Shown here: one piece after another, positions 1 through 64,000 of the stretch
How positions within the stretch are numbered: position 1 is the stretch's first letter
Layout: each line of letters starts with the position of its first letter
Assembly: GCA_030144965.1 (NCBI GenBank)
Contig: JAMPUU010000007.1
Span: 1 to 64,000 of the forward strand
From: Nitrospira sp. BO4
GTDB taxonomy: Bacteria > Nitrospirota > Nitrospiria > Nitrospirales > Nitrospiraceae
Reading direction: 5' to 3'
DNA length: 64,000 nt
The notes under the pieces: model-generated
What the model was told of the DNA's origin: nothing
What the model saw: the letters and a program-made list of their open reading frames with translations, nothing else
Database searches by the model: none
Made by a program: the position numbers and the translations under genes

Positions 1-1
1 C

Positions 2-94
2 GGCGTAAACCCGGTGAGGACTCGCTGTCTGTCAGATGAAGTCTTGAGTTGTACAATTAATGCTATGGAGGAGCTGGATGGACCTCCAGAATAG
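2..94 (+). CDS. 3' end of an upstream gene (partial)
   Basis: An open frame enters from the window edge and stops with TAG at 92-94, giving about 30 residues. The stop lies 3 nt before the GTG of the next gene, the tight spacing expected of an operon. The fragment is too short to assign a family, and it may be a chance open frame. Confidence 0.3.
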   Translation, partial: GVNPVRTRCLSDEVLSCTINAMEELDGPPE

Positions 95-97
95 GTT

Positions 98-1438
98 GTG
101 GCAGCGATGCTAATAAGAGATGGTTTACGTCCTCATCTTTGGCAACTTTACCCAAAGCGTGACTTTAGGCTTCTTATTGATCCCACCTGCCTGAACCTGC
201 TTTCCACTTCCAACCAATCGCAGATTCTCCAATTCATTGTTGACCTAAGACTGCTCAGCCCATCAATACACATTCAATTGCTGACGCTGGAGAAACTAGG
301 TTTGCAAGAACCTTTATTTGAGGTTGTGTCCGAGAACCTTCCGTCAGATGCGTATATGCCTACCCGCCTTGATGAAGGCGACCCAAGGAAAGAGTTGCTA
401 AACGATAGCCCCTCTGCAATCCGTGAGAGGGCACTGTGCGCATTGGCAATTCACGAAAAGGTCGATGGGTTAGTGACCATTTCTGGGGCTTTGCTTGATG
501 CGCGTTATGCGCTCGCAAGCGATCTGATCAACATTGTTCCACTCGATGAACTCGCAGACTTTGTAGAAGTTTGTGCACATGGCCATAATGTGTTCTGGTC
601 TGTTTCGCACTCATCTTCCCTGTATCAAGACGTGTATTACATCTTGGCCCATCATAAGTGTCAAAGACTCGTGAGATGGTGGGGTGCCGGTGAGAAAGAA
701 AGCCTTACAGAGGAGGGGCGACAACAACTTCGGAGCCTCCTTTTCAATCGATACCCGTTTATTCTGTACGCCAGGGATATGGTGAAATTTTATCGACTTC
801 AGCGAGACGACTCGAGACGACACGGAGACTCTCAATTTGGTTTTGGACTCTCCTATCACCTTAATCAGTTCTATTTGCTGCTATGGGGGATGTTGGATCA
901 ACTATCCCTGCTGGCCAATCATTCCCTTAGCCTTGGCCTAGACCAGAAGCAGTGTGGAATTAACAGGCCAAAATTCCTGAAGGCGTTGGAGGAACAGAGA
1001 CCGAATCTTAGAAAGTTTCTCCTGATGCCAGTCGTCCATGATTGGATCGGCATCATGAGCGACTTCAGGCATGCTGCAGCCCATGAAGTTATTCCAATGC
1101 CAACGGAATTGGTAGTTGATACGGAGGACTCTAAAAAGACTAAAGAAGAAATTTTAAAAATATTGGAGATGGAAGATCCCGATATCGAAATATTTAGGAA
1201 AAGTACTTTGAATGCTGAGGGTAAAGCCTGGTTTGAGGAACACACTGTGTCCCAATGGCGCGACTCGAAGAGGGAACGTTTAGCTGACCACATGGTCTAT
1301 CTCAAGAATAAGCAAGGCCACTATTTTAGAAGCCCAGTGGTTAGCATCGACCATGACCTTACTATGCTTACCGGAATTATGGATGCATTCTTGGTATGTA
1401 TGTTTCAAAAACACAAAGCACTGCAGTCTCCCACATAG
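98..1438 (+). CDS. HEPN-like protein of unknown function
   Basis: This 446-residue protein starts at GTG 98; an ATG at 107 is an alternative, and a stop at 92-94 excludes anything further upstream. I do not recognise the full-length family. The visible clue is RHAAAH at about residues 324-329, an R-x4-H motif like the catalytic motif of HEPN ribonucleases, within a predicted helical stretch (about 250-330). No signal peptide or membrane segment is seen. It ends 15 nt before the ApeA-like gene, so the two are probably co-transcribed. Base composition is more AT-rich than the element starting near 5.1 kb. A role in phage defence is inferred from the motif and the neighbour; a non-catalytic partner is an alternative. 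Confidence 0.7.
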   Translation: MAAMLIRDGLRPHLWQLYPKRDFRLLIDPTCLNLLSTSNQSQILQFIVDLRLLSPSIHIQLLTLEKLGLQEPLFEVVSENLPSDAYMPTRLDEGDPRKELLNDSPSAIRERALCALAIHEKVDGLVTISGALLDARYALASDLINIVPLDELADFVEVCAHGHNVFWSVSHSSSLYQDVYYILAHHKCQRLVRWWGAGEKESLTEEGRQQLRSLLFNRYPFILYARDMVKFYRLQRDDSRRHGDSQFGFGLSYHLNQFYLLLWGMLDQLSLLANHSLSLGLDQKQCGINRPKFLKALEEQRPNLRKFLLMPVVHDWIGIMSDFRHAAAHEVIPMPTELVVDTEDSKKTKEEILKILEMEDPDIEIFRKSTLNAEGKAWFEEHTVSQWRDSKRERLADHMVYLKNKQGHYFRSPVVSIDHDLTMLTGIMDAFLVCMFQKHKALQSPT

Positions 1439-1453
1439 AATCAAGGGTATTTT

Positions 1454-2836
1454 ATGCGACTTGCTGAGCCAATAAGCGAATCTGGATACTTCTGGCTGCC
1501 AGAAGATCCTGATACCAAGTGGCCAGGAACATTACACATCTCCGACCGTGGAGAAATGAAGCTCGACGTTATTGGCCCCCTTGGGGAACCTCTTGATGTT
1601 TCACTCGGAAGTGGGCCACTAAAGCGAGTGGTGGGAATAATCAAGAGTTCAATGGTCACGCTAGATAATTGCTACAACATTCCGCGCACTATTCATTTCG
1701 GCGGGATTTCTCAATCGGTTATTAAAGCGCAATTCGCTTATATTGGAGTAGGCTACGAACCCAATGAGGCTGTAACCTTCTCTAGGCTTGATTTTTCTGT
1801 AGAGGGACTAGATGAATGGCTCTCGATCACGGGGCTTAGAGTAGAGCATCATTGGGAGGCGCAAGGCGCCACAATACAATACGGCCCACCAACAGAAGTA
1901 CCAATCCAATTGCCCGGCAATATTGGTCTAGCATTTACTTTTGCATGGACACTGCCCAGCGGAGTTGAGGTTACTAAAGCCGAGGTAACTCAGAAAGCGT
2001 ATATTTCCCTTAGATCAAAGGACCCCAGGCCCATCGAGGATTTCCTATCTCTTGCGTTCAAGATAACCAATTTCCTTTGTTTCGCAATTGATAAGACGGT
2101 CTATGTAGATTCTGTAACCGCCTACTCCGATGAGTTGACCACAGAAATCGTGGAGGGGCAGAAGCGAAAAATTCCTGTCACAATTTATTATGAGGGCATT
2201 CTCCCTTCCGAAGTAAGGCCACGCATAAGTTGGCACGATATGCTGTTCCAATACAGACATGTCGCTCAAGAGCTTGAGAAAGTCATGACAAATTGGCTGG
2301 CTAATTACGAAATATCTGAGCCAGCGTTCAACTTATATTTTGCTTCACAATCCGGTGCGCACAGATATATCGATGGGAGCTTCCTATCTCTTGCGCAGGG
2401 CATTGAAACTCTACACAGACGAAACTCAGACAAAATACTCATGCCCGAAAGTGAATTCACCCAACTTGTCAATGTACTATTGAAAGCGTGTCCGAATGAT
2501 AAGCAGAAGTGGCTCAGTGGGAAGCTCACGTACGGGAATGAACTTTCATTGCGACATCGTTTGACTGATATGATAGACCCTTTCCAGCCTCTCTATGGTT
2601 CCTCAACGGAAGGAAAAGCCTTTATCTCAAAGGTCATTGATACAAGAAACTATCTGACTCACTATGACAAGAATCTTTCTGCGAAGGCGGCTACTGGGAC
2701 TGACCTCTGGAAGCTTTGCATGAAATTGGAAGTCCTCTTCCAACTGCACTTTCTGCGGCTAATGGGACTTGAAAATGAATACATTAAACATCTGGTTAAT
2801 CAGAACTACGCCATGAAGGAGAAGCTTAAGAACTAG
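1454..2836 (+). CDS. ApeA-like HEPN protein, probable abortive-infection nuclease
   Basis: This 460-residue protein resembles ApeA, an anti-phage protein thought to act as a HEPN RNase in the cytoplasm. The N-terminus has the ApeA N-terminal-domain look (a GYFWLP motif near residue 11, then an alternating beta pattern with G-L repeats). The C-terminal helical part carries RNYLTH at about residues 398-403, the R-x4-H HEPN active-site signature. The length fits the family. The start ATG follows AAGGG at a suitable distance. It lies 15 nt behind another gene with an R-x4-H motif, which suggests a two-gene defence operon. The assignment rests on pattern recognition; a profile search would settle it. 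Confidence 0.72.
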   Translation: MRLAEPISESGYFWLPEDPDTKWPGTLHISDRGEMKLDVIGPLGEPLDVSLGSGPLKRVVGIIKSSMVTLDNCYNIPRTIHFGGISQSVIKAQFAYIGVGYEPNEAVTFSRLDFSVEGLDEWLSITGLRVEHHWEAQGATIQYGPPTEVPIQLPGNIGLAFTFAWTLPSGVEVTKAEVTQKAYISLRSKDPRPIEDFLSLAFKITNFLCFAIDKTVYVDSVTAYSDELTTEIVEGQKRKIPVTIYYEGILPSEVRPRISWHDMLFQYRHVAQELEKVMTNWLANYEISEPAFNLYFASQSGAHRYIDGSFLSLAQGIETLHRRNSDKILMPESEFTQLVNVLLKACPNDKQKWLSGKLTYGNELSLRHRLTDMIDPFQPLYGSSTEGKAFISKVIDTRNYLTHYDKNLSAKAATGTDLWKLCMKLEVLFQLHFLRLMGLENEYIKHLVNQNYAMKEKLKN

Positions 2837-3427
2837 AGGCAGGGTGAGTAATTTGCGACTGTGCTCCTAAATAATCCTGGCAAGACTTTCGTAAAGAAAA
2901 AGCAATGAAAGCAAATGGCGGAACAATCAAGCATGTCGTAATTGCAGGCGGATACAAGAAAATCAGTTCAATAACGAACTTTGTAAGAATTTGCTGCTTG
3001 CCCCCTCTTGCTCAAGAAGACGTCCGCTAATCATCTGATTTTGGGACGGTGCTAATCGAATTCTTCAGTCACACGATTTCGAGAACTTACGGGAAGACAG
3101 GTGGGTAGGTGTTGTGGACACCGACACGCGTGTTCGATACCTGTTCTCCGACCCTCCCCAGCCGACTCAGGCACACTCCAGCCAAGCGTAGCGCGAAGCG
3201 AGCACCATCTCGAATGAACGGCCGCTTTCCGGTGCGGAGAGTGCCGTAGCGACTGTCGCAAAGTGGCCGTTTTGCGACTGTCGGAATCCGAATTGAAAAG
3301 TAGCCATTTGCACCACTGTCGATGATGGGATATTGTTCACGATCATTGAAGATGTGTTACGCGGATAGAAAATGACAGATCCGCTTCTTATATAGATCCG
3401 CCTAAACATTGTTAGCAGGACAGTGCG
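2837..3427. other. Intergenic region, no supported gene
   Basis: About 590 bp between the HEPN pair and the DUF3800 gene. Short open frames here have no ribosome binding site or recognisable product. The right end (3408-3414) reads TTGTTAGC just before the DUF3800 gene, which could be the recombined core of an integron cassette junction. No other structure stands out. Confidence 0.4.
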
Positions 3428-4447
3428 TTGAATATCTTCATCGACGAATCAGGGTCGTTTGTGAATGCTACGACGCCGGAGTCGTGGAACTCCATCGCAG
3501 CCTATCTAAGCCCGGAGAGCGATAGGAAGCGTCTGAGTGAAATCGTGGCAAGACTAAAGCGATCTGTCGGAGTGCCGACCAACGTCGAGGTCAAGCTAAA
3601 AAACATTAGTGAATCTCAATATTTTGAGTTCCTTGGTTGGATCGGGCAGCTTGACGGAGCGCTGTACGCAGTTGCAACCGATGCTGGATTGAATCAACAG
3701 AGAGAGATAGCGGAGCATCAGAGGGTTCAGGCAGAAAGGATCATTGAGCACAAAGACAAGATGCACCACCAGTTGGCACGTGAAGGATTACAGGCTCTAT
3801 CGGAGCAAGTGGCCGCTTTTGCACCACAACTCTATATCCAACTCAACTGCCAAGTTAACCTGATAGCAACCATCATCCTGAATGGGGTTCTCTACTTTGT
3901 CCAAAGGAGGCCGAAAAGCCTCGGCCGGTTTCGCTGGAGAATTGATCAAAAAAATTCAATTCAGACAGAATACGAAAAGGCGTTTGTCACAGTTACGCCT
4001 GCGTTTCTGCAAACCATTTCTCTCAGGAAACCGATGCCGATGCTGATTGGTGCTGACTACTCAGCATTCAGCCGATTTGATTACTCGGAAGAGGATCGCC
4101 CAACCTACTTAAGGGAGACATACGGTATAGGCATAAACTCGGACAAACCGGCTACAAACATTGGCATGTTGATGCGAGAGGATCTTGATTTCGTAGATTC
4201 CAAACATGACAAAGGAGTCCAAGTAGCAGACCTTCTTGCATCAGGTGTTCGGCGCTGTCTGAGGCAGCAGTTCGGGGATAATGAACTTGCGGCTCGCCTA
4301 CTGGGCCGTCTGATGGTGCAAAACTATCGAGACCATCCGCCAATCCAGTTCCTCGGCTTCTCTAGATCGGAAAATCGGGCGTCAGAAGGAGTGGTCCGTC
4401 TTTCGAGAATTATGGAGCGTAACAGTCGTGCGATGCTTGTCCGCTAA
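3428..4447 (+). CDS. DUF3800 domain protein
   Basis: This 339-residue protein begins with IFIDESGSF, the hallmark N-terminus of DUF3800, which has an RNase H-like fold with early acidic residues (D6, E7). Near the C-terminus (about residue 275) is an HDKGVQVADLLA stretch, matching the family's conserved QxADLL segment. The function is not established; members are common in defence islands and mobile elements. The start is TTG, the only start fitting the conserved N-terminus, with AGGA seven bases upstream. An attC-like site overlaps its stop codon, so it probably sits in a gene cassette. Confidence 0.8.
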   Translation: MNIFIDESGSFVNATTPESWNSIAAYLSPESDRKRLSEIVARLKRSVGVPTNVEVKLKNISESQYFEFLGWIGQLDGALYAVATDAGLNQQREIAEHQRVQAERIIEHKDKMHHQLAREGLQALSEQVAAFAPQLYIQLNCQVNLIATIILNGVLYFVQRRPKSLGRFRWRIDQKNSIQTEYEKAFVTVTPAFLQTISLRKPMPMLIGADYSAFSRFDYSEEDRPTYLRETYGIGINSDKPATNIGMLMREDLDFVDSKHDKGVQVADLLASGVRRCLRQQFGDNELAARLLGRLMVQNYRDHPPIQFLGFSRSENRASEGVVRLSRIMERNSRAMLVR

Positions 4448-4510
4448 CAATGCGTTGCAGGCGATGGCTGGCCCGCTACGCGTGCCAGCCGCACCTAAAA
4501 GGTGTTAATG
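4442..4510 (+). other. attC-like integron recombination site
   Basis: The site begins CGCTAACAATGCGTTGCAGG at the stop codon of the DUF3800 gene and ends AGGTGTTAATG, matching the R''...R' layout of attC sites. Between them is an inverted repeat, GGCTGGC (4466-4472) and GCCAGCC (4484-4490), around the loop CCGCTACGCGT; CGCTACGCG is common in attC loops. The 3' core is GTTAATG rather than GTTRRRY, so the site may be degenerate. No integrase gene is in the window. Confidence 0.55.
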
Positions 4511-5107
4511 CGACAGGGATCAGGACCGCTTTATGGCGCTGCGATCTCGGTGCCGAACTTCCGCACTTGGCCGTAGTGAGTCATTCAAACGGTGGCGCAA
4601 ACACCGCTAATGGCAATAGGGTCCCCTAATAGGACTCGAACTTGTCTTCTCCTGAACCGGATAACTAGGACAATCGAGAAATCTATCCAGGCACGACTTT
4701 CTTGCCAAGACTTCATCTGGCAGTCGAATCCTTGCCAAGAACGATGTTCTAAGACTTGTGCGCCCCCAAAAATATAGAAATTCTCCGAGTTGAGGTCGCA
4801 AACTTAAATCATGCCGGATGAGATTTCGGAAATGTTACAACTAAATAGCGAATTGGCAAGGATACAATTAACCGAGATGGCATGGATTCGGGGAAATTCT
4901 CGAATATGGCCCCGGACAGCGCTGGATCGTCCGGCTCCTTCGATTTCAACGTCCCACAGCAACAGCCAATACCCCATGGACACAACGAGAACTGTGTGTC
5001 ATCGACTCCGATGCGTATTCCGACGCCCCACCGCACACGTCAGTGGCCCGAGGCTATAGCCTGGCCTGGCTCACTCATCAGCCAAACCACACGATAATCC
5101 ACCCTTC
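4511..5107. other. Intergenic region at the left edge of the element
   Basis: About 600 bp without a supported gene. At 4615-4660 the minus strand has a TTCGAGTCC loop like a tRNA T-arm, but the flanking stem does not pair. It may be an eroded integration target or chance. Codon style and strand bias change just after this stretch, so an element boundary may lie here. Confidence 0.35.
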
Positions 5108-5134
5108 TTCTCCCCAGGAACCGACCGTAATACC
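5108..5134 (+). promoter_or_regulatory. Element motif, copy 1 (upstream of SNF2 gene)
   Basis: TTCTCCCCA, 9 nt, then CGTAATACC, ending 24 nt before the SNF2 helicase start. This is one of seven copies in front of element genes. It is probably a promoter or operator, but the spacing is too short for a normal -35/-10 pair. Confidence 0.6.
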
Positions 5135-5157
5135 GCTGAGGCATACATTGCCGATTT

Positions 5158-7485
5158 ATGGCACCATTTCACACAGAATCGAGCTCTCCCACCCTTTCTG
5201 TCCGCGACCTCTTGCCGCCTCGGCTCCAAGAGGAATGGGTCGTCGAACAGAACGGGCCGCTCGATCAGGTCATCGCTGCGAACGACTTGGGCACTAAGCA
5301 GATCTTTTGGCGCTGTTGGGCTGCGCCCACACATATCTGGCAAGCCACCATTTACGAACGCCAACACCGCCCGGACTGCCCCTATTGCACCATCGACACG
5401 CTCTCGCTCCCCCCGCCACCAGGATCTCTTGCCGCCCTCCATCCTGATCTCACTCCCTATTGGCATCCCACGGCAAATGCCCCCCTCACACCACGCGACC
5501 TTACGCCCTACAGCACACTGCTCATACGATGGACCTGTCCCAATAATCCCGCGCACAGTTGGCACGAATCCGTCACGGAATATGTCCAACATGCACTCGA
5601 AAGTCACCATTGCCCGGTTTGCGCGCTCGGATGGACCACCGACACCTTGCGACTCTTTCTAGAAACCCTCCAGCCCCATCTGAACGAACTCAACTCCTCT
5701 GAGCTCTTTCTCATTGCACAGCAAGCCGGCCTACTAGAAATGCAGGGCGACGCTGCAACCATTGTGCAAGGGGTGATCGACCAATCTATTCGTGCACATG
5801 ATCTCGCAAAATTCATCCACAACGGAGAATCCGCCAGACACCTCGCTCAACGTGCGAAGAATGGCGGCCTCTCCCGCAATGACGACGGACTACCTGAACT
5901 CCACACCGACGATCTCCTTGCCGCTTATCAGAACCCCCTTCTTCCGATTCGAGACGATCGTGCCATCAGCTATCTCATCGAATCCGCTGTGCAAAAACTT
6001 TGGCGGTTGGCCTTTGAAAATCCCGACCATACCCTCGCCTCACTCCACACCAGCCCTGACACACACTATGCCAGTAAAATCAAAGAACGCTTCCTTGAAG
6101 AATATTCCGCTGCCACGACCTTACCCATTCCCTCCAACTATAACTTCCAGATCGACGGGGTCCCCACCCCACCGAGTCTATTACAACGACTCCTCGCTGT
6201 TCGGCTAAGAGATCGTCGGCGATTTGGAATCTTCACAGGCACCGGCTCAGGAAAAACCATTGCGGCCTGCCTAGGCAGCCGCGTCATTCAGGCCCGTCTC
6301 ACCCTGATCCTTACGCCCTTCAATGTCGTCCCCATGTGGGCCGCCGTAATCAAAAACGCCTTTCCTGACGTTGAAATCTGCACAGGAACATTTACCCCCA
6401 CATGGAAACATCCGGAACGCCCGCGCTACCTACTCCTGCATTATGAATTGCTCCAACTCCCGCACTCTGAAACACAGATCCGGAAGTGTCTCGCCGACAA
6501 CCCCGACCTCGATTGTTGCGTGATCGACGAGCAACACCTTTCGAAAGTCCGAAATCCCAAACTACTTTCACTGCGACGGCAGCGACTCAATCTGCTCACA
6601 ACCTTAGCCTCGCAACAAAATCCTCATCTGGCCCTCACCGCGATGTCGGCCACCCCCATCCTCAATGAGCTCGAAGAAGCCAAGAGCACCCTCGAACTCA
6701 TCCGAGGCGAACCCCTGCCCCATTTAGACACCACTGCCTCCATTCCCAACGCCATGCGCATCCATCAAGAGATCACGCTGTCCGGATTCCGCTGGCTGCC
6801 GCGCTACGATATTCAATATCGCGAACACCTCATTGAGATCGACTGCACGAAGGACTTGGCCAGACTTCAAGCCCTCCCACGTTCAGCCGGCATTCTCCAA
6901 TTGGAGCAACAACTCTTTCATATTCGGCTCCCAGCACTCCTCAGTCTCTTGCAGCCCAAAACGATGATCTACACGAACTTGCTTGAGGGGATCTTGGAAC
7001 CACTCGCTCACGCCATTCGGACCGCGGGGTGGCGGGTCGGATTCTTTACCGGAGAACATAAAGACGGCGCCGACGATTTCCTCAACGACAACATCGATAT
7101 CCTGATCGTGTCTGACGTCGCCGCCGTCGGATACGACGGCTTTCAACGTGTCTGTCATCGACTGATCTGCCTCAATACCCCCTGGACCCATGCCATGTTT
7201 TCTCAGCTTCTGGGCAGGTTGTACCGTCCAGGCCAACCCCATCACACCGTCGATCTCTTCCTCCTGATAGCCCGCGCCACCGTCGAAGACCGCATCTGGT
7301 CATGGGATGAAGGAAAACGAACACGTATTCGGTTTAAACGATCTCTCGCCGACGCCACGATCGATGGTGTCATCCCGAGCGCTCCCCTCCAAAGCCCGCA
7401 ACAAACATACAAACACCTCATGAACTGGCTATCTCGGCTCGACGACCCCCATAAGCCACACCTCCTCCCCACCGCTGGACCGTAA
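5158..7485 (+). CDS. SNF2-type helicase with two N-terminal zinc ribbons
   Basis: This 775-residue protein is a superfamily 2 ATPase. The helicase core begins near residue 345, with Walker A GTGSGKT (about 361-367), a DEQH box (about 455-458), an SAT motif, and a C-terminal lobe with LLGRLYRPGQ (about 683-692), the Q-xx-GRxxRxGQ-type motif VI of SNF2/ERCC-like enzymes. Ahead of it are two zinc-ribbon modules (about 48-77 and 108-155), each with a W-x-C...H-x-W...CPxC pattern, probably for nucleic-acid binding. It presumably translocates on duplex DNA or displaces proteins. It is the first + strand gene of the element, with a copy of the dispersed motif 24 nt upstream and another overlapping its stop codon. 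The ribosome binding site is weak. Confidence 0.87.
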   Translation: MAPFHTESSSPTLSVRDLLPPRLQEEWVVEQNGPLDQVIAANDLGTKQIFWRCWAAPTHIWQATIYERQHRPDCPYCTIDTLSLPPPPGSLAALHPDLTPYWHPTANAPLTPRDLTPYSTLLIRWTCPNNPAHSWHESVTEYVQHALESHHCPVCALGWTTDTLRLFLETLQPHLNELNSSELFLIAQQAGLLEMQGDAATIVQGVIDQSIRAHDLAKFIHNGESARHLAQRAKNGGLSRNDDGLPELHTDDLLAAYQNPLLPIRDDRAISYLIESAVQKLWRLAFENPDHTLASLHTSPDTHYASKIKERFLEEYSAATTLPIPSNYNFQIDGVPTPPSLLQRLLAVRLRDRRRFGIFTGTGSGKTIAACLGSRVIQARLTLILTPFNVVPMWAAVIKNAFPDVEICTGTFTPTWKHPERPRYLLLHYELLQLPHSETQIRKCLADNPDLDCCVIDEQHLSKVRNPKLLSLRRQRLNLLTTLASQQNPHLALTAMSATPILNELEEAKSTLELIRGEPLPHLDTTASIPNAMRIHQEITLSGFRWLPRYDIQYREHLIEIDCTKDLARLQALPRSAGILQLEQQLFHIRLPALLSLLQPKTMIYTNLLEGILEPLAHAIRTAGWRVGFFTGEHKDGADDFLNDNIDILIVSDVAAVGYDGFQRVCHRLICLNTPWTHAMFSQLLGRLYRPGQPHHTVDLFLLIARATVEDRIWSWDEGKRTRIRFKRSLADATIDGVIPSAPLQSPQQTYKHLMNWLSRLDDPHKPHLLPTAGP

Positions 7486-7489
7486 TAGA
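7463..7489 (+). promoter_or_regulatory. Element motif, copy 2 (overlaps the SNF2 stop)
   Basis: TCCTCCCCA, 9 nt, CGTAATAGA. The shared core CTGGACCGTAATA is identical to copies at 13 kb, 15 kb and 36.8 kb. It lies inside the last codons of the helicase gene and 121 nt before the next start, so the coding sequence has been recruited to or constrained by the motif. Confidence 0.6.
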
Positions 7490-7609
7490 TCATGAGCAAT
7501 GATTCATCAGCCCCCGTGAATCAGAAGGGATACAGGGTATGGGGAAAATGAAGCTTTCCCACACGCAATACCACACATGTACCCAATCAACATCGAAAGG
7601 ACATAGACT

Positions 7610-8002
7610 ATGATACCCATTGCCCCACTTCACACATTCGCATCCCCCCTTGATCGCCCCTGGCTCGTCTATAGCAGTATCCTTACGGCCCTCCTCTTCG
7701 CCGCATCTATCATTTTTGATGTCGTAAGTACGCTTATGTTGGGAAACATGTGGTTGATTGCCTTCGCCTGTAGTCTCGGCATCACCCTTGTATCAATGTC
7801 CTTAGAGGACAAACAGGATCAGCAGCGTAGACAGCGATTTGAAATCGCCCTCATCACCGTTCCCCTCCCAACTCATATCGTAGCCTCAACGTCTGCAGAA
7901 CTTGACTCCCCAACCAAAGAACAGATTCGTTTGTATCTCAATAAATATCACCAAGGATGGAGTTTTGCTTTCAACAGTCAAGAGCTCACCCACTATGCGT
8001 AA
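7610..8002 (+). CDS. Small membrane protein, unknown
   Basis: This 130-residue protein has two predicted membrane segments (about residues 20-43 and 45-65) after a short N-terminus, followed by a charged KQDQQRR patch and a soluble C-terminal domain. AAAGGAC precedes the ATG. The two-helix N-terminal layout is loosely like VirB3/TraL proteins of conjugation systems, but no conserved motif supports that. The motif copy at 7463 is the likely promoter region. Confidence 0.7.
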   Translation: MIPIAPLHTFASPLDRPWLVYSSILTALLFAASIIFDVVSTLMLGNMWLIAFACSLGITLVSMSLEDKQDQQRRQRFEIALITVPLPTHIVASTSAELDSPTKEQIRLYLNKYHQGWSFAFNSQELTHYA

Positions 8003-8038
8003 AATATTCAACGAGCGCCAGACAAAGGACATCCAACC

Positions 8039-8275
8039 ATGCCACATCACGCCATGAATCCCCGGCACCGACGTCACGGATCCCCGTCCTTATATGATCC
8101 ACACTTAGATCGCCTCGCACATCTTTGGACCGCCCAGGACCGCACGAGAGTGATCGGCGCCCGAGCCCACGCACGAACACAACGTCATGCAACTCTCTGG
8201 CACACGATTCGACACGCTGTCCGCGCACACGACTCCCGATCTACAAACCAGAGCCCCCCACCATTGGCGGCTTAA
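8039..8275 (+). CDS. Small basic protein, unknown
   Basis: This 78-residue protein is rich in Arg and His, with no membrane segment. AAAGGACA precedes the ATG, and it follows the membrane protein by 36 nt. The composition suggests nucleic-acid binding, but no motif is recognisable. It ends in Leu-Ala-Ala, a tail shared in part by several element proteins. Confidence 0.6.
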   Translation: MPHHAMNPRHRRHGSPSLYDPHLDRLAHLWTAQDRTRVIGARAHARTQRHATLWHTIRHAVRAHDSRSTNQSPPPLAA

Positions 8276-8334
8276 CCTCATCCTCTCGATATTAGGAATC
8301 TGATCTCACTAACCCCACTTTTGCAGGTCACATC

Positions 8335-8703
8335 ATGCCACTCTCATCAACACCGTCACTGCCTCGACCGGATATCCACCCACACACCGGTCTCTCCCCC
8401 AAGGTCATCCTCGCCTATCTCGGCCGAGGAGCGGTCCTGACGACACGGCTCGTGCCATCACCGACTTCCCACACCATCGAAGTCGCCCTCCATGATGGGG
8501 TCCCAGCTCGCCCCAATCATTGGGAAGTCATCATTCCCTTGAACGTATTTCACGCACTGCAACTCCTCAACCTGATCGAACTCGATAGCGGAAATCTCGA
8601 TACACGCGAACAACACTTCCTCGCCGCATTTCGACTGCCACGCATCCCGGAGCACGCAACACCCACCCCAGACGTTCACACCGCTAACTCGACATCGGCC
8701 TAG
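8335..8703 (+). CDS. Hypothetical protein
   Basis: This 122-residue soluble protein has no recognised family. It follows the previous gene by 59 nt with a weak GCAGGT binding site and has the same codon style as its neighbours. The middle part alternates hydrophobic residues, compatible with a small alpha/beta fold, and the last 20 residues are Pro/Thr-rich and probably disordered. Confidence 0.6.
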   Translation: MPLSSTPSLPRPDIHPHTGLSPKVILAYLGRGAVLTTRLVPSPTSHTIEVALHDGVPARPNHWEVIIPLNVFHALQLLNLIELDSGNLDTREQHFLAAFRLPRIPEHATPTPDVHTANSTSA

Positions 8704-8880
8704 CCATCTGTAAGCCAGATATCTGCTCACTCGATCAATCTTTTGTGAATGGATGCTGGAATGTATCCCTGCCGGCGCCGAACGGTTTCACCATCGTCCG
8801 GGTTATCGCCTTCACCACGCGCTACGTCAGCTCTCGCTCTAAACCGTTCCCCCTCTCCACCAGCCATGAAGGAACACACG

Positions 8881-9426
8881 ATGAGACCCCAACCTCCAAT
8901 CCCTGAGATGCAGACCACGGAATACATGCGGATGATGGAACCTGAACAAGGCGGCGGACTCCTTCAACATGAAACCGATCCCTCACAGTGGATCCATCTC
9001 GCCTCCGCACGATTCGGTCCTGGCAGGCCCTGTTCGCACAACGAAAAGACTCGCTGGAATGGCGACTGCTACCGCTATGATATCTTTCGGCATACCCTCC
9101 ATGACTGGATCGGCTTGCGCTGGACCCATGGAGGAGGAACTGGATGGCTCGTCGAAAAAGACGTGACCAGGCGAGGCGAACACTCACTCCTACAGCACAT
9201 TGCGCAATTACCCAATGAACCGCGGCGCTGGGATTATTGCCATCTCATTGCCGAATCGCTCGACAAAACTGCTCGTGCGGCACGCCAACTGGAAGCGCTG
9301 CATTGGGAACACGCCATCCTGCAGAAACGCATCACGATTCGTCGCCGCAATAAACAACGCCGCGTGGACATTCTCTCGCCGATCGAACTCGCCCAACGTA
9401 CTACCAAACGTGGGCTCGCGGGATAA
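8881..9426 (+). CDS. Hypothetical protein
   Basis: This 181-residue protein starts at ATG 8881, chosen because GAAGGAA lies upstream; the frame extends to an ATG at 8749, but that stretch is low-complexity Ser/Pro and lacks a ribosome binding site. The protein is Trp/His-rich in the middle (WNGDCYRYD near 63-71), and its C-terminal third is helical and strongly basic (RRRNKQRR), which suggests contact with nucleic acid. No family is recognised. Confidence 0.6.
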   Translation: MRPQPPIPEMQTTEYMRMMEPEQGGGLLQHETDPSQWIHLASARFGPGRPCSHNEKTRWNGDCYRYDIFRHTLHDWIGLRWTHGGGTGWLVEKDVTRRGEHSLLQHIAQLPNEPRRWDYCHLIAESLDKTARAARQLEALHWEHAILQKRITIRRRNKQRRVDILSPIELAQRTTKRGLAG

Positions 9427-9500
9427 CCCTCGGTACATGACCGCCCTATACGAATCCAACGCCACCCTCGCTCTCATCACCGATCTTCGCAAGGACTGGT

Positions 9501-9932
9501 ATGAACACGCTCAATCCCACCCCTCCCACGCCCTCATTACCTGACGCCCTCTCCACTTACCGAAAGGTTCTCGAAGAGGTCCAAGAAAACCTGGAACAGT
9601 TTAAGCCGGAATTTCTCAAACAATACGCGCTTCACGGACTCTTAGACGAAGTCATTCAAGCCCTCACCACTTCACCGACACCGAGTCCGCAGCATGACTA
9701 TACCGTCGTCCTCTTGCGACCCGATTATCTTGCAGATGATTTTGGTACCGATATTTATGTCGCCCAGGTCGGCGCAGCGAATGAATCTGATGCCGTCTCT
9801 GCTGCACAACAAGAAGCGTTTGCCTCTGACACGAAAGACGAGATGGAGCCTAATGCGCCAGACGACTATGCGCTCTGTGTGCTCTTTGAAGGGCGACACG
9901 ATCCAAAATTATTTGGATGGCAAGACTACTAG
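9501..9932 (+). CDS. Hypothetical acidic protein
   Basis: This 143-residue protein has AAGGA five bases before the ATG. The N-terminal half (about 15-55) is helical, and the second half (about 67-143) has an alternating beta-strand pattern with a conserved-looking YTVVLLRPDY start and VLFEGRH near the end. No catalytic motif is visible. A 35-residue frame at 9437-9544 overlaps its start and could be a coupled leader, but I do not call it as a gene. Confidence 0.6.
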   Translation: MNTLNPTPPTPSLPDALSTYRKVLEEVQENLEQFKPEFLKQYALHGLLDEVIQALTTSPTPSPQHDYTVVLLRPDYLADDFGTDIYVAQVGAANESDAVSAAQQEAFASDTKDEMEPNAPDDYALCVLFEGRHDPKLFGWQDY

Positions 9933-9984
9933 CCCAGACAGAGACCAATCGCACTTTCCATTTGTACCAACCTAAAGGACTCAC

Positions 9985-10188
9985 ATGCCACGCTCGCACG
10001 TGAATAGCGTCAAAGGCTCACGACGCTGGGCCCATCGAGGAAAGCGATATCCCACGGATTACTGGGAACAGCGCTGGCACCAATGGCGACAGCGACAGCG
10101 ACATCAACACATCGCACGCGCAGAGATCCGCGCGGCTCACTTCAGTTCAAACACCCCACTATATATATCCAGGATTCCAACACGATGA
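9985..10188 (+). CDS. Small basic protein upstream of the methyltransferase
   Basis: This 67-residue protein is rich in Arg, His and Trp, and AAAGGACT precedes the ATG. Its stop overlaps the methyltransferase start (ATGA at 10185-10188), implying translational coupling. The function is unknown; the charge suggests nucleic-acid binding. Confidence 0.6.
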   Translation: MPRSHVNSVKGSRRWAHRGKRYPTDYWEQRWHQWRQRQRHQHIARAEIRAAHFSSNTPLYISRIPTR

Positions 10189-11642
10189 AGATACATGTCG
10201 CCGACTTATTTTGCGGCGCCGGCGGCACCAGCACCGGGCTACTTCATGCCTGCGACGAACTCGGACTCGACCCCACCCTAGTCGCGATCAATCATTGGGA
10301 CGAAGCGATTGCCACCCATCAATATAATCATCCCACCGCACAACACTTATGCGCGAACCTCGATAATGTCGATCCTGTAAAAGTCGTGCCTGGCCGTCAT
10401 CTGCACTTACTCGTCGCCAGTCCAGAATGCACGCATCATAGCCGCGCGCGTGGTGGCAGACCGATGTCAGATCAATCCCGCGCAAGCGTCTGGCACATTA
10501 TGCGATGGGTTGAAGTCTTGCGCGTCGATCACCTCCTCATCGAAAACATTTCAGAGTTCCTCTCATTCGGACCACTCAACGCAAATGGCCGCCCAATCAA
10601 AAAGAAAAAGGGACAGGGCTTTCTTGCGTTTATCCATGCGCTTGAAGCTATGAATTACCGCGTCGAGTGGCGCATCACAAATTGTGCCAACTTCGGCGAT
10701 CCCACTTCTCGCGAACGTCTTTTCATTCAAGCGAGGCGAGGAAACGGAGCCATCACCTGGCCTGAACCCACGCATTCTGCCACCGGCAATCCCGATCTCT
10801 TCGGAGGTCTCCAGAAATGGCGAGGCGCGCGAGATATTATCGACTGGTCGATTCCCAGTCAGAGTATCTTTACACGAAAAAACCCCCTTCGGCCAAAAAC
10901 ATTGGCCCGTATCGAAGCCGGACTCAAGAAGTTCGGAGGTGCCCACGCCGACCCATTCCTTGTCATCCTCCGACGACACCAAAACGGCCGTGCTATTACC
11001 GACCCTCTCCCAACATTGACCGCAGCCGGTACACACATTGGATTGTGTGAACCGACCTACTACCCGGCATACACGGATGAACAGCAGGGCCAAACCATTC
11101 CCCCGTTTATCGTTCCACAATCCAGCATCATCGCACCTCGCGAACTTGATCAACCCCTCAGTACCATCACCACTACCAGTCGAGGCATTGGACTTGTCGA
11201 GCCTTTTCTCCTTCCCCACCGAGTCTTTCAACAAATGGATGTGGATTCGATCGACCGTCCCATGCGGACGCTGATCGGCAAAAACGCTGGCGATGTCGCG
11301 CTCGTGGAACCTTTCCTGATCCAATTCAACCGGAATGCAGAACCTCGCCGCCTGCAAGATCCGTTACCGGCACTCACTACCCGCAATCATATGGCCCTCA
11401 TTGTCGTCAACGGGAATCCCTACTACTGTGATATTCGCTTTCGGATGCTTACACGGCGAGAACTCAGCTTGGCCATGGGATTCCCGGATACCTATCACTT
11501 CACCGGAACCAAGGAAGCGCAGACCCGAATGATCGGGAATGCCGTCCCCTGTGCCACCGCAAAAGCGCTCTGCCTCACCATTTTAAAACGCTACGCACAA
11601 CAACGACGTCCTCACCCCAGATCGCAGCTCCATGCCGCCTAA
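10185..11642 (+). CDS. DNA (cytosine-5-)methyltransferase
   Basis: This 485-residue enzyme would transfer methyl from S-adenosylmethionine to C5 of cytosine in DNA. Motif I is DLFCGAGGTSTG near residue 6. The catalytic cysteine is about C82 in ASPECTHHS, with Glu in place of the usual second Pro of PPC. The ENI of motif VI is near 119, and motifs IX-X (RELSLAMGFPDTY, IGNAVP) are at the C-terminus. Between about 265 and 415 the recognition region holds three related units with PLPTLT-type and EPF turns, a layout known in phage and element methyltransferases. No partner restriction enzyme is adjacent, so it may protect the element or regulate it. The ATG is coupled to the upstream gene. Confidence 0.92.
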   Translation: MKIHVADLFCGAGGTSTGLLHACDELGLDPTLVAINHWDEAIATHQYNHPTAQHLCANLDNVDPVKVVPGRHLHLLVASPECTHHSRARGGRPMSDQSRASVWHIMRWVEVLRVDHLLIENISEFLSFGPLNANGRPIKKKKGQGFLAFIHALEAMNYRVEWRITNCANFGDPTSRERLFIQARRGNGAITWPEPTHSATGNPDLFGGLQKWRGARDIIDWSIPSQSIFTRKNPLRPKTLARIEAGLKKFGGAHADPFLVILRRHQNGRAITDPLPTLTAAGTHIGLCEPTYYPAYTDEQQGQTIPPFIVPQSSIIAPRELDQPLSTITTTSRGIGLVEPFLLPHRVFQQMDVDSIDRPMRTLIGKNAGDVALVEPFLIQFNRNAEPRRLQDPLPALTTRNHMALIVVNGNPYYCDIRFRMLTRRELSLAMGFPDTYHFTGTKEAQTRMIGNAVPCATAKALCLTILKRYAQQRRPHPRSQLHAA

Positions 11643-11728
11643 TTTCGGCATGGTCCGCTACACGAGCGATCCAACACCCCCGCACGACCTCCCACTCACC
11701 CTCGATAATGCAATAGAAAGGATGCGCG

Positions 11729-11998
11729 ATGACGCCACAGGCCCTCCGGCAACTCACACCCGGAACCACCTATCGTGTCCGGATCACAGGCGGACGAACG
11801 TATGCACGCGTGTTCAAATGGACCGAGACACGATTCCGGTCGATTCTCTGTGGCGTGTTCACCACACGACTTCGATCCCCACTCACGGTCACCGTACTCG
11901 GCAAGAAACGGCTCCGCTTCACCGGCTCCCATATTCCACGAGGCGAATGGTCCGTTCCCCATTACGATCTGATCAGTTGTGAGGAGACTCGCCTATGA
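11729..11998 (+). CDS. Small basic beta-rich protein, unknown
   Basis: This 89-residue protein has AAAGGA six bases before the ATG. It alternates short beta strands with Arg/Lys (pI clearly high), like a small SH3- or KOW-type barrel, but no family is certain. Its stop overlaps the next start (ATGA), which supports the frame over competing frames here. Confidence 0.65.
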   Translation: MTPQALRQLTPGTTYRVRITGGRTYARVFKWTETRFRSILCGVFTTRLRSPLTVTVLGKKRLRFTGSHIPRGEWSVPHYDLISCEETRL

Positions 11999-12300
11999 GC
12001 CCAGCAGCATACGACAGAGGAAGTAACACCGGTGAATCCCCCACCCTGACTCCCACGTCCGATAGCCCCTATCGTACATGGTCGATTCCCATTGAGGTTC
12101 ATGAATTGATCGATCACGACCTCGAAGGATTTCTCGATCTGATTGGTGAGCGAGTCGGCAACCCGCTCCTGATGGAGATCACATACCGCCCACTGAGCGT
12201 CTTACCCGACGGCAATCTGCTCTTTGAAGTCTCCGGTGATGATCGAGAACGCACCACCTCAAATGAACAACCAGCCACGCCAAATCCCACCCTCACATGA
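11995..12300 (+). CDS. Hypothetical protein
   Basis: This 101-residue soluble protein is translationally coupled to the preceding gene (ATGA overlap) with GAGGAG upstream. The central part (about 30-80) has an alpha/beta pattern with a DHDLEGFLDLIGERVG helix; both termini are Pro/Thr-rich and probably disordered. No family is recognised. Confidence 0.62.
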   Translation: MSPAAYDRGSNTGESPTLTPTSDSPYRTWSIPIEVHELIDHDLEGFLDLIGERVGNPLLMEITYRPLSVLPDGNLLFEVSGDDRERTTSNEQPATPNPTLT

Positions 12301-12392
12301 TGACCTGGCCAGCAAATTTTGCTACATTCACGTCAGACATCGTGTGTTCCCTGCGTCCTCGCACACATTCAGAAAACCGTCAGAAGAAGCGT

Positions 12393-12641
12393 ATGGCCAC
12401 TGACTCCACCAAGCCACCCTTCATCCCGCGCTTTCACATCCACATCACGTCTGGACCTGATGCCGGCGCGTGGTTCCCTGACCTGTCCTTGCTCAATAGC
12501 CCGAGTCCATCCAGCTTTGTCGAAACCGCCATGATCGAAGAACAGATGCATCTCAAACACATGGGCGCCAGGATCATTACCCAGGATGTTGACCTGTCCT
12601 CTTTCGAAGAACGATTGCGTCAAGTCCTCAACCACACCTAA
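12393..12641 (+). CDS. Hypothetical protein
   Basis: This 82-residue protein is called from ATG 12393; an ATG at 12297, overlapping the stop of the preceding gene, is an alternative that would add 32 low-complexity residues. It has an alternating N-terminal strand pattern (FHIHITSGP) and a C-terminal helix. The ribosome binding site is weak (AGAAGAAG). The function is unknown. Confidence 0.5.
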   Translation: MATDSTKPPFIPRFHIHITSGPDAGAWFPDLSLLNSPSPSSFVETAMIEEQMHLKHMGARIITQDVDLSSFEERLRQVLNHT

Positions 12642-12710
12642 CACACGACCAGCCCCTTCGAACCAAGCATCCCTCTTGTCCTTTTCAATCAACCGGCGTA
12701 GCCTATTTCC

Positions 12711-12992
12711 ATGGGACTCGGAGAACTCTACATCTCGCTCCTACTGCTCAAAAGTATGAGCCTCCAACAAGCGCAACTCTATTCGTTTTGCGCGCAGACC
12801 ACGGACCCCCTAGCCTGCTACGAGTCCATTCCATCACGATTGGACCTACAAGACAGTATGCTCTATGGACCTGAACCTCCGGTTCGCTATACCCCTGGCC
12901 AGTTTTATCACTACATCGATCCGCAGCCCCTGCACTCAGCAAGTGAACAGGCCTGCGTTCCCACTCCTCGTCCGGAATCGTCCTGTCGCTAA
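12711..12992 (+). CDS. Possible small protein, unknown
   Basis: A 93-residue frame with a hydrophobic N-terminus (LGELYISLLLLK) and Cys at about 27, 36, 82 and 92. No Shine-Dalgarno is visible, so this call is weaker than its neighbours. It could be an exported Cys-containing protein, or a chance frame. Confidence 0.38.
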   Translation: MGLGELYISLLLLKSMSLQQAQLYSFCAQTTDPLACYESIPSRLDLQDSMLYGPEPPVRYTPGQFYHYIDPQPLHSASEQACVPTPRPESSCR

Positions 12993-13139
12993 GCTTGTCC
13001 AGTCCATGTATCGATCGTTGCTGTAACACCGCTCCGTTCTGCACTCATTCATGCCAAAGTCTTCTCAGCTATCCCGTTTGATCATCCAATCTTCCTCATA
13101 AACACCAACCACACAGGTTTTGATAAGAGCACCCCCTTA

Positions 13140-13166
13140 TTCTCCCTACCGCTGGACCGTAATAGT
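13140..13166 (+). promoter_or_regulatory. Element motif, copy 3 (upstream of ssb)
   Basis: TTCTCCCTA, 9 nt (CCGCTGGAC), CGTAATAGT, 87 nt before the SSB start. It shares the exact 13-base core CTGGACCGTAATA with three other copies. Confidence 0.62.
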
Positions 13167-13252
13167 TGATAGATGATATCGACACAGCCTGAAACCCAGG
13201 ATAAATCATGAACCCATCATCCATTCACCATCCACAGAAGGAGCTCTATCTC

Positions 13253-13642
13253 ATGACCGGTTTCAACAAAGTCATCCTCATCGGCCACCTTACGCGCATG
13301 CCCGAACTCCGGTACACACCGAATGGTACACCCGTCGCCTCCTTTGGATTGGCCGTCAATCGCAAATTCAAACAAGGCGACGACATGAAAGACGAAGTCT
13401 GCTTTATCGACATCGTCGTGTTCGGCAAACAGGCCGAGCATTGCGGACAATATCTCAGCAAAGGCAGCGGCGTGATTGTGGATGGCCGGCTGCAGCAACG
13501 ACGATGGGAAACAGAAGATGGGCAAAAGCGCAACAAACATGAAGTCGTCGCCAATACCATTACCTTCATGCCCAAATCTTCTTCGCCCGGGGTCCCGGAA
13601 GGGACATCAGACATACCTGAAGACGAATATCAGCACAGCTAA
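13253..13642 (+). CDS. ssb: Single-stranded DNA-binding protein (SSB 1)
   Basis: This 129-residue protein has the classic SSB OB-fold: a FNKVILIGHLTRMPELRYTP start, VASFGLAVNR, then FIDIVVFGKQAE and LSKGSGVIVDGRLQ. It binds single-stranded DNA during replication or recombination, presumably of the element. ATG 13253 is chosen because GAAGGAG lies 9 nt upstream; an ATG at 13208 would add 15 atypical residues. The tail (after about 110) is short and ends in acidic/His residues, lacking the usual D-D-D-I-P-F tip that recruits host partners. It is the most canonical of four SSB-like proteins in the window. Confidence 0.93.
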   Translation: MTGFNKVILIGHLTRMPELRYTPNGTPVASFGLAVNRKFKQGDDMKDEVCFIDIVVFGKQAEHCGQYLSKGSGVIVDGRLQQRRWETEDGQKRNKHEVVANTITFMPKSSSPGVPEGTSDIPEDEYQHS

Positions 13643-13688
13643 CATCCCAGCTACGACACCTTACAGACACAACAGCCCCTCTTCGCCT

Positions 13689-14069
13689 ATGCCTAGCCAA
13701 CACTTTCCGAACCAGACCGTGCTCTTCTCCATCGGACACCAAGGACATTGGTATGCTCTTGGCGCCTCTGGCACATTTCTCCTTCCCTATCTTCGCGCCC
13801 TCTACACGATCGATCAACAGCAGCCCCTCCTCAATCACTGGATTCACTCGCCAACTCCGCTCAATCATAAAGCCCTCCATTGTTGGATTGGCACGCTCTA
13901 CGTGGAATATGAGCAGGAAGACAATCTCATCGCTACGCCGTCACGCGTAGAATGGTCAGGAACCATTCACGCTGCCACACCGGAGGACATTGGAGACTAC
14001 TTCAACGCTCCCCCTAGTACCGATATCGGTCTGATCGGAATCATGCCGGGCTCACATATACCTGAGTAA
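13689..14069 (+). CDS. Hypothetical protein
   Basis: This 126-residue soluble protein is called from ATG 13689; the longer frame upstream overlaps ssb and is low-complexity. It is rich in aromatic residues and His (HWYALG, HCWIGTLYVEYE), predicted mostly beta. There is no clear ribosome binding site; translation may be coupled to ssb. No family is recognised. Confidence 0.5.
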   Translation: MPSQHFPNQTVLFSIGHQGHWYALGASGTFLLPYLRALYTIDQQQPLLNHWIHSPTPLNHKALHCWIGTLYVEYEQEDNLIATPSRVEWSGTIHAATPEDIGDYFNAPPSTDIGLIGIMPGSHIPE

Positions 14070-14238
14070 CAACGCCAACAGCGTTCAGACCATACAAACG
14101 TCAACCAGCACTTCTCAGACCCATTCCGCCATCGCCGCCTAAGGTTTCGTCTCCCCATTCTCATTCGATTAGAAGCTCGCGACATCTTTCCTCACTCCTC
14201 TGCCAACACGGCATCCCTTCATGCCGGAAGGACTCCAT

Positions 14239-14625
14239 ATGCCTACGCCACTCTCCCTCCGTCCCGTCCAATTCGTCGTGCCACGCATCACCTCAACAGA
14301 ATTGACGGTCGCGGTTGTCACCGCATCCGTCACCACAGATGCGCTCACCAACAAACAGACGTTTCTCAATACCCTGATCACAGCGCTCTCGAACTGGGCG
14401 CAGACCACAGGTTCAGGTCGGAAGGCCTGGCAACAGAGCGGCCAAGATTTCAACGTCGGCGATCTCAGTCACTATCAGGACGACCCACGGCTCAAACGAC
14501 AATTCGTCAAAGTCGGCATTCACAACCTCGACGTCACCCCATACATCGACTTGTCGACCACCTGGACCTACGACACTGTCCTTATCAATCCCGACTTGGC
14601 TCGGGGTACCAATCCGCGACAATAA
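14239..14625 (+). CDS. Hypothetical protein
   Basis: This 128-residue protein has GGAAGGA a few bases before ATG 14239, which beats the in-frame ATG at 14221. The N-terminal half is beta-rich with Thr/Val (about 10-45), followed by a helix (LNTLITALSNWAQ). It has no membrane segment or Cys pairs, and the family is unknown. Confidence 0.58.
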   Translation: MPTPLSLRPVQFVVPRITSTELTVAVVTASVTTDALTNKQTFLNTLITALSNWAQTTGSGRKAWQQSGQDFNVGDLSHYQDDPRLKRQFVKVGIHNLDVTPYIDLSTTWTYDTVLINPDLARGTNPRQ

Positions 14626-15049
14626 TCACAGACTCCTCTTTCATCACACAGAGATACTGGCTACTCGAGAACACCGTTCCGCGCAACGAGCCTCACGATC
14701 CTGCACCCCTAGGTACGCTGTCTTTATTGTCCAACGTTGGATCGACCCGATTCTGCATCCATGTTTTTCCACCCCCACAGCAAGAGACCACTCCATGCGG
14801 GAGACCTATCCTCACCAGGTCGATGAGGACAGTCACGCTCTCCCCTGTTACCTCACTATCTCGTCCACTCGTGGCGGAGGGATGGATATTTTTTACACAG
14901 GAATATTGCAAAGATCCAACGGGCACATCCCTAAAGAACCAACGAGCGGGCATGCCAAACCATCTTGATAAATCGCCACATAATCATGAGCTTAGCGTGA
15001 GAGCCCACCTCGCAACCTCCCCCTGCTAAATCATCCCCTCCCCCCACAC
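14626..15049. other. Intergenic region before copy 4 of the element motif
   Basis: About 420 bp with no supported gene. A 100-codon + frame at 14727-15029 has no binding site, and its composition looks random. The stretch closes with CT-rich sequence leading into the motif at 15050. Confidence 0.4.
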
Positions 15050-15076
15050 TTCTCCCCACCACTGGACCGTAATACC
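15050..15076 (+). promoter_or_regulatory. Element motif, copy 4
   Basis: A perfect example: TTCTCCCCA, 9 nt (CCACTGGAC), CGTAATACC, 69 nt before the gene at 15145. Confidence 0.65.
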
Positions 15077-15144
15077 GTCATGCCAGAAGTTCTCGGATAA
15101 CCGAGAACGACAGACTCACTTCAGAGCCCTGACAAGGTATCACT

Positions 15145-15957
15145 ATGATTCGAGTGGTCCTCGCTGACCCTACGCCATCTTCGCCAGACCCCACTCCTCC
15201 AAGTACCTCCCCACCTCACCACATCTGGGAGGACCTGCATGCCCTGCTTCATGAGCTGGACTGGTTCGTCACCCGTGACTGGCAATACATCGTCCGGGAT
15301 CCACACGTGGCCACCGTTCTGATCCGGGAAGCGACGCGCGCCGCCCTCCTCGCGGAAGACATTCGCACGGATATCTCTCACACCACGGCCACCCATACAC
15401 ACGGACAGACGAACGAAACACTCTGCGAGACCATTCGCCACTATTTAAGTCCCTCTACTGAACCACAACGCCGGGACGACGACCCACCCCACATCACGGA
15501 GATTCCAATCACGGTCGACCGCGTGATTCTCTACGAATTTGGTCATCCCAAAGAACATGAACATCCGCTTTACGTAAATCATCATATCGTCAGTTTCTGT
15601 GCCGCCTTCTATCATGAAGATGAATTCATTTTTGCCAGAGCCCATCTCCAACTCCTGCTCACCCCCGCCCATATTCTGAACTGGCTGGCCGGATCGCGAT
15701 CAGTCCCGGTGGATCAGAACCATTTCCCACTGACCTACGTGCCCGATGGCACTCTCTTTCATCTACTCGGGATGGGCATCACTCAATTGATCTATCTCAA
15801 TCAAACCGAACTCATGATGAAAATGAAACAGGGACGGCGCTTTCCCGCTGACTATAAACTCCATGGCCCCGTCATGCCGGCCGGACTCAATATGCCGCAG
15901 CCCGTCCTAAAGTCCGGCGATCGGCAACAACCCGCTTGGGTCAATATCAAAAGTTAA
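15145..15957 (+). CDS. Hypothetical protein
   Basis: This 270-residue protein is the first gene after a motif copy. The N-terminal 30 residues are Pro/Ser-rich, then come a helical region (about 30-75), a His/Asp-rich linker, and a second domain (about 120-250) with alternating strands and a helix containing HLLGMGITQLIYLNQ. There is no signal peptide or recognisable motif. The stop lies 17 nt before the next start, so the two are probably co-expressed. Confidence 0.6.
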   Translation: MIRVVLADPTPSSPDPTPPSTSPPHHIWEDLHALLHELDWFVTRDWQYIVRDPHVATVLIREATRAALLAEDIRTDISHTTATHTHGQTNETLCETIRHYLSPSTEPQRRDDDPPHITEIPITVDRVILYEFGHPKEHEHPLYVNHHIVSFCAAFYHEDEFIFARAHLQLLLTPAHILNWLAGSRSVPVDQNHFPLTYVPDGTLFHLLGMGITQLIYLNQTELMMKMKQGRRFPADYKLHGPVMPAGLNMPQPVLKSGDRQQPAWVNIKS

Positions 15958-15974
15958 GTCACGAGGAGGTTCTC

Positions 15975-16406
15975 ATGGCACCCAGCCGTCTCTTAAATCC
16001 CCTGAAACGCGGCACCCATCATCTCTACCTCTATGCAAAAAACCACTACCAACAAGGGAATGTCCATGCCGACCTCCAAACCATCTTAGGCAAACGCGCC
16101 GGCATCGAGCCGAAACACATTCACAGCAACGATATTTTGGTCATCCTCTTGGATGAAGTCGCCGACATCTTTCAACGGCAACCTAATAATCCCTATCGCC
16201 TTAGAGACTTCGTATTACGACTCAGGACCGATATCCCGCAACGTCCTCTTCACTCTAAAGCTCAGGACATCGATTCCATCTTCATTCAGCATTGCCTCAG
16301 CGTACTCTCGATCGTGAAAGTGCGGGAAGGCACACGCATCCTCGCCAGAATCGGAAAAGCTGACCCGTCGATCCTGCCACTCAATCGAGACGACGTCGCC
16401 GCCTAA
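15975..16406 (+). CDS. Hypothetical protein
   Basis: This 143-residue helical protein has GAGGAGG upstream of ATG 15975. It contains conserved-looking LVILLDEVADIF (about 50-62); this resembles a Walker-B-like acidic strand, but no P-loop is present. It ends in Val-Ala-Ala. The family is unknown. Confidence 0.62.
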   Translation: MAPSRLLNPLKRGTHHLYLYAKNHYQQGNVHADLQTILGKRAGIEPKHIHSNDILVILLDEVADIFQRQPNNPYRLRDFVLRLRTDIPQRPLHSKAQDIDSIFIQHCLSVLSIVKVREGTRILARIGKADPSILPLNRDDVAA

Positions 16407-16430
16407 TTCATAAGAAAGGAGGTGAGCACT

Positions 16431-16472
16431 GTGGACGAAGAACACGAAGACGAGCACGACGGGGGGCTCTAA
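16431..16472 (+). CDS. 13-residue Asp/Glu/His peptide
   Basis: A GTG start follows AAAGGAGGTGA, nearly the full complement of the 16S tail, with 8 nt spacing after GGAGG. The peptide is MDEEHEDEHDGGL, with 9 of its first 10 residues after Met being Asp, Glu or His. A strong hairpin follows 24 nt later. This is the arrangement of a leader peptide with an attenuator. The peptide could bind divalent metal, or its translation may matter more than its product. Confidence 0.45.
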   Translation: MDEEHEDEHDGGL

Positions 16473-16495
16473 CCAACCTTTCTCGTGACCGACAT

Positions 16496-16534
16496 GGAGG
16501 GGATACCTCTCACATACTGAGGGGTATCCCCTCT
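16496..16534 (+). terminator. Strong hairpin, terminator or attenuator
   Basis: GAGGGGATACC (16497-16507) pairs perfectly with GGTATCCCCTC (16523-16533) around a 15-nt loop. The downstream sequence is not T-rich, so it could be an attenuator or processing signal rather than a simple terminator. Confidence 0.55.
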
Positions 16535-16570
16535 ATCACACCATTGCCTACTCGACACCTAGGACCATAC

Positions 16571-16915
16571 ATGAATCGTCCCCTCCGCCTCCTTTACCGT
16601 AACGAGATGCTCGAACACCACGACCAAATCCTCTCGCTTCGAACGCGTTTTTGGCGATGGCTCTGTCTCTACGGCTTCCGACACTGGACCACCACCTATC
16701 GAGGACGACCGGTCGGGATTCCAGGTGAGCGCGATCCTCAATTCCCCTGCACCGCTTATACACCACGACCACGACAGTTCGGGGAAGACGCGCACTGTGA
16801 CCATCCCGACGGACACTATCTCTGTAGCGGCTGTGCGGAAAACAGACAACTCATCACGATTAACTCCACGCCTTCCACCATCCCACGCAAGGCCGAAGAA
16901 CCCGTCTGTTCATGA
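16571..16915 (+). CDS. Small protein with a Cys/His cluster
   Basis: This 114-residue protein is called from ATG 16571, which has AGGA upstream. The first half is basic and aromatic; the second holds CDHPDGHYLCSGC (about 84-96), a C-x-H...C-x2-C cluster that could bind zinc. Its stop overlaps, in another frame, an ATG of the following open frame. The function is unknown. Confidence 0.58.
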   Translation: MNRPLRLLYRNEMLEHHDQILSLRTRFWRWLCLYGFRHWTTTYRGRPVGIPGERDPQFPCTAYTPRPRQFGEDAHCDHPDGHYLCSGCAENRQLITINSTPSTIPRKAEEPVCS

Positions 16916-16980
16916 ACATGTCTAGCCATTACGAACAACGACAGACCAATATCCAACAAGATCACACGAGGATACTTCCG

Positions 16981-17544
16981 ATGATCTTACGATCTCATAT
17001 TCTGCTCATCACCCTCCTTATTAGCCTCCAGACTGCATTGATGGGCGCCCCTCTCTCTGCCGCAGAGCCTCCCAACTCTGCACCATCATTTCCACTCAAA
17101 GCCCCGTTCTTTCTCGAAACACCCGGACACCTCCTCACCACGATCACGTATCCATTGGTGCCACGACCAGCCCACCCCATCCCGATCACCTTTCAGTTCG
17201 ATCCAAATTCGAAAGCCGAGACGCTCCTCGCACGAGCGCCTGAGACCTGTATCGTCATCGGATACATTCTTCCCACGCAGACCTCCACTCGCCTCGCGAT
17301 CCATCTCGACAGTATGACTTGCGAAGACACTCCACCACGCCTGGACAGCATCCGGATCACAGGCTGGATCGCTGATCGAGACAATCTCTCAGGACTCGTC
17401 ACCACCAAACTCACCGGACCTTTCGATGAGCAGGTACAGAGAGTCGTACAACACACCACGCTTACACATGGAGTATGGCTCACCGCTCCAGCCGGCCTTC
17501 CGGTCAGTCTGATCATTACTGGCATGGATGATCAGCGGAAATAA
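16981..17544 (+). CDS. Exported protein with TraB/VirB10-like region
   Basis: This 187-residue protein starts at ATG 16981 after GAGGATAC. Residues 1-28 form a signal peptide (basic start, hydrophobic core, cleavage near A-E), so it should be periplasmic. Residues about 78-150 resemble the beta-barrel domain of TraB/VirB10 conjugation proteins: C-I-V-I-G-Y, then R-L-A-I-H-L-D-S-M-T-C, then I-T-G-W-I-A-D-R-D-N-L-S-G-L. Full TraB proteins are much longer with an N-terminal membrane anchor, so this is either a reduced, secreted version or a convergent pattern. Two Cys (about 82 and 109) may form a disulphide. Confidence 0.6.
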   Translation: MILRSHILLITLLISLQTALMGAPLSAAEPPNSAPSFPLKAPFFLETPGHLLTTITYPLVPRPAHPIPITFQFDPNSKAETLLARAPETCIVIGYILPTQTSTRLAIHLDSMTCEDTPPRLDSIRITGWIADRDNLSGLVTTKLTGPFDEQVQRVVQHTTLTHGVWLTAPAGLPVSLIITGMDDQRK

Positions 17545-17555
17545 CACTGCCAACC

Positions 17556-17663
17556 ATGAATCCCACCCACATCCATCGGGTCGAAGATGACGTTGAGAAT
17601 CTCAGTCGTACCCGAGACAGAACCATGCTGGGGGTAGAGGATCTGTTTGAAAATGAGCAATGA
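17556..17663 (+). CDS. 35-residue acidic peptide
   Basis: A short frame whose stop overlaps the start of the next gene (ATGA at 17660-17663). It is acidic and helical (VEDDVENLSR, VEDLFENEQ). There is no strong binding site; the call rests on the overlap and composition. Confidence 0.4.
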   Translation: MNPTHIHRVEDDVENLSRTRDRTMLGVEDLFENEQ

Positions 17664-17851
17664 AGAAAGATGATTCCTATCACGACAAGAAGACATACCA
17701 TTTAGCTACACTCTGTAGCGAAGATGTCGATGTATCGCCTCTCTGTGCGGAAACACCCAGGCCATTAAATCTACGCAAAGAGTCATGGACGATTCGTCCT
17801 GAAGCGGTCGGGTGTCGAAAATGCCTCAATAAAATGGCGAAATCAAGATAG
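17660..17851 (+). CDS. Small four-Cys protein
   Basis: This 63-residue protein is coupled to the upstream peptide. Cys lie at about 19, 30, 52 and 55, the last two as CRKC, suggesting a small zinc site. The protein is basic overall, and the family is unknown. Confidence 0.5.
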   Translation: MKKDDSYHDKKTYHLATLCSEDVDVSPLCAETPRPLNLRKESWTIRPEAVGCRKCLNKMAKSR

Positions 17852-17879
17852 CCTAGCCCCCCATACTCCACCGCCTTCC

Positions 17880-17907
17880 TTCTCCCCTAGACCACGTATA
17901 TAATACC
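17880..17907 (+). promoter_or_regulatory. Element motif, copy 5 (TATAAT variant)
   Basis: TTCTCCCCT, 10 nt, then TATAATACC, 34 nt before the gene at 17941. Here the CGTAAT of other copies is replaced by a consensus TATAAT, which suggests that this half of the motif occupies the -10 position. Confidence 0.58.
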
Positions 17908-17940
17908 GCCACGCATGACGACTCCAAGAAAGGAGATCCT

Positions 17941-18198
17941 ATGACTCCACGGCATCAGCATGTGTTACGCATCTGTCGGGACGCACTCGTTGATGGATTG
18001 GGCACACAATCCACCGGAGAAAAACTGCTCGCAGCCTTGATTCTCAACCGAGCAGACTGGCTGCATGAAATGGGGTACACCATCGCCGATGCCATCGATC
18101 GCGTCGGGATTGAGTGGATCGCCATCATTCCTGACGTCGTCAAAACCCTTCGAGAAGAAGGCCACATATCCGACATCCTCTCTACTCCCCGGTCCTAG
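17941..18198 (+). CDS. Small helical protein, unknown
   Basis: This 85-residue soluble helical protein has a perfect AAAGGAG ahead of the ATG and sits 34 nt after a motif copy. It has no signal peptide, Cys pairs or recognisable motif. The hydrophobic helix VGIEWIAIIPDVVKTL could mediate dimerisation. Confidence 0.65.
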   Translation: MTPRHQHVLRICRDALVDGLGTQSTGEKLLAALILNRADWLHEMGYTIADAIDRVGIEWIAIIPDVVKTLREEGHISDILSTPRS

Positions 18199-18303
18199 AC
18201 GCACGCCCTCGCTCCCACATCAGCATATCAGGCCCTCGCGGGCAGCACATTTTCAGGATGTCTCATGTCTGTCTGAAGTCCTTCCTCCTTCGGAGCCCAT
18301 GCA

Positions 18304-19056
18304 ATGCAGTCATTCCATGTCGTACAGTGGCAGACCATCGCAGGACGTGGCGTCATCGCCATCGTCGAAGCCCCACCCGTGATCACGATTCAGCCGGACG
18401 AACTCATCGAATTGGACGGACTCCTGTATTGCGTCTCACACGTCGAATCATTCTCGTATGATCCCGGGTACAGCCGAGCCCGCACGCTTGGGCTCATTGT
18501 CTCGCCTACGACACCACGCATCGTGACATCCCTACTTGAAAGCTACGCTCCACAGGCTATAATCCGTGCTCCGCCGAGGGGCACACTTCACATGACCGAC
18601 ATATCTCCCACTGATTCCTCCATCCCCACCCGGCGCCGAGCTATTCTCTGTGACATTGACGGCACAATTGCCCTCCGAGGCACCCGCGATCCCTACGACT
18701 TCGAACAAGCGATGGAAGATGCGGTCAATTGGCCCATCGTACATCTGATTGAACAGCTGCTGACATCCAGCCCACATCCGGTCAGCCTCATTCTGCTATC
18801 CGGACGACAGGAACAATTCCGAGACATCACGGAATATTGGTTATTCCGTCATCAGCTCTTTCCAACTCGACATAGCCTCTGGCTCAGACTCACTGGCGAT
18901 CCAAGACCTGATGTCGTCGTGAAAGAAGAACTCTTTCACCGCATTATTGCTCCAGAATTTCACGTCGAATACGTCTTCGACGACCGCAATACCGTTGTCG
19001 CCATGTGGCGACGTCTGGGCCTCACCTGTCTCCAAGTCGCCGACGGCGCGTTTTAG
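18304..19056 (+). CDS. HAD-type polynucleotide 3'-phosphatase-like protein with N-terminal extension
   Basis: In this 250-residue protein, residues about 110-250 match the HAD phosphatase half of T4 polynucleotide kinase: DIDGTIA (motif I, about 118), LLSGR (motif II), V-V-K-E (motif III Lys) and V-F-D-D-R-N (motif IV). It would remove 3'-phosphates from DNA or RNA ends so that they can be ligated or extended. No kinase P-loop is present. Residues 1-80 form a separate beta-rich domain with VEAPP and ELIELDGLLYCV. An internal ATG (18592) could make the phosphatase alone; the long start at 18304 lacks a clear binding site. Confidence 0.75.
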   Translation: MQSFHVVQWQTIAGRGVIAIVEAPPVITIQPDELIELDGLLYCVSHVESFSYDPGYSRARTLGLIVSPTTPRIVTSLLESYAPQAIIRAPPRGTLHMTDISPTDSSIPTRRRAILCDIDGTIALRGTRDPYDFEQAMEDAVNWPIVHLIEQLLTSSPHPVSLILLSGRQEQFRDITEYWLFRHQLFPTRHSLWLRLTGDPRPDVVVKEELFHRIIAPEFHVEYVFDDRNTVVAMWRRLGLTCLQVADGAF

Positions 19057-19089
19057 ACCCCGTTCATTTCACACATAAGGAGTCTCCTG

Positions 19090-19338
19090 ATGGGTCATCC
19101 CGCACTCGCTGCCGGTCTCTCTCAGCGTGCCCGCCAGGTCCTCTCCTATCTGATGACGACCGGGCAATCAGAGGATCATGGTGTCGCGGAAATGCTCAAC
19201 ACCATTGCCGAAAATGGCGACGACATGGCTAACGATGCCATGCTTCGAACGTCGGCCCAAAACATCATCCACGCCGCACAATTCGTACTCCGTCAGACCC
19301 AACCCCCGACACGGCCCTCAAAACACCCGCGCGGCTAA
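19090..19338 (+). CDS. Small helical protein, unknown
   Basis: This 82-residue protein has AAGGAG upstream of the ATG. It is helical throughout until a Pro-rich basic tail. No family is recognised. It lies 33 nt behind the phosphatase gene and is probably in the same transcript. Confidence 0.62.
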   Translation: MGHPALAAGLSQRARQVLSYLMTTGQSEDHGVAEMLNTIAENGDDMANDAMLRTSAQNIIHAAQFVLRQTQPPTRPSKHPRG

Positions 19339-19377
19339 CGCCAATTCTGCTCTCGGATACGACAGGAACTCCCTATC

Positions 19378-19929
19378 ATGCACACCCTTCACGCAAGAGG
19401 ACTGCGCCCCCTCGCCGACCTCGCCGCCGTCCGTCCCCACGGAGACCGACTGCGCTATCTCGCCGGATGCCGGTGCCTCCCCTGCCGCGCCGCCAATGCC
19501 CAGTACGAACGACAGCGCCAACAGGCCAGACGTGAGGGAGAGTGGAATGGGATTGTACCGGCCACGGCCGCCCGACGACATATCCTCTTCCTCTCACGGC
19601 GAGGCGTCGGCCGCCGAGCCATTCACGACGCGACCGATATCGCCCAATCCACGTTGAGCGCGATCCGGGCCGGGAAGAAAACGCACATCCGCGCCCGCAC
19701 CGCCCGAAAAATTCTCGATGTCAGCACTGCGGAGCGAGCCGATCATGCCCACATTCCGGCGACACGGCTGTGGCGCTTGATCCAACGACTCCTCGACGAA
19801 GGCTACACGAAGCGCGACCTCGCACGACGACTCGGGTACCGATCCCCCGCGCTGCAATTCCGCAAGCAGGTGGTCACGGTCCGCAACGCCTTCAGAATCC
19901 AACGACTCTACGACCAACTCACCACGTAA
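19378..19929 (+). CDS. DNA-binding protein with Cys cluster and HTH
   Basis: This 183-residue basic protein starts with an HGDRLRYLAGCRCLPC segment (about 21-36), the GCRC-x2-C pattern seen in many phage and actinobacterial regulators, then a helix-turn-helix-like region (about 70-105: GVGRRAIHDATDIAQSTLSA). A second helical unit near 130-165 (LLDEGYTKRDLARRLGY) resembles another HTH. It probably binds DNA as a regulator of the element. AGGAA precedes the ATG. Confidence 0.72.
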   Translation: MHTLHARGLRPLADLAAVRPHGDRLRYLAGCRCLPCRAANAQYERQRQQARREGEWNGIVPATAARRHILFLSRRGVGRRAIHDATDIAQSTLSAIRAGKKTHIRARTARKILDVSTAERADHAHIPATRLWRLIQRLLDEGYTKRDLARRLGYRSPALQFRKQVVTVRNAFRIQRLYDQLTT

Positions 19930-19991
19930 CCACTGAAAGCAAACCCATGGATACCAGACTCAGTCGCATCAAGTGCCAGGGATCCTGCCTC

Positions 19992-20804
19992 ATGAATCAA
20001 CACACACTCTCGAGACAACAGATTCACCAGCTCTGTCAGGCCTACCAACACGATGTGTCTGAGGCACTCCTCACCACCCCTACGCCCGATACCGACGACA
20101 ACACCCCTCATAATCGTCACGAGCGAGCGGTCATTCAACAGGCGATCCTCCGAAATCCCCTCCCTCTTCCTAATGGACTTGGCGATCACACCACTCTCCT
20201 TGAACGAATGACTGACTTCTTTACCGGTCAGGACATTCTGAGCATGACCGAGGAAGAACTCGATGCCGACATTCGAGCAGAGGGGAGAGATCCTAAAATA
20301 GAGGCCAAGCGGAATCGAACCATGATGAATCGAATTCTCCGACATATTCGACAACATCATCGAGGACAGTTTTCATCTTGCTCGATCTGTCATGGGAAGC
20401 AAGCACTACCCACAGTCCCACCACCGGCTCGACGGTCCGGTCGACTGCGCTTCCCTATTTGGCTGGCCGTGAGTCTTTTTCCTCCCTCGAAAGACCGCGC
20501 ACACCTCCCCTCGGCTTATCTGTCCGTCCGAGCATTAATCCGATTGATCGGCCGTTTCGAACACGACAACGCGGCAAAACATCATCACGCCCCCGCCTGG
20601 CCAGCCGGAACAATTCCTCCAGCGTTCTTTCGAACCTTTCGCCGGCTCTACCGGCAGAAACTCTTTCGACTCATCCCTGGGGTCAGTGACCCACGCCACA
20701 TCGGACCCGCGTGTCTCGATTTCCAGATCATCATCCACGCTGTGGCTCCCCCACGCACCCGCAGACAACGCCAACAGGCACGATACCAAAACCACGATAT
20801 CTAG
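19992..20804 (+). CDS. Hypothetical protein
   Basis: This 270-residue protein is called from ATG 19992 (AGGGAT upstream); an ATG at 19948 is possible. The N-terminal half is acidic and helical (LSMTEEELDADIRAEG). A single CSIC pair lies near 132, and the C-terminal half is basic and Arg/His-rich. The change in character near residue 130 could mark two domains or an old frameshift. The function is unknown. Confidence 0.52.
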   Translation: MNQHTLSRQQIHQLCQAYQHDVSEALLTTPTPDTDDNTPHNRHERAVIQQAILRNPLPLPNGLGDHTTLLERMTDFFTGQDILSMTEEELDADIRAEGRDPKIEAKRNRTMMNRILRHIRQHHRGQFSSCSICHGKQALPTVPPPARRSGRLRFPIWLAVSLFPPSKDRAHLPSAYLSVRALIRLIGRFEHDNAAKHHHAPAWPAGTIPPAFFRTFRRLYRQKLFRLIPGVSDPRHIGPACLDFQIIIHAVAPPRTRRQRQQARYQNHDI

Positions 20805-20826
20805 CCTGACCAACACGAGGCCCACC

Positions 20827-21093
20827 ATGCCAGACTATCTCGTCACCTGGGAAATTAATGTCACGGCAGACAACCCTGCCCGTGCAGCCCAAGAAGCCCT
20901 CACGATTCAACGCGATCCTGAAAGCACTGCTACGACCTTTCAAGTCATCCCTGAAGACCCAGGGCTCGACCCCATCACCGTCGATCTCAACGACGAAGCG
21001 TCGATACAAGAAGCCAGCATCCTCTCACCACCATTGCCGGCTCAAACTCGTTTCGAGCGGCGCTCCGCGCAGGGGGACTCCTGGGTGTCTTAG
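20827..21093 (+). CDS. Small protein of a plasmid/phage-associated type
   Basis: This 88-residue protein starts MPDYLVTWEINVTADNPARAAQEAL. That beginning (strand, then ADNPxxAAxEA helix) is a familiar pattern of small, uncharacterised proteins in plasmids and phages. GAGG precedes ATG 20827. The function is unknown. Confidence 0.65.
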   Translation: MPDYLVTWEINVTADNPARAAQEALTIQRDPESTATTFQVIPEDPGLDPITVDLNDEASIQEASILSPPLPAQTRFERRSAQGDSWVS

Positions 21094-21130
21094 CTGACCC
21101 ATGCTGAACTACCCCAGGGAGGATTGACCC

Positions 21131-21490
21131 ATGAAAGACGAAAATTACTGCACCATCGGCGGACGCATTACTCACGATCCCGGCATTTACGCCGCCCCGA
21201 ACGGCTGGCTGCTCTCGTTCTCTATCGCCAATCATTCCCACTACCCCGCCAACAGTAAGCCGATGTTCATTGAAGTCAAAGTCGGCGTGACCAGCGATCG
21301 CACCAAGCTGGACGAGTTCGCCACGCGACTTCCGAAAGGCCGGAAAGTCACCATCCATGCCGCCGAGCTACAAGTGAAAGACTGGAAACCCAGCGACAGC
21401 GATGAAACCAAACGCAGCTTTCACCTCTTCTGCCGCATGGACCAAATCTATCTCCAAGATCTGCCGAAGAAAACCTTGGCCGCAGCATAA
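21131..21490 (+). CDS. SSB-like OB-fold protein (SSB 2)
   Basis: This 119-residue protein is preceded by GGGAGGA. Its N-terminal pattern (TIGGRITHDPGIYAAPNGWLL, SFSIANHS, MFIEVKV, LPKGRKVTIHA) fits the strand order of single-stranded DNA-binding OB-folds, but it is diverged from SSB 1. The acidic SSB tail is absent; the protein ends in Ala-Ala-Ala. It lies next to the zinc-ribbon protein at 21539, so the two may act together on single-stranded DNA. Confidence 0.72.
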   Translation: MKDENYCTIGGRITHDPGIYAAPNGWLLSFSIANHSHYPANSKPMFIEVKVGVTSDRTKLDEFATRLPKGRKVTIHAAELQVKDWKPSDSDETKRSFHLFCRMDQIYLQDLPKKTLAAA

Positions 21491-21538
21491 CGTCGTTTAC
21501 GGCTCTCACCCTCTTTCTCAACACAAAGGACCTTCACC

Positions 21539-23119
21539 ATGGAATGTCGCGACGAATTCGGCAACGTGATCGAGCTCTACGAACACCCCTATACCATGCC
21601 CACCCGGGTCATCCTCGAAGCCGATGATCGACCGGAGGAGGTCATCAAGACCCTGCAAACACGATTCACCGATCTGGTCGATGAGTTTGCGGCCCAGGAG
21701 CGCTCCCGGTACTACAGCCGAGAAACCCGCTACGACGACGGCATGACAGAACCCAGCTTCCCCATCATCATGGGCCAACCGGCCACATCGACCCGCGTCC
21801 CGTCCACTGTCGTCCTCCCGGACGGACGCAAAGCCTTGCTCCTCGATCCACACCGTGTCCAAACGCAGTGCGGGATTCAAGAAATCCTCCTGATGACACA
21901 ACTCCAGCACATGCGGCCCCACCGAAAAGGCACACGGATGTGCCCCCAGTGCAAAGGGAAACACCTGGCCGATTCGCCGACCACCCCCTTCGCACCTCCC
22001 CCTACCAGAACCACCATCCCCTGTACCAAATGCCAAGCCAACTTGCTTGCCGCCTCCTATTGGGACGGGCCGGATACCCTCGTCTGCATTCCCTGTGGAA
22101 CTCGAATCAGCCGACCGCTCACACGGCTCACCACCGAAGAAGAAGAGGCCAATCAGCTCGCGGTGACGCATGCCACCGTCCTGGATCCCTCGTCAGCCCA
22201 CGACGACCGCATCGACGACGAAACCGATCTCCTGGAGGACTCCGCCGAACCCCACGACAGCGAGGATACTGATTCAGCTGACATCACCGAAGACCGTGTG
22301 TCCCCCTACGAAGACGACATCACGATTGGCCTCCTACCGGAAACAACCCCGCTCGACCAAGCCGAACTCGATGAGATTCAGGCCATGTTGGCCAATCCCC
22401 ACCGACGCTGGCTGACCGACGAGCATTCGATCGTCATCCAACATCTTCTGGCCATGACGACTCAACGTCTCACTGTTCTAGACGACGATCAGGCCTTCAA
22501 AGAGACCTTCGCACAAGTCGTCGGCGAGGAGATCGGCCATCTTGGCGACCTTCTCCACTTGCCTGCCTGCCAATTATTCAAAAGCTCGCAGTCTCCCCTG
22601 CGCCAAGGGCTGGTGGACCGTGCCATCCAACATCAAGACGAAGACGCGCGACGCATGGCCGTCTGGGCCGCCGCCGGACGCTTTCTCAACGAAACCAACA
22701 TCCCCTGGCTCAAAGATTTCCACGCAGCTGCCGATCCCACACGTATTCCGACACAGAAAAAGGATCGCGCTGAGTTCTGGAGACACCTCCAAACCACCAC
22801 CAAAGCCGAAGTTTCGCCTATCTTGGACTGGCTCAACGGACTCAGCCGCGAAGATCTCGCCTTGCTCGCTGGCGATCCGGACACCAGTCATCCCTTCGTG
22901 CATCACCCTGATCCCGAGGTCTTCCAAGGGACCGAGACGCTGCTCAATCCGCTCATCGCATTTCTGGCAAACGAATTGCACCGATTCAGACAAAAAGAAT
23001 CCGGATGCGTCCTCCTCGCCGGGGACTATGGATTAGACGTCGAAAGTCTCCGGACCATTGCGCTCCAAAGTGGGCAGCTACGACTGCCCCCTCAGGCGCC
23101 TACGGCTGCTGCTGCCTAG
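21539..23119 (+). CDS. Large zinc-ribbon protein, unknown (paralogue of 23799-25316)
   Basis: In this 526-residue protein the N-terminal region (1-110) is mixed alpha/beta. Three Cys pairs at 135/138, 162/165 and 183/186 form one or two zinc ribbons. A strongly acidic linker spans about 215-275, followed by a helical C-terminal domain (about 335-520). The minus-strand gene at 23799 has the same plan: three Cys pairs, an acidic middle and a similar helical end. AAAGGA precedes the ATG. It lies between two SSB-like genes, suggesting a role in DNA metabolism. No known family is recognised. It ends in four alanines. Confidence 0.72.
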   Translation: MECRDEFGNVIELYEHPYTMPTRVILEADDRPEEVIKTLQTRFTDLVDEFAAQERSRYYSRETRYDDGMTEPSFPIIMGQPATSTRVPSTVVLPDGRKALLLDPHRVQTQCGIQEILLMTQLQHMRPHRKGTRMCPQCKGKHLADSPTTPFAPPPTRTTIPCTKCQANLLAASYWDGPDTLVCIPCGTRISRPLTRLTTEEEEANQLAVTHATVLDPSSAHDDRIDDETDLLEDSAEPHDSEDTDSADITEDRVSPYEDDITIGLLPETTPLDQAELDEIQAMLANPHRRWLTDEHSIVIQHLLAMTTQRLTVLDDDQAFKETFAQVVGEEIGHLGDLLHLPACQLFKSSQSPLRQGLVDRAIQHQDEDARRMAVWAAAGRFLNETNIPWLKDFHAAADPTRIPTQKKDRAEFWRHLQTTTKAEVSPILDWLNGLSREDLALLAGDPDTSHPFVHHPDPEVFQGTETLLNPLIAFLANELHRFRQKESGCVLLAGDYGLDVESLRTIALQSGQLRLPPQAPTAAAA

Positions 23120-23291
23120 CCCCGCCCATGCCGCGCTACGCACTCTGCCTCTCATCGTTCATACCGTTCGATCCTTCACCCAGGAGGTGGCTCACCGTGC
23201 AGTAAGTTCTCCTTCCCACTCACCCGCATTGCCCAGCTGCGTGATGTCTGGGTCTCATTCGCATCCACTACTTTCTCAAGGAGTGACTCCC

Positions 23292-23633
23292 ATGAATCGC
23301 AATTCCGTCCATCTCATCGGCCGACTCACCGATAACCCGACCGTTCGCTCCATCACCAGCGGACCCGTGTGCAACCTCAACATCGCGGTCAATGGCACCC
23401 CGAAGAAAGGGAGCACCGAGCGCCCGGTCGAATTCATCCCGGTCACCGTGTTCGGCAATCAAGCCAACAGCTGTGCCGCCAACCTGGTCAAAGGCCAGGA
23501 AGTGAGCATCGAGGGCCGGTTGCATTTCCGCAAGCAACAGATCGGTGACAAGAAAGTCACCGTCGGCGATGTCACGGCCTACCGCGTGGAATTCGGCACG
23601 AAGCCGAAGGCGCAGTTGGCTGCCGCGGCGTAA
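23292..23633 (+). CDS. SSB-like OB-fold protein (SSB 3)
   Basis: This 113-residue protein has AAGGAG upstream of ATG 23292. It shows the SSB order: NSVHLIGRLTDNPTVRSI, CNLNIAVNG, EFIPVTVFGNQA, LVKGQEVSIEGRL. It is shorter than host SSBs and lacks the acidic tail, ending in LAAAA. The last gene of the left + strand arm, it is followed by a bidirectional terminator. Confidence 0.85.
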   Translation: MNRNSVHLIGRLTDNPTVRSITSGPVCNLNIAVNGTPKKGSTERPVEFIPVTVFGNQANSCAANLVKGQEVSIEGRLHFRKQQIGDKKVTVGDVTAYRVEFGTKPKAQLAAAA

Positions 23634-23649
23634 CCCGTCTTGAACAAAA

Positions 23650-23725
23650 AAAAAGGGAACAGGATGGTTCCGCAGAAGTCTGAACAGTCAGTCCTCTCGC
23701 AATCACATTCATCCGTTCCCTTTTT
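23650..23725. terminator. Bidirectional terminator between convergent genes
   Basis: AAAAAGGGAAC-A-GGATG (from 23650) pairs with CATCCGTTCCCTTTTT (23710-23725) with one bulged base. Both strands end in a T-run, nine A on the left and five T on the right. The 43-nt intervening sequence is unusually long for a simple terminator. Confidence 0.75.
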
Positions 23726-23730
23726 CCTCA

Positions 23731-23783
23731 GTCAGAGGCAAGATCTGGTCTGAGCCAACTCAGATTCCAGATCCGCCTCTGAC
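23731..23783. repeat. Long perfect-arm hairpin
   Basis: GTCAGAGGC, then GATCTGG and CTGAG (23731-23754), pair with the mirror segment 23759-23783 around a CCAA loop, giving 21 paired bases with two small bulges. It directly abuts the stop codon of the minus-strand gene at 23799. It may be a second terminator, an RNA stability element or a protein-binding site. Confidence 0.7.
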
Positions 23784-23798
23784 AAGACAGGAACAGCC

Positions 23799-25316
23799 TT
23801 AGGACACTGCGTTCATATGAATCGCGGTGCGAAAGGCTGTTTCACTCACGCCAAACTGTCGCGAGAGAATTCTCACGCCGGCTGACACTGAGTGAAATTT
23901 CTGAACCCGCTGCCGACAATAGCGCATCCAAGACCTGATCTTGGCGTACACATTGGGCATCGGCAATTCTTCAGCTCCTTCAGGCAAAAACATCCGCAAT
24001 TCGGCATCCGTACTCGCAAGCAACCACGACACAAACTCTTCCTGTTGCGTGAACGTAAAACGCGAACAGGCAGACGTCAATGTTGCAGCCACCATCCAGA
24101 CCAACCCCAACCGATCGCGAGACACGGCGGTCAGTTCACAGTCAGTCTGATCCGAATCCGATGACACATTCCGCGGTGTTAATTGCCCACACATCGTCCG
24201 ATCAAGCAGCATGCGGCGTAATCCGACATGCTCAGACGATGCCCAGAACTGTACTAACTGACTCGTCATCACTGCATCGAGGACCTCCAACGCATCCGGA
24301 TCGGCCTCATCTTGATCTGCAGTGCCTTCTGAAGACTCAGTACTCTCTGCTGACGTCTCAGTGCCCTCAGTCATTCCAACCAAGGTGTCCACCAAATCGC
24401 CCGCCTCTGATTCTTCAAAATCTTGTCCATCTCCTTCATCAGTCACCAATTGTTCAGCCATCCCATCCCAATCGTTTGTGGGCATGAGCAATTCCTCCTC
24501 ATCCTGCACATCACGGACGGGAGCGGCTAACACACTCTGGGTATTCTGAGCCACCAGTGTCGCATCAAGTCCAAGCAGTGACGTGATCCCTTCCCATCCA
24601 CACAAACAATGGGCAATCAAGACCATCCCTTCACGAGCAAAGTTCAATGATGGACCCTGACAATGCGGACAACGAATCTCCGACACCATCGCGTTCGAAG
24701 AACTGTCATCCGATTCAAGCAGACCAGTCGACGCATCGGTAGACACGTGTGATTCCTGAGCCGTCTTCAGTGTCTGTGCGGGGAGATGATACCCATCGCA
24801 CCGACGACATTGAACCGATCCAGTAATCCAACGCACGAGACTCTTTCCATCCTGTGCACGCTCCAAATCCGACAACCGCACCGGTACTTGAAGCCCACAA
24901 AACGGAATCGCGCGCAGACGATCCACACGCTTTGCCAACCGACCATCTTCCAAACACACCACTTGCCCCCGTACGTGTGTTGACGCACCACGCATATCCG
25001 GAGACAGCGGCATGTTATCCATGTCATAACGATTTTCATCAGCTGTGCGTGCATTCCGAAGCTGACGATTCCCAAATTCCTGCAATTCCATCACATGCAC
25101 CCGATCGCGAAGTCGCATCCAGTTCGCCGGAGAAATCCGATAGCGACCCGTCTCCAACTCGTCCATCAATCGGCGCAACTGCATCTCATCCAATCGTTCA
25201 ATGGGACGCAGACCGCGCAGACTCGATGTCGCAATCAGCTGTCGTAAGGACCGGAAATTAGCCAGAAAGAGTGAACTCTGAACCGTTCCAGTCCGCATAG
25301 ATGTAGTGGTATTCAT
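23799..25316 (-). CDS. Large zinc-ribbon protein, unknown (paralogue of 21539-23119)
   Basis: This 505-residue protein is called from the internal ATG at 25316 because AGAAAGGAT lies just upstream; the frame could extend ten residues to 25346. Cys pairs lie at about 170/173, 216/219 and 237/239, an acidic Ser/Thr/Glu stretch spans about 270-360, and a helical C-terminal domain follows. Its last 40 residues (R-I-L-S-R-Q-F-G-V-S-E-T-A-F-R-T-A) align with the end of the 526-residue protein. Codon use is less GC-rich than in the + strand genes. The function is unknown; zinc-mediated nucleic-acid binding is inferred. Confidence 0.72.
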   Translation of the reverse strand: MNTTTSMRTGTVQSSLFLANFRSLRQLIATSSLRGLRPIERLDEMQLRRLMDELETGRYRISPANWMRLRDRVHVMELQEFGNRQLRNARTADENRYDMDNMPLSPDMRGASTHVRGQVVCLEDGRLAKRVDRLRAIPFCGLQVPVRLSDLERAQDGKSLVRWITGSVQCRRCDGYHLPAQTLKTAQESHVSTDASTGLLESDDSSSNAMVSEIRCPHCQGPSLNFAREGMVLIAHCLCGWEGITSLLGLDATLVAQNTQSVLAAPVRDVQDEEELLMPTNDWDGMAEQLVTDEGDGQDFEESEAGDLVDTLVGMTEGTETSAESTESSEGTADQDEADPDALEVLDAVMTSQLVQFWASSEHVGLRRMLLDRTMCGQLTPRNVSSDSDQTDCELTAVSRDRLGLVWMVAATLTSACSRFTFTQQEEFVSWLLASTDAELRMFLPEGAEELPMPNVYAKIRSWMRYCRQRVQKFHSVSAGVRILSRQFGVSETAFRTAIHMNAVS

Positions 25317-25404
25317 GATCGAAATCCTTTCTGCATGGACACGCAATGGTGCCAGCGTAAGAAGTAGAGTGAATGTGAAAGAGAGAAACGAGAGAGAGAC
25401 GTGT

Positions 25405-25427
25405 GAACTGATCTAAGACATCAGTTC
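25405..25427. repeat. Short hairpin upstream of the minus-strand zinc-ribbon gene
   Basis: GAACTGAT and ATCAGTTC form an 8-bp perfect stem with a 7-nt loop. It lies between the stop of the gene at 25462 and the start of the gene ending at 23799, so it could separate or attenuate transcription between them. Confidence 0.45.
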
Positions 25428-25461
25428 TGTTTAATACGAGCAGACACTACGATTCTGATTC

Positions 25462-25647
25462 TTAATCCCCAACATACCCCACTAACGCTTTGGGCATGAG
25501 GAGAGGATAGAACCGATGTGTATCCGCAATGCCTTGATCACAGAGGTGAGCAAATGACTCATGAATAGCCATCTGTTCATCCGGTGACAACGCATCCCAT
25601 TCAGCTTGTAAGACCAATCGAGATGGTACTAGATAGTCATGGTCCAT
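25462..25647 (-). CDS. Small protein, unknown
   Basis: This 61-residue protein starts at 25647, where AAAGGAG sits 8 nt upstream; the longer frame to 25785 overlaps the next gene and lacks such a site. It contains a helical WDALSPDEQMAIHESFAHL segment. No family is recognised. Confidence 0.6.
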   Translation of the reverse strand: MDHDYLVPSRLVLQAEWDALSPDEQMAIHESFAHLCDQGIADTHRFYPLLMPKALVGYVGD

Positions 25648-25717
25648 ATCCGCACTCCTTTCTTCCAGATACAATCGCTCGACAAGTGGTGTGCACAATG
25701 CAGCTAGAATGAGACGA

Positions 25718-26155
25718 CTACTGCACGAGCGGACACAGCTCCCACCAATACGACTTCTTGTGAGACCCTGCACCACGACATGCATCTGTTGAAGGCAGTA
25801 GCTGCATCTCTAAGAGACGAAGCTGCTCCTTGATATCCAACTCACGCACTCTCAATTGCGCCAATCGTTCCTGCGCATAGAGATGCAGAGGCCGAATACC
25901 TTGTTCATCCCCTTCATAGACCACACACAGCATCGTCAATGTAGAGGGAATCGATAGCAACGATGTCACCGGGAATTCCACGACACTCCATTGTTGATCA
26001 CACATCTGATTCTGTCGAGATTGAACCTGTGCCAACGACTCGTGAGCCAGATGCGCATCCACGTAGACGGCAGAAATAATCCCATCACGTGACGATCCCA
26101 CACATTGATCGAGCACTGCATAGACGTCTGTGAATTCCTCGACAGATGTCCTCAT
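25718..26155 (-). CDS. Hypothetical protein
   Basis: This 145-residue protein has AGGAGG before the ATG. The first part (1-80) alternates strands and helices; residues about 88-115 are strongly helical and charged, possibly a coiled coil (AQERLAQLRVRELDIKEQL). It is likely the first gene of the minus-strand operon reading towards 23799. The family is unknown. Confidence 0.62.
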   Translation of the reverse strand: MRTSVEEFTDVYAVLDQCVGSSRDGIISAVYVDAHLAHESLAQVQSRQNQMCDQQWSVVEFPVTSLLSIPSTLTMLCVVYEGDEQGIRPLHLYAQERLAQLRVRELDIKEQLRLLEMQLLPSTDACRGAGSHKKSYWWELCPLVQ

Positions 26156-26266
26156 GACACACCTCCTGTGTACAATAGTTAGGTGAATAGATGGATAGAT
26201 AGCCCGTCACAACACGTCGGAAGCCGATGAATTCACGCGTGCAGTTGACGTGTTCGGACGCTGACA

Positions 26267-26275
26267 TGCTAGAAT
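26267..26275 (+). promoter_or_regulatory. Possible extended -10 promoter
   Basis: TGCTAGAAT matches an extended -10 (TGn followed by TAGAAT), 28 nt before the ATG at 26304. A TTGACG lies 20 nt further upstream, too far for optimal spacing. It is in the divergent gap between genes at 26155 (minus) and 26304 (plus). Confidence 0.4.
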
Positions 26276-26303
26276 TACATCTAGACACACCAGGAGACCG
26301 AGC

Positions 26304-26585
26304 ATGACCAACACACCTGAACTCGAACTTGGACGGTTATTGTGGACACTGGTAATGAGTCGACCAGAACTGAGAGAAGCCCATGCCACTTATGTGGGCA
26401 CGACAGACTTTCTCACGATCGACGATAGTGTGAAGAAAATTGAAGCGCAGGTGCAGGCAATAGAGGCAGGACAGACACTCACAGAGACTGAACAGCAACT
26501 CGTCGCTAAGATTAAAGCTGCAATCGTCGCTTTATCTCAGTCTCGACTTCCATCGGCTCAATCATCCGTTGTGGCATCACAATAA
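26304..26585 (+). CDS. Small helical protein, unknown
   Basis: This 93-residue helical protein (long amphipathic helix about 40-80) has CAGGAGA before the ATG. It is the only + strand gene inside the minus-strand block, and its 3' end overlaps the convergent gene 26512-26766 by 74 nt, an unusual arrangement. The family is unknown. Confidence 0.58.
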   Translation: MTNTPELELGRLLWTLVMSRPELREAHATYVGTTDFLTIDDSVKKIEAQVQAIEAGQTLTETEQQLVAKIKAAIVALSQSRLPSAQSSVVASQ

Positions 26586-26766
26586 AGTGATCTGTCCGCG
26601 ACTTCACCCACTTCACCATTTCCGCATCAATCAAACTATCCAATAGCGCAAACACTTGGTCATACACCAAGTCAAAGACACGCCGATCAGCAGTCCGTTG
26701 ATCCAACGACACCATGATCGCGCGATGCACAATCTCAACACGAATCAGTACACGTTCCATCGACAT
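26512..26766 (-). CDS. Small protein, unknown
   Basis: This 84-residue protein has GGAGGAGG before the ATG. It has a mixed alpha/beta pattern with VYDQVFALLDSLIDAEMVKWV helical. It overlaps the convergent gene 26304-26585 at the 3' end. The strong binding site supports it; the function is unknown. Confidence 0.55.
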   Translation of the reverse strand: MSMERVLIRVEIVHRAIMVSLDQRTADRRVFDLVYDQVFALLDSLIDAEMVKWVKSRTDHFIVMPQRMIEPMEVETEIKRRLQL

Positions 26767-27308
26767 GACACACCTCCTCCTCCCGTCGTGACGAAATGTC
26801 AGACAGGTTCATGAAATGGTTAACACCGCCCGCTCATACTCATCATGATGACAAGTCGAGCAACAGCGACAGACCGAGTTGAAGTGAAATAGACACTGAC
26901 TGAGAAGACGCTTTCAGATCTGTTCAGGTAACAGACGAAAGCTGAGAGCAAGAAACACGTGAGGCATGAAAGACAAGAAACAGAACACCATCAGAGAGAT
27001 ATAACCCGAAGAACCTGAAGAGGAGAAAGCAACCGATGTGAAAATCGGTGTGAAGAATTCAGCGAAATGCCTACCAGAAATGAATAACTAACGATAGTTT
27101 ACCTCGCTCCTTTCCTGAGTGCAAGTCCATCCCCTCCGCTCTCCACGCACCGACCCTGCCGCCTCCACGTCCTCGGGCTTCGCTTCGCGTCTATCTCAAC
27201 ACCCCCATCTTTTATCTCTCTCCCATCCTTCGTCCTTGGCGCTCGCGACGAGCGCAGTCCATCGCACACATGATCCGCTGGCTGTGTTGACCACCGAGGA
27301 GGCTTTGT
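26767..27308. other. Purine-rich non-coding stretch
   Basis: About 540 bp with no supported gene. The first 330 bp are purine- and AT-rich with many GAAG, GAGA and ACAG repeats; the remainder is CT-rich and leads into the helicase gene. A frame at 27119-27652 lies here but overlaps the helicase and looks random. It could hold the helicase promoter or a replication-related region; nothing definite is visible. Confidence 0.35.
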
Positions 27309-29765
27309 ATGCTGGATACTCCGTCCGCTGTTACGCCTGTCATCCCCGCATCACTCCACGAACTGATTCAATCCCTCCGACACGCCCTGCGAGACGAGCT
27401 CAACTCCCGACAGACTCCCAACGATGGGAAACCCTTGAACGTGCCACTCTGCGACGGCCATGTGCAGAGCCGCTATGGCCGGCATCAGCGCATCACCTTC
27501 CGAAGCCCGATGATGCCGCTTCAGGGATACCTGCACGATACCCAGGGCGAGCTCGTCATCGACGGGCGCCCCCATCCCTGTGTCATCCTCGGATTGACCG
27601 TCGATCAACTCACCCTCTCGCTTACGGCCGAACTGCACGACTATATCCCTGAAGCACGATTGACCATCGATCGGATGCGGCTGCTTCTGACGCTGGACAA
27701 ACGCCTGGCCAATATCCAAGCCCATCCACAAGACTACCTGACCAGCCTCGCCATGAAATGTTTCTCGCCCTCGGCTGTTCCCCAGCCGATCGCCCAACAC
27801 CTCACCGTGGCGCCGGACCCCAGCCTCAATCCTGAACAATACGAAGCCCTCGTTCGTGCGATTCAGCATGACTTCTGCTACATCTGGGGACCGCCCGGGA
27901 CCGGCAAAACGATGGTCATCGGCTCCAGCACTAAAGTCGCCTATGAACGCGGCGACCGCACACTGATTCTGGCCAATACCAATGCCGCCGTCGATCAAGC
28001 CTTAGAAGCCGTCCTCACCAAGATGCCCGACGCCCCACATGGCGCCATCATTCGCTTGGGACTCAGTGCCGACGATGCACCCAGTCATCTCGCACCCGTC
28101 ACACTGGACACCTTGACGGAAGGCGAACTCTCCACCCTCCAGCACGAACTTCAACAACTCCAACAGCAAGAAACTCCTCTGGTTCAACAGGCCCGTCACT
28201 TGGAGCAGCTCGTCACTCTACACGAGGATCTGCAACGCCTCGATCACCGATACGCCGAACTCTCGCATGAAGCTCTGTCCCTACAACAAGACCTACACCA
28301 ACACCAGAGCCAAACCGATGCGCTGCACTCAGCGTGTACCGCACTCGATCAGGAATTGAACCAGTTCTGGGCCGCCTCACGCTGGCGCCGATTGTTTCTG
28401 CGACATGCCAACGACATCCAAGCCGATATCTTTGCGGCTCGACTCGCACTCCACGAACATGACGACGCCATCGACCAGCTCACGGTCCGCCACCAGACCA
28501 TCCAACACGCCAGCGACGATCTCCTTACCACACGCCGACTCTTGCTCCAGTCACTCGACAGACAGGTCCCGTGCGAGCAGCTCGAACACCGACACGCTCA
28601 ACTTCATGAGACCCAACAACGCCTGATGACCCTCCATCAGGCCATCACCACCTGCCAACGGGCCATGGCCTCTGTTGAACATCGACTCATTCAACGTGCC
28701 CAGATTCTCGCGACCACGATTACCCGCACCTACACCACCCCTGCCCTCGAACAAGAACGCTTCGACGTGGTTATCATTGACGAAGGCTCAATGGCGAGCC
28801 CACCCGCCCTGTTTACCGCTCTGTGCCTGGCCAGAAAACAAGTCATTATTGTCGGCGACTTCCTCCAGCTGCCCCCCATCGCCGAATCCACCACCAAACA
28901 GGCGAAACAGTGGCTCGCCACCGACATTTATCATCTCGCTCAGATCACACACGATCAGGATCCGCGCGTAGCAGCCCTGCGGACCCAATACCGCATGCAT
29001 CCGGACATCGCCGCCGTCGCCGCGCGACTCTATCAACGTGCCGGACTCGCCTATCGAACCGATCAGCAGACACGGTGCGCCCGACAGCCACTGGTGGATC
29101 ACGCCCCGATCCCCGGCAAAGCCATGGCCTTTATCGATACGAGTGATCGCCATCCTTGGGTCGAAAAAGACCATAAAGGCTCTCCGAGCAATCGCTACCA
29201 CGCGCTCGTGGCCCTGGCTTTAGCCAAACAAGCCATCCGTCAGGCCACAGACACCCCACCGACCATCAGCATCATTTCCCCCTACCGGAATCAGGTCCGA
29301 CTCCTCCAGGATCTGATTCACAAAGCGCAGCTGACGGACTCAGTCGAAGTCGGTACCATCCACAGTTTTCAAGGCCGGCAGAGCGACATCGTAATTTTCG
29401 ATACCACCGTCACGGGCGATCTGACCCGCACGATGCTCGGACGATGTGACTCAGACCAATCGCCCTGCAAGCTCATGAACGTGGCGTTTACGAGAGGGAA
29501 ATGTAAACTCCTCGTGATTGGACACCGCCCGTCGATCGACACACTGGCCAACGTGCCGGACTCCCTCCTCTGGGAAGCCCTCCATCTGGCCGCAGAACAA
29601 GAGAGTGTCTTTCTCTCCGCACCGTTTCTTGAAGACACCACGCCACGAACGCAACCCGTGGCACCAGCACCCACACCGACCACCGCTGGCCATTCACCCG
29701 CCACCACGACAACCCGGATCGCGACACCAAGGCCTTCACGGCTCTACCTCATTCGCAGTGCGTAA
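27309..29765 (+). CDS. Superfamily 1 helicase (Upf1/Dna2-like)
   Basis: This 818-residue helicase has GAGGAGG five bases before the ATG. Motifs: Walker A GPPGTGKT (about 194-201), an N-T-N-A-A-V-D-Q motif Ia, Walker B IIDEGSMA (about 488-495), GDFLQLPP (motif III), QYRMHP (motif IV), TIHSFQGRQSD (motif V) and NVAFTRGK (motif VI), the order of SF1B AAA_11/AAA_12 enzymes. A long Gln/Leu-rich coiled-coil insertion lies between motifs Ia and II (about 265-440). The N-terminal 170 residues are beta-rich, like the oligonucleotide-binding domains of this family. It probably unwinds DNA or RNA for the element. The last 45 residues are Pro/Thr-rich. Confidence 0.92.
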   Translation: MLDTPSAVTPVIPASLHELIQSLRHALRDELNSRQTPNDGKPLNVPLCDGHVQSRYGRHQRITFRSPMMPLQGYLHDTQGELVIDGRPHPCVILGLTVDQLTLSLTAELHDYIPEARLTIDRMRLLLTLDKRLANIQAHPQDYLTSLAMKCFSPSAVPQPIAQHLTVAPDPSLNPEQYEALVRAIQHDFCYIWGPPGTGKTMVIGSSTKVAYERGDRTLILANTNAAVDQALEAVLTKMPDAPHGAIIRLGLSADDAPSHLAPVTLDTLTEGELSTLQHELQQLQQQETPLVQQARHLEQLVTLHEDLQRLDHRYAELSHEALSLQQDLHQHQSQTDALHSACTALDQELNQFWAASRWRRLFLRHANDIQADIFAARLALHEHDDAIDQLTVRHQTIQHASDDLLTTRRLLLQSLDRQVPCEQLEHRHAQLHETQQRLMTLHQAITTCQRAMASVEHRLIQRAQILATTITRTYTTPALEQERFDVVIIDEGSMASPPALFTALCLARKQVIIVGDFLQLPPIAESTTKQAKQWLATDIYHLAQITHDQDPRVAALRTQYRMHPDIAAVAARLYQRAGLAYRTDQQTRCARQPLVDHAPIPGKAMAFIDTSDRHPWVEKDHKGSPSNRYHALVALALAKQAIRQATDTPPTISIISPYRNQVRLLQDLIHKAQLTDSVEVGTIHSFQGRQSDIVIFDTTVTGDLTRTMLGRCDSDQSPCKLMNVAFTRGKCKLLVIGHRPSIDTLANVPDSLLWEALHLAAEQESVFLSAPFLEDTTPRTQPVAPAPTPTTAGHSPATTTTRIATPRPSRLYLIRSA

Positions 29766-29776
29766 TAGGATCCTAT

Positions 29777-30580
29777 ATGCACCCGTTCTTTCAGCTCCTC
29801 ATCACCGATCCTGACAAGGCTCACGCCAAGATCCTGGCAGATTGCACCGTCTCGTTTTGGCTCAAAGAAGCCCTTCGACAGTTAGCAAGCCGGGATCCCG
29901 TCGACGCACTCCACGATCTCGATCTTCTGCTCAATCTGTACGAAGCCATCTGCGACGTGCAACTCCAACGCACGCCGACCCCCCACACACGGATCCGGAC
30001 GCTCACGGATCACACCGATCCCCCGACCGACACGCTGGCCGAAGCCCTTGACCAATTTCCAGGCGAGATTATGATCGGCGGCACGATCGACCGACTCCTC
30101 ATTCCCGACCTCCTGGCGGTGATCGCCGAGGCCAGTGTTAGCCTGGGATGGGAAACACCACTCTTTGCCCCCCAAAATGAACCGGAACTCTGCCGCGCAC
30201 TCGACGAGACGCATCATCTCCATTTGTACAACGGGTTTGCCTTGGAAGGAGAATTCCCCGCCCTCGAAGACTGGCTGATCGAGCACCTTATCCCCTTCAC
30301 CCGACACTCAACAGGTACCAGCGCCTATCAAGCCGAACGCGTGGAATACCGAAAAGGTCTCACCGCACCGCAGCGCCTCGTCCTCGATCAATCAGGAAAT
30401 GAACTGGTCCCACGCGATACCCTCATTCGTGTCCTGCGCGCCTTAAAGGAAGGACAGAGTGACGACGCAACCATATTGTTGGAGCATGCCGTCGGTCCCA
30501 CGCTCGCACCGCTCCCGCCTTTTCGGATCGCCCAGACCATACCCAATTTTCACCACTCAGGCCGCTCCCCCCTCTTCTAA
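29777..30580 (+). CDS. Hypothetical protein downstream of the helicase
   Basis: This 267-residue soluble, mostly helical protein starts 11 nt after the helicase stop with AGGATCC before the ATG, so it is probably co-expressed. It has an acidic central region and no Cys clusters, P-loop or membrane segment. The family is unknown; a helicase partner is an inference from position. Confidence 0.65.
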   Translation: MHPFFQLLITDPDKAHAKILADCTVSFWLKEALRQLASRDPVDALHDLDLLLNLYEAICDVQLQRTPTPHTRIRTLTDHTDPPTDTLAEALDQFPGEIMIGGTIDRLLIPDLLAVIAEASVSLGWETPLFAPQNEPELCRALDETHHLHLYNGFALEGEFPALEDWLIEHLIPFTRHSTGTSAYQAERVEYRKGLTAPQRLVLDQSGNELVPRDTLIRVLRALKEGQSDDATILLEHAVGPTLAPLPPFRIAQTIPNFHHSGRSPLF

Positions 30581-30665
30581 TGAATGCACACACGGCTGGC
30601 GCGGACGCCAGCAGACTGCCTCGTCGCGTGTTCCAATAATGCTGAACCATGAGGGAGCGTCCATC

Positions 30666-30896
30666 ATGCTCGTCTTGGATTTTCTCTTCCAATTCCATTT
30701 GCCCTGTTCACGAGAACGAAACAGGCCTGCTCAACCCACCAGGAGTGAAGTCCGTCGATGGTGTGAGCAACAGGCTGTCCTCATCAACGGCCGGCGTGCA
30801 CACTGGCGAGACACAGTCGACTTTCCTCTGTGGCAAGTGATTTTCTTTCCTGCCAGTCCTACCAGTCGCGTCACTTTTATTGACCGAACGCTCTAA
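30666..30896 (+). CDS. Small protein with S4-like segment
   Basis: This 76-residue protein has GAGGGAG before ATG 30666. The middle (SEVRRWCEQQAVLINGRRA) loosely follows the S4 RNA-binding pattern of helix, then V-x-I-N-G-R. The match is short, so RNA binding is only a suggestion. Confidence 0.5.
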   Translation: MLVLDFLFQFHLPCSRERNRPAQPTRSEVRRWCEQQAVLINGRRAHWRDTVDFPLWQVIFFPASPTSRVTFIDRTL

Positions 30897-30935
30897 CGGA
30901 GTTTCCGAATATCTCCATGGTTCAAGGAGACTACA

Positions 30936-31646
30936 ATGCTCCCCTCACGCTGGTATTGCGACCCCGGTACAATTCCTGGAGAAGCCTTCGCCTATCTTGA
31001 CGTTCCCCACGACGCACTCCAGTACGCCTCAGCTATCATTGTTGAAGACGATACGGGAAATCCAGACAACCAGGCGTACCGCGCGATATTAGGCCAACCG
31101 GATGATCCCAGCGAACGACGGCCCGACCAGATCTCCCCGTCCTTCCCGTCTGTCTATGACGCGGAACAGTGGGCCGAAACCCGCATCCTGCCTCCTCACG
31201 CAAAGATTCCCATCGACATTCATCTTGAAGACTCGATTCAAGATAGCTATCAACCAGGTCCCAACGAAATTCTCATCGCCATAACCGAACCCGGCCGGCG
31301 CCCTATCTCTCCCCGCGGAATCTTTGCCGCCACATATCACCTCACGGCTTGGGATATCCCCCATACCATTCACCATCCCACGATCGGGCTCATTAAGCCA
31401 CTCTCCCTGAAAGACGTCGATCCTCTCCTTGATTTTGTCCTCAAACATCGCAACACGATGTCGAAACTCATCGTCTATTGCAAAGGCGGATCCGTACGCA
31501 GTCCGGGAGTGGCCATTGCTCTCAGCGAATGGCTCCCGACACACCCTCGTACCTCTGACCTCATCATCAAACAGCCCTGTTTCCATCGTCCGATCTACCG
31601 TACCCTGTGTCTCGCGGCAACCGAACGGGGACTCCTCCTGCCCTAA
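30936..31646 (+). CDS. Cx5R phosphatase-like protein
   Basis: In this 236-residue protein, residues about 180-195 read IVYCKGGSVRSPGVAIAL, the phosphate-binding loop of dual-specificity/tyrosine phosphatases (C-x5-R followed by S). An upstream Asp-containing segment (about 160-172) could supply the general acid. Residues 1-110 form an unrelated domain of unknown fold. It may dephosphorylate a protein or nucleotide. CAAGGAG lies before the ATG. Confidence 0.62.
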   Translation: MLPSRWYCDPGTIPGEAFAYLDVPHDALQYASAIIVEDDTGNPDNQAYRAILGQPDDPSERRPDQISPSFPSVYDAEQWAETRILPPHAKIPIDIHLEDSIQDSYQPGPNEILIAITEPGRRPISPRGIFAATYHLTAWDIPHTIHHPTIGLIKPLSLKDVDPLLDFVLKHRNTMSKLIVYCKGGSVRSPGVAIALSEWLPTHPRTSDLIIKQPCFHRPIYRTLCLAATERGLLLP

Positions 31647-31655
31647 CGAGATCTT

Positions 31656-32138
31656 ATGCACATCGATCTATTCAAATACCGTGCTCACTCCACAGGTGCC
31701 TCATCGGCACATTATGGACTGTGCGAGGTCTGTCATCGTTACGTTTCAGATGTCTGGATCCAAGTCCGATTCCACTTCTTCGCCTTCCAGCATGCTCACG
31801 AATATCATCAAGGCTGGGCCTACGACACCAGCCTCTTCGGACACGAATCCTGCCTCCGCGCTCATCAACGACATTCGACTCAGATTCCAATGAATCGATC
31901 CCACGACAATCCCGTTCCTAATCCGTTGTCCTACGTTCAATTCGTATCTGGGACACCAATTTTCAACCATTTGCAGAGTCCGAGTGCGGCACGACCCGCA
32001 ATTACTGGCTCGCTCTTTCTTCTCTCTCCGCGACCCATGTGGTTCTTGAGAGCGCAGCTTGCCTGTAGTAGTCGAATGGCTTATCCTTCTCTCCCACCTA
32101 ATTCAACCGCCACTGAGAAGGGAATACGAGGTGTGTAA
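31656..32138 (+). CDS. Protein with Cys/His cluster; 3' half uncertain
   Basis: In this 160-residue protein, the first 75 residues look genuine: CEVC at about 23-26, many His, and a later Cys at about 66, possibly one zinc site. The rest (about 85-160) is Ser/Pro-rich and may be random sequence added where the element meets the antiporter cargo. The true gene may have been truncated at this junction. Confidence 0.5.
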   Translation: MHIDLFKYRAHSTGASSAHYGLCEVCHRYVSDVWIQVRFHFFAFQHAHEYHQGWAYDTSLFGHESCLRAHQRHSTQIPMNRSHDNPVPNPLSYVQFVSGTPIFNHLQSPSAARPAITGSLFLLSPRPMWFLRAQLACSSRMAYPSLPPNSTATEKGIRGV

Positions 32139-32280
32139 AACCACCATAGTTTTACGTTCCTTTCTCTTGTGTGCCAGTGGCTCATGAAGTAGTAGAGCGC
32201 TGGTGCTCGCGCAATAGCTTGGAAGTAAGTCTGCTTCTGAGTCTCACCGACCTATCATCTTAGGGAACCAGGAGAATGTC

Positions 32281-33285
32281 ATGGTCTGGGTCATCTTTGT
32301 CTTGAGTGCGGCCACAATTGTCGCCGCAGGGACGAAACTCGCCCACTACGGCGACAAGATCGCAGAGCTCACGGGCCTCGGCCGATTGTGGATCGGGGTA
32401 GTGTTGATCGCTGGCGCGACGTCCCTGCCGGAAGTGCTCACGGATGTCAGTGCCGCGTTGATGAATGAGCCGGATTTGGCCGTCGGCGATCTGTTCGGGA
32501 GCAACATGGCGAACATGCTGATTCTCGGCCTCATCGATCTGGCCCATCGACAACGACGAGTCTGGCACCAAGTGGCTTACGAGCAGACGTTGATCGCGGC
32601 ATTGGCCGTCATGCTCACCGGGGTTGCCGCGATCTCCATTTTGTTCAAGTCTACCGGTGCCTATGCGGGCGTCGGGCTCGATACCCTGCTGGTATTTATT
32701 ATCTACGTGCTGGGCATGCGCGTCGTATACCGTCAGGAAGACTTGAAACGTCGCGAACGAGCGCACGAGTCGGTGGTCGAATCCGAGACCCTCTGGGATG
32801 GACCGGAGGGGAGACGGCGGGCTATGCGGTCCGCAGCCATCGGGTTCGCCGTAGCGACCCTGGCCATTCTGATCGCTGCACCCTTCTTGGCCTCATCCGC
32901 CAAAGAGATCGCCGATCAAACAGGATTGGGCACGACCGTCGTGGGGACCACATTGGTCGCGATGACGACCTCGTTGCCGGAACTGGTTACCGCGTTTGCT
33001 GCCGTACGAGCCGGTGCCTTTGATCTGGCGGTGGGTAATCTCTTCGGCAGCAACGCCTTTAACATGGCGGCGCTCTTCATTACGGATGTGGCCTATCGCC
33101 AGGGACCGCTGCTAAGTTCCGTCAGTTCCACCCATGCGATGACCGGCCTCTGGTCGATCGTGCTCATGAATGTAGGCTTGATGGGCATCATCTATCGCGC
33201 AGAGAAACGGTTCCTGCTCATCGAACCTGACAGCGCCTTGATGATCGTTGGCTATGGACTTGGCCTGTGGCTGCTGCTCGCATAG
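32281..33285 (+). CDS. CaCA-type sodium/calcium exchanger-like membrane protein
   Basis: This 334-residue protein has about ten membrane segments. The two inverted alpha repeats of the CaCA superfamily are visible: GATSLPEVLTDVS...GDLFGSNMANM (about 45-80) and MTTSLPELVTA...GNLFGSNAFNM (about 228-262), which carry the ion-coordinating Glu and Asn. It exchanges cations, possibly Ca2+ for Na+ or H+, across the inner membrane. A charged cytoplasmic loop lies at about 150-185. AGGAGAA precedes the ATG. Codon use (more GTG, GCG) differs from the element genes on both sides, so it is probably cargo acquired together with nhaA. Confidence 0.9.
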   Translation: MVWVIFVLSAATIVAAGTKLAHYGDKIAELTGLGRLWIGVVLIAGATSLPEVLTDVSAALMNEPDLAVGDLFGSNMANMLILGLIDLAHRQRRVWHQVAYEQTLIAALAVMLTGVAAISILFKSTGAYAGVGLDTLLVFIIYVLGMRVVYRQEDLKRRERAHESVVESETLWDGPEGRRRAMRSAAIGFAVATLAILIAAPFLASSAKEIADQTGLGTTVVGTTLVAMTTSLPELVTAFAAVRAGAFDLAVGNLFGSNAFNMAALFITDVAYRQGPLLSSVSSTHAMTGLWSIVLMNVGLMGIIYRAEKRFLLIEPDSALMIVGYGLGLWLLLA

Positions 33286-33382
33286 CCGGGTACCAACCAG
33301 GATCGGTACAAGAGTTGTCGATCCAGGATCTGTCAGTTCCGCGAGGTTGCTCCTCATCTCAAGCTCGCGTATCGTGCAGACC

Positions 33383-34717
33383 ATGATGGAACAGCCGGTG
33401 TCCCACAACCAGCCGCTCATCCAGCCGATCGTAGAACCCTTCCAACGGTTCCTCCACGCCCAGTCTAGCGGCGGTGTGCTGCTGTTGGCCGCCACTGTCG
33501 CGGCGATGGTCTGGGCCAATTCCCCCTGGGCCGAGTCCTATGAGACGTTTTGGCACACGCCCGTCAGTCTGGTGGTGGGGTCTCATGCGTTGACGGAAAC
33601 GTTGCTGGATTGGATCAACGACGGGCTGATGGCGATGTTCTTTTTCGTCATCGGATTGGAAATCAAGCGGGAAATCTTGGTCGGAGAGTTGGCGACGTTC
33701 CGGCAAGCCGCTCTCCCGCTGACGGCGGCGTTGGGCGGGGCGACGCTTCCGGCAGTGCTCTACTTGGTTCTGAATACGCCCGGACCGGGCGCTCCTGGAT
33801 GGGGCATTCCGATGGCAACCGACATAGCCTTCGCACTCGGGATTCTGGCCTTACTCGGCAGTCGGGTCCCGTTGGCCTTGAAAGTCTTCTTGACCGCGCT
33901 GGCCATCGCTGACGATCTACTGGCGGTTCTGGTCATCGCGCTATTTTATACGTCGACGATTGCATGGGGGAATCTAGCCATCGGCGGAGTGTTCCTCGTG
34001 CTGTTGATCGCCGCCAATGTGGCAGGCATACGGCATCCGCTGGTGTACTCGGTCCTGGGGATCGGCGGCTTGTGGCTGGCGTTCCTCTTATCCGGCGTGC
34101 ATGCCACCATCGCGGGCGTGATTGCTGCGATGACGATTCCCGCTCGGACGCGGCTGACCGGACGCGAGTTCCTTTCGAGAGGCAAGGTGCTACTTGAACG
34201 GTTCGAGCAGGCGATGTCTCCTGGGAAGCCCCAATTGGCTAACCGGGAGCGGCAGCAAATCGCCCATCATATGAAAACCGCTGTGCTGCAGGTGGAGACC
34301 CCCCTGCAGCAATTGGAGCAGGCGCTGCATCCCTGGGTGATGGTCGTCGTCATGCCGGTATTCGCCCTGGCCAACGCAGGGATCACGCTCGATGCGAACA
34401 TCGGCGCGATGCTGATCAATCCGGTGGCGCTGGGAGTCATCCTCGGGTTGCTCGTGGGGAAACCTGTCGGCATCGTGCTTTCGTCCTGGTTCGTGATACG
34501 AGGAGGCCTCGCCACCTTGCCATCCGGCGTCTCTTGGCCTCACCTCTGGGCCGTGGGGTGTCTTGCGGGGATTGGATTCACGATGTCGCTTTTTATCACC
34601 GGCTTGGCGTTCACCCACGGGCCGTCGGTGATGTCGGCTAAGGTGGGCATCCTGGTGGCGTCGACGACGGCGGGGAGCATCGGTTGGCTCCTCCTGAAAC
34701 GTATTCGACCGGAATAA
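33383..34717 (+). CDS. nhaA: Na+/H+ antiporter NhaA
   Basis: This 444-residue NhaA exchanges Na+ for H+ across the inner membrane for sodium and pH homeostasis. Family landmarks: FFFVIGLEIKRE (about 90-101), MATDIAFALG (about 144-153), ALAIADDLLAV with the paired ion-binding Asp (about 173-183), and GIGFTMSLFI near the C-terminus. Twelve or so membrane segments are predicted. ATG 33383 (or 33386) is chosen because conserved sequence begins there; the frame runs upstream to overlap the exchanger gene. A 50-residue hydrophilic loop (about 275-330) is longer than usual. It follows the CaCA gene by about 100 nt. Confidence 0.93.
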   Translation: MMEQPVSHNQPLIQPIVEPFQRFLHAQSSGGVLLLAATVAAMVWANSPWAESYETFWHTPVSLVVGSHALTETLLDWINDGLMAMFFFVIGLEIKREILVGELATFRQAALPLTAALGGATLPAVLYLVLNTPGPGAPGWGIPMATDIAFALGILALLGSRVPLALKVFLTALAIADDLLAVLVIALFYTSTIAWGNLAIGGVFLVLLIAANVAGIRHPLVYSVLGIGGLWLAFLLSGVHATIAGVIAAMTIPARTRLTGREFLSRGKVLLERFEQAMSPGKPQLANRERQQIAHHMKTAVLQVETPLQQLEQALHPWVMVVVMPVFALANAGITLDANIGAMLINPVALGVILGLLVGKPVGIVLSSWFVIRGGLATLPSGVSWPHLWAVGCLAGIGFTMSLFITGLAFTHGPSVMSAKVGILVASTTAGSIGWLLLKRIRPE

Positions 34718-35178
34718 GCCGGTCCGCAAGAGTCCCCGCCGACCTGGCACGCAACGCGGGACGATCCGCAGGAAGAAACAACAGCGTCAGGCTGCCAGCG
34801 ACGCGGCGCTGGAACCACGCTCCGTGCTCGTGCCAAACGGTCTCAGCAGAGGGGTTCACCCCAAAGACCTGTGCTAAATTTGTGCTAAATATTGTTCGAA
34901 TCCATAAGAATCTCTGAAATCAGTAGAGCTGCTAGAAGCCGCTTAAGCCTCGGTATTCAAATAAGAAACGGGGAAACCATTTGAAACACCGAGCCTTTTT
35001 AAAATTGCCTTGCTCACATTCCCACCACAATCAGTCAGATTATTCTTTCGAAACACTGATAACCATATGGTCACTCACGTGGTTCGGCCGCCTCGATCAC
35101 TGAATTTGAGGTCAGCAGCCAACCAGGCCGCGTCACACGCGGCAGATTATCCTCCCTGTGTTGTGATCGGGAGGACGT
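34718..35178. other. Intergenic region after nhaA
   Basis: About 460 bp with no supported gene. It contains a direct repeat of TGTGCTAAAT (34870-34890), an AT-rich patch and the inverted repeat listed separately. Composition shifts here from the cargo genes back to element style, so a junction may lie within it. Confidence 0.4.
34947..35000 (+). terminator. Imperfect inverted repeat with T-run
   Basis: CCTCGGTATTCAAAT pairs with ATTTGAAACACCGAG around a 16-nt loop and is followed by TTTTT. It is a plausible terminator for the antiporter genes, although about 230 nt beyond the nhaA stop. Confidence 0.45.
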
Positions 35179-35367
35179 ATGAACCAAAAACAATGGGATC
35201 ATCTCGCTAAAACATTATCCGAAGTTGCGAATCTGGCACTCGTGGGACTGGCGCTGAATCAAATCCTCTCCACCACGCCCTTTCATCCCTGGATCTTCAC
35301 CGAAGGCGTGATCGGCGCTTGTGCGCTCCATCTCAGCGCGTTATACTGTTTACGAAGAAGGAGATAA
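35179..35367 (+). CDS. Small membrane protein
   Basis: This 62-residue protein has two predicted membrane segments (about 16-31 and 38-56) and a C-terminal Arg cluster that should stay cytoplasmic. GGGAGGAC precedes the ATG. It is followed after 2 nt by another small membrane protein, suggesting a paired function. The family is unknown. Confidence 0.6.
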   Translation: MNQKQWDHLAKTLSEVANLALVGLALNQILSTTPFHPWIFTEGVIGACALHLSALYCLRRRR

Positions 35368-35369
35368 CG

Positions 35370-35510
35370 ATGCCCGAGTTCAGCCCACAGGACATTAATG
35401 CACTCATAGCGCTCAACAGCCTGTTCGCTGTCGGCATCATTCTGTTCCTCGGCGCGCTCATATACGATTGGTGCTGCCGGCATTCCCACTCCACGCACAC
35501 GCATTCCTAA
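35370..35510 (+). CDS. Single-span membrane peptide, His-rich tail
   Basis: This 46-residue protein has AAGGAGATA before ATG 35370. One membrane segment (about 15-33) is followed by CCRHSHSTHTHS, a Cys/His tail that could bind metal. It is coupled to the preceding small membrane protein. Confidence 0.58.
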   Translation: MPEFSPQDINALIALNSLFAVGIILFLGALIYDWCCRHSHSTHTHS

Positions 35511-35591
35511 GTTCCTCGCGCTCGACTCAACCCGCGTCGCCCGACTTGCACTTCTGCACCAACCATCCTTCCTCACTCGTTTGGAGGCGTT

Positions 35592-36107
35592 ATGTCCGCT
35601 TGCTCACCCGGTCCGCTTACCCACGATGAACGGAAAGCTGCCGAAGCGGCCTTTCTCGGCGCTCCCATGAACCCGAACTGGACGCAGCAAGCCCAATTCG
35701 TCTATCGAGAAATCTGGAAAGCCAAACATCGACAGGATGCCGTGGTCACACCCACCATCCCTGTGTCGAAGGATACGAATACCCACACACATCATCGAGA
35801 CGCCAGCCCTCTCCATGCCAAAGCCGTCCAAGCCTGGCATGTTCATTACACCGATCATGAGGACGATGTCCTCATGTTATTCCCACTCCATGCCAGCATG
35901 GACTTCATACTCAGCGTGGTTCAACAACTCAGCCAAGGCCGGCCATTCGAGATGCAACCGTTGAAACAAGGACACTTCCCGATCACCTGGCCAGACCAAC
36001 AGACGATTGCCCAATTGTATGCCCAAGATGCCAGAACGATTGATCAGCAAGGGGTCGTGCATCTTCGCGCCCTCCCTCAAAACCCGCCCTCCTCACACGC
36101 CGCCTAG
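35592..36107 (+). CDS. Hypothetical protein
   Basis: This 171-residue soluble protein has TTGGAGG before the ATG. The N-terminal part (10-50) is helical, a His/Thr-rich linker follows, then an alpha/beta domain (about 78-160). It ends in Ala-Ala. The family is unknown. A hairpin of the intergenic family follows its stop. Confidence 0.58.
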   Translation: MSACSPGPLTHDERKAAEAAFLGAPMNPNWTQQAQFVYREIWKAKHRQDAVVTPTIPVSKDTNTHTHHRDASPLHAKAVQAWHVHYTDHEDDVLMLFPLHASMDFILSVVQQLSQGRPFEMQPLKQGHFPITWPDQQTIAQLYAQDARTIDQQGVVHLRALPQNPPSSHAA

Positions 36108-36152
36108 ACTCGCACTCTCTCCATCCCGACATCCTCCGAACTCACAGGTTGT

Positions 36153-36171
36153 AGGCCTGCCTGACAGGCAG
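36153..36171. repeat. Intergenic hairpin, family copy 1
   Basis: AGGCCTGCCTGACAGGCAG: a GCCTG/CAGGC stem between a stop codon and the next ribosome binding site. It matches the AGGC...GCAG frame of the copies at 40.4, 41.9, 43.0 and 44.7 kb. Confidence 0.5.
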
Positions 36172-36212
36172 TTCACCCAACCCGGTGAATGTCATATTTC
36201 GAGAAGGGGACC

Positions 36213-36773
36213 ATGAGAAATCCGCTGCGTCTCGCGATTACCGGCCATCGCCCCCAGTCACTGGGCAGGTTCGATCCTAACAACCCGCTCCTCTGGCAAA
36301 TCGAACAACACCTGATCGTCACATTGGATGCCGTGAAATCCACACATCCCCAAGTGATTGGTCTCACCGGTATGGCACAAGGCGTCGACCAAGCCTTTGC
36401 CCGCGCCTGCCTCGCCACGCACATTCCCTTCCGTGCCTATCTCCCGTTTCCCGAACACAGCGCCATCTGGCCAGCCCACGCCCAACAAATCTATCGAGAG
36501 CTTCTCGCGAAAGCTGACAGGTATCAAGTGGTCCGTCCCTACGTGACCACACCGCATGACATTCGCCAAGCCCTCATGGATCGCAATAGCACACTGGTCG
36601 ACGAATGCGACGCAGCCATTGCGGTCTGGACAGGCGCCCCAGGAGGAACCGCGGATGCCGTGCGGAAACTCCGCGCCGCCGGACGCCCCTTACTCATCTT
36701 GCACCCTCACCGCGCCTATCATCCCAGCGACGTCTCACGCTGGATCACCGACATCGTCCAGCGAGCGGCCTAA
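36213..36773 (+). CDS. SLOG/YspA-type Rossmann protein
   Basis: This 186-residue protein is called from ATG 36213 (AAGGGGA upstream). Features of the SLOG superfamily: LAITGHRPQSLG at the start, GLTGMAQGVDQAFARA (about 54-69), a PFPEH turn, then RN...LVDECDAAIAVWTG...GGTADAVR (about 126-155), a GGT nucleotide-binding turn. SLOG proteins bind or cleave nucleotide-derived ligands such as ADP-ribose or NAD, sometimes as defence sensors. The macro-domain gene 2.3 kb downstream makes an ADP-ribose link attractive but unproven. It ends in Ala-Ala. Confidence 0.78.
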   Translation: MRNPLRLAITGHRPQSLGRFDPNNPLLWQIEQHLIVTLDAVKSTHPQVIGLTGMAQGVDQAFARACLATHIPFRAYLPFPEHSAIWPAHAQQIYRELLAKADRYQVVRPYVTTPHDIRQALMDRNSTLVDECDAAIAVWTGAPGGTADAVRKLRAAGRPLLILHPHRAYHPSDVSRWITDIVQRAA

Positions 36774-36791
36774 CCGATTCCGGTCACACAA

Positions 36792-36817
36792 TTCTCCCCA
36801 CGCTGGACCGTAATACC
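36792..36817 (+). promoter_or_regulatory. Element motif, copy 6 (upstream of receiver genes)
   Basis: TTCTCCCCA, 8 nt, CGTAATACC, with the exact 13-base core CTGGACCGTAATA, 44 nt before the start at 36861. The identical 44-nt distance is seen before the ParM gene. Confidence 0.65.
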
Positions 36818-36860
36818 TAACAGATCGATAGCCCCCCTTCCGTCACCTAGGAGGTGTGTC

Positions 36861-37076
36861 ATGGCACGGATTCTTATCCTCGATCCTAATGGATTGCGCC
36901 GCAGTCGCTATCGAAAAGTCCTGGAAGCACAAGGACATGACGTGAGCGAAAGCTCGCTCTCCCTCCACGACATGTCTCTCTACCACCCCCTGCAATTTGA
37001 CCGAATCATTTCGGACATTCCTGACATCACCCAAGAAGCGATCGAGGCATCACTCCTTGTCGCCACACACTCCTAG
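36861..37076 (+). CDS. Truncated receiver-like protein
   Basis: This 71-residue protein has AGGAGG before the ATG. It starts ARILILDPNGLRRSRYRKVLEAQGHDV, the first strand and helix of a response-regulator receiver domain, but only one Asp of the acidic pair is present, and the rest of the fold is too short to include a normal phosphoacceptor or Lys strand. It may be a decoy or a fragment. It lies 8 nt upstream of a full receiver. Confidence 0.55.
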   Translation: MARILILDPNGLRRSRYRKVLEAQGHDVSESSLSLHDMSLYHPLQFDRIISDIPDITQEAIEASLLVATHS

Positions 37077-37084
37077 GAGCACCC

Positions 37085-37474
37085 ATGGCTAAAATACTCA
37101 TCGTTGAAAATTACGTCGACCTTCAGCTATTGCTCGAAGACGCACTGCTCGCCGATGGGCATCAGGTCATCACCGCACACAATGGCGCACAGGGCCTAGA
37201 CCAGGCTCTCACAGAACAGCCGGACCTTATCCTCACGGATATGAAGATGCCCATCATGACGGGAGAACAAATGATTACCATCCTCCAGTTACTCATGCCC
37301 ACAACTCTCCTGATGGGTATGAGTGCCGATGTGGATCCACGACATGCGGAACGAGAACGGGATCGACTCAAGATCCACGCGTTTATCGCCAAACCTTTTG
37401 ATTTGCATCACCTTCGACGCACGATTACCGCGCTGGTGGAGCGACGAGCGCCACCAATAGAGTCCGCCGCATAG
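37085..37474 (+). CDS. Stand-alone response-regulator receiver domain
   Basis: This 129-residue protein is a complete CheY-like receiver: KILIVENYVDLQ at the start (E-N in place of the usual D-D pair), the phosphoacceptor D in LILTDMKMP (about 51), MGMSAD in place of the Thr/Ser strand, and IAKPF with the conserved Lys (about 102). No output domain or kinase is nearby. The altered acidic pair may change Mg2+ binding, so phosphorylation is uncertain. It ends in Ala-Ala and is co-transcribed with the truncated receiver. Confidence 0.85.
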   Translation: MAKILIVENYVDLQLLLEDALLADGHQVITAHNGAQGLDQALTEQPDLILTDMKMPIMTGEQMITILQLLMPTTLLMGMSADVDPRHAERERDRLKIHAFIAKPFDLHHLRRTITALVERRAPPIESAA

Positions 37475-37542
37475 ACCCATCTGACTGAACGGCCACAGCT
37501 ATATGCCTACCATTCTCGGACGTAATGCACGAGGACTTCATC

Positions 37543-38025
37543 ATGACCGTGATCGTTCATCACACACCTGAACCATCCTCTACCGCTCCTGAACCCACCA
37601 CCAACTTCATGAGAACGTCGAAGGTCCACGCGCTCCGCATCATCACGCGCGCCATGGAAGACGGGGACATTGTCCACTTCAAGGAAACCACCCTACGCTA
37701 TCTCAGAAAAGGAGCGGAGTTTCAGGAGGGAGATGATTGGTTCGAAGCGCTTGAGACCGGATGTTTCCTCAGACTCAGCGTCTGGGAAGGAAAACGATCA
37801 CTGGACGAGCCACCCAGTTCCTATCGCTGGGGCATCTATCCAGGACAGCTCGACGACATCATTGAGCACTTCCTCGACCAGATGTCCCCCGATGAACAGG
37901 AATGTCTCGTCCAGAACTCCGTCTTGCGAAACGTCATGAGGGAAGAGAACAGAGACAAATCACGACGACGTGAGCAATGCCAAATGACTCGCGCACAACA
38001 GATGTCTACGATAACTCAGCACTGA
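37543..38025 (+). CDS. Hypothetical protein
   Basis: This 160-residue protein is called from ATG 37543 with GAGGA upstream. The core (about 25-130) is alpha/beta with WEGKR and WGIYPGQ; the C-terminus is charged and helical (REENRDKSRRREQ). The family is unknown. A weak variant of the element motif's right half (CGTAATGC) lies at 37520. Confidence 0.58.
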   Translation: MTVIVHHTPEPSSTAPEPTTNFMRTSKVHALRIITRAMEDGDIVHFKETTLRYLRKGAEFQEGDDWFEALETGCFLRLSVWEGKRSLDEPPSSYRWGIYPGQLDDIIEHFLDQMSPDEQECLVQNSVLRNVMREENRDKSRRREQCQMTRAQQMSTITQH

Positions 38026-38072
38026 CCTGATCCCGTCGATTCCATTCCGTATATTCAATGAAGGATGACACC

Positions 38073-38246
38073 ATGGGCTACTTTCGTTCACCGCATACCA
38101 TGAATGAACGACGCGCCAATCAGGATCCACGTGCACGACCAAGCCGACGCCCTCAGAACCTCCCCCACAGCTACGATGACATTCACAATGCCTCACGTCA
38201 GAATAGAAACTGGAAACGGTTTCGACGTACGCGCTATCGCTCCTAA
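38073..38246 (+). CDS. Small basic protein
   Basis: This 57-residue protein has GAAGGATG before the ATG. It is Arg/Asn-rich and lacks hydrophobic core residues, so it may be a disordered nucleic-acid-binding peptide. The function is unknown. Confidence 0.48.
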   Translation: MGYFRSPHTMNERRANQDPRARPSRRPQNLPHSYDDIHNASRQNRNWKRFRRTRYRS

Positions 38247-38264
38247 CCTTCACCACGAGGCACC

Positions 38265-38588
38265 ATGGCCCCTCCCATTCGCTACACCCCCGACAGCATT
38301 CAGATCGCCTGGAACAATTTGAACGACTCACAGGTCCGCTCACGCGGGCTGCGCCTGAGTCAGTCTGCTCTGGGAGACATTATCCCCCACGGACCCTATT
38401 GCTACACCGTTCTTGAGGATCTTCCAGCACCCGCCATCGGGCAACGGATCCGTCGTTGTATTTTTCTGAGAGGATCAAGACCAGATACGATCTGTCTGAT
38501 CAATCCTAATCGTACGTTTCGAGAAGACCTCTATAATGAGGATGCCTGTAAATGCTGTAGCGTCAATGAAGAAGACCGAGACGGATGA
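38265..38588 (+). CDS. Hypothetical protein with Cys-rich end
   Basis: This 107-residue protein starts 18 nt after the preceding gene. It has a mixed strand/helix core and a C-terminal CKCC cluster (about 94-97) plus two earlier Cys. The family is unknown. Confidence 0.52.
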   Translation: MAPPIRYTPDSIQIAWNNLNDSQVRSRGLRLSQSALGDIIPHGPYCYTVLEDLPAPAIGQRIRRCIFLRGSRPDTICLINPNRTFREDLYNEDACKCCSVNEEDRDG

Positions 38589-38651
38589 TGATGGGCGAAG
38601 CCCTGAACACCCCCCACGCTCTGTTGACCAGTCCCTCTCACGAAGGATGAC

Positions 38652-39074
38652 ATGAATACACCCACACAGGACTTCCCGATGCCAGACTACGCCATCGCCC
38701 TTTTTGAGGCGATTGACCGGACCATCGGACGGATTTATTGGAACCGGCATCAAGAACCATGGGACTCGATCCAAGACCCTGGCATCCCAGGCATTGTATG
38801 GAAGCCCTTTGATTGGACTGATGACAGTCCGGAATCGTCCGCACCCAACTTTACCTTTCTGAAAGCTCGAGCAGAGTTTCAGGGCCTGGAGATTCGCTGG
38901 TACAAGTATCCCGGCCGCGGCATGTCCTGTAACCAGCAATGGACCCCGGATCACTGGTGTCATTGGTACCAGAACTGTCTTCAACACCTTCGTGCCTTTG
39001 AGGCTTCCATGGATCATCTCGACCGGTCTGCGAAGCAGACAGTGTCCCCTGACACTGCTCACTCCCCCGTATGA
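38652..39074 (+). CDS. Hypothetical protein
   Basis: This 140-residue Trp-rich protein (nine Trp) has GAAGGATG before the ATG. It includes WTPDHWCHWYQ near 97-107. There is no membrane segment and no recognised family. It ends just before the macro-domain gene, with a 12-nt gap, so it is probably co-translated. Confidence 0.55.
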   Translation: MNTPTQDFPMPDYAIALFEAIDRTIGRIYWNRHQEPWDSIQDPGIPGIVWKPFDWTDDSPESSAPNFTFLKARAEFQGLEIRWYKYPGRGMSCNQQWTPDHWCHWYQNCLQHLRAFEASMDHLDRSAKQTVSPDTAHSPV

Positions 39075-39085
39075 GGAGACCACTC

Positions 39086-39535
39086 ATGGCCACTACGATT
39101 CAGGAAGTCACCGGCAATCTCTGGGACTTTCACAGTAAAGGCCACAACTGGATTGCCATCCCAACCAACAGTGTGGTGAAAACCAACGGTGACAACGTCA
39201 TGGGTGCCGGTCTCGCCAAACAAGCCGCCATCCGATTTCTAGAGTTTCCCTCAATCGTAGGCGCACACCTGATGACCCACGGCAATATTCCCTGTGCATG
39301 GCCAACCGGACGCCTGATCGCCATCCCAACCAAATCGCACTGGAAACAGCCCAGTACGATTACCCTCATCCTCGAATCTCTTGTCCGAGTGCCGGCCTTG
39401 CTCGATCGCCATCACATCTCGACACTCTACTGTCCTCACCTCGGATGTGGACTTGGACAACTGGAGTGGCCCACTGTCCGAGACGACATCGCGCCGTTTC
39501 TGGACGAACGTTTCATCTTCGTCACCCCTCAATAA
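39086..39535 (+). CDS. Macro-domain protein (ADP-ribose binding)
   Basis: This 149-residue protein is called from ATG 39086 (GAGGAG upstream). Macro-domain signs: EVTGNLWDF start, IAIPTNSVVKTNGDNVMGAGLAKQAA (the ADP-ribose pocket, about 25-50), and HLGCGLGQLEW (about 117-128, the substrate loop). Such proteins bind ADP-ribose or remove it from macromolecules. On mobile elements they may counter host ADP-ribosylation or act as antitoxins of DarT-type toxins; no toxin is adjacent. Confidence 0.85.
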   Translation: MATTIQEVTGNLWDFHSKGHNWIAIPTNSVVKTNGDNVMGAGLAKQAAIRFLEFPSIVGAHLMTHGNIPCAWPTGRLIAIPTKSHWKQPSTITLILESLVRVPALLDRHHISTLYCPHLGCGLGQLEWPTVRDDIAPFLDERFIFVTPQ

Positions 39536-39575
39536 TACGTGTGCACATCCGACCATCCACACAGGACGACACCCC

Positions 39576-39914
39576 ATGAGCAGAAGCGCTGAACTCATCG
39601 CAATCGGCCAGTACGATCCTACACTTCTCACCCTGCTCAACCTCCACGGCACTGCCACACACTACGATCGTCTGCTCTCCGGCGCCCCGGTCATGGCCAT
39701 TCTCTTTTGCCTTGAAGGGAGGACGGCTATCGACGAACTCAGCGAGGCCTTACACGTCCATCCGCTCAAGGCAGACACCTATCAGCTCCATATCGATCGC
39801 ATTCACTGGGACCAGCTCGTCGGGTTCGCCGACACCCGAGGCCTGCGCGATGAGTCCCATGCCCTGCATACCCTGCTCACACATCACTTCACGGTTTTCT
39901 TCAGACCACGTTGA
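39576..39914 (+). CDS. Hypothetical protein
   Basis: This 112-residue protein is called from ATG 39576 with AGGA upstream. It is mostly helical, His/Leu-rich, with no motif. It sits between the macro-domain and RadC-like genes. The function is unknown. Confidence 0.52.
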   Translation: MSRSAELIAIGQYDPTLLTLLNLHGTATHYDRLLSGAPVMAILFCLEGRTAIDELSEALHVHPLKADTYQLHIDRIHWDQLVGFADTRGLRDESHALHTLLTHHFTVFFRPR

Positions 39915-39947
39915 TCCGTCATTGGCTCGTTTTGGGAGACCACGATC

Positions 39948-40418
39948 ATGACCCTCAATAGCACTCTCTACTCGATTCCCCGCTATACCATCGGTCTCAT
40001 CAAGAAACCCACGACTCACTTCACCCCAACGCCACACTATGATTCCTCTGAAAGCGTCTACGCCTGTCTCATGCCGATCCTCGCCAATCAAGACCGAGAA
40101 CATATGTACGGCCTCTTTCTGGATGCCAAACACGCACTCATCGGCATCAATCATATCGCCATGGGAAACATGACTGAAGCCTTCATTCATCCACGAGAAG
40201 TCTTCAAATGCGCCATTCTCCTCAACGCCGCCGCACTCATCCTCGCACATAACCACCCATCGGGAGACCCATCACCGAGCAGGGAAGACCGCCTCCTCAC
40301 CACGCGATTAGCAGAAGCCGGCACACTCCTCGGTATCGCACTCCTCGATCACCTCATCATTGGAGAAGACCGCTATTATTCGTTTGCAGACCATGGCACG
40401 CTCATGAGCCTCGGATAA
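39948..40418 (+). CDS. RadC-type JAB/MPN domain protein
   Basis: This 156-residue protein carries the JAMM metalloprotease-like signature HNHPSGDPSPSREDR (about 100-114), the H-x-H-x7-S-x2-D zinc site of RadC/MPN proteins. It has the usual RadC middle (GLFLDAKHALIG, HPREVFKCAILLNAA) but lacks the N-terminal helix-hairpin-helix of chromosomal RadC, as is common on plasmids and phages. Its molecular role is unknown despite the historic DNA-repair name. TTGGGAGA precedes the ATG. Confidence 0.9.
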   Translation: MTLNSTLYSIPRYTIGLIKKPTTHFTPTPHYDSSESVYACLMPILANQDREHMYGLFLDAKHALIGINHIAMGNMTEAFIHPREVFKCAILLNAAALILAHNHPSGDPSPSREDRLLTTRLAEAGTLLGIALLDHLIIGEDRYYSFADHGTLMSLG

Positions 40419-40420
40419 AT

Positions 40421-40439
40421 CGGCCCACTTCGTGGGCAG
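40421..40439. repeat. Intergenic hairpin, family copy 2
   Basis: CGGCCCACTTCGTGGGCAG: a GCCCAC/GTGGGC stem with a TTC loop, 2 nt after the RadC-like stop codon. Confidence 0.55.
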
Positions 40440-40484
40440 TCCTCTTACCTCATGACACCGGCATCCGCTACAACAGGAGGACGT

Positions 40485-41264
40485 ATGACTGCCGAATCTA
40501 TTGCACGCCAATTCATCGCCACGCTGGAACAGACCGGATTCCGCGCTCAGCTCGGACAGAGCATCAACTTCGGACACAAGATTCTGCTCAGTTCCTCCGC
40601 AGGCATCGATCACGGCGCGCTCATCGTCTACGTCGGGAAAAAAGGCTCGAGGTACGTCACCAACGAACTCCGCGGCCCCAGCGATGACTTGCTCGGCACG
40701 ATCAACACGGCCTGGAACAATGCTGTGGGTACTCCCGACCGCGCCAAAGGATCCCCGTCATTGCCCTCGACAACGGTCCCACCCTCCGCACCTGGCACGA
40801 TCGAGCTGTGGGTCGATGGGGCCTGTCTCCAAGAGCAAAACGGATTACGATTCGGCTGGGCCTACGTGATTCGACGAGAGCGACAAGAACTGGCTCGAAA
40901 GAGTGGCAGCCGCATCGCTCCCCACGCAGTTTCGCAACGCAATGTCGCCGCCGAAATTCAGGCTGTGATGTCCGGACTTGAAATGTGCGTCCGGATGGGA
41001 TATTCCGCAGTCACGGTGTTCTATGATTACGAAGGACTCGAAGCCTGGGTTACTGGACGTTGGCATGCGAAAACCCCCTTTACTCAAGACTACGCCACAG
41101 GAGTTCGCAGCCTACCCCTCACAATCGCATGGAGAAAAGTTGCGGCCCATACCGGCGTACCCATGAATGAACTGGTCGATTCCCTTGCTACCAGCGCTGC
41201 CTCCCTCTCCGTTGAGCGACACCCTATTCCCACGACAGCTCCCGCGTTGTTCTCACGCCAATGA
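40485..41264 (+). CDS. RNase H-like protein
   Basis: This 259-residue protein is called from ATG 40485 (AGGAGG upstream). Residues about 105-240 form an RNase HI fold: LWVDGACL (first catalytic Asp, about 109), NVAAEIQAVMSGLEM (catalytic Glu), VFYDYEGLEAW (second Asp), and a C-terminal HTGVPMNELVDSLA (final Asp). It would cut RNA in RNA:DNA hybrids. The first 90 residues are an unrelated small domain of unknown role. It would suit R-loop removal or primer processing by the element. Confidence 0.83.
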   Translation: MTAESIARQFIATLEQTGFRAQLGQSINFGHKILLSSSAGIDHGALIVYVGKKGSRYVTNELRGPSDDLLGTINTAWNNAVGTPDRAKGSPSLPSTTVPPSAPGTIELWVDGACLQEQNGLRFGWAYVIRRERQELARKSGSRIAPHAVSQRNVAAEIQAVMSGLEMCVRMGYSAVTVFYDYEGLEAWVTGRWHAKTPFTQDYATGVRSLPLTIAWRKVAAHTGVPMNELVDSLATSAASLSVERHPIPTTAPALFSRQ

Positions 41265-41430
41265 GAACCTCCTTGCCAGGCGGCAGGATCGCAGAGACGG
41301 TCTCCAGGTTCTACCCGAATGATAAGAGACCAGGGGTCTCTCCTTCACCGGTAGTTCGGCTAGTCAATCCCAGCACTCTCCGATCACGGCTTCACGCCTC
41401 CCGCCTGGCTCCAATACGAAAGGATTCTGT

Positions 41431-41697
41431 ATGGACTACTTTCGCCTCACCTATGCCGTCTCAACTCCCGACAACACAGATTTCTGGAAGACCTCACGTC
41501 GATTTGAGGTGATCGGTTCCCAGCAAGCCATCTTCGATCTCTGGTTTCACCTGACACAACTACAACGTCTCAGTGCAGAAGGTCAGCACGAGTCCGCCTG
41601 TCCGCATTTTCTGGAAGTCCGCAATAAAGACGGCATCCTTCAAGATCCCACCAAAGGACTCTATGCAGGACTCGTCAACTGCAATACCTTCACCTGA
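41431..41697 (+). CDS. Hypothetical protein
   Basis: This 88-residue protein has GAAAGGAT before the ATG. It shows an alternating beta start (MDYFRLTYAVST), then a helix (AIFDLWFHLTQLQRL). The family is unknown. The 165 bp upstream contain a small imperfect hairpin (TGCC-AGGC-GGCA at 41273) but no gene. Confidence 0.55.
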   Translation: MDYFRLTYAVSTPDNTDFWKTSRRFEVIGSQQAIFDLWFHLTQLQRLSAEGQHESACPHFLEVRNKDGILQDPTKGLYAGLVNCNTFT

Positions 41698-41710
41698 GGA
41701 TCAGATCGAC

Positions 41711-41860
41711 ATGGACACGCCCTTCCAACAGGCCCGCATGGCCCTCGCCACCGTACTCGAACAGTTGCCTTACGGTTGCTCCCTCGCGCAGGAATGTAAA
41801 ACCTTGAGCGATCATCTACGCGAGCACGAATGCCTCACCGACGCTGACATCCGTTCCTAA
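41711..41860 (+). CDS. 49-residue protein, unknown
   Basis: A short helical protein that starts 13 nt after the preceding gene, with GAGGAT upstream. It contains two Cys and an acidic C-terminus. No motif is visible. Confidence 0.48.
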   Translation: MDTPFQQARMALATVLEQLPYGCSLAQECKTLSDHLREHECLTDADIRS

Positions 41861-41881
41861 CCTCTTGAGCAGGCATCTCCG

Positions 41882-41900
41882 AGGCCTGCTTCGCAGGCAG
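41882..41900. repeat. Intergenic hairpin, family copy 3
   Basis: AGGCCTGCTTCGCAGGCAG: a perfect GCCTGC/GCAGGC stem with a TTC loop, upstream of the transglycosylase gene. Confidence 0.58.
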
Positions 41901-41966
41901 GGGATTCACTCCACATGTCTCATCACCGTCTCACGGCATTGGGCTCTCGTTGAAAAGGAGTTCTCC

Positions 41967-42956
41967 ATGCGATCCATCCCGTCACCACGACCACGCTTCA
42001 TGGCACCCGTCCTCCTCGGAAGTCTCTTCGCCTGGGTCCTTCCACAGATCGCTACCGCCACTCTCCCTGCCTCCACCAATCATTGGGATCACTGTGTCAC
42101 CCGCCACGCCCACGAACTGCAGATTGATCCAGCCCTCCTCCACGCCATCATTTGGACGGAGAGCAGAAATCAACCGCTCGCCATAGCCTGGACTGATCGA
42201 TGGGGCAAACGGCACAGTGTCTTCCCTAAGACGACTGAGGATGCCCGCGCCCTCATGACACAGCTCCAACGATCACAACAAACATTCGATCTCGGTTTGG
42301 CGCAGGTTAACTCAAAAAATATAGTTCGCCTGGCTCGGCCACTCAACTTTGATCCAGTCGATTTGTTGCAACCCTGCACAAATCTGAAAGTGGCTAGTTA
42401 CATACTTCGGGAGCAGCTCGATCGCCACGGCTACACTTGGAGAGCCGTCGCTGGTTACAACGGGTCGCTCCCCTACATCAACCTGGTCTGGCAAAATCTC
42501 TGTCAAAGACACACCACGACACTTTGTCCTGCGGAAGGTTTTGCGCTCCGCACAGCTCGGATCCCGGCACCGACCGACTCGATCAGGGTCTCCACACTTC
42601 CCATCGCGGATGGCCCGATCATCACCAGAATCATCAATCCTTCGGAATCGATGCCTGGCATCGCAGACACTCCCGTTTCCTTCTCCCCACCGGTTCACAC
42701 CATGCCACTCAACACAGTTCCTCCTGGCGACACCACGACGTGTCTCGATCGCATCCCAACCGCCTCGCGCATCCTGACGATCAGCGTTCGTCTCCTGGCC
42801 CCATTTAGTCTCTTGATTGGCACGATTGTTCTGCTGTGCTACGGCATCCGGATCATCTTCTGGGCCTTGGGCTTGGTGCGAGAAAGTCTGGTTGCCCTCC
42901 TTCGAGGACACCGAACGAGCTTTCCCCATCCTTTGCAGGGTCCCCTCACCTCCTAA
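41967..42956 (+). CDS. Lytic transglycosylase (SLT family) with C-terminal anchor
   Basis: This 329-residue protein is called from ATG 41967 (AAAGGAG upstream). Residues 1-33 form a signal peptide. The SLT domain (about 40-180) shows HAIIWTESR (catalytic Glu, about 63), FDLGLAQVN and WRAVAGYNG, the order of family 1 lytic transglycosylases. It cleaves peptidoglycan, typically to let a secretion or conjugation apparatus (VirB1, TrbN) or phage DNA through the wall. Residues about 185-270 are Pro/Thr-rich, and one or two membrane helices follow (about 272-310), which is unusual and would tether it to the inner membrane. Confidence 0.85.
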   Translation: MRSIPSPRPRFMAPVLLGSLFAWVLPQIATATLPASTNHWDHCVTRHAHELQIDPALLHAIIWTESRNQPLAIAWTDRWGKRHSVFPKTTEDARALMTQLQRSQQTFDLGLAQVNSKNIVRLARPLNFDPVDLLQPCTNLKVASYILREQLDRHGYTWRAVAGYNGSLPYINLVWQNLCQRHTTTLCPAEGFALRTARIPAPTDSIRVSTLPIADGPIITRIINPSESMPGIADTPVSFSPPVHTMPLNTVPPGDTTTCLDRIPTASRILTISVRLLAPFSLLIGTIVLLCYGIRIIFWALGLVRESLVALLRGHRTSFPHPLQGPLTS

Positions 42957-42961
42957 TCCGG

Positions 42962-42980
42962 AGGCCGGCTACGCCGGCAG
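42962..42980. repeat. Intergenic hairpin, family copy 4
   Basis: AGGCCGGCTACGCCGGCAG: a GCCGGC/GCCGGC stem with a TAC loop, 5 nt after the transglycosylase stop. Confidence 0.55.
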
Positions 42981-43030
42981 TCGCACCACGTCATGACACG
43001 CCAGCCTCACCAGAAGAAGGAGCACGGGTC

Positions 43031-43351
43031 ATGACACACACAGCTCTCCAGCTTACGACACCGCTCAGCGTGGCGATTGCCTTCATGGGCAGTGCGATGA
43101 CTGCTCGTATGACCGGCCAACTCGTTCGGTACTCTGCTCATCGACAAACCCTCACACTCACTCACCAGAAGACCGGCGCCAGCGCTGAGTTGGAAATCGC
43201 CCGGGCGGCCCAGGCCGCCAGTTCGTTCCACATCGTGATCCGTCAGGTGACTACCGGTGCGATGCGCCGACACGTGACGACCACTCTGCGAGCCTTCGTG
43301 CGCGAGACACAGGCTCCGATTCTCGACGTTCTCGCACCGGCCGCGGCCTAA
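43031..43351 (+). CDS. Hypothetical protein
   Basis: This 106-residue protein is called from ATG 43031 with AAGGAG upstream; the longer frame overlaps the transglycosylase gene. It is rich in Ala, Thr and Arg, with an alternating hydrophobic pattern. It ends in Ala-Ala-Ala. It lies 56 nt before the fourth SSB. The family is unknown. Confidence 0.55.
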   Translation: MTHTALQLTTPLSVAIAFMGSAMTARMTGQLVRYSAHRQTLTLTHQKTGASAELEIARAAQAASSFHIVIRQVTTGAMRRHVTTTLRAFVRETQAPILDVLAPAAA

Positions 43352-43407
43352 CTTGGCCGTCGACGTCTTTCACCGACTCCCTGTGAGTCATTTGTAGGAG
43401 GTAGCTC

Positions 43408-43800
43408 ATGTCCGAAGCCAACACCCCAGCCAGCAATCAGCCATCCACCGGAAACAAGCCGTGGAATGATCACAATCATTCCGTATTCGAAGGCCGCGTC
43501 GGCGTGAAGCCCGAGATGCGGATCACCCGAAAGAATCCGGTGGTGAGCACCACGTTGTACGTCAAAAATGAGTACGACACGGACAGCGGACGCAAAACAA
43601 AGACCACACGCATTCCGATCAAGCTCTACGGCGAGACTGGGCAGGCGTTCCTTCAAACCATCGACAGTGGCGATCGCATCAAAGTCGAAGGCAAACTGGA
43701 AGAGAACCTGTGGAAGGATCAGGAAACCCAGAAGAACCGCAGCCGGCTGGAAATGGTGGCCTTCCAGTATTCGCTCCTGGCCAAGAAAAAGGCGGCGTAA
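43408..43800 (+). CDS. SSB-like OB-fold protein (SSB 4)
   Basis: This 130-residue protein has AGGAGG before the ATG. After a disordered 22-residue start, the OB pattern follows: SVFEGRVGVKPEMRIT, VSTTLYVKNEY, TRIPIKLYGETGQ, IDSGDRIKVEGKLEENLW. The YGETG-Q...GDRIKVEG spacing is typical of SSB-like proteins. The C-terminus is basic (LAKKKAA) instead of acidic, the opposite of a normal SSB tail. Confidence 0.8.
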   Translation: MSEANTPASNQPSTGNKPWNDHNHSVFEGRVGVKPEMRITRKNPVVSTTLYVKNEYDTDSGRKTKTTRIPIKLYGETGQAFLQTIDSGDRIKVEGKLEENLWKDQETQKNRSRLEMVAFQYSLLAKKKAA

Positions 43801-44327
43801 GTCGCCAGCGAGGTCCGGCGGAGCACTGCTTAGCGGACTCCATCGGACAATCCGTCTGAACATCGGACGGCGTGGGTACTACGACATTGCCCTCTGGCGA
43901 GTGACCGGAGTCGATTCTGTATGTCGGGGGAATTGGTGCACCAATACTCCTGACGACTCAGCACAATACAGATCAGGTATGGGAGTCATGATGTGTACAT
44001 ACCACATTCGTATACCGCTGTGATTACAGGAAGGCATGCCACCGTGCATTCCGATCGCGCAGCCTTGCTTGAGACGGCAGGCTAGTCAAAATACCGTCCA
44101 CCCTCGGCATCTCGGGACGATGAGATGCCCCTCAGTTTCTTGCGGGTCAGGAGCAAACCCCGACGCCCGATGTCGCAGCCCTCATCGGGTGCGCGTCCGT
44201 ACTGCGACGGTTGAACAACTCATAGCCAGAAACAGAGCTGAGAGCTTCGTCCTCCGACGAGGCTCTCGTCTCTCGGCTCATGACATCCGTAATACCTGTT
44301 CATACACCATGATCGCGGGAGGTTGTC
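43801..44327. other. Intergenic region with a partial element motif
   Basis: About 530 bp without a supported gene; frames at 44036-44488 have no binding sites and unlikely composition. CCGTAATACC at 44287-44296 repeats the right half of the element motif, 32 nt before the next start, but no TTCTCCCCA box lies at the usual distance. Confidence 0.4.
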
Positions 44328-44531
44328 ATGCCTACTGTCCTCGACATGCTTGCACCTTATGCCATCGTCCTGTTCGTGCTCGCCATCATCACCCCTATTG
44401 TTCTCAACTCCATACATCGACGGGGACTCTCTGCCGCATACAGTCGTCCGCGCTATCTCAATCTCAGTGGCGCGACGGCCACACCTAATCGACGACGATC
44501 CTTGTCCGCCCCTCATCACGTGCACACATGA
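44328..44531 (+). CDS. Small single-span membrane protein
   Basis: This 67-residue protein has GGGAGG before the ATG. One N-terminal membrane segment (about 8-27) is followed by a basic Ser/Arg-rich tail. Its stop overlaps the next start (ATGA). The function is unknown. Confidence 0.58.
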   Translation: MPTVLDMLAPYAIVLFVLAIITPIVLNSIHRRGLSAAYSRPRYLNLSGATATPNRRRSLSAPHHVHT

Positions 44532-44641
44532 CCTTCAGCCATTACCCCCTCACACTCGCCAGCCTCCCGCTCGTACTCGTCCTCTGGTTCGCTCACACCT
44601 ACCGCACACGTCGCCGCTCTCCACCCAAACATCGTCGATAA
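44528..44641 (+). CDS. 37-residue membrane peptide
   Basis: A short gene coupled to the previous one by an ATGA overlap. One membrane segment (about 7-22) is followed by a basic tail (YRTRRRSPPKHRR). With its neighbour it forms a second pair of small membrane proteins, similar in layout to the pair at 35.2-35.5 kb. Confidence 0.5.
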   Translation: MTFSHYPLTLASLPLVLVLWFAHTYRTRRRSPPKHRR

Positions 44642-44653
44642 CACTTCTTCCAG

Positions 44654-44672
44654 AGGCCCGCTTTGCGGGCAG
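44654..44672. repeat. Intergenic hairpin, family copy 5
   Basis: AGGCCCGCTTTGCGGGCAG: a GCCCGC/GCGGGC stem with a TTT loop, 12 nt after the preceding stop codon. Confidence 0.55.
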
Positions 44673-44719
44673 GCATACCACCGGGTGAACGCTGACAACA
44701 TTTAACCCGGAGGTTTTCC

Positions 44720-45127
44720 ATGCGTACTCTCCTCTTTCTCCTCTTTCTCCTCTTGCTCGGCTTTCTCACTGCTGGTCTCGCCCCCACCCCTGCCACAGCA
44801 GACGGCTTGCCTGGTCTGCCACTGCCTGAACCTCGGATTGCCGAATCCACGTTGATTCAAGGCACGGGCTGGTCGCTCGGCCGATCCCGAAACGAATCGC
44901 TCGCCTGTGAAGTGGCGCATAACCGTGCAATGGCCCAACTATCGAAAGGTCTCAAGGTCGCCCAAAACAAACGTCTGGTGAACGTTGACGAATTGGCCCA
45001 TGCCCTTCCGATGACCATTCTCCGATCATGGAATCCGGAGACTGGACGATGCACGATCAAAATACGGGTCGAAATTCCCGTACAACCCAAGTCCTCTATT
45101 CCCGTTCTGCACGAACGGCTCTACTAG
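44720..45127 (+). CDS. Exported protein, unknown
   Basis: This 135-residue protein has CGGAGG before the ATG. Residues 1-27 form a Leu-rich signal peptide with cleavage near ATA-D. The mature part (GTGWSLGRSRNESLACEVAHNRAMAQLSKGL, about 47-77) resembles the helix of LPP20/FlgT-type envelope proteins, in which A-x3-A repeats follow an aromatic GxG start. The match is weak. Two Cys could form a disulphide in the periplasm. Confidence 0.6.
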   Translation: MRTLLFLLFLLLLGFLTAGLAPTPATADGLPGLPLPEPRIAESTLIQGTGWSLGRSRNESLACEVAHNRAMAQLSKGLKVAQNKRLVNVDELAHALPMTILRSWNPETGRCTIKIRVEIPVQPKSSIPVLHERLY

Positions 45128-45261
45128 GTCTGTCTCGCCGCCACACCAGATCAAGACGCAGGATAGAACCTCCGTGAACAGGACTTGCTGCACACTGGAT
45201 CGACAAAGCCTGGCATGAGGCGCGCTGACTACCAGGCCTTCCTGACGTTTCAGGCCTCCGC

Positions 45262-45290
45262 TTGACAACTTAGACCACTCGCCATAGACT
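45262..45290 (+). promoter_or_regulatory. Sigma-70-type promoter
   Basis: TTGACA (45262-45267), exactly 17 nt, then TAGACT (45285-45290). This near-consensus promoter lies about 40 nt upstream of the gene at 45333 and is unlike the CTCCCC/CGTAAT motif of other element clusters. Confidence 0.72.
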
Positions 45291-45332
45291 AAGCATGTGC
45301 TGAACAGGCACATGTCTATCACGGAGGGATTT

Positions 45333-45632
45333 ATGCCCACAGCCACCGAGCGCATTCCCGTCCTCGTGACGAAAGTCGATAAAGGACGCTTTACGAAAAA
45401 GGCGAAAACCTTTGGGTTTAGCTCGATTAGCGAATTTGCCAGGACGGCGATGGCGCGATTCAGTCCGGATACACAACAAGAAGAAGAGGCCTTTGACGCC
45501 CTGCTCGTCAAAGTCAAAGAAGGCACGCGCGTGGCCGAACAAGCAATCGATCAGACGATCGCCAGGTGCGATGCGTCCAATGCACGGATGGCCCAACTGG
45601 ACGCCTGGATGAAAAAGGAAGGATACGCCTAA
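45333..45632 (+). CDS. Possible ribbon-helix-helix (MobC/CopG-like) protein
   Basis: This 99-residue protein is called from ATG 45333 (GGAGGG upstream). The start (IPVLVTKVDKGRFTKKAKTFGFSSISEFARTAM) resembles ribbon-helix-helix proteins: one basic strand, then two helices with the FSSxSEFxR turn, as in relaxosome accessory factors such as MobC. A helical acidic tail follows. It could be a DNA-binding regulator or mobilisation factor. It directly abuts the next gene. Confidence 0.6.
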   Translation: MPTATERIPVLVTKVDKGRFTKKAKTFGFSSISEFARTAMARFSPDTQQEEEAFDALLVKVKEGTRVAEQAIDQTIARCDASNARMAQLDAWMKKEGYA

Positions 45633-45857
45633 ATGGGATGGGCTGAAAAAGCCTGGGACGCATTCCGTGATGTCCTGCGGCTCCAAGACAAAGTACAGAG
45701 CCTCAGCAGTAAAGTGGATCTCCAACAGAACAAAATTGAGTCACTCAACATCGAGGTCGCCCAACTCAAAATGGCCGTGACCATTCTGCTCGGCCAATCC
45801 GGGGTCAAACTTCCGCCCAGGCCTCCGTTCGAACCCCCTGCCTTGCCTGGATCGTAA
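45633..45857 (+). CDS. Small coiled-coil protein
   Basis: This 74-residue protein starts immediately after the preceding stop. Residues about 10-55 form a heptad-like coiled coil, followed by a Pro-rich tail. It is probably co-expressed with, and perhaps a partner of, the RHH-like protein. Confidence 0.6.
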   Translation: MGWAEKAWDAFRDVLRLQDKVQSLSSKVDLQQNKIESLNIEVAQLKMAVTILLGQSGVKLPPRPPFEPPALPGS

Positions 45858-45924
45858 CCCCTTCCGCGGCTCGCTTCGCTCGCAGACTGCCCGTCATCAT
45901 GCTCACCCTGATCAATTGGAGGAC

Positions 45925-46431
45925 ATGATGACACCCGTGATAAAGCCCTTCTTGTACCACGACATCGATGGCATACTGTTTGGGGAATACGGACCACGAA
46001 AGGCCCATCAACTCCGGCCTGGGATCTCCGACTGGTTTCATTGGACCCTGGCTCGGTACCAGATCGTCTTCCTCACCTCCTGGCAGCATCATGAGGTCTT
46101 CAATCTTTTACAGGATCTCTATCTCCCAGACGTCATCCTGCACTGTCGATTCTTACCCTGGAAGACAGCCCGCCCTCCCCTCGCGTTCAAATGGGACGCG
46201 ATCTGTCGAGACCAACGCCAGCAGCCTCACCCGTATTTTTGGATTGATGATCACGAACAGGAGTTCCCGGATCAGGCCGAGCGAGCACAGATCTATGGAG
46301 GGCTGCCGTTCGTCCGGGTCAATCCCACAGGCGAACGAGAATTGCTCGATCTCATGCAACGGCTCAATGGGAGGATGACCAAAATGCAACCGTTCCTTCA
46401 GCCTCCACACATGGTCGCGATGCCCCGCTAG
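45925..46431 (+). CDS. HAD-like hydrolase
   Basis: This 168-residue protein is called from ATG 45925 (TTGGAGG upstream; ATG 45928 is equally possible). YHDIDGILF (about 13-21) is HAD motif I, FLTSW (about 51) fits motif II with the Thr/Ser, a Lys near 92 could be motif III, and WIDDHEQEF (about 108) is motif IV. The short insert-free layout resembles phage HAD nucleotidases and phosphatases. The substrate is unknown. Confidence 0.72.
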   Translation: MMTPVIKPFLYHDIDGILFGEYGPRKAHQLRPGISDWFHWTLARYQIVFLTSWQHHEVFNLLQDLYLPDVILHCRFLPWKTARPPLAFKWDAICRDQRQQPHPYFWIDDHEQEFPDQAERAQIYGGLPFVRVNPTGERELLDLMQRLNGRMTKMQPFLQPPHMVAMPR

Positions 46432-46442
46432 AGGAACACATC

Positions 46443-46631
46443 ATGCGCGGCGTTCGATTCCCACTACCCAAGCAAGCTCACCGCATCCATGTCACCATTC
46501 GTGATCAGGAACGACAGGCTCGCCCACAGAGCCGTGCTCTCCTAGCGTGTTGGGAAGCCGACCGCGATGACGAGACGGAGACAGTGGTACATCTTCGGCG
46601 GCCACAACACCACCGACTGAAACGATTCTAA
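46443..46631 (+). CDS. Small basic protein
   Basis: This 62-residue protein has GAGGAAC before the ATG. It is Arg/His/Gln-rich, with no motif. It follows the HAD gene by 11 nt. Confidence 0.48.
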   Translation: MRGVRFPLPKQAHRIHVTIRDQERQARPQSRALLACWEADRDDETETVVHLRRPQHHRLKRF

Positions 46632-46646
46632 CCAGATCGTGTTGCG

Positions 46647-46690
46647 CGCAGGGTTGATCCAGAGTGACATTCCTACACAGGAGGATCACC
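46647..46690 (+). repeat. Duplicated leader, copy A (no gene follows)
   Basis: Shares CGCAGGGTTGA, GTGACATTCCTACA and GGAGGATCAC with copy B at 46774. Copy A ends with a good ribosome binding site but is followed by GTAAAC rather than ATG, so it appears to be an orphaned 5' leader. Confidence 0.6.
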
Positions 46691-46773
46691 GTAAACCAGA
46701 TACGGTTGCTGTCACCACAGGGAACGTGAGCTGAACACGACGACTGCCGGTAATCTCAGAGGCTCGCGTTGCT

Positions 46774-46821
46774 CGCAGGGTTGACGCAGGTGACATTCCT
46801 ACAAGAAGAGGAGGATCACAC
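46774..46821 (+). repeat. Duplicated leader, copy B (drives 46822 gene)
   Basis: The second copy of the leader, about 127 nt downstream of copy A. Here the AGGAGGATCACAC segment leads directly to ATG 46822. Confidence 0.6.
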
Positions 46822-46992
46822 ATGTCACGTCATCGCTATCAACTCCAGGCCTCAGAACAGCGCAAACTGGCTGCCATCAGTCACCAAGAGATCGATACCA
46901 TGGCTCGCGTCCATGCACGACGGCGTGAGCAAGAAAAGACTCAGGAGGATATCTCACGGCAATCCCTCAGGGATGCCCTGCATCGCGCCTAA
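46822..46992 (+). CDS. 56-residue charged protein
   Basis: A short gene with GAGGAGG nine nt before the ATG. It is predicted as one long charged helix (HARRREQEKTQEDISRQSLRDAL). It is the last + strand gene of the right arm. The function is unknown. Confidence 0.52.
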   Translation: MSRHRYQLQASEQRKLAAISHQEIDTMARVHARRREQEKTQEDISRQSLRDALHRA

Positions 46993-47227
46993 GACTGGCA
47001 TGATAGGTTCTCAGCGGAACAGGCTGTGATGGTGTTGATCCATCATCATAGGGAGTCGCACTCAGATGCGAGACTCTGGTAGCTGAGCTGCAGGACCGAT
47101 ACGAGACGGGTGGAGTGGCCATGAAGCCCGTCTCTTCATACTATGGCGTCTCACCGATCCTCATCTCGACCGACACGTGTCGCTCGTCATTGTCGGGTGA
47201 CACACTCACGATATGTGAGCCGTGGAA

Positions 47228-47270
47228 GATGGCCGCTTCGCCCACACACTGCGTGGGCTGCGCGGATCGG
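47228..47270. repeat. Structured repeat, copy 1
   Basis: GATGGCCGCTTCGCCCACAC, then a few bases, GCGTGGGCTGCGCGGATCGG. GCCCAC pairs with GTGGGC around a 7-nt loop. It is about 85% identical to the copy at 47450. Confidence 0.55.
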
Positions 47271-47449
47271 ACTATCGGACGACAGACTGCAGGCTGAGAG
47301 GGCGAGGCTAGTGACAGCAATCGTGTGGCTCGTCCACAGGATCCGGAACATTTGCTCCCCTGTCACACCCTTGACTTGCCGCTGATCACGGCACAGACGA
47401 GGAACGGACACCCATTCCCACGTCTGCTCTTACCTCATGGTCGTGAGGG

Positions 47450-47492
47450 ATGGCCGCTCCGCCCACACGTTGCGTGGGCTCCGCGGCCCGAT
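47450..47492. repeat. Structured repeat, copy 2
   Basis: GATGGCCGCTCCGCCCACAC, then GTTGCGTGGGCTCCGCGGCC, with the same GCCCAC/GTGGGC stem. Changes against copy 1 fall mostly outside the stem. Confidence 0.55.
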
Positions 47493-47545
47493 CAGCCAGA
47501 AACTGGGACAGAAAACCGTCTTAAGAAACCGTTACAGGGTACGTC

Positions 47546-48169
47546 CTACTTTCCCGATCCCTTCATGGCGATAAGAGCCTCATCAAATTGATTGGCGATC
47601 TGGAGAAAGTACGTTGACTCCCGCTTGATTTGTTCAATAACCTGGCGCGCCTCTACATTCTCGCTCTTCTGATACCCTGCACCGAACTTGATTTCCGGTG
47701 CATTTACAGACGGTACATTCACACCAGGAACCATCGTGGGACAGCCGCCTTCATAGCCAAACAACACGCCATCAGACATGACACAGTAGAGACTCGCCAC
47801 AACCTGCGCCCTGACACCGCCAAGATTCTTGACAGATTTCAACTCATCTTCGAGCGTATCAAAGGTCCCCCGTGCTCGTGACAAGTGCAAATTAATCCTG
47901 TCTCTCGTCACTGGCATTGCCCCACTCGTTTCAGCTTCCTGCAACGCCACCATCAGTTGCCCCGCTATTTGCGCTTCCTCCCCTGCCAATTGTGCAGTTA
48001 GATCGCGAAGCTTTTGCATCTTGTCAAGCTGAGGATTGTTTCGCCCGTATGTATTAAAGGAAGCATACGCAACAGCCTGGTTGCGTTTCAACATACTGAG
48101 ACGACTCACTCGAGACGCGCTCAGGACATGACTTCTTACCCTGACACACACTTGTCTTTGCAGCATCAC
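47546..48169 (-). CDS. Hypothetical protein, N-terminus uncertain
   Basis: This frame of up to 207 residues is on the minus strand. The body (about 35-207) looks genuine: a helical part (LDKMQKLRDLTAQLAGEEAQIAGQL), then SLYCVMSDGVLFGYEGGCP and a helical end. The first 30 residues look random and no binding site precedes 48169, so the gene may have lost its true 5' end, including any signal peptide. Codon use is less GC-rich than in the arms. The family is unknown. Confidence 0.5.
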   Translation of the reverse strand: MMLQRQVCVRVRSHVLSASRVSRLSMLKRNQAVAYASFNTYGRNNPQLDKMQKLRDLTAQLAGEEAQIAGQLMVALQEAETSGAMPVTRDRINLHLSRARGTFDTLEDELKSVKNLGGVRAQVVASLYCVMSDGVLFGYEGGCPTMVPGVNVPSVNAPEIKFGAGYQKSENVEARQVIEQIKRESTYFLQIANQFDEALIAMKGSGK

Positions 48170-48269
48170 CGGGACACTCAGGCCGTGGTGGCAAGGTTAT
48201 CGTGGCCAAGGCGTCCCACCCCGGGATGCGGCTTCGCGCGGGAGTATCCCGCGCTTCGCCGCCCATCCG

Positions 48270-48767
48270 TTAGCCCACATCGCTTTGTCTCCACACGACT
48301 TCGGGCCAGTCATGATGGAACATGGATGAGACATCAGGCATCCACGCCCCCGCATGTCCCAATGAGGAGAGTCGCACTACCGGACCAAATGCCGTCACCT
48401 GATCAGGTGCCAGGTTTACGCGCTGAGAGATTTCAAACCGCCATTGATCCCACTCGTCCAGACCCATCACCGTCGTTAACAATGCAGGACGGAGAAACAG
48501 TCCCTCGGGTTCCTGCTCCGGAGTCACCCCCTGTACGACCATCCCAACCCCAGGCGCTCCAATCCGTCTTGCATGCTGGATCACCATTTCGGTCACCGAT
48601 AGACGAGTTTCGAGCGTGTAGGGCTCGGCCTCCCACAGGTCGGCCGAACGAATGCAATACAGATAGCCATCCGGTACAAGGATCGACCGGGCTTCAATCG
48701 GTCGTAATGCCATCAGCGCCTCAAGATGCCTGATCCGTGCCCCCTGACACATCTCTTCCCACAACAT
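48270..48767 (-). CDS. Hypothetical protein
   Basis: This 165-residue protein has GGAGGAGG before the ATG. It has an alpha/beta pattern with a helix near the start (ARIRHLEALMAL), followed by strands containing GVGMVVQGVTP. No family is recognised. It lies downstream of the YdjM-like gene in the same orientation. Confidence 0.6.
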   Translation of the reverse strand: MLWEEMCQGARIRHLEALMALRPIEARSILVPDGYLYCIRSADLWEAEPYTLETRLSVTEMVIQHARRIGAPGVGMVVQGVTPEQEPEGLFLRPALLTTVMGLDEWDQWRFEISQRVNLAPDQVTAFGPVVRLSSLGHAGAWMPDVSSMFHHDWPEVVWRQSDVG

Positions 48768-48800
48768 GCTCCGTCCTCCTCCCTCATTCCACGTCTCTTC

Positions 48801-49349
48801 TCACCCTCTCCTCATCGTTCGTCCGTCTCCACTCACCCACTCACCGCTCTCTGTCGCACTTCCCATCACATAGGGCATGATCGGCGTCTTCACCTCATGC
48901 TCTACTCTGATCCAAAAGCTCACCAGAAACAGCAGGAACCCTCCGACCAAGAGTGCCCGATCCATAACGCCATAGACGGGAAACCGACCTAACACCCACC
49001 GTTCTTTGGAAGGCCACCAGAACATCACCCCACCCGATGCCGCATCCAAGAGCACGTGGCTCCCCCACCCTAGACAGATAGCACAGACAACGGGAAGCGG
49101 AATCATTACCACCAATCCCGCGACCCCGATCATCACCACCATCAGCAACGAATGACTGATCGTCCGGTGCCCCCAGAGATATTTGATCCACCAGGATAAG
49201 AACCAGAACCGTTGTCCCATGACCGAATATGGTTCATCAATATCCGGAGCCAATCCTGCCAGGGCCGCCGTGAGGGTCAATAGGGGGTCGGCGTTGAAGA
49301 GGAGAGAGGCAAGGCCGGCTGGAACTATGGCATGCGTTCGTCCGGACAT
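48801..49349 (-). CDS. YdjM/DUF457-type membrane protein
   Basis: This 182-residue protein is called from ATG 49349 (GAGGAGA upstream). It has about four membrane segments. LAPDIDEPYS (about 33-42) and WGHRTISHSL (about 60-69) are the D-x-D and GHRxxxHS signatures of the DUF457/YdjM family, described as membrane-bound metal-dependent hydrolases. The substrate is unknown. Its start overlaps the end of the upstream gene by 25 nt, implying coupled expression. Confidence 0.82.
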   Translation of the reverse strand: MSGRTHAIVPAGLASLLFNADPLLTLTAALAGLAPDIDEPYSVMGQRFWFLSWWIKYLWGHRTISHSLLMVVMIGVAGLVVMIPLPVVCAICLGWGSHVLLDAASGGVMFWWPSKERWVLGRFPVYGVMDRALLVGGFLLFLVSFWIRVEHEVKTPIMPYVMGSATESGEWVSGDGRTMRRG

Positions 49350-50212
49350 GACAGTCTCCTCTCTGCATAACGTTGCCGTGCTAAGACCCGATGCTTCACC
49401 TTCTGTGACACCAGGATATATTTCGGCAGGAGTTTTTCGGGAATCCGAAAATAACTCATCGCCATTCTCGCAATCATGGTCGGCGACAAGGTGATATTGT
49501 TGGTGTAGTGCGTCTCCATTCGCGCCTCCACCTTGGAATAGCGCCGCTTGTTCGTATATATGGCCAGGATGACCTGTTGCAGCCACCACTTCTCGAACAA
49601 TGCCGGGTAGTCAACCTGCACTCGATTGAGATACGCCAGCCCTTCCTGTTTCAATCCCCCACGATCTTCCTGCCTCATCGTCGAATCAGAGACCAATCCG
49701 GCTTGTCGGCCTGTCACCATCCGACGATGCACCGTGCCTCCATATCGGTATCGCGCCATTACCCGATGCTTGACCTTCTCTGAGAGCCTCATGCAGACGG
49801 GCAACATGTATCTAGGCAGCTTGAAATAGGTCATCACAAGACACGCGACCGCTTTTGGTTTTAACTGAATCGACTCCTCCGTTTGGGTGTAGTGCTTTTC
49901 CATCCGCACATCGAATTGGGCTAGACTCCATCCTGGATGGATAGCACCCAACACTCGATTCACCAACCAATCTCCTACGAGTGACGGATTCTGCACAGAG
50001 ACTTTCCGGAGATACGCGAGTCCCTCCTGCTTCAGACCCCAGATCGCTTCATTGATATAACTTGGTTCTCGCTCCCGTGAGGTGGATTCATACTCCTCCA
50101 TCCGGCCAGCCAGATGACGAGGGTCCTCTCCAATGCCCAATGGCATCGCTTCACCCGACGGAAGGGCAACCTCCTGCTCATCCTGTTCACCTGTGGCACC
50201 GCTGTTCTGCAT
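49325..50212 (-). CDS. Protein with a tandem internal duplication
   Basis: This 295-residue protein is built of two similar units of about 100 residues (about 58-158 and 187-284). Each begins GLKQEGLAYL, continues through a W-containing helix, R-M-E-x-H-Y-T, a M-x-Y-F-x-[LI]-P turn and ends EKVKHRV or QKVKHRV followed by R-Y. Each unit is helical and basic. No known family is recognised; DNA binding is possible. A 50-residue acidic N-terminus precedes the units. Confidence 0.68.
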   Translation of the reverse strand: MQNSGATGEQDEQEVALPSGEAMPLGIGEDPRHLAGRMEEYESTSREREPSYINEAIWGLKQEGLAYLRKVSVQNPSLVGDWLVNRVLGAIHPGWSLAQFDVRMEKHYTQTEESIQLKPKAVACLVMTYFKLPRYMLPVCMRLSEKVKHRVMARYRYGGTVHRRMVTGRQAGLVSDSTMRQEDRGGLKQEGLAYLNRVQVDYPALFEKWWLQQVILAIYTNKRRYSKVEARMETHYTNNITLSPTMIARMAMSYFRIPEKLLPKYILVSQKVKHRVLARQRYAERRLSCPDERMP

Positions 50213-50654
50213 TAGCTCTGCTTTCTACAGATAATCTTTATATGTACTGTGGTCAGAATATCCTCAGAACCACTCCGCCCCATCACCCCTCATGACACCT
50301 GCCAGCCCTGCACCATGAAGGGGACTCAACCCACTATTACGATCACCCAATCCGGAGGAATGTCCACCCGCCCTCTCATCCGCATACCGTCATGCGTTCA
50401 CCACTCTGAGAAGTATCCCGCCAGCCATGCAATGATATTGCCCTGTAATGTCGGTGACTTGAACATGGACCACCATCACCGCTGAGAGACGACATCACCA
50501 GCCATCCGCCATTTCCCCACTATTTCTACAGGAGTCGATCGCCAAACCCCTTGGAGGACGCGAGGTTTCAGCAATGGCTCCGTCCATCGCTCGACCAACT
50601 CCCCCACATTTCGTGAGGAGTCTGCGCCATATCTCCCCAGCACAGTTCCCGACA
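50213..50654. other. Divergent intergenic region upstream of the ParM-like gene
   Basis: About 440 bp between the minus-strand operon and the partition genes. A 56-codon + frame (50315-50485) lacks a binding site and is not called. Actin-type partition systems often keep their centromere here, but I see no clear tandem repeats. Confidence 0.4.
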
Positions 50655-50681
50655 TTCTCCCCATCGGGAGATCGTAATACT
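50655..50681 (+). promoter_or_regulatory. Element motif, copy 7 (upstream of ParM-like gene)
   Basis: TTCTCCCCA, 9 nt, CGTAATACT, 44 nt before the start codon. In this copy TCTCCC and GGGAGA form a perfect inverted repeat with a 4-nt gap, suggesting binding by a dimer. Confidence 0.62.
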
Positions 50682-50724
50682 CCCCTGTCACCCATCGACA
50701 CATGACCGCATACAAGGAGGCTCC

Positions 50725-51816
50725 ATGAAAGAACCGAAAGACAACAGCAAGAAACGCCGACGAGGACGCACGGACGAGACTGACCTCCAAAAAACGCCCG
50801 GCCAGCTCATCGGCCTCGATATCGGCTATGGGTTTACGAAGATTGTTCGGGAAGATGGGGAATGTATCCGCTTCCCCTCGGCCGTCGCAGCCATCGCCCC
50901 CACCGCCATCGAAAGCTACGGTGGGCCCACGGCCGACGATGAAGTGGTGGTCGAGCGCGTCCGATGTATCGTGGGCGATCGCGCCATCGGCAAATCAGAC
51001 CGGTTTCCGAATCTCCATAACGTCTGGTGGACCGGCACCGCCTACAAAGCCATCATTGCCCATGCCACACAATGGATTCCGCCGCAGTCCACCGTCGTCA
51101 CAGGATTGCCCTTGCATACCTTTTTCGCGCCGGAAGCGCGCGCGATCGTCCACGACATCGTGAAAAGTGGCATGAAGGCGAAAACCGTTTTGGTCTCGCC
51201 CCAGGGCGTCGGCGCCTACTACAGCGACCCCACGATTCAACATCCCACGAATAAGGTCGCCATTGTGGACGTCGGGACCTGGACCACGGAACTCATTGGC
51301 ATGGCCGGCAACGACTTTCTCGCGCATGTCTCGGCCGGACTGGTCCTGGGGGTGAGTGACATCTTCGCCACCGTCGCGCAGGAACTGAAAGAGAAGTTGG
51401 GCCGGACCGTCGATCCCTACGAAGTTGAGCGGGCCGCGCGGGGCGAAGGCGATATTCGCGCGCAAGGCCGGGCCTATCCGCAAACCGCCATCGATGAGCG
51501 GATTACCCAGCTCGCCAAGGAACGCGCCAGCCAGATTCTGGCAAAGATGACCGATCTCTGGGGACTGCATGGGGCCGACTTCGAAACAATCCTCTTCTGT
51601 GGCGGCGGCGCGCAACTGCTCTTCCCCTATCTCAAGACGTATCGCGAAGGGGTCGTCTTGTTGAAGGACGCTCAGTTCGCGAACGCGCGCGGCTTTCTGC
51701 AGATTGCCGACAATCTTTATGGAACGGAGGTCCACAACCTCCCCGTCACGCCGACCACCAACCAAGCTCCGTCGATCAACCAAGGCTCGGATGACTCGCG
51801 TCCGATTGCCGTCTAA
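50725..51816 (+). CDS. ParM/Alp-like actin ATPase (plasmid segregation)
   Basis: This 363-residue protein has AAGGAGG before the ATG. The actin fold is recognisable: phosphate-1 loop GLDIGYGFTKIV (about 31-42), phosphate-2 loop AIVDVGTWTTELI (about 180-192) and adenosine loop ILFCGGGA (about 288-295), with a VVTGLPLH strand at about 120. Such proteins polymerise into filaments that push plasmid copies apart. The N-terminal 25 residues are a basic, disordered extension. A small basic gene follows after 8 nt, as expected for an adaptor (ParR). A motif copy lies upstream, tying partition to the element's regulon. Confidence 0.88.
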   Translation: MKEPKDNSKKRRRGRTDETDLQKTPGQLIGLDIGYGFTKIVREDGECIRFPSAVAAIAPTAIESYGGPTADDEVVVERVRCIVGDRAIGKSDRFPNLHNVWWTGTAYKAIIAHATQWIPPQSTVVTGLPLHTFFAPEARAIVHDIVKSGMKAKTVLVSPQGVGAYYSDPTIQHPTNKVAIVDVGTWTTELIGMAGNDFLAHVSAGLVLGVSDIFATVAQELKEKLGRTVDPYEVERAARGEGDIRAQGRAYPQTAIDERITQLAKERASQILAKMTDLWGLHGADFETILFCGGGAQLLFPYLKTYREGVVLLKDAQFANARGFLQIADNLYGTEVHNLPVTPTTNQAPSINQGSDDSRPIAV

Positions 51817-51824
51817 GGACAATT

Positions 51825-52139
51825 ATGGGACACGCATCACGCACGTACCCGCTCTACTTCAGGCAGAAGGACACCACGCAAGACGCCGTCTTTCGTGAAC
51901 TCGCCCGCTTGTCTGGACCCGTCCGGACCCAGACCTTGATGCGCTGGCTCCTGAAAGGACGCGCCTGTGAGCAACGGGCGAAACAGCGCAAAACCCTCGT
52001 CTCCCCGCCACGGGCGCACTCGACTGTCATACCGACCCGATCGCTCCCTCCCGTCCCGGTCGACGACGTGGTCCAACTCATTAGCGGATTCGGCGGACGG
52101 CGGGCCGTCACACGACCGCCTACCGACGGCTCATCGTGA
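51825..52139 (+). CDS. Probable ParR-like adaptor
   Basis: This 104-residue basic protein lies 8 nt after the ParM-like gene with AAGGAC before the ATG. The first 50 residues (FRQKDTTQDAVFRELARLSG...LMRWLLKGRACEQRA) could form a ribbon-helix-helix DNA-binding domain; the rest is Pro/Arg-rich and could contact the filament. The assignment depends on position and charge; ParR proteins are poorly conserved. Confidence 0.6.
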   Translation: MGHASRTYPLYFRQKDTTQDAVFRELARLSGPVRTQTLMRWLLKGRACEQRAKQRKTLVSPPRAHSTVIPTRSLPPVPVDDVVQLISGFGGRRAVTRPPTDGSS

Positions 52140-52201
52140 CAGGGGGCAGCACGTCAGGACGAGAAACCCATGATTCCTGCGAACGCATGAAGGGCCATAC
52201 G

Positions 52202-53129
52202 ATGAGGCAAGGACCGCAACGAGGGATGCAGACAATCTGGAGCATCGGCCTGCTCAGTATGGGCATGCTGATAAGCGAGCACACGACGAGCTGTGCAACC
52301 TGGGTTGCAGAAGGCCGTGGCGGTATTCAATACCAGAAGTTCGCCTGGACCGTTGCCGGCCCGGGCGGATTTCCCAACGTCCTCTCCGAGCTCACGCTTA
52401 AGAGCAGTGCCCCTAAGGGAGAGCTGAATCCCCGCTGGCTCAGCGAACAGGAATCGTTCTTCATCGACACGACCCTGGGCTATGCCACGCAAACCTGGGG
52501 CAGCGTTCGGGATGATGACTTCGCGCAGAACGACCGGCAAGGTCTCTTCTCGCGCAGCCAAAGCACGATCGGAGGCAACAGCATTCAGAACTATCACCTC
52601 CAGGGCGGTTGGCGCGTCATCAAAACCGATCGCCTGGCCCTCGCTGTTACGGGAGGATATCGCTACGACTTCTATTCCTTTCGGATCCAGCCACACAAGT
52701 GGTCCCGGCAGTCCCGGTCTCCTTCGATTCATTGAACTCGATGTACAACGCCCGATGGTCGACCTTCACCGTAGGGCTTGAACTCCTCACTCCCTTACGA
52801 CCTCTGCCCGTGGCCTTTCAACTTAAAAGCCATGCGTGGCCAAATGTCACCTACCGAGGAAACGGATATTGGAACCTTCGAGAAGACTTCAAGCAGGATC
52901 CGGCCTACAAGCACAAGGCGAATGGCAATGGACTCGACCTCGATTTGAGCTTTCTGTTCCGTTGGTTGGAACACTGGCAGAGCACGATCGCTGGCAAATG
53001 ATGTGGATGAAGGTGAAAGACGGAACCGATCAGACGTTCTTCACCGATGGCAGCAGCCCGGTGATCCCGTTTAAGACGGCCGACCTCAGGACGAACTACT
53101 ACTATCTGGGCATGGGATATCGCTGGTAA
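52202..53129 (+). pseudogene. Frameshifted outer-membrane beta-barrel protein
   Basis: A signal peptide (about the first 30 codons after ATG 52202) and a beta-barrel-like sequence continue through three frames. The frame starting at 52202 is good to about 52695, a second carries on from about 52690 to 53000, and a third ends at 53129 with YYYLGMGYRW, a typical C-terminal barrel strand ending in Trp. The spacing of strands and a VLSELT segment loosely recall omptins. Two small frameshifts have inactivated it, unless they are sequencing errors. Confidence 0.65.
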
Positions 53130-53210
53130 TTGAAAGGGCTCTTGACCTGCCCTAGTAAATTTGGCCCAGGGTGAATGATGAACTGGACCGCAACCAGGGA
53201 GGTCATGGTC

Positions 53211-54060
53211 ATGCCCAAGAAACAGTACACGCCCGAAGAGATCATTCAACATCTGCGGACCGTCGAGCTGGAGACCAGCAAAGAGCTGGCAGTACTTGAC
53301 GCGTGTCGGACGCTCGGCCAGACCCGGTCCTCCTCTCGGTACATGCCGCAGCCTGATCACGATCGCGCGCGGGTGCGCGAGCGGATTCTCGCCCGCGCGA
53401 AGGAATATGGGCGGTACGGCTACCGTACGGTGACGGATCTCTTAAGACGCGAGGGCGGGGACGTGGGAAAAGATTCCGTGTATACGATCTGGCGGCACGA
53501 AGGCCTCCAAGTGCCGCAAAAGCAGCCGAAGCGAGCCCGACTGTGGCGCGCTGATGGGTCGTGCCTCCGGCTCCGGCCCGCCTACCGCCATCACGTCTGG
53601 TCGTCTGACTGCGTGGGCAGATCGGACGCACAACGGACGGACCTTTCGGATCTTGAATATTCCCGACGAGTACACGCGCGAGTGTCCGGCCTCGGTGGTG
53701 GCCCGCCGAATCCGCTCACAGGACGTGCTGTTGATCCCGGCGGATCTGTTTCTCAGTCGCGGGATCCCGACGCATATTCGGCCGGACAATGGGCCGGAGT
53801 GCATCGCGCGCACGCTCAGCCACTGGCTGACCGAGCTTCGGGTGGCGCCGCTCTCTAGCGAGCCAGGGTCCCCTGGGAGCATGGCTACTGCGAATCGTTT
53901 AATGGGAAGATGCGCGATCAACTGCTCAACGGCGAGCTGTTCTGCACGCTGAAAGAAGCCCACATCATCATCGAGCGCTGACGGATTCATGACAACACGG
54001 TCCGACCGCACAGCAGTCTCGGGGGCCAGCCATCTGCTCCCGAAACCATCCAGCTTTTGA
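53211..54060 (+). pseudogene. Degraded IS3-family transposase
   Basis: Remnants of OrfA and OrfB are joined and frameshifted. MPKKQYTPEEIIQHLR is the OrfA start; LAVLDACRTLG and RYGYRTVTDLLRREG are OrfB's N-terminal region. DDE-domain pieces follow in other frames: IRPDNGPE (near 53783) and, after another shift, a C-terminal HDNTVRPHSSLGGQPSAPET. An internal deletion separates OrfA from OrfB. No clear terminal inverted repeats could be assigned. Confidence 0.8.
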
Positions 54061-54195
54061 GTTGAGGACTCACAGGGTAGGTGGTACAAAAACTCCCGGC
54101 TGGTCAGCGGCGTAGTTCACTGTCCCAAATTTTTTCTGCTGCGAGGACATGGAGGGGTGAGGAGATGAGAAATACCGAGATGACTAACCTGCGAA

Positions 54196-54657
54196 TCAGT
54201 GTGACGTGAGTGAACATCCATGCTCCTTTAACTTGCTGTCGAGGTGGCTTTGGACGTCGCGCGTGACTTCTTCTAAAGGGTCGGTCGAGGCCCAGCCAAA
54301 GAGGCGCGATCCCCCTCGAAAGGCCCACCGTTGCCGTTCTTCGACAAAGCTGATTTTCGTCACATCGTCAAGCCGCTTAACGGTAAGGGTGATACGGGAC
54401 CGATCTTTGCTATCCGCCAAGTCACGTTGGAGGGCACCGAAGGTCCGTCCGGGCATCGGGATTTCCAGCCAGGCGGTGACGATCAGGCCTACTTCCTTAT
54501 CCTTCGTGGTGATCGCGCGATCTTTCACCGCCTCAAGGGCGGCATCCCAGGCGTGGTCGTAACTGCACACCGCAAACTGTTGCTGCATGCCGCTCATGGA
54601 GCCACAGGCTGTTAAGAATCCGGCAATTATAAGGAGGCTGAGTCGAGTAAGGTACAT
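54196..54657 (-). CDS. Lipoprotein, unknown
   Basis: This 153-residue protein has a signal peptide and lipobox (LTAC, Cys at about 18), so it should be lipid-anchored in the envelope. The mature part is alpha/beta (VCSYDHAWDAALEAVKDRAITTKDKEVGLIVTAW), a layout seen in many small periplasmic lipoproteins. It lies downstream of the porin gene on the same strand, after a strong hairpin. Confidence 0.72.
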   Translation of the reverse strand: MYLTRLSLLIIAGFLTACGSMSGMQQQFAVCSYDHAWDAALEAVKDRAITTKDKEVGLIVTAWLEIPMPGRTFGALQRDLADSKDRSRITLTVKRLDDVTKISFVEERQRWAFRGGSRLFGWASTDPLEEVTRDVQSHLDSKLKEHGCSLTSH

Positions 54658-54684
54658 GAGAAAAAACCCAATCCTAGTTTGGTG

Positions 54685-54711
54685 TGCTCCCCGCCAAAAT
54701 GGCGGGGAGCA
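54685..54711 (-). terminator. Hairpin after the porin gene
   Basis: TGCTCCCCGCCA pairs perfectly with TGGCGGGGAGCA around an AAA loop, just after the porin stop codon on the minus strand. Few T follow, but the stem is very stable. Confidence 0.65.
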
Positions 54712-54721
54712 CCAATGACGG

Positions 54722-56161
54722 CTAGAAGTATGTTGCCGCCTGAATCAAAAACCCGTTTCCATTCATCGGACTGTTTGCGGTGCCCATATCTCCGGCATTC
54801 ACCAGACCTCGGGCATCCTTTTGGGTGTTGAACTGCCAGTCGAATTTGAAGACGGTATCTTCGATCGGCCTAAAGTTCAGACCGAGCGTGAGTCGCTCTA
54901 GTTCACGTCGATTCCCAACAGTATTCGGCGCGTTCGAAGTGCGGTTGTCGGTGTCGGTATCGACCTGTTCCCAACGAATGACGGCGGTAAAGGTCGAGGC
55001 ATCCGAGAAGTGGCTTGGAGCCCATTTCTTCAGGAATTCTGGCATGAAGTGATAGTTCCCTTGAAGGTAGTAGCCGTGCATGCCGGCGGGACCGATCCCG
55101 CTCCCCGTGACGCCGGTAGCATTGTTATTACTGATTCGAGACCAGGCAGACTCTCCAATAATTTCGAATGGCCCTCTTTGGAGAGTCCAGTCGAGTGCGA
55201 ATATGCTGATGCGTCCGGTCCCGACTGCCCCAGCTGACGGTTTGTATGTACCATGATAGCCGGACCCGGCGACTTCAATGCCCAACCTCGGACTGAAGGC
55301 GACGCGCCCGACGATTGCCTTGTTGTCGTCACGGTCCCGAGAGACGCTGCCGCGCGCGCTTCGCACTCCGGCATCGGTGATGGCGCCTGCGGTTTGGCTC
55401 ATGCCGTTGACCGCGTAGATTTCGTAGTCCAGCTTGGACAGGGAACTGGGATAGAGAGTGCCATAGATGCCGGCTCCGGCTTCGAACCACGTGCTGGGGA
55501 TGACAATTCTCGATACCATCGGTCGATCGACAAGGTCGTTCAACGGCGAGTCGTGCAATAAGTTGAACTTGCCGACCGGCATCAGAAGGATACCGGCGCG
55601 TATGTTGACAGCCTCCGTCAGAAGATAGTCTATTTGTGCGAACTCAAGCTGCATGGAGCCATCAGATCCCTGCGGAGCATTTGTCCCGCCTCGCTCCAGC
55701 TCGATTTCTGTTGCAAATTTGATATGGTCGGTGATGTCCGCATAGATAAAGGGCACCATCCGCTGTTGGCCGAAGGTATTGCGGCTGGGATTGTCCAAGT
55801 TCTGACGCGAAAGATTGTTGTACATGACGTCGGCATAGCCACCGACGGTGGCTTTCGGCGCGCTCAAGAACGGCTTGGCGTAGATTAGTTTCCCTGACCC
55901 GGTTGAACCAAATCCTAGAGGGATCTTTTCCTCTCCCTTTCGTTCAACTTTAATGTCAGTTATCGCACCGGTTGGTGTTGGGTACTGAGTTGCCGGAGAA
56001 GATGAGCGTTCCACGTGAACTTCTCGGGATTCGCGTTCCTGTGATTGCTTCAGTGCTTCCTCAAGTCTCTTTACTCGTTCCTCAAGGCTTTCTTCTGCGA
56101 AGACCGGTGTGACCGACAGCGCAATGATCGAAAGAGCCCCGAGGATTGACCGCATCCTCAT
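54722..56161 (-). CDS. Outer-membrane porin (phosphate-selective porin-like)
   Basis: This 479-residue protein is called from the ATG at 56161, where GGAGGTTT lies upstream; the frame extends further but without signal sequence. Residues 1-22 form a signal peptide (cleavage after VFA), about 25-42 a short coiled coil (LEERVKRLEEALKQSQ) as in trimeric porins, and the rest a beta-barrel with many aromatic and Gly residues, ending in an aromatic residue (TYF). It would form an outer-membrane channel; phosphate selectivity is a family label only. Confidence 0.82.
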   Translation of the reverse strand: MRMRSILGALSIIALSVTPVFAEESLEERVKRLEEALKQSQERESREVHVERSSSPATQYPTPTGAITDIKVERKGEEKIPLGFGSTGSGKLIYAKPFLSAPKATVGGYADVMYNNLSRQNLDNPSRNTFGQQRMVPFIYADITDHIKFATEIELERGGTNAPQGSDGSMQLEFAQIDYLLTEAVNIRAGILLMPVGKFNLLHDSPLNDLVDRPMVSRIVIPSTWFEAGAGIYGTLYPSSLSKLDYEIYAVNGMSQTAGAITDAGVRSARGSVSRDRDDNKAIVGRVAFSPRLGIEVAGSGYHGTYKPSAGAVGTGRISIFALDWTLQRGPFEIIGESAWSRISNNNATGVTGSGIGPAGMHGYYLQGNYHFMPEFLKKWAPSHFSDASTFTAVIRWEQVDTDTDNRTSNAPNTVGNRRELERLTLGLNFRPIEDTVFKFDWQFNTQKDARGLVNAGDMGTANSPMNGNGFLIQAATYF

Positions 56162-56274
56162 TGCAAACCTCCATGAAAATAGTGGTGATGGTCTGACTCG
56201 GGACTCGATGGTCTCTGGTCGTGTTACTAATCCATATTGAGTGCTCGTACGAGAGATGAGCGATAACCTCCTTT

Positions 56275-56466
56275 CATGACGCCTTACCTGATGAAAGTTC
56301 CGTCCACCCTTCAACGGCTGTGAAGGGGATGACGACAGTCCTTTTCCAACGTTTGCATTTCAGTTCGAGACTTCCCCCCCCGCACCTTGGCAATGAGCTG
56401 TCCGCACTCACATTGAGCTTCATTGCCATGACGGACATCTGAAGTCGGGGCTTTCGTTGTGACCAT
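56275..56466 (-). pseudogene. Com-like zinc-finger protein, frameshifted in a G8 tract
   Basis: From ATG 56466 the protein reads normally through ECGQLIAKVRGG, then meets a run of eight G. The direct frame continues to an unrelated end at 56311, while skipping one G restores LELKCKRWKRTVVIPF, the second half of a Com-type (phage Mu translational activator) zinc finger, ending at 56275. It is either a pseudogene, a phase-variable gene or a sequencing error. A Fur-like box lies upstream. Confidence 0.55.
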
Positions 56467-56487
56467 CGCGATTAGTGACAGCTCCAA

Positions 56488-56512
56488 ATGATATTGAGAA
56501 CGATTATTAGTA
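56488..56512. promoter_or_regulatory. Possible Fur-type operator
   Basis: ATGATATTGAGAACGATTAT and the following bases resemble the imperfect palindrome TGAGAA-x-x-x-TT-x-TCA of Fur boxes. It sits about 25 nt upstream of the Com-like gene. Confidence 0.4.
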
Positions 56513-56846
56513 TCTTTACCGGACCTGATTGTCAATAGGTGGCTTGAAAACATTCAGAGCGGGAGGAGCGAATGCTTTCCCGCTGGGGATTGCCTATAGT
56601 TCTGCCATGATGTTTTGCTGGAGGCTGAGATTGGCCAGGTAGAATCGGAACGCTTGGACTTCGTTGAGTCGCATCGGATGCTAGGGGGTCATAGCCGTAC
56701 CCCCGGCTATCCTTGCTATTTTCAGCGGCATGCCTGGAAGGAGTTTGCTCATATCTAGGGTTCGAATTGCTGTGTTCACATGCTGTCTCTTTTTCGTTCT
56801 GATGATAGAATCGAGACGCGTAGAACTCTAGCCTGCTTATTCAGCT
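56513..56846. other. Intergenic region, no supported gene
   Basis: About 330 bp between the Fur-like box and the ApbE remnant. No frame with a binding site or recognisable product is visible. Confidence 0.4.
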
Positions 56847-57236
56847 GTGGTGGTGAAACGGACGCAGACGCATATGGGAACGCTCGTCTCCATTACGGCT
56901 GTGGCGTCAACTGATCAAGCGGCGAACCGGTCAATCGACCCCGGGTTTAAGGAAGTGAAGCGGCTCGAGCAGCTCTTGAGTACGTGGATTCCTGAAAGCG
57001 AGATGTCTCGTGTGAATGCTTTGGCAGGGAAGACGCCCGTACCGGTAGGCCTTGAAACACTGACAGTTGTCCAACATGCGGTTCAGGCCGCTGAAATGAC
57101 CGGTGGTGGATTCAATGTAATGATGTGGGGAAGTCATGCACTAAAGACGAGATACGGCGTGACAATATCAGTGGAAACTATTTTTGTCAGTCTAGATAGG
57201 CCTCTCCTACCGTCGAACGACAGTCACCATGACTAG
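56847..57236 (+). pseudogene. Truncated ApbE (FAD:protein FMN transferase)
   Basis: The first 95 codons encode an ApbE N-terminal region: THMGTLVSITA, a charged helix, RLEQLLSTWIPESEMSRVNA, and the TGGGFNVM segment (normally TGGAFDxT). After that the sequence is unrelated and stops at 57236, so the C-terminal two-thirds, including the metal-binding and FAD-binding parts, are missing. The upstream signal peptide is also lost. Confidence 0.7.
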
Positions 57237-57554
57237 CCCCCAGTTGTTAGGCCGCCGTTCAAGTTCCCTCATGCCGACATGACCCGCCCGCGGATGTAGG
57301 CCGAACGAGACTTGAGAAATTGGCCCGCTAGTTGGTGTGGAGTAACGCATCAAAACGCTTCTAGATGTCAAACAGGACCGTGCTTCACGATCCATGGGCA
57401 GGAAGAAGCTCTCGCGATGTTCGAAAATATCTGATTGTGAAACCGAGGCTGGCACCTCTTGATCGTCTGAAGAGGAAGGGAGGTGGCTCCGGCCGAAGCC
57501 GGAGCCCCATACTCACTGAGCGACAGATCAATCTCCGCCACGCTCTGCTATCGT
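57237..57554. other. Intergenic region after the ApbE remnant
   Basis: About 320 bp with no supported gene; frames on both strands lack binding sites and family resemblance. It probably contains eroded coding sequence. Confidence 0.4.
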
Positions 57555-58124
57555 TCAGAAGAACGGATGCGGCAGAAAGGCAGGACGAGATTCTTTGGCT
57601 CGTGGAATCTCCCAAAACGTTCCAGCCAAGTGCCAGGCCCCGTGTTCAAACGTCAAATGGTGGACCTCGCCGTACCAACTATCAATATTCACGCGTTGGC
57701 CCGTCTCATTGAACATTGCCCACAGGCTTCCGGTGCAGGTGACATGGGCCAGCGGTATCGTCCTCCCTGCCTCTACCTTGACTTTCGAAAAGATATGGGT
57801 CCCCCCAAAATCATGATAGTGGGTAAACAGATCACTCCACACGGCCCTGACACTGTCCTTGGTATAGCCACCATGCTTATAGTCGTCTGAGTAGAGCGCC
57901 ATTAAGCCATCGAGATCCTTGCGGAGCACGGCATCCTCAGCCTTCTTGAACAGGGACAAGATGGCCTGGACCGTGCGGTCATCGCCTTGGATATCCGCCC
58001 CTTCTGAGAGGTGTGTGCCCCTGGTCTCAGGGAAAACGGGTGGAGGGGATGATTGACAGCCCTGAGCTGCCATGAGCACGCCCGTCAAGATTCCGATCGC
58101 GACCGCTGGGTGTTTATAGTACAC
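57555..58124 (-). CDS. Lipoprotein with NTF2/DUF4440-like domain
   Basis: This 189-residue protein starts at GTG 58124, with AAGGAGG upstream. A lipobox with Cys at about 23 (A-Q-G-C) follows a signal peptide. Residues about 52-165 look like an NTF2/SnoaL-type cone fold: AILSLFKKAEDAVLRKDLDGLMALYSDDY, then a strand series ending WHLAGTFWEI. Such domains often bind small ligands; no catalytic role can be read. It is anchored in the envelope. Confidence 0.75.
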   Translation of the reverse strand: MYYKHPAVAIGILTGVLMAAQGCQSSPPPVFPETRGTHLSEGADIQGDDRTVQAILSLFKKAEDAVLRKDLDGLMALYSDDYKHGGYTKDSVRAVWSDLFTHYHDFGGTHIFSKVKVEAGRTIPLAHVTCTGSLWAMFNETGQRVNIDSWYGEVHHLTFEHGAWHLAGTFWEIPRAKESRPAFLPHPFF

Positions 58125-58187
58125 GGTGTCCTCCTTTATGAAAGTTCTTGTCAGGAGCCTTCACGTTCCGCAGTCATGTTCGAGCAT

Positions 58188-58229
58188 AAAAAAATCCTTT
58201 TTAGACCCTCCACTCTGGTCCAAAAAGGA
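58188..58229 (-). terminator. Rho-independent terminator (minus strand)
   Basis: On the minus strand, TCCTTTTTGGACC pairs with GGTCTAAAAAGGA (one mismatch) around a 9-nt loop and is followed by seven T. It would end transcripts coming from the gene at 58570-59019. Confidence 0.65.
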
Positions 58230-58569
58230 CTTCGTTGTCCCTCTCACGTCAAGACGCCGTTGTCTGTTGTCGAAGACTCCCTTGTCTTCGGCGGGAAGGC
58301 TAGCACAAGGAAAACATAAACGCAAAATTCAGAATCATTCGTTTTTGAACCAGAGAAACGGATATGCCTCAACCTGCGTATTCTGCTCAAAACGGCCACT
58401 GATTATGCCGGAAACCAGCCACCTGAAATGCCCAAGGCTAACTGGGTCTTCCGAGTCTTGATTGGCTCCTTCTACTGGACGATCTTCGCAACTGGTGCAC
58501 ATCAACCAGGCAGAGCCTGGGCACTGGTCTCAACTTACATTTTTGTAGCGGCTTGGTCGTTTCACTTGG
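58230..58569. other. Intergenic region, hairpin only
   Basis: About 340 bp. A second small hairpin (CGAAGAC/GTCTTCG, near 58268) lies close to the terminator. A + strand frame at 58428-58643 overlaps the next gene on the opposite strand and is not supported. Confidence 0.4.
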
Positions 58570-59019
58570 TTATTTTGTTCCGTCTGGGATCAGACGAATT
58601 TCCGTGGCCTGTCCCCACACCCTCACTGGCACTTCCCCCTTAGAGGTGAAGATCACGGCATTGAGGACAACCTGATCTCCATCTTTTGGCAAAGAAGCGG
58701 CTGCCTGTGGCAAACAGCTACCGAACACACCAACCGGAAGAGAGCCGGTGTCATCTTCTAGGACAAAAGTCGCATGACCATAGAGAAGTCTACACCTGCT
58801 GCCCATTTGGGGTATAGGCGGCATAGCTTGCATGTCTTTGATGACGCCGCGGAGCGTGACGATTTGAAGCTCATAAGAAGGAGCCTGAGCAAGCAACGTG
58901 TGAATTGAGAGCGGCTCAGTCGCTCTGGATGTTGAAAGGATACTCTCCGAAAGAATAAAGACAAGGAACAACCCTGAACATAGTCTGCTCCTATGGACCC
59001 AAGTTAATCCCTCTGGCAT
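58570..59019 (-). CDS. Exported OB-fold protein, unknown
   Basis: This 149-residue protein has a hydrophobic N-terminal segment (about 14-32) that looks like a signal peptide, then an OB-fold-like domain (about 50-145): IVTLRGVIKDM, FVLEDDTGSLPVGVFG, and VVLNAVIFTSKGEVPVRVWG. Similar small periplasmic OB-fold proteins are common and mostly uncharacterised. It stands alone between degraded sequences. Confidence 0.65.
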   Translation of the reverse strand: MPEGLTWVHRSRLCSGLFLVFILSESILSTSRATEPLSIHTLLAQAPSYELQIVTLRGVIKDMQAMPPIPQMGSRCRLLYGHATFVLEDDTGSLPVGVFGSCLPQAAASLPKDGDQVVLNAVIFTSKGEVPVRVWGQATEIRLIPDGTK

Positions 59020-59481
59020 GTCAAAAACCCTTCTCGTTTATGTGCCGATAGGTAATGAAGACTAGCCGTTCGGATCTAGGCAGTCAAAATAAAAGGCGCT
59101 TTAGTGAATTTGGACACAGACAAATGGGTCCCCAAGCAGGACTTGAACATTGATGAAATGCGCCAGGCTTAGGTGGCCATTTTGAATGATAATGAGTGGC
59201 TGGTTTCGAGCAGAACAGGTGGCTCATTTGGAGCAGAATAGGCACAACCCTAGAAAACTAGAAACATTGAACCAATGCTAGGCATTCTGGAATGGGTGTT
59301 GGTCTCCATTGTTTAGTGACCTAACACCCGAAAACTGAACCACCCGTTTGTTCAGAAATCCCCTTTCGGACGGTCTACTTTTTCAGGATGACTTCAGAAC
59401 GATGTATCACCCCTGATTTCTTGGACATTAGGTTGATGGAATTCTCGCCGCCACCTCCGTCGCTCGCATGGCGCGGCGCAC
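59020..59481. other. Degraded, insertion-sequence-like intergenic region
   Basis: About 460 bp without a supported gene. GGTGGCT-type phrases around 59200 resemble sequences often seen at the edges of transposons. No intact frame. Confidence 0.35.
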
Positions 59482-59605
59482 CTAGACCGGAGGGCGGAAG
59501 CCATGTCGCTCCATCAGCCACTGCTCGTTGTACGTGATGAGCCACTCCTGGAGTGCCAGACACAACTCCTCGATTGACCGAGCGGTCTCCTGATCTTGAT
59601 ACCGA
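59482..59605 (-). pseudogene. C-terminal remnant of an IS3-type transposase
   Basis: On the minus strand, a short frame reads RYQDQETARSIEELCLALQE and then WLITYNEQWLMERHGFRPP before TAG at 59482. The TYNxxWLxERHGxRxP ending is typical of IS3-family OrfB C-termini. The rest of the transposase is missing. Confidence 0.65.
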
Positions 59606-59765
59606 CTTGAAAGAGAGGTTCCGGCATTAGTGACCCTTTACTCTGACCACTGTTATCTCGCGTTCGGATCGTCTGTTACCACGGAATCGCCATCGTCGAT
59701 AAGGGCAGCGTCGCAACAGGCCAGCCGTTTTGAACCGATACCCCCTACTATCCCCGCGCAGTTCA

Positions 59766-61826
59766 TCAAAGGGCCTCACGCCGGAGCTTCAGGTGACGAA
59801 GCAACTGCGCATTCGCCGCCACAATGATGGTGGACACGCTCATCGCGACAGCACCCACACTCATTGGAAGATCGAATCCCCAGTGGACGAACAGTCCCCC
59901 GGCGACCGGGATAGCGACCAAATTGTATGCGGTCGCCCAGATGAGATTTTGGACCATCTTCCGGTAGGTCGCACGAGAGAGCTCGATGGCTCCCACCACG
60001 TCGCGCGGATCGCTCCGCACGAGCACGATTCCCGCGGATTCAATCGCAACATCCGTTCCCGCGCCAATCGCAATTCCGACATTGGCGGTGGCCAATGCTG
60101 GGGCATCGTTCACGCCGTCTCCCACCATGGCGACCCACTTGCCCCCCGCTTGAAACCGTTTGACTGCCGCAGCTTTGTCGCCGGGGAGCACCTCAGCTGC
60201 GACCTCATCGATCGCGAGGCGCCGGGCGACAGACTCCGCCACGGGTTTTGAATCTCCCGTGATCATCGCGACTCGGATACCCAACCGATGCAGGTCGGTG
60301 ACGGCTTCAAGGGACTCGGGCCGGATCTCGTCTTCTACAGCAAGCGCACCGAGCAGTCGTCCTTCGGCGACGACATACAGGACGGTCCTTCCTTCTGACG
60401 CCCAGGCGCTCGTCACCTTCTCAACCTCTGGAGCCACCGTGGCCGTGGCCTCGGCCAACAGACGTGGTCCGCCGACAACAATGCTCTTGCCATCCACCAT
60501 GGCCCGAGCCCCTCGGCCCGCCAGCGCCTCAAAGTTGGCCGCTGGCAATTGGCGCACGCCTCTGCGTGTGGCTTCTTCGACGATCGCGCTGGCCAGGGGG
60601 TGTTCGGAGTTGACCTCGACCGCAGCGGCAAGCGCCAGCAATTCGGACTCCGACGTGCCAGGCACTGCTGCAATTCCGGTTACTGCGGGAGCGCCGCGGG
60701 TCAGCGTGCCGGTTTTATCGAATATCACCATGTCCAACAGGCGAGCCCGTTCGAGGGCCAGTCTGTCCTTCACGAGCAGACCATTCCGCGCCCCGAGTGA
60801 CGTAGAGATGGCAATCACCAGCGGAATGGCGAGCCCCAATGCGTGGGGGCAGGCAATGATGAGGACGGTGGCCGTCCTGATCAAGGCGTGTTGGATGTCC
60901 CCCAACAACCACCAGTAGGTGAACGTGATCGCGCCGGAGGCGACGGCCACGTAAAAAAGAATGGCGGCGGCACGGTCGGCAAGGGCTTGCGTGCGAGAGG
61001 TCGACGCTTGGGCGGCGGCCACCAGCCGCATGATGCCGGAGAGCGCGGTCTGCTCGCCGACTGCGGTCACGCGGACGCGCAGGCTGCCCCCGCCGGCGAC
61101 CGTTCCCGCAATCACGGTCGCACCCGGTCCCTTCGAGACCGTTTTCGACTCGCCCGTGATCATCGACTCATCCACATCGGCGGCGCCTTCAATGACGGCG
61201 CCATCCGCCGGAACGCGGGTTCCCGGCCGGACCAGGACCACGTCATCCAGGTGCAATTCCGATAAGGGCACCGTGTGGACTTCCGCGCCGGTGACACGCT
61301 CAGCCGTGTCTGGCAGCAACGCGGCGAGGGCGGTGAGCGCGCCGCGAGCTTGGGCAATCGCTCGCATTTCGAGCCAGTGGCCCAAGACCATAATCGTGAT
61401 CAACGAGGCGAGTTCCCACCACACTTCGATCTCGAAACGGCCCAATGTCGCAGCCAGCGACGTCCCGAACGCGACGATGATCGCCAAGCTGATGAGCGTC
61501 ATCATGCCCGGCTTGCGGTCGGCCAGCTCACCCTGGGCTCCCCGCACGAACACGAGGCCGCCGTACAGGAACACGGCGGTTCCAAAAATGGCGGGAATCA
61601 AGGTAGAGCCAGGGAACGAGGGCGCCGTGTACCCGAGCCAGTGCTGGACCTCCGGCGACCAGACGACCGTGGGAATGGTGAGGGCAAAACTCAACCAGAA
61701 TTTGTCGCGAAACATCGCCACGGAATGGCCCGCGTGGCGGTCGTGGCTCCGATGGTCGTGCGACATCGTGTGACCAGGGAGTGGTTCCGAGGTCTGTCCG
61801 TGATCGTTATGTGTCATACGGTCCAT
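59766..61826 (-). CDS. copB: P1B-type copper-transporting ATPase (CPH class)
   Basis: This 686-residue P-type ATPase has the metal-binding CPH motif (about 326-328) in the sixth membrane helix, TGES (about 224-227), the phosphorylated DKTGTLT (about 370-376), a GDGVNDAPA hinge, and conserved Tyr-Asn and Met-Ser-x-Ser-Thr in the last two helices. CPH, rather than CPC, places it in the P1B-3 (CopB-like) group, which exports Cu. The N-terminus is His-rich (HDHRSHDRHAGH) instead of carrying a CxxC domain. It sits in the inner membrane. GGAG precedes the ATG. It lies downstream of the outer-membrane CopB and CopA genes, on the same strand. The symbol follows the Enterococcus ATPase naming. Confidence 0.9.
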   Translation of the reverse strand: MDRMTHNDHGQTSEPLPGHTMSHDHRSHDRHAGHSVAMFRDKFWLSFALTIPTVVWSPEVQHWLGYTAPSFPGSTLIPAIFGTAVFLYGGLVFVRGAQGELADRKPGMMTLISLAIIVAFGTSLAATLGRFEIEVWWELASLITIMVLGHWLEMRAIAQARGALTALAALLPDTAERVTGAEVHTVPLSELHLDDVVLVRPGTRVPADGAVIEGAADVDESMITGESKTVSKGPGATVIAGTVAGGGSLRVRVTAVGEQTALSGIMRLVAAAQASTSRTQALADRAAAILFYVAVASGAITFTYWWLLGDIQHALIRTATVLIIACPHALGLAIPLVIAISTSLGARNGLLVKDRLALERARLLDMVIFDKTGTLTRGAPAVTGIAAVPGTSESELLALAAAVEVNSEHPLASAIVEEATRRGVRQLPAANFEALAGRGARAMVDGKSIVVGGPRLLAEATATVAPEVEKVTSAWASEGRTVLYVVAEGRLLGALAVEDEIRPESLEAVTDLHRLGIRVAMITGDSKPVAESVARRLAIDEVAAEVLPGDKAAAVKRFQAGGKWVAMVGDGVNDAPALATANVGIAIGAGTDVAIESAGIVLVRSDPRDVVGAIELSRATYRKMVQNLIWATAYNLVAIPVAGGLFVHWGFDLPMSVGAVAMSVSTIIVAANAQLLRHLKLRREAL

Positions 61827-62067
61827 ATTGAACTCCGATCGTTCTCAATGGCAGCTCCTTTTCCCTCGAGCCCAGCGAGTTTCATTCAACCTTGAGAAAC
61901 CATCCAGACCCTGCTCTCCTGGAGGACAGACTGCTTCAATTCCCTCAGCCAGATAGCTGGATCGAGGGGCAGAGGGCGGGAGTCAGGATGTCCATTTTGC
62001 CTTTCGACCCCCGGCCATATGCTTTCCATCGCATCCTTTGTCTACATCACAGTAGACTCAGCACAGG

Positions 62068-63015
62068 TCAAAACCACGCCCGCAGGCCCACGACGAAACG
62101 AATCTGACTCGGGTTACCCCCGTCTAGGCGCACGAGGGTAGCAGTTTCGCCAAAGCTCCTGTCGAGGGAGACGCCGATATAGGGGGCCACCTCCCGTCGG
62201 ATTTCATAGCGCAACCGAAACCCCAATTCGATATTGTTGAGACCCGAACCGGTCGTGAATTTCTCGACTCGTTGTACAGCGCCGTTGGTCTCGAAGCGGG
62301 TCTGAAGAATCAGTCGCTCGGTGAATAACAGGTCTTTGGTCAATGAGAGGCGGCCGGACATCTTGCCGTTCTGATCGACGAACAACGCGGTCTCCACTTC
62401 ATAGTTGTAGGGCACCAGCCCTTCGATCCCGATCACCGTCTGCCCGCGCGTCACGTTGGCTCCACGGAAGGACTGCGTTTCAACGCGGCCGCCTACTTGA
62501 AAGTCATAATACTTCTGAATGAACCGTCCATAGAGCAACTGGAAATCTACATCGTAGTCCGCTTTGAAGGCGGTCCCACGCTGCCCTTCGCTTTTGAACC
62601 AGACTCGATTGTAGTCCCCGCCGTACCAGCCTTCCATGTCCCATCGATAGTCACTGCTATTATTTTGTGTCCCCCCTGTGCTTGGGCGGTATTCGAGGAC
62701 GTCGAAGAGAGTGAAGAGACGGTTCTCCTGGTCGTTGACGGGAGCAGGCCAGTCCTGTTGCGGCAATACATTCGGTCGCGTCCGATCCCGTCCGGTGGAA
62801 GCGTTGCTGCTCAGCGATTCACTCGTAGCGGTGAAACGGCGAGGAGTCTTTGAAGAGGTGTTATCGGTCCCTTCTGACCACGTTACATGGGGGGAGGGGC
62901 CGAAGGTCGATTGCGCCCCGACGCCTCTTGCGCCGATGCCTTGGCCCACTAAGCAGAGCAGAAACACGGCGAGGAAGCTCGCAGACAATCTGCCAGGAGG
63001 ACATGGTCCGGTCAC
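62068..63015 (-). CDS. copB: Copper resistance outer-membrane protein CopB
   Basis: This 315-residue protein is called from GTG 63015, which overlaps the CopA stop (GTGA) and is followed by a signal-like hydrophobic stretch (about 9-29); a longer frame runs into copA. The barrel domain (about 95-315) has the CopB pattern: DVLEYRP, WDMEGWYGGDYNRVWFKSEG, YDFQVGGRVETQ, and a C-terminal aromatic end (LRAWF). It helps sequester or export copper at the outer membrane with CopA. The usual Met-rich N-terminal region is short here. Confidence 0.88.
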   Translation of the reverse strand: MTGPCPPGRLSASFLAVFLLCLVGQGIGARGVGAQSTFGPSPHVTWSEGTDNTSSKTPRRFTATSESLSSNASTGRDRTRPNVLPQQDWPAPVNDQENRLFTLFDVLEYRPSTGGTQNNSSDYRWDMEGWYGGDYNRVWFKSEGQRGTAFKADYDVDFQLLYGRFIQKYYDFQVGGRVETQSFRGANVTRGQTVIGIEGLVPYNYEVETALFVDQNGKMSGRLSLTKDLLFTERLILQTRFETNGAVQRVEKFTTGSGLNNIELGFRLRYEIRREVAPYIGVSLDRSFGETATLVRLDGGNPSQIRFVVGLRAWF

Positions 63016-64000
63016 TCTGCCACCTCGACGACGCGGAACATCCCGGCCTCCATATGAAGCAGCAGATGACAATGAAACGCCCAGCGTCCCGATGCGTCCG
63101 CGCTGATGGCGACGGACAGCCGCTCGGCCGGCTTCACGATGACCGTATGTTTTCGCGGAAGATACGCTCCGGCGCCGTTTTCCAGGTGCATCCACATGCC
63201 ATGCAAATGGAGCGGATGCTCCATCATGGTATCGTTCACGAAGGTCAAGCGCACCCGCTCGCCGTAGCGAAAGCGAATCGGCTCTTTTGCGTCCGAATAC
63301 TTCTTGCCGTCGAAGGACCACATGTAGCGCGCCATGTGGCCCGTGAGGTGGAGCTCAATCTCGCGCTCCGGCTCCCGTTGGTCCGGATAGGGCGCAAGGC
63401 TTTTCAAATCGGTGTAAAGCAGCACCCGCCGCGCACTGTCTTCCAGTCCTCTTCCGGGTTCATTCATACGGTTCTGCGAATATTCGGCCACGGTTTGATT
63501 GCCGGTACCGTGATCGTCGGGGCCATGTTTGACCGGCTCAACGCCGGGAATTTTCGAGCGGTGCTGATCGCTCGCGCCCAGGTCCTCCATGCCCGGCATG
63601 TTCTTCATTCCAGGACCGTGCTGACTATGCTCTATGTTCTGCTGCCTCTTCTGATCACCGTCGGAGTGCTTCATGCTCGGCATGTCGCCAGCCGTAGCCA
63701 GGCCAGGCATCGTCATGCCATTGCCATTCGGGTTCTTCTTCATGCCTGGCATGTCCATGCCCTCCATCTCCATACCTGCCATGTTCATGCCCATGTCCGT
63801 CATCGTGCGGAGCGGTCTGGGCCGGCGTGCAGGGATCTCCCCACTCATGCCCGCGCTTGTCGCGAGGGTGCCGCGCGCGTAGCCGCTGCGGTCCATCGTC
63901 TCCGCAAAGATGGTGTAGGCGCGATCCTCGACGGGTTCGACGATCACATCGTAGGTTTCCGCCGGGCCCATGCGAATCTCATCCACCACGACGGGTTGCA
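63012..64000 (-). CDS. copA: Multicopper oxidase CopA (partial, 5' end beyond window)
   Basis: The frame is open to the window edge, so the N-terminal cupredoxin domains lie outside. Visible: a Met-rich, repetitive linker (MNMAGMEMEGMDMPGM and similar, about residues 68-130 of the visible part), the HPLHLHGMWMH type-3/type-1 copper motif (near 248-258) and the HCHLLLHMEAGMF motif close to the C-terminus. CopA oxidises or binds Cu(I) in the periplasm. It overlaps copB by 4 nt, so the two are translated together. Confidence 0.92.
   Translation of the reverse strand, partial: QPVVVDEIRMGPAETYDVIVEPVEDRAYTIFAETMDRSGYARGTLATSAGMSGEIPARRPRPLRTMTDMGMNMAGMEMEGMDMPGMKKNPNGNGMTMPGLATAGDMPSMKHSDGDQKRQQNIEHSQHGPGMKNMPGMEDLGASDQHRSKIPGVEPVKHGPDDHGTGNQTVAEYSQNRMNEPGRGLEDSARRVLLYTDLKSLAPYPDQREPEREIELHLTGHMARYMWSFDGKKYSDAKEPIRFRYGERVRLTFVNDTMMEHPLHLHGMWMHLENGAGAYLPRKHTVIVKPAERLSVAISADASGRWAFHCHLLLHMEAGMFRVVEVAE

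What the first reader, a model, noticed from the sequence alone, without database searches (positions are those of the whole stretch)
5108..50681. A dispersed bipartite promoter/operator motif marks seven clusters of the element
Seven sites share TTCTCCCCA, 8-10 nt, then CGTAATACC or a close variant: 5108, 7463, 13140, 15050, 17880, 36792 and 50655. Four share the exact 13-base core CTGGACCGTAATA. All are on the + strand, 24-121 nt before a start codon, and the following genes include the SNF2 helicase, an SSB, receiver proteins and the ParM-like actin. Spacing between halves (about 10 nt) is too short for sigma-70, and in one copy the right half is TATAAT, suggesting the right half is at -10 and the left half a regulator or alternative-sigma site. 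Partial copies occur at 44287 and, overlapping the helicase stop, near 29751. This suggests an undescribed element-wide regulon.
Basis: partly seen in the sequence, partly recalled or inferred. Interest (0 to 1): 0.8.

Follow-up and report, generated by a model that had tools for sequence, protein, structure and literature searches.

The report
Plasmid-wide promoter code of Nitrospira megaplasmids
Large conjugative plasmids of Nitrospira carry one short promoter signal in front of many of their own genes, and each appears to encode a stripped-down sigma factor that probably reads it, giving the plasmid a private transcription programme separate from the host's.

Summary
In detail: the seven sites exist, and the motif is far above chance and absent as a class from the host chromosome. 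The conserved part is not the bipartite motif but its right half. CGTAATA is the most enriched 7-mer upstream of genes on this 277-kb contig and on two other Nitrospira megaplasmid contigs, independently (15, 18 and 13 regions; 0.5, 0.6 and 0.35 expected; host 2 against 0.8). It has an extended form (G-A-N-CGTAATA), faces the gene, has a pyrimidine-purine start-site signature 7 nt downstream, and recurs before orthologous genes. That is a -10 element without a -35. The left half (TTCTCCCCA) is confined to this plasmid and to about half of its sites. The same contig (194 kb, outside the window) encodes a divergent sigma factor with region 2, no detectable region 4 and three predicted beta-beta-alpha-beta repeats; orthologues sit on the other three contigs. 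Several contigs chosen only because they encode remote relatives show the same GTAATA core with clade-specific flanks. Best explanation: a plasmid-encoded region-2-only sigma factor drives an element-wide, -10-only regulon, working like T4 gp55. The sigma-motif link is inferred, not shown by experiment.

The parts
5108..5132 (+). left box TTCTCCCCA + -10 CGTAATA (5126-5132); predicted start 5140; precedes the SNF2-type helicase/zinc-finger gene (ORF 5158 or 5212-7485)
7463..7487 (+). left box TCCTCCCCA + CGTAATA (7481-7487), overlapping the end of the helicase gene; predicted start 7495; precedes ORF 7610-8002
13140..13164 (+). left box TTCTCCCTA + CGTAATA (13158-13164); predicted start 13172; precedes the SSB gene (13208-13642)
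15050..15074 (+). left box + CGTAATA (15068-15074); predicted start 15082; precedes ORF 15145-15957; CGTAATA also upstream of the orthologue in two other megaplasmids
17880..17905 (+). left box TTCTCCCCT + TATAATA variant of the -10; precedes ORF 17941-18198
29761..29767 (+). CGTAATA without left box at the end of the helicase gene 27309-29765; predicted start 29775, 2 nt before ATG 29777; CGTAATA also upstream of the P141 orthologue
36792..36815 (+). left box + CGTAATA (36809-36815); predicted start 36823; precedes 36861-37076 and the receiver protein 37085-37474
44288..44294 (+). CGTAATA without left box; precedes ORF 44328-44531
50335..50341 (-). CGTAATA on the minus strand; precedes 49325-50212(-); CGTAATA also upstream of the P141 orthologue
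50655..50679 (+). left box + CGTAATA (50673-50679); predicted start 50687; precedes the ParM-like actin gene; CGTAATA 42-45 nt before the orthologue in three megaplasmids
5158..7485 (+). DUF4379/helicase gene, regulon member
13208..13642 (+). single-strand binding protein, regulon member
15145..15957 (+). conserved protein of unknown family, regulon member
29777..30580 (+). conserved protein, probably near-leaderless regulon member
37085..37474 (+). response-regulator receiver protein
50725..51816 (+). ParM/PRTRC-D-like actin, regulon member; its homologues co-occur with the sigma factor across genomes

Best explanation
CGTAATA (extended: G-A-N-CGTAATA) is the -10 element of promoters belonging to a family of Nitrospira conjugative megaplasmids. 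It is read by a plasmid-encoded sigma factor (C7:193967-194947 on the window's contig) that keeps sigma region 2 but has no detectable region 4. This would explain why the promoters have a -10 and a start-site signature but no common -35. Host RNA polymerase with host sigma-70 probably transcribes the sigma gene first, from a promoter-like TTGnnn-N17-TACAAT found upstream of it on all four contigs. The new sigma then activates its own gene and the replication, partition, repair and transfer genes. On this plasmid about half of the promoters gained TTCTCCCCA at about -32 to -24, probably a site for an extra plasmid-specific activator or for the sigma's own C-terminal repeats. Shown computationally: the motif, its placement, orientation, start-site signature, conservation, restriction to the element, and its co-occurrence with the sigma gene. 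Inferred: that the sigma reads the motif, the activation order, and the role of the left box.
For: Unbiased test: CGTAATA is the top 7-mer upstream of genes on C7 (15 obs/0.52 exp), P141 (18/0.56) and P082 (13/0.35), not on 440 kb of host chromosome (2/0.79). Direction: the forward word far outnumbers the reverse word in upstream regions (15 v 4, 18 v 3, 13 v 3). Start signature: pyrimidine-purine exactly 7 nt after the heptamer in 36/61 sites (purine 55/61) against 7/33 (19/33) in intragenic controls; GA at -3/-2 in 30/61 against 2/33. Conservation: reciprocal-best orthologues share the motif (10 pairs in each of three comparisons, p 1e-7 to 6e-9) although the proteins have diverged. A matrix trained only on the other plasmids finds 15 upstream sites on C7 against 1 in 440 kb of chromosome. 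Sigma: Sigma70_r2 hit on C7, orthologues on all four contigs; the family profile matches region 2 of SigA, RpoD, RpoS, FliA and SigW structures, E down to 2.6e-7; no region 4 found in it and no hit above cut-off to region 4 elsewhere on C7. Link: contigs picked only for remote sigma relatives have GTAATA ranked 2nd to 7th of about 1,500-3,200 6-mers upstream of genes in six of nine cases (GGTAATAC; AGTAATACA; CGTAATATC by sigma clade), while 80-kb stretches elsewhere in four of the same genomes, and in G141, have none. The sigma's own upstream region carries CGTAATA in three of four plasmids.
Against: No transcript data. Not every sigma-bearing contig shows the motif: E224/E225/E226 lack it in the stretches read, and E131, E163 and E218 are weak or negative. 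Several positive contigs carry related elements, so independent lineages number about four, not ten. Word matches near genes are few per contig outside the three megaplasmids. Host alternative sigma factors were not excluded one by one. The structure model of the sigma is low confidence (pLDDT 53), so the repeat fold is tentative.
Confidence: 0.75

Rival explanations
1. CGTAATA is a -10 element read by a host sigma factor (housekeeping or alternative), helped by a plasmid-encoded activator; the region-2 protein has another role.
For: The core overlaps the TA of a normal -10, and one copy is TATAATA. The host has 14 other loci with sigma region 2. The left box on C7 sits where an activator could bind.
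Against: The word is not enriched in 440 kb of host chromosome or in 80-kb control stretches of five genomes. No shared activator site is seen in the other plasmids. The flanks of the core change with the sigma clade.
Confidence: 0.17
2. CGTAATA is an operator or silencer site of a plasmid DNA-binding protein (partition or repressor type) placed near starts, not a promoter element.
For: A ParB-like gene lies next to the sigma gene.
Against: Strong orientation bias and a purine start signature at a fixed 7-nt distance; sites lie as close as 0-10 nt to start codons in conserved genes; the motif is not palindromic.
Confidence: 0.05
3. The bipartite motif, with the left half as an integral box, is the real unit, and the single-half sites are decoys.
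For: Nine of 21 C7 sites match the left box at 8/9 or better (p 1.7e-5 against other plasmids), and the sigma's own promoter on C7 has it.
Against: 0 of 40 sites on three related contigs have it, including sites before orthologous genes. C7 sites without it also have the motif before the orthologous genes.
Confidence: 0.03

Closest known systems
T4 late transcription (gp55/gp33/gp45)
   Same: A mobile-element-encoded sigma whose recognisable similarity is limited to domain 2; promoters with a short -10-like word and no -35 (PMC2988020).
   Different: Here on conjugative plasmids rather than a lytic phage; word CGTAATA rather than the T4 late word; the sigma carries beta-beta-alpha-beta repeats; no gp33 or clamp dependence tested; sequence homology to gp55 not tested.
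SigN (ZpdN) of Bacillus plasmid pBS32
   Same: A plasmid-encoded sigma with a plasmid-restricted regulon, host-sigma promoters and a self-activated promoter for its own gene (PMC6751061).
   Different: SigN promoters have -35 and -10 boxes; no sequence relationship was tested; no DNA-damage control shown here.
ECF sigma factors with a CGTA-type -10 (e.g. SigW; general knowledge)
   Same: Region 2, and a -10 that starts CGTA.
   Different: ECF factors have region 4 and a -35; neither was found here.
SetCD regulon of SXT/R391 elements (PMC4344509)
   Same: One element-encoded master regulator controlling the mobile element.
   Different: SetCD are activators used with host sigma, not a sigma factor (general knowledge).

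Membership tests
sigma-70 family | region 2 (core binding, -10 recognition) | tested here: met
   Sigma70_r2 in every member scanned, mostly just under the Pfam cut-off, above it for L047 and in the genome search; profile against PDB finds sigma region 2, E down to 2.6e-7
sigma-70 family | region 4 (-35 recognition, beta-flap) | tested here: not met
   no region-4 match in the proteins; no hit above cut-off on C7
T4 gp55-type late sigma | similarity to sigma confined to domain 2 | tested here: met
T4 gp55-type late sigma | promoters with -10 word and no -35 | tested here: met
   no conserved upstream position in 40 sites of three contigs; C7 has an added left box
T4 gp55-type late sigma | sequence homology to gp55, dependence on gp33 and sliding clamp | not tested
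   PHROGs gave only a general sigma family, phrog_351
ECF sigma factors | regions 2 and 4 with a -35 motif | tested here: not met
SigN-like plasmid sigma | plasmid-borne with regulon confined to the plasmid | tested here: met
SigN-like plasmid sigma | own gene has a host-type promoter and a self promoter | tested here: inconclusive
   sequence level only: TTGnnn-N17-TACAAT in four, CGTAATA in three of four upstream regions
conjugative plasmid | transfer and partition genes; circular molecule | tested here: met
   TraF, TraD/TraG-type coupling protein, TraT, ParB; G141:C2 ends overlap, consistent with a circle of about 268 kb; C7 itself not closed

The most novel reading that the evidence does not exclude
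A previously undescribed class of sigma factors, made of region 2 plus one to three beta-beta-alpha-beta repeats in place of region 4, is a core gene of a widespread Nitrospirales megaplasmid family and gives each plasmid lineage its own -10-only promoter code that has co-evolved with its sigma.
Probability: 0.6. Interest if true: 0.8.

Novelty: new variant of a known kind. Interest (0 to 1): 0.72.

Why it matters
If true, these plasmids carry a private transcription system, rare outside phages, that separates their replication, partition and transfer genes from host control. It gives a minimal natural sigma (region 2 without region 4) with many predicted targets and several clade-specific variants of sigma and promoter, a ready set for testing how region 2 chooses a -10. 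It also gives a promoter code for annotating mobile elements of Nitrospira, key nitrifiers whose plasmids are little known.

Tried and rejected
TTCTCCCCA as a stand-alone signal: not enriched. The bipartite motif as a wider system: in 269 other genomes of the class it occurs at most once or twice per genome; at least the C12 chromosomal hit lies inside a gene. Insertion-site artefact: TnpB genes lie downstream of a few sites, and one sits between promoter and sigma gene on C7, but most sites precede other genes; that TnpB looks catalytically intact, so an RNA-guided partner was not pursued. Phage origin: no viral contig carries the ParM-like protein, and the one weak sigma match (L103) has no motif excess and looks like an ordinary sigma. 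Structure prediction from two sequences gave a low-confidence model, so no fold search was made. Literature searches found no report of this regulon.

Full report
What was checked. The seven sites are present as described. The window is the first 64 kb of a 276,929-bp contig (C7) of a 4.7-Mb genome in 30 contigs. Close relatives of the element are in Nitrospira sp. Ga0074138 and Nitrospirae bacterium REEB81, so the organism is a Nitrospira. The related contig G141:C2 comes from a genome of the same species; its two ends overlap by 5.6 kb, so it is probably a circle of about 268 kb. C7 shares 111 reciprocal-best genes with it. C7 is therefore a megaplasmid, or most of one. It carries TraF, a TraD/TraG-type coupling protein, TraT, ParB, a vitamin-B12-dependent ribonucleotide reductase with an intein, UvrD and RecD-like helicases, SSB and a ParM-like actin. 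Names used below: P141 = G141:C2, P082 = G082:C31, P176 = G176:C149; E-names are stretches around remote sigma relatives (E050 = G050:C15 and so on).

The conserved unit is the right half. With one simple gene caller applied to all sequences, I counted every 7-mer in the 150 nt before genes. CGTAATA ranks first on C7 (15 regions, 0.52 expected), P141 (18, 0.56) and P082 (13, 0.35), ahead of the Shine-Dalgarno words; it is not enriched in 440 kb of the host chromosome (2, 0.79). A matrix trained only on the other three contigs and applied to C7 finds 15 upstream sites at threshold 11, against 1 in 440 kb of chromosome.

It looks like a -10 element. In 61 promoter-like sites of four contigs, G and A are favoured 3 and 2 nt before the heptamer (GA in 30/61 against 2/33 in intragenic controls). 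A pyrimidine followed by a purine stands exactly 7 nt after it (36/61 against 7/33; purine 55/61 against 19/33), the usual mark of a transcription start. The word faces the gene. Some sites would give leaderless or nearly leaderless messages, for example C7:158501(-), where the predicted start is the A of the ATG, and window 29761, 2 nt before ATG. No conserved -35 is visible in 40 sites of the three other contigs.

It is conserved before the same genes. Among reciprocal-best orthologues the motif coincides in 10 pairs for C7-P141 (p = 1e-7), 10 for C7-P082 (p = 1e-8) and 10 for P141-P082 (p = 6e-9). For the ParM-like gene it lies 45, 43 and 42 nt before the start codon.

The left half is local. 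TTCTCCCCA at 8/9 or better stands 8-9 nt before the heptamer in 9 of 21 C7 sites and in 0 of 40 sites on the other contigs (p = 1.7e-5). Relative to the predicted start it spans about -32 to -24. I read it as an added activator site or a contact for the sigma's own repeats. It is the least certain part.

A sigma factor is encoded on the element. A search of the genome with Sigma70_r2 gave 15 loci; the weakest is on C7 at 194,060. The gene (326 aa) has region 2, then three similar segments, and no region 4. Orthologues at 42-47% identity are on the other three contigs, and shorter relatives (one segment instead of three in those aligned) are in 14 more genomes of the class. A profile of the family hits region 2 of solved sigma factors; all 60 hits shown are sigma factors, E down to 2.6e-7. 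A low-confidence model shows each segment as beta-beta-alpha-beta. Searches for region 4 found nothing above cut-off on C7.

The link between sigma and motif. Contigs read only because they encode a remote sigma relative (22-30% identity) show the same core before their genes: E050/E150 GGTAATAC, E079 (two copies)/E073 AGTAATACA, E038 CGTAATATC. GTAATA ranks 2nd to 7th among about 1,500-3,200 6-mers there, and has no upstream occurrence in 80-kb stretches elsewhere in four of these genomes and in G141. A second set gave two more positives from the same sigma clade (E155, E043) and three weak or negative. The E224/E225/E226 clade shows no such word in what was read. The sigma and the ParM-like gene occur in the same genomes: 17 of 18 sigma genomes have it and 249 of 252 others lack it (p = 6e-23).

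How it probably works. All four sigma genes have a host-type TTGnnn-N17-TACAAT upstream, and three also have a distal CGTAATA. This suggests that the host polymerase makes the first sigma and the sigma then activates itself and the plasmid regulon, as shown for SigN of pBS32 (PMC6751061). The mechanism without region 4 and without -35 is known from T4 gp55, whose similarity to sigma is confined to domain 2 and whose promoters lack a -35 (PMC2988020).

Limits. Everything here is sequence evidence. The sigma-motif link rests on co-occurrence and clade-specific flanks in about four independent lineages. Gene starts come from a simple caller. Host alternative sigma factors were not tested one by one.

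Noticed in passing
C7:203518-208026 (L098:8518-13026): Vitamin-B12-dependent ribonucleotide reductase carrying an intein with a LAGLIDADG domain; a regulon member with CGTAATA 20 nt before the start.
   Followed up: partly
C7:192743-193939: TnpB gene with apparently intact catalytic residues lying between the sigma's promoter region and the sigma gene; absent in P082 and P176.
   Followed up: partly
C7:194984-196601: The sigma gene is followed in all four plasmids by a conserved 157-159-aa protein of unknown family and then a gene of about 385-393 aa (ParB-like on C7); a possible co-factor operon.
   Followed up: partly
P082 (G082:C31) about 40640-40660, minus strand: Inverted repeat ATGAC-N6-GTCAT just downstream of the sigma gene's CGTAATA; a TATGAC-like word recurs near the same place in two of the other plasmids; possible repressor site.
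   Followed up: no
window 32281-34717: Na+/Ca2+ exchanger family gene next to an NhaA-type Na+/H+ antiporter gene inside the element.
   Followed up: no
window 10083-11642: C-5 cytosine DNA methylase on the element.
   Followed up: no
window 18304-19056: Polynucleotide-kinase-type phosphatase domain (HAD_PNKP) protein.
   Followed up: no
L190-L193 (G163:C17:188001-268000): A contig with one of the most divergent sigma relatives shows TCCCGTA/ATCCCGT as enriched upstream words instead of GTAATA; possibly a shifted promoter code.
   Followed up: partly
G000:C4 (25,968 bp): A small contig with one CTCCCCA-N13-CGTAATA copy; CGTAATA is not enriched there; origin unclear.
   Followed up: partly
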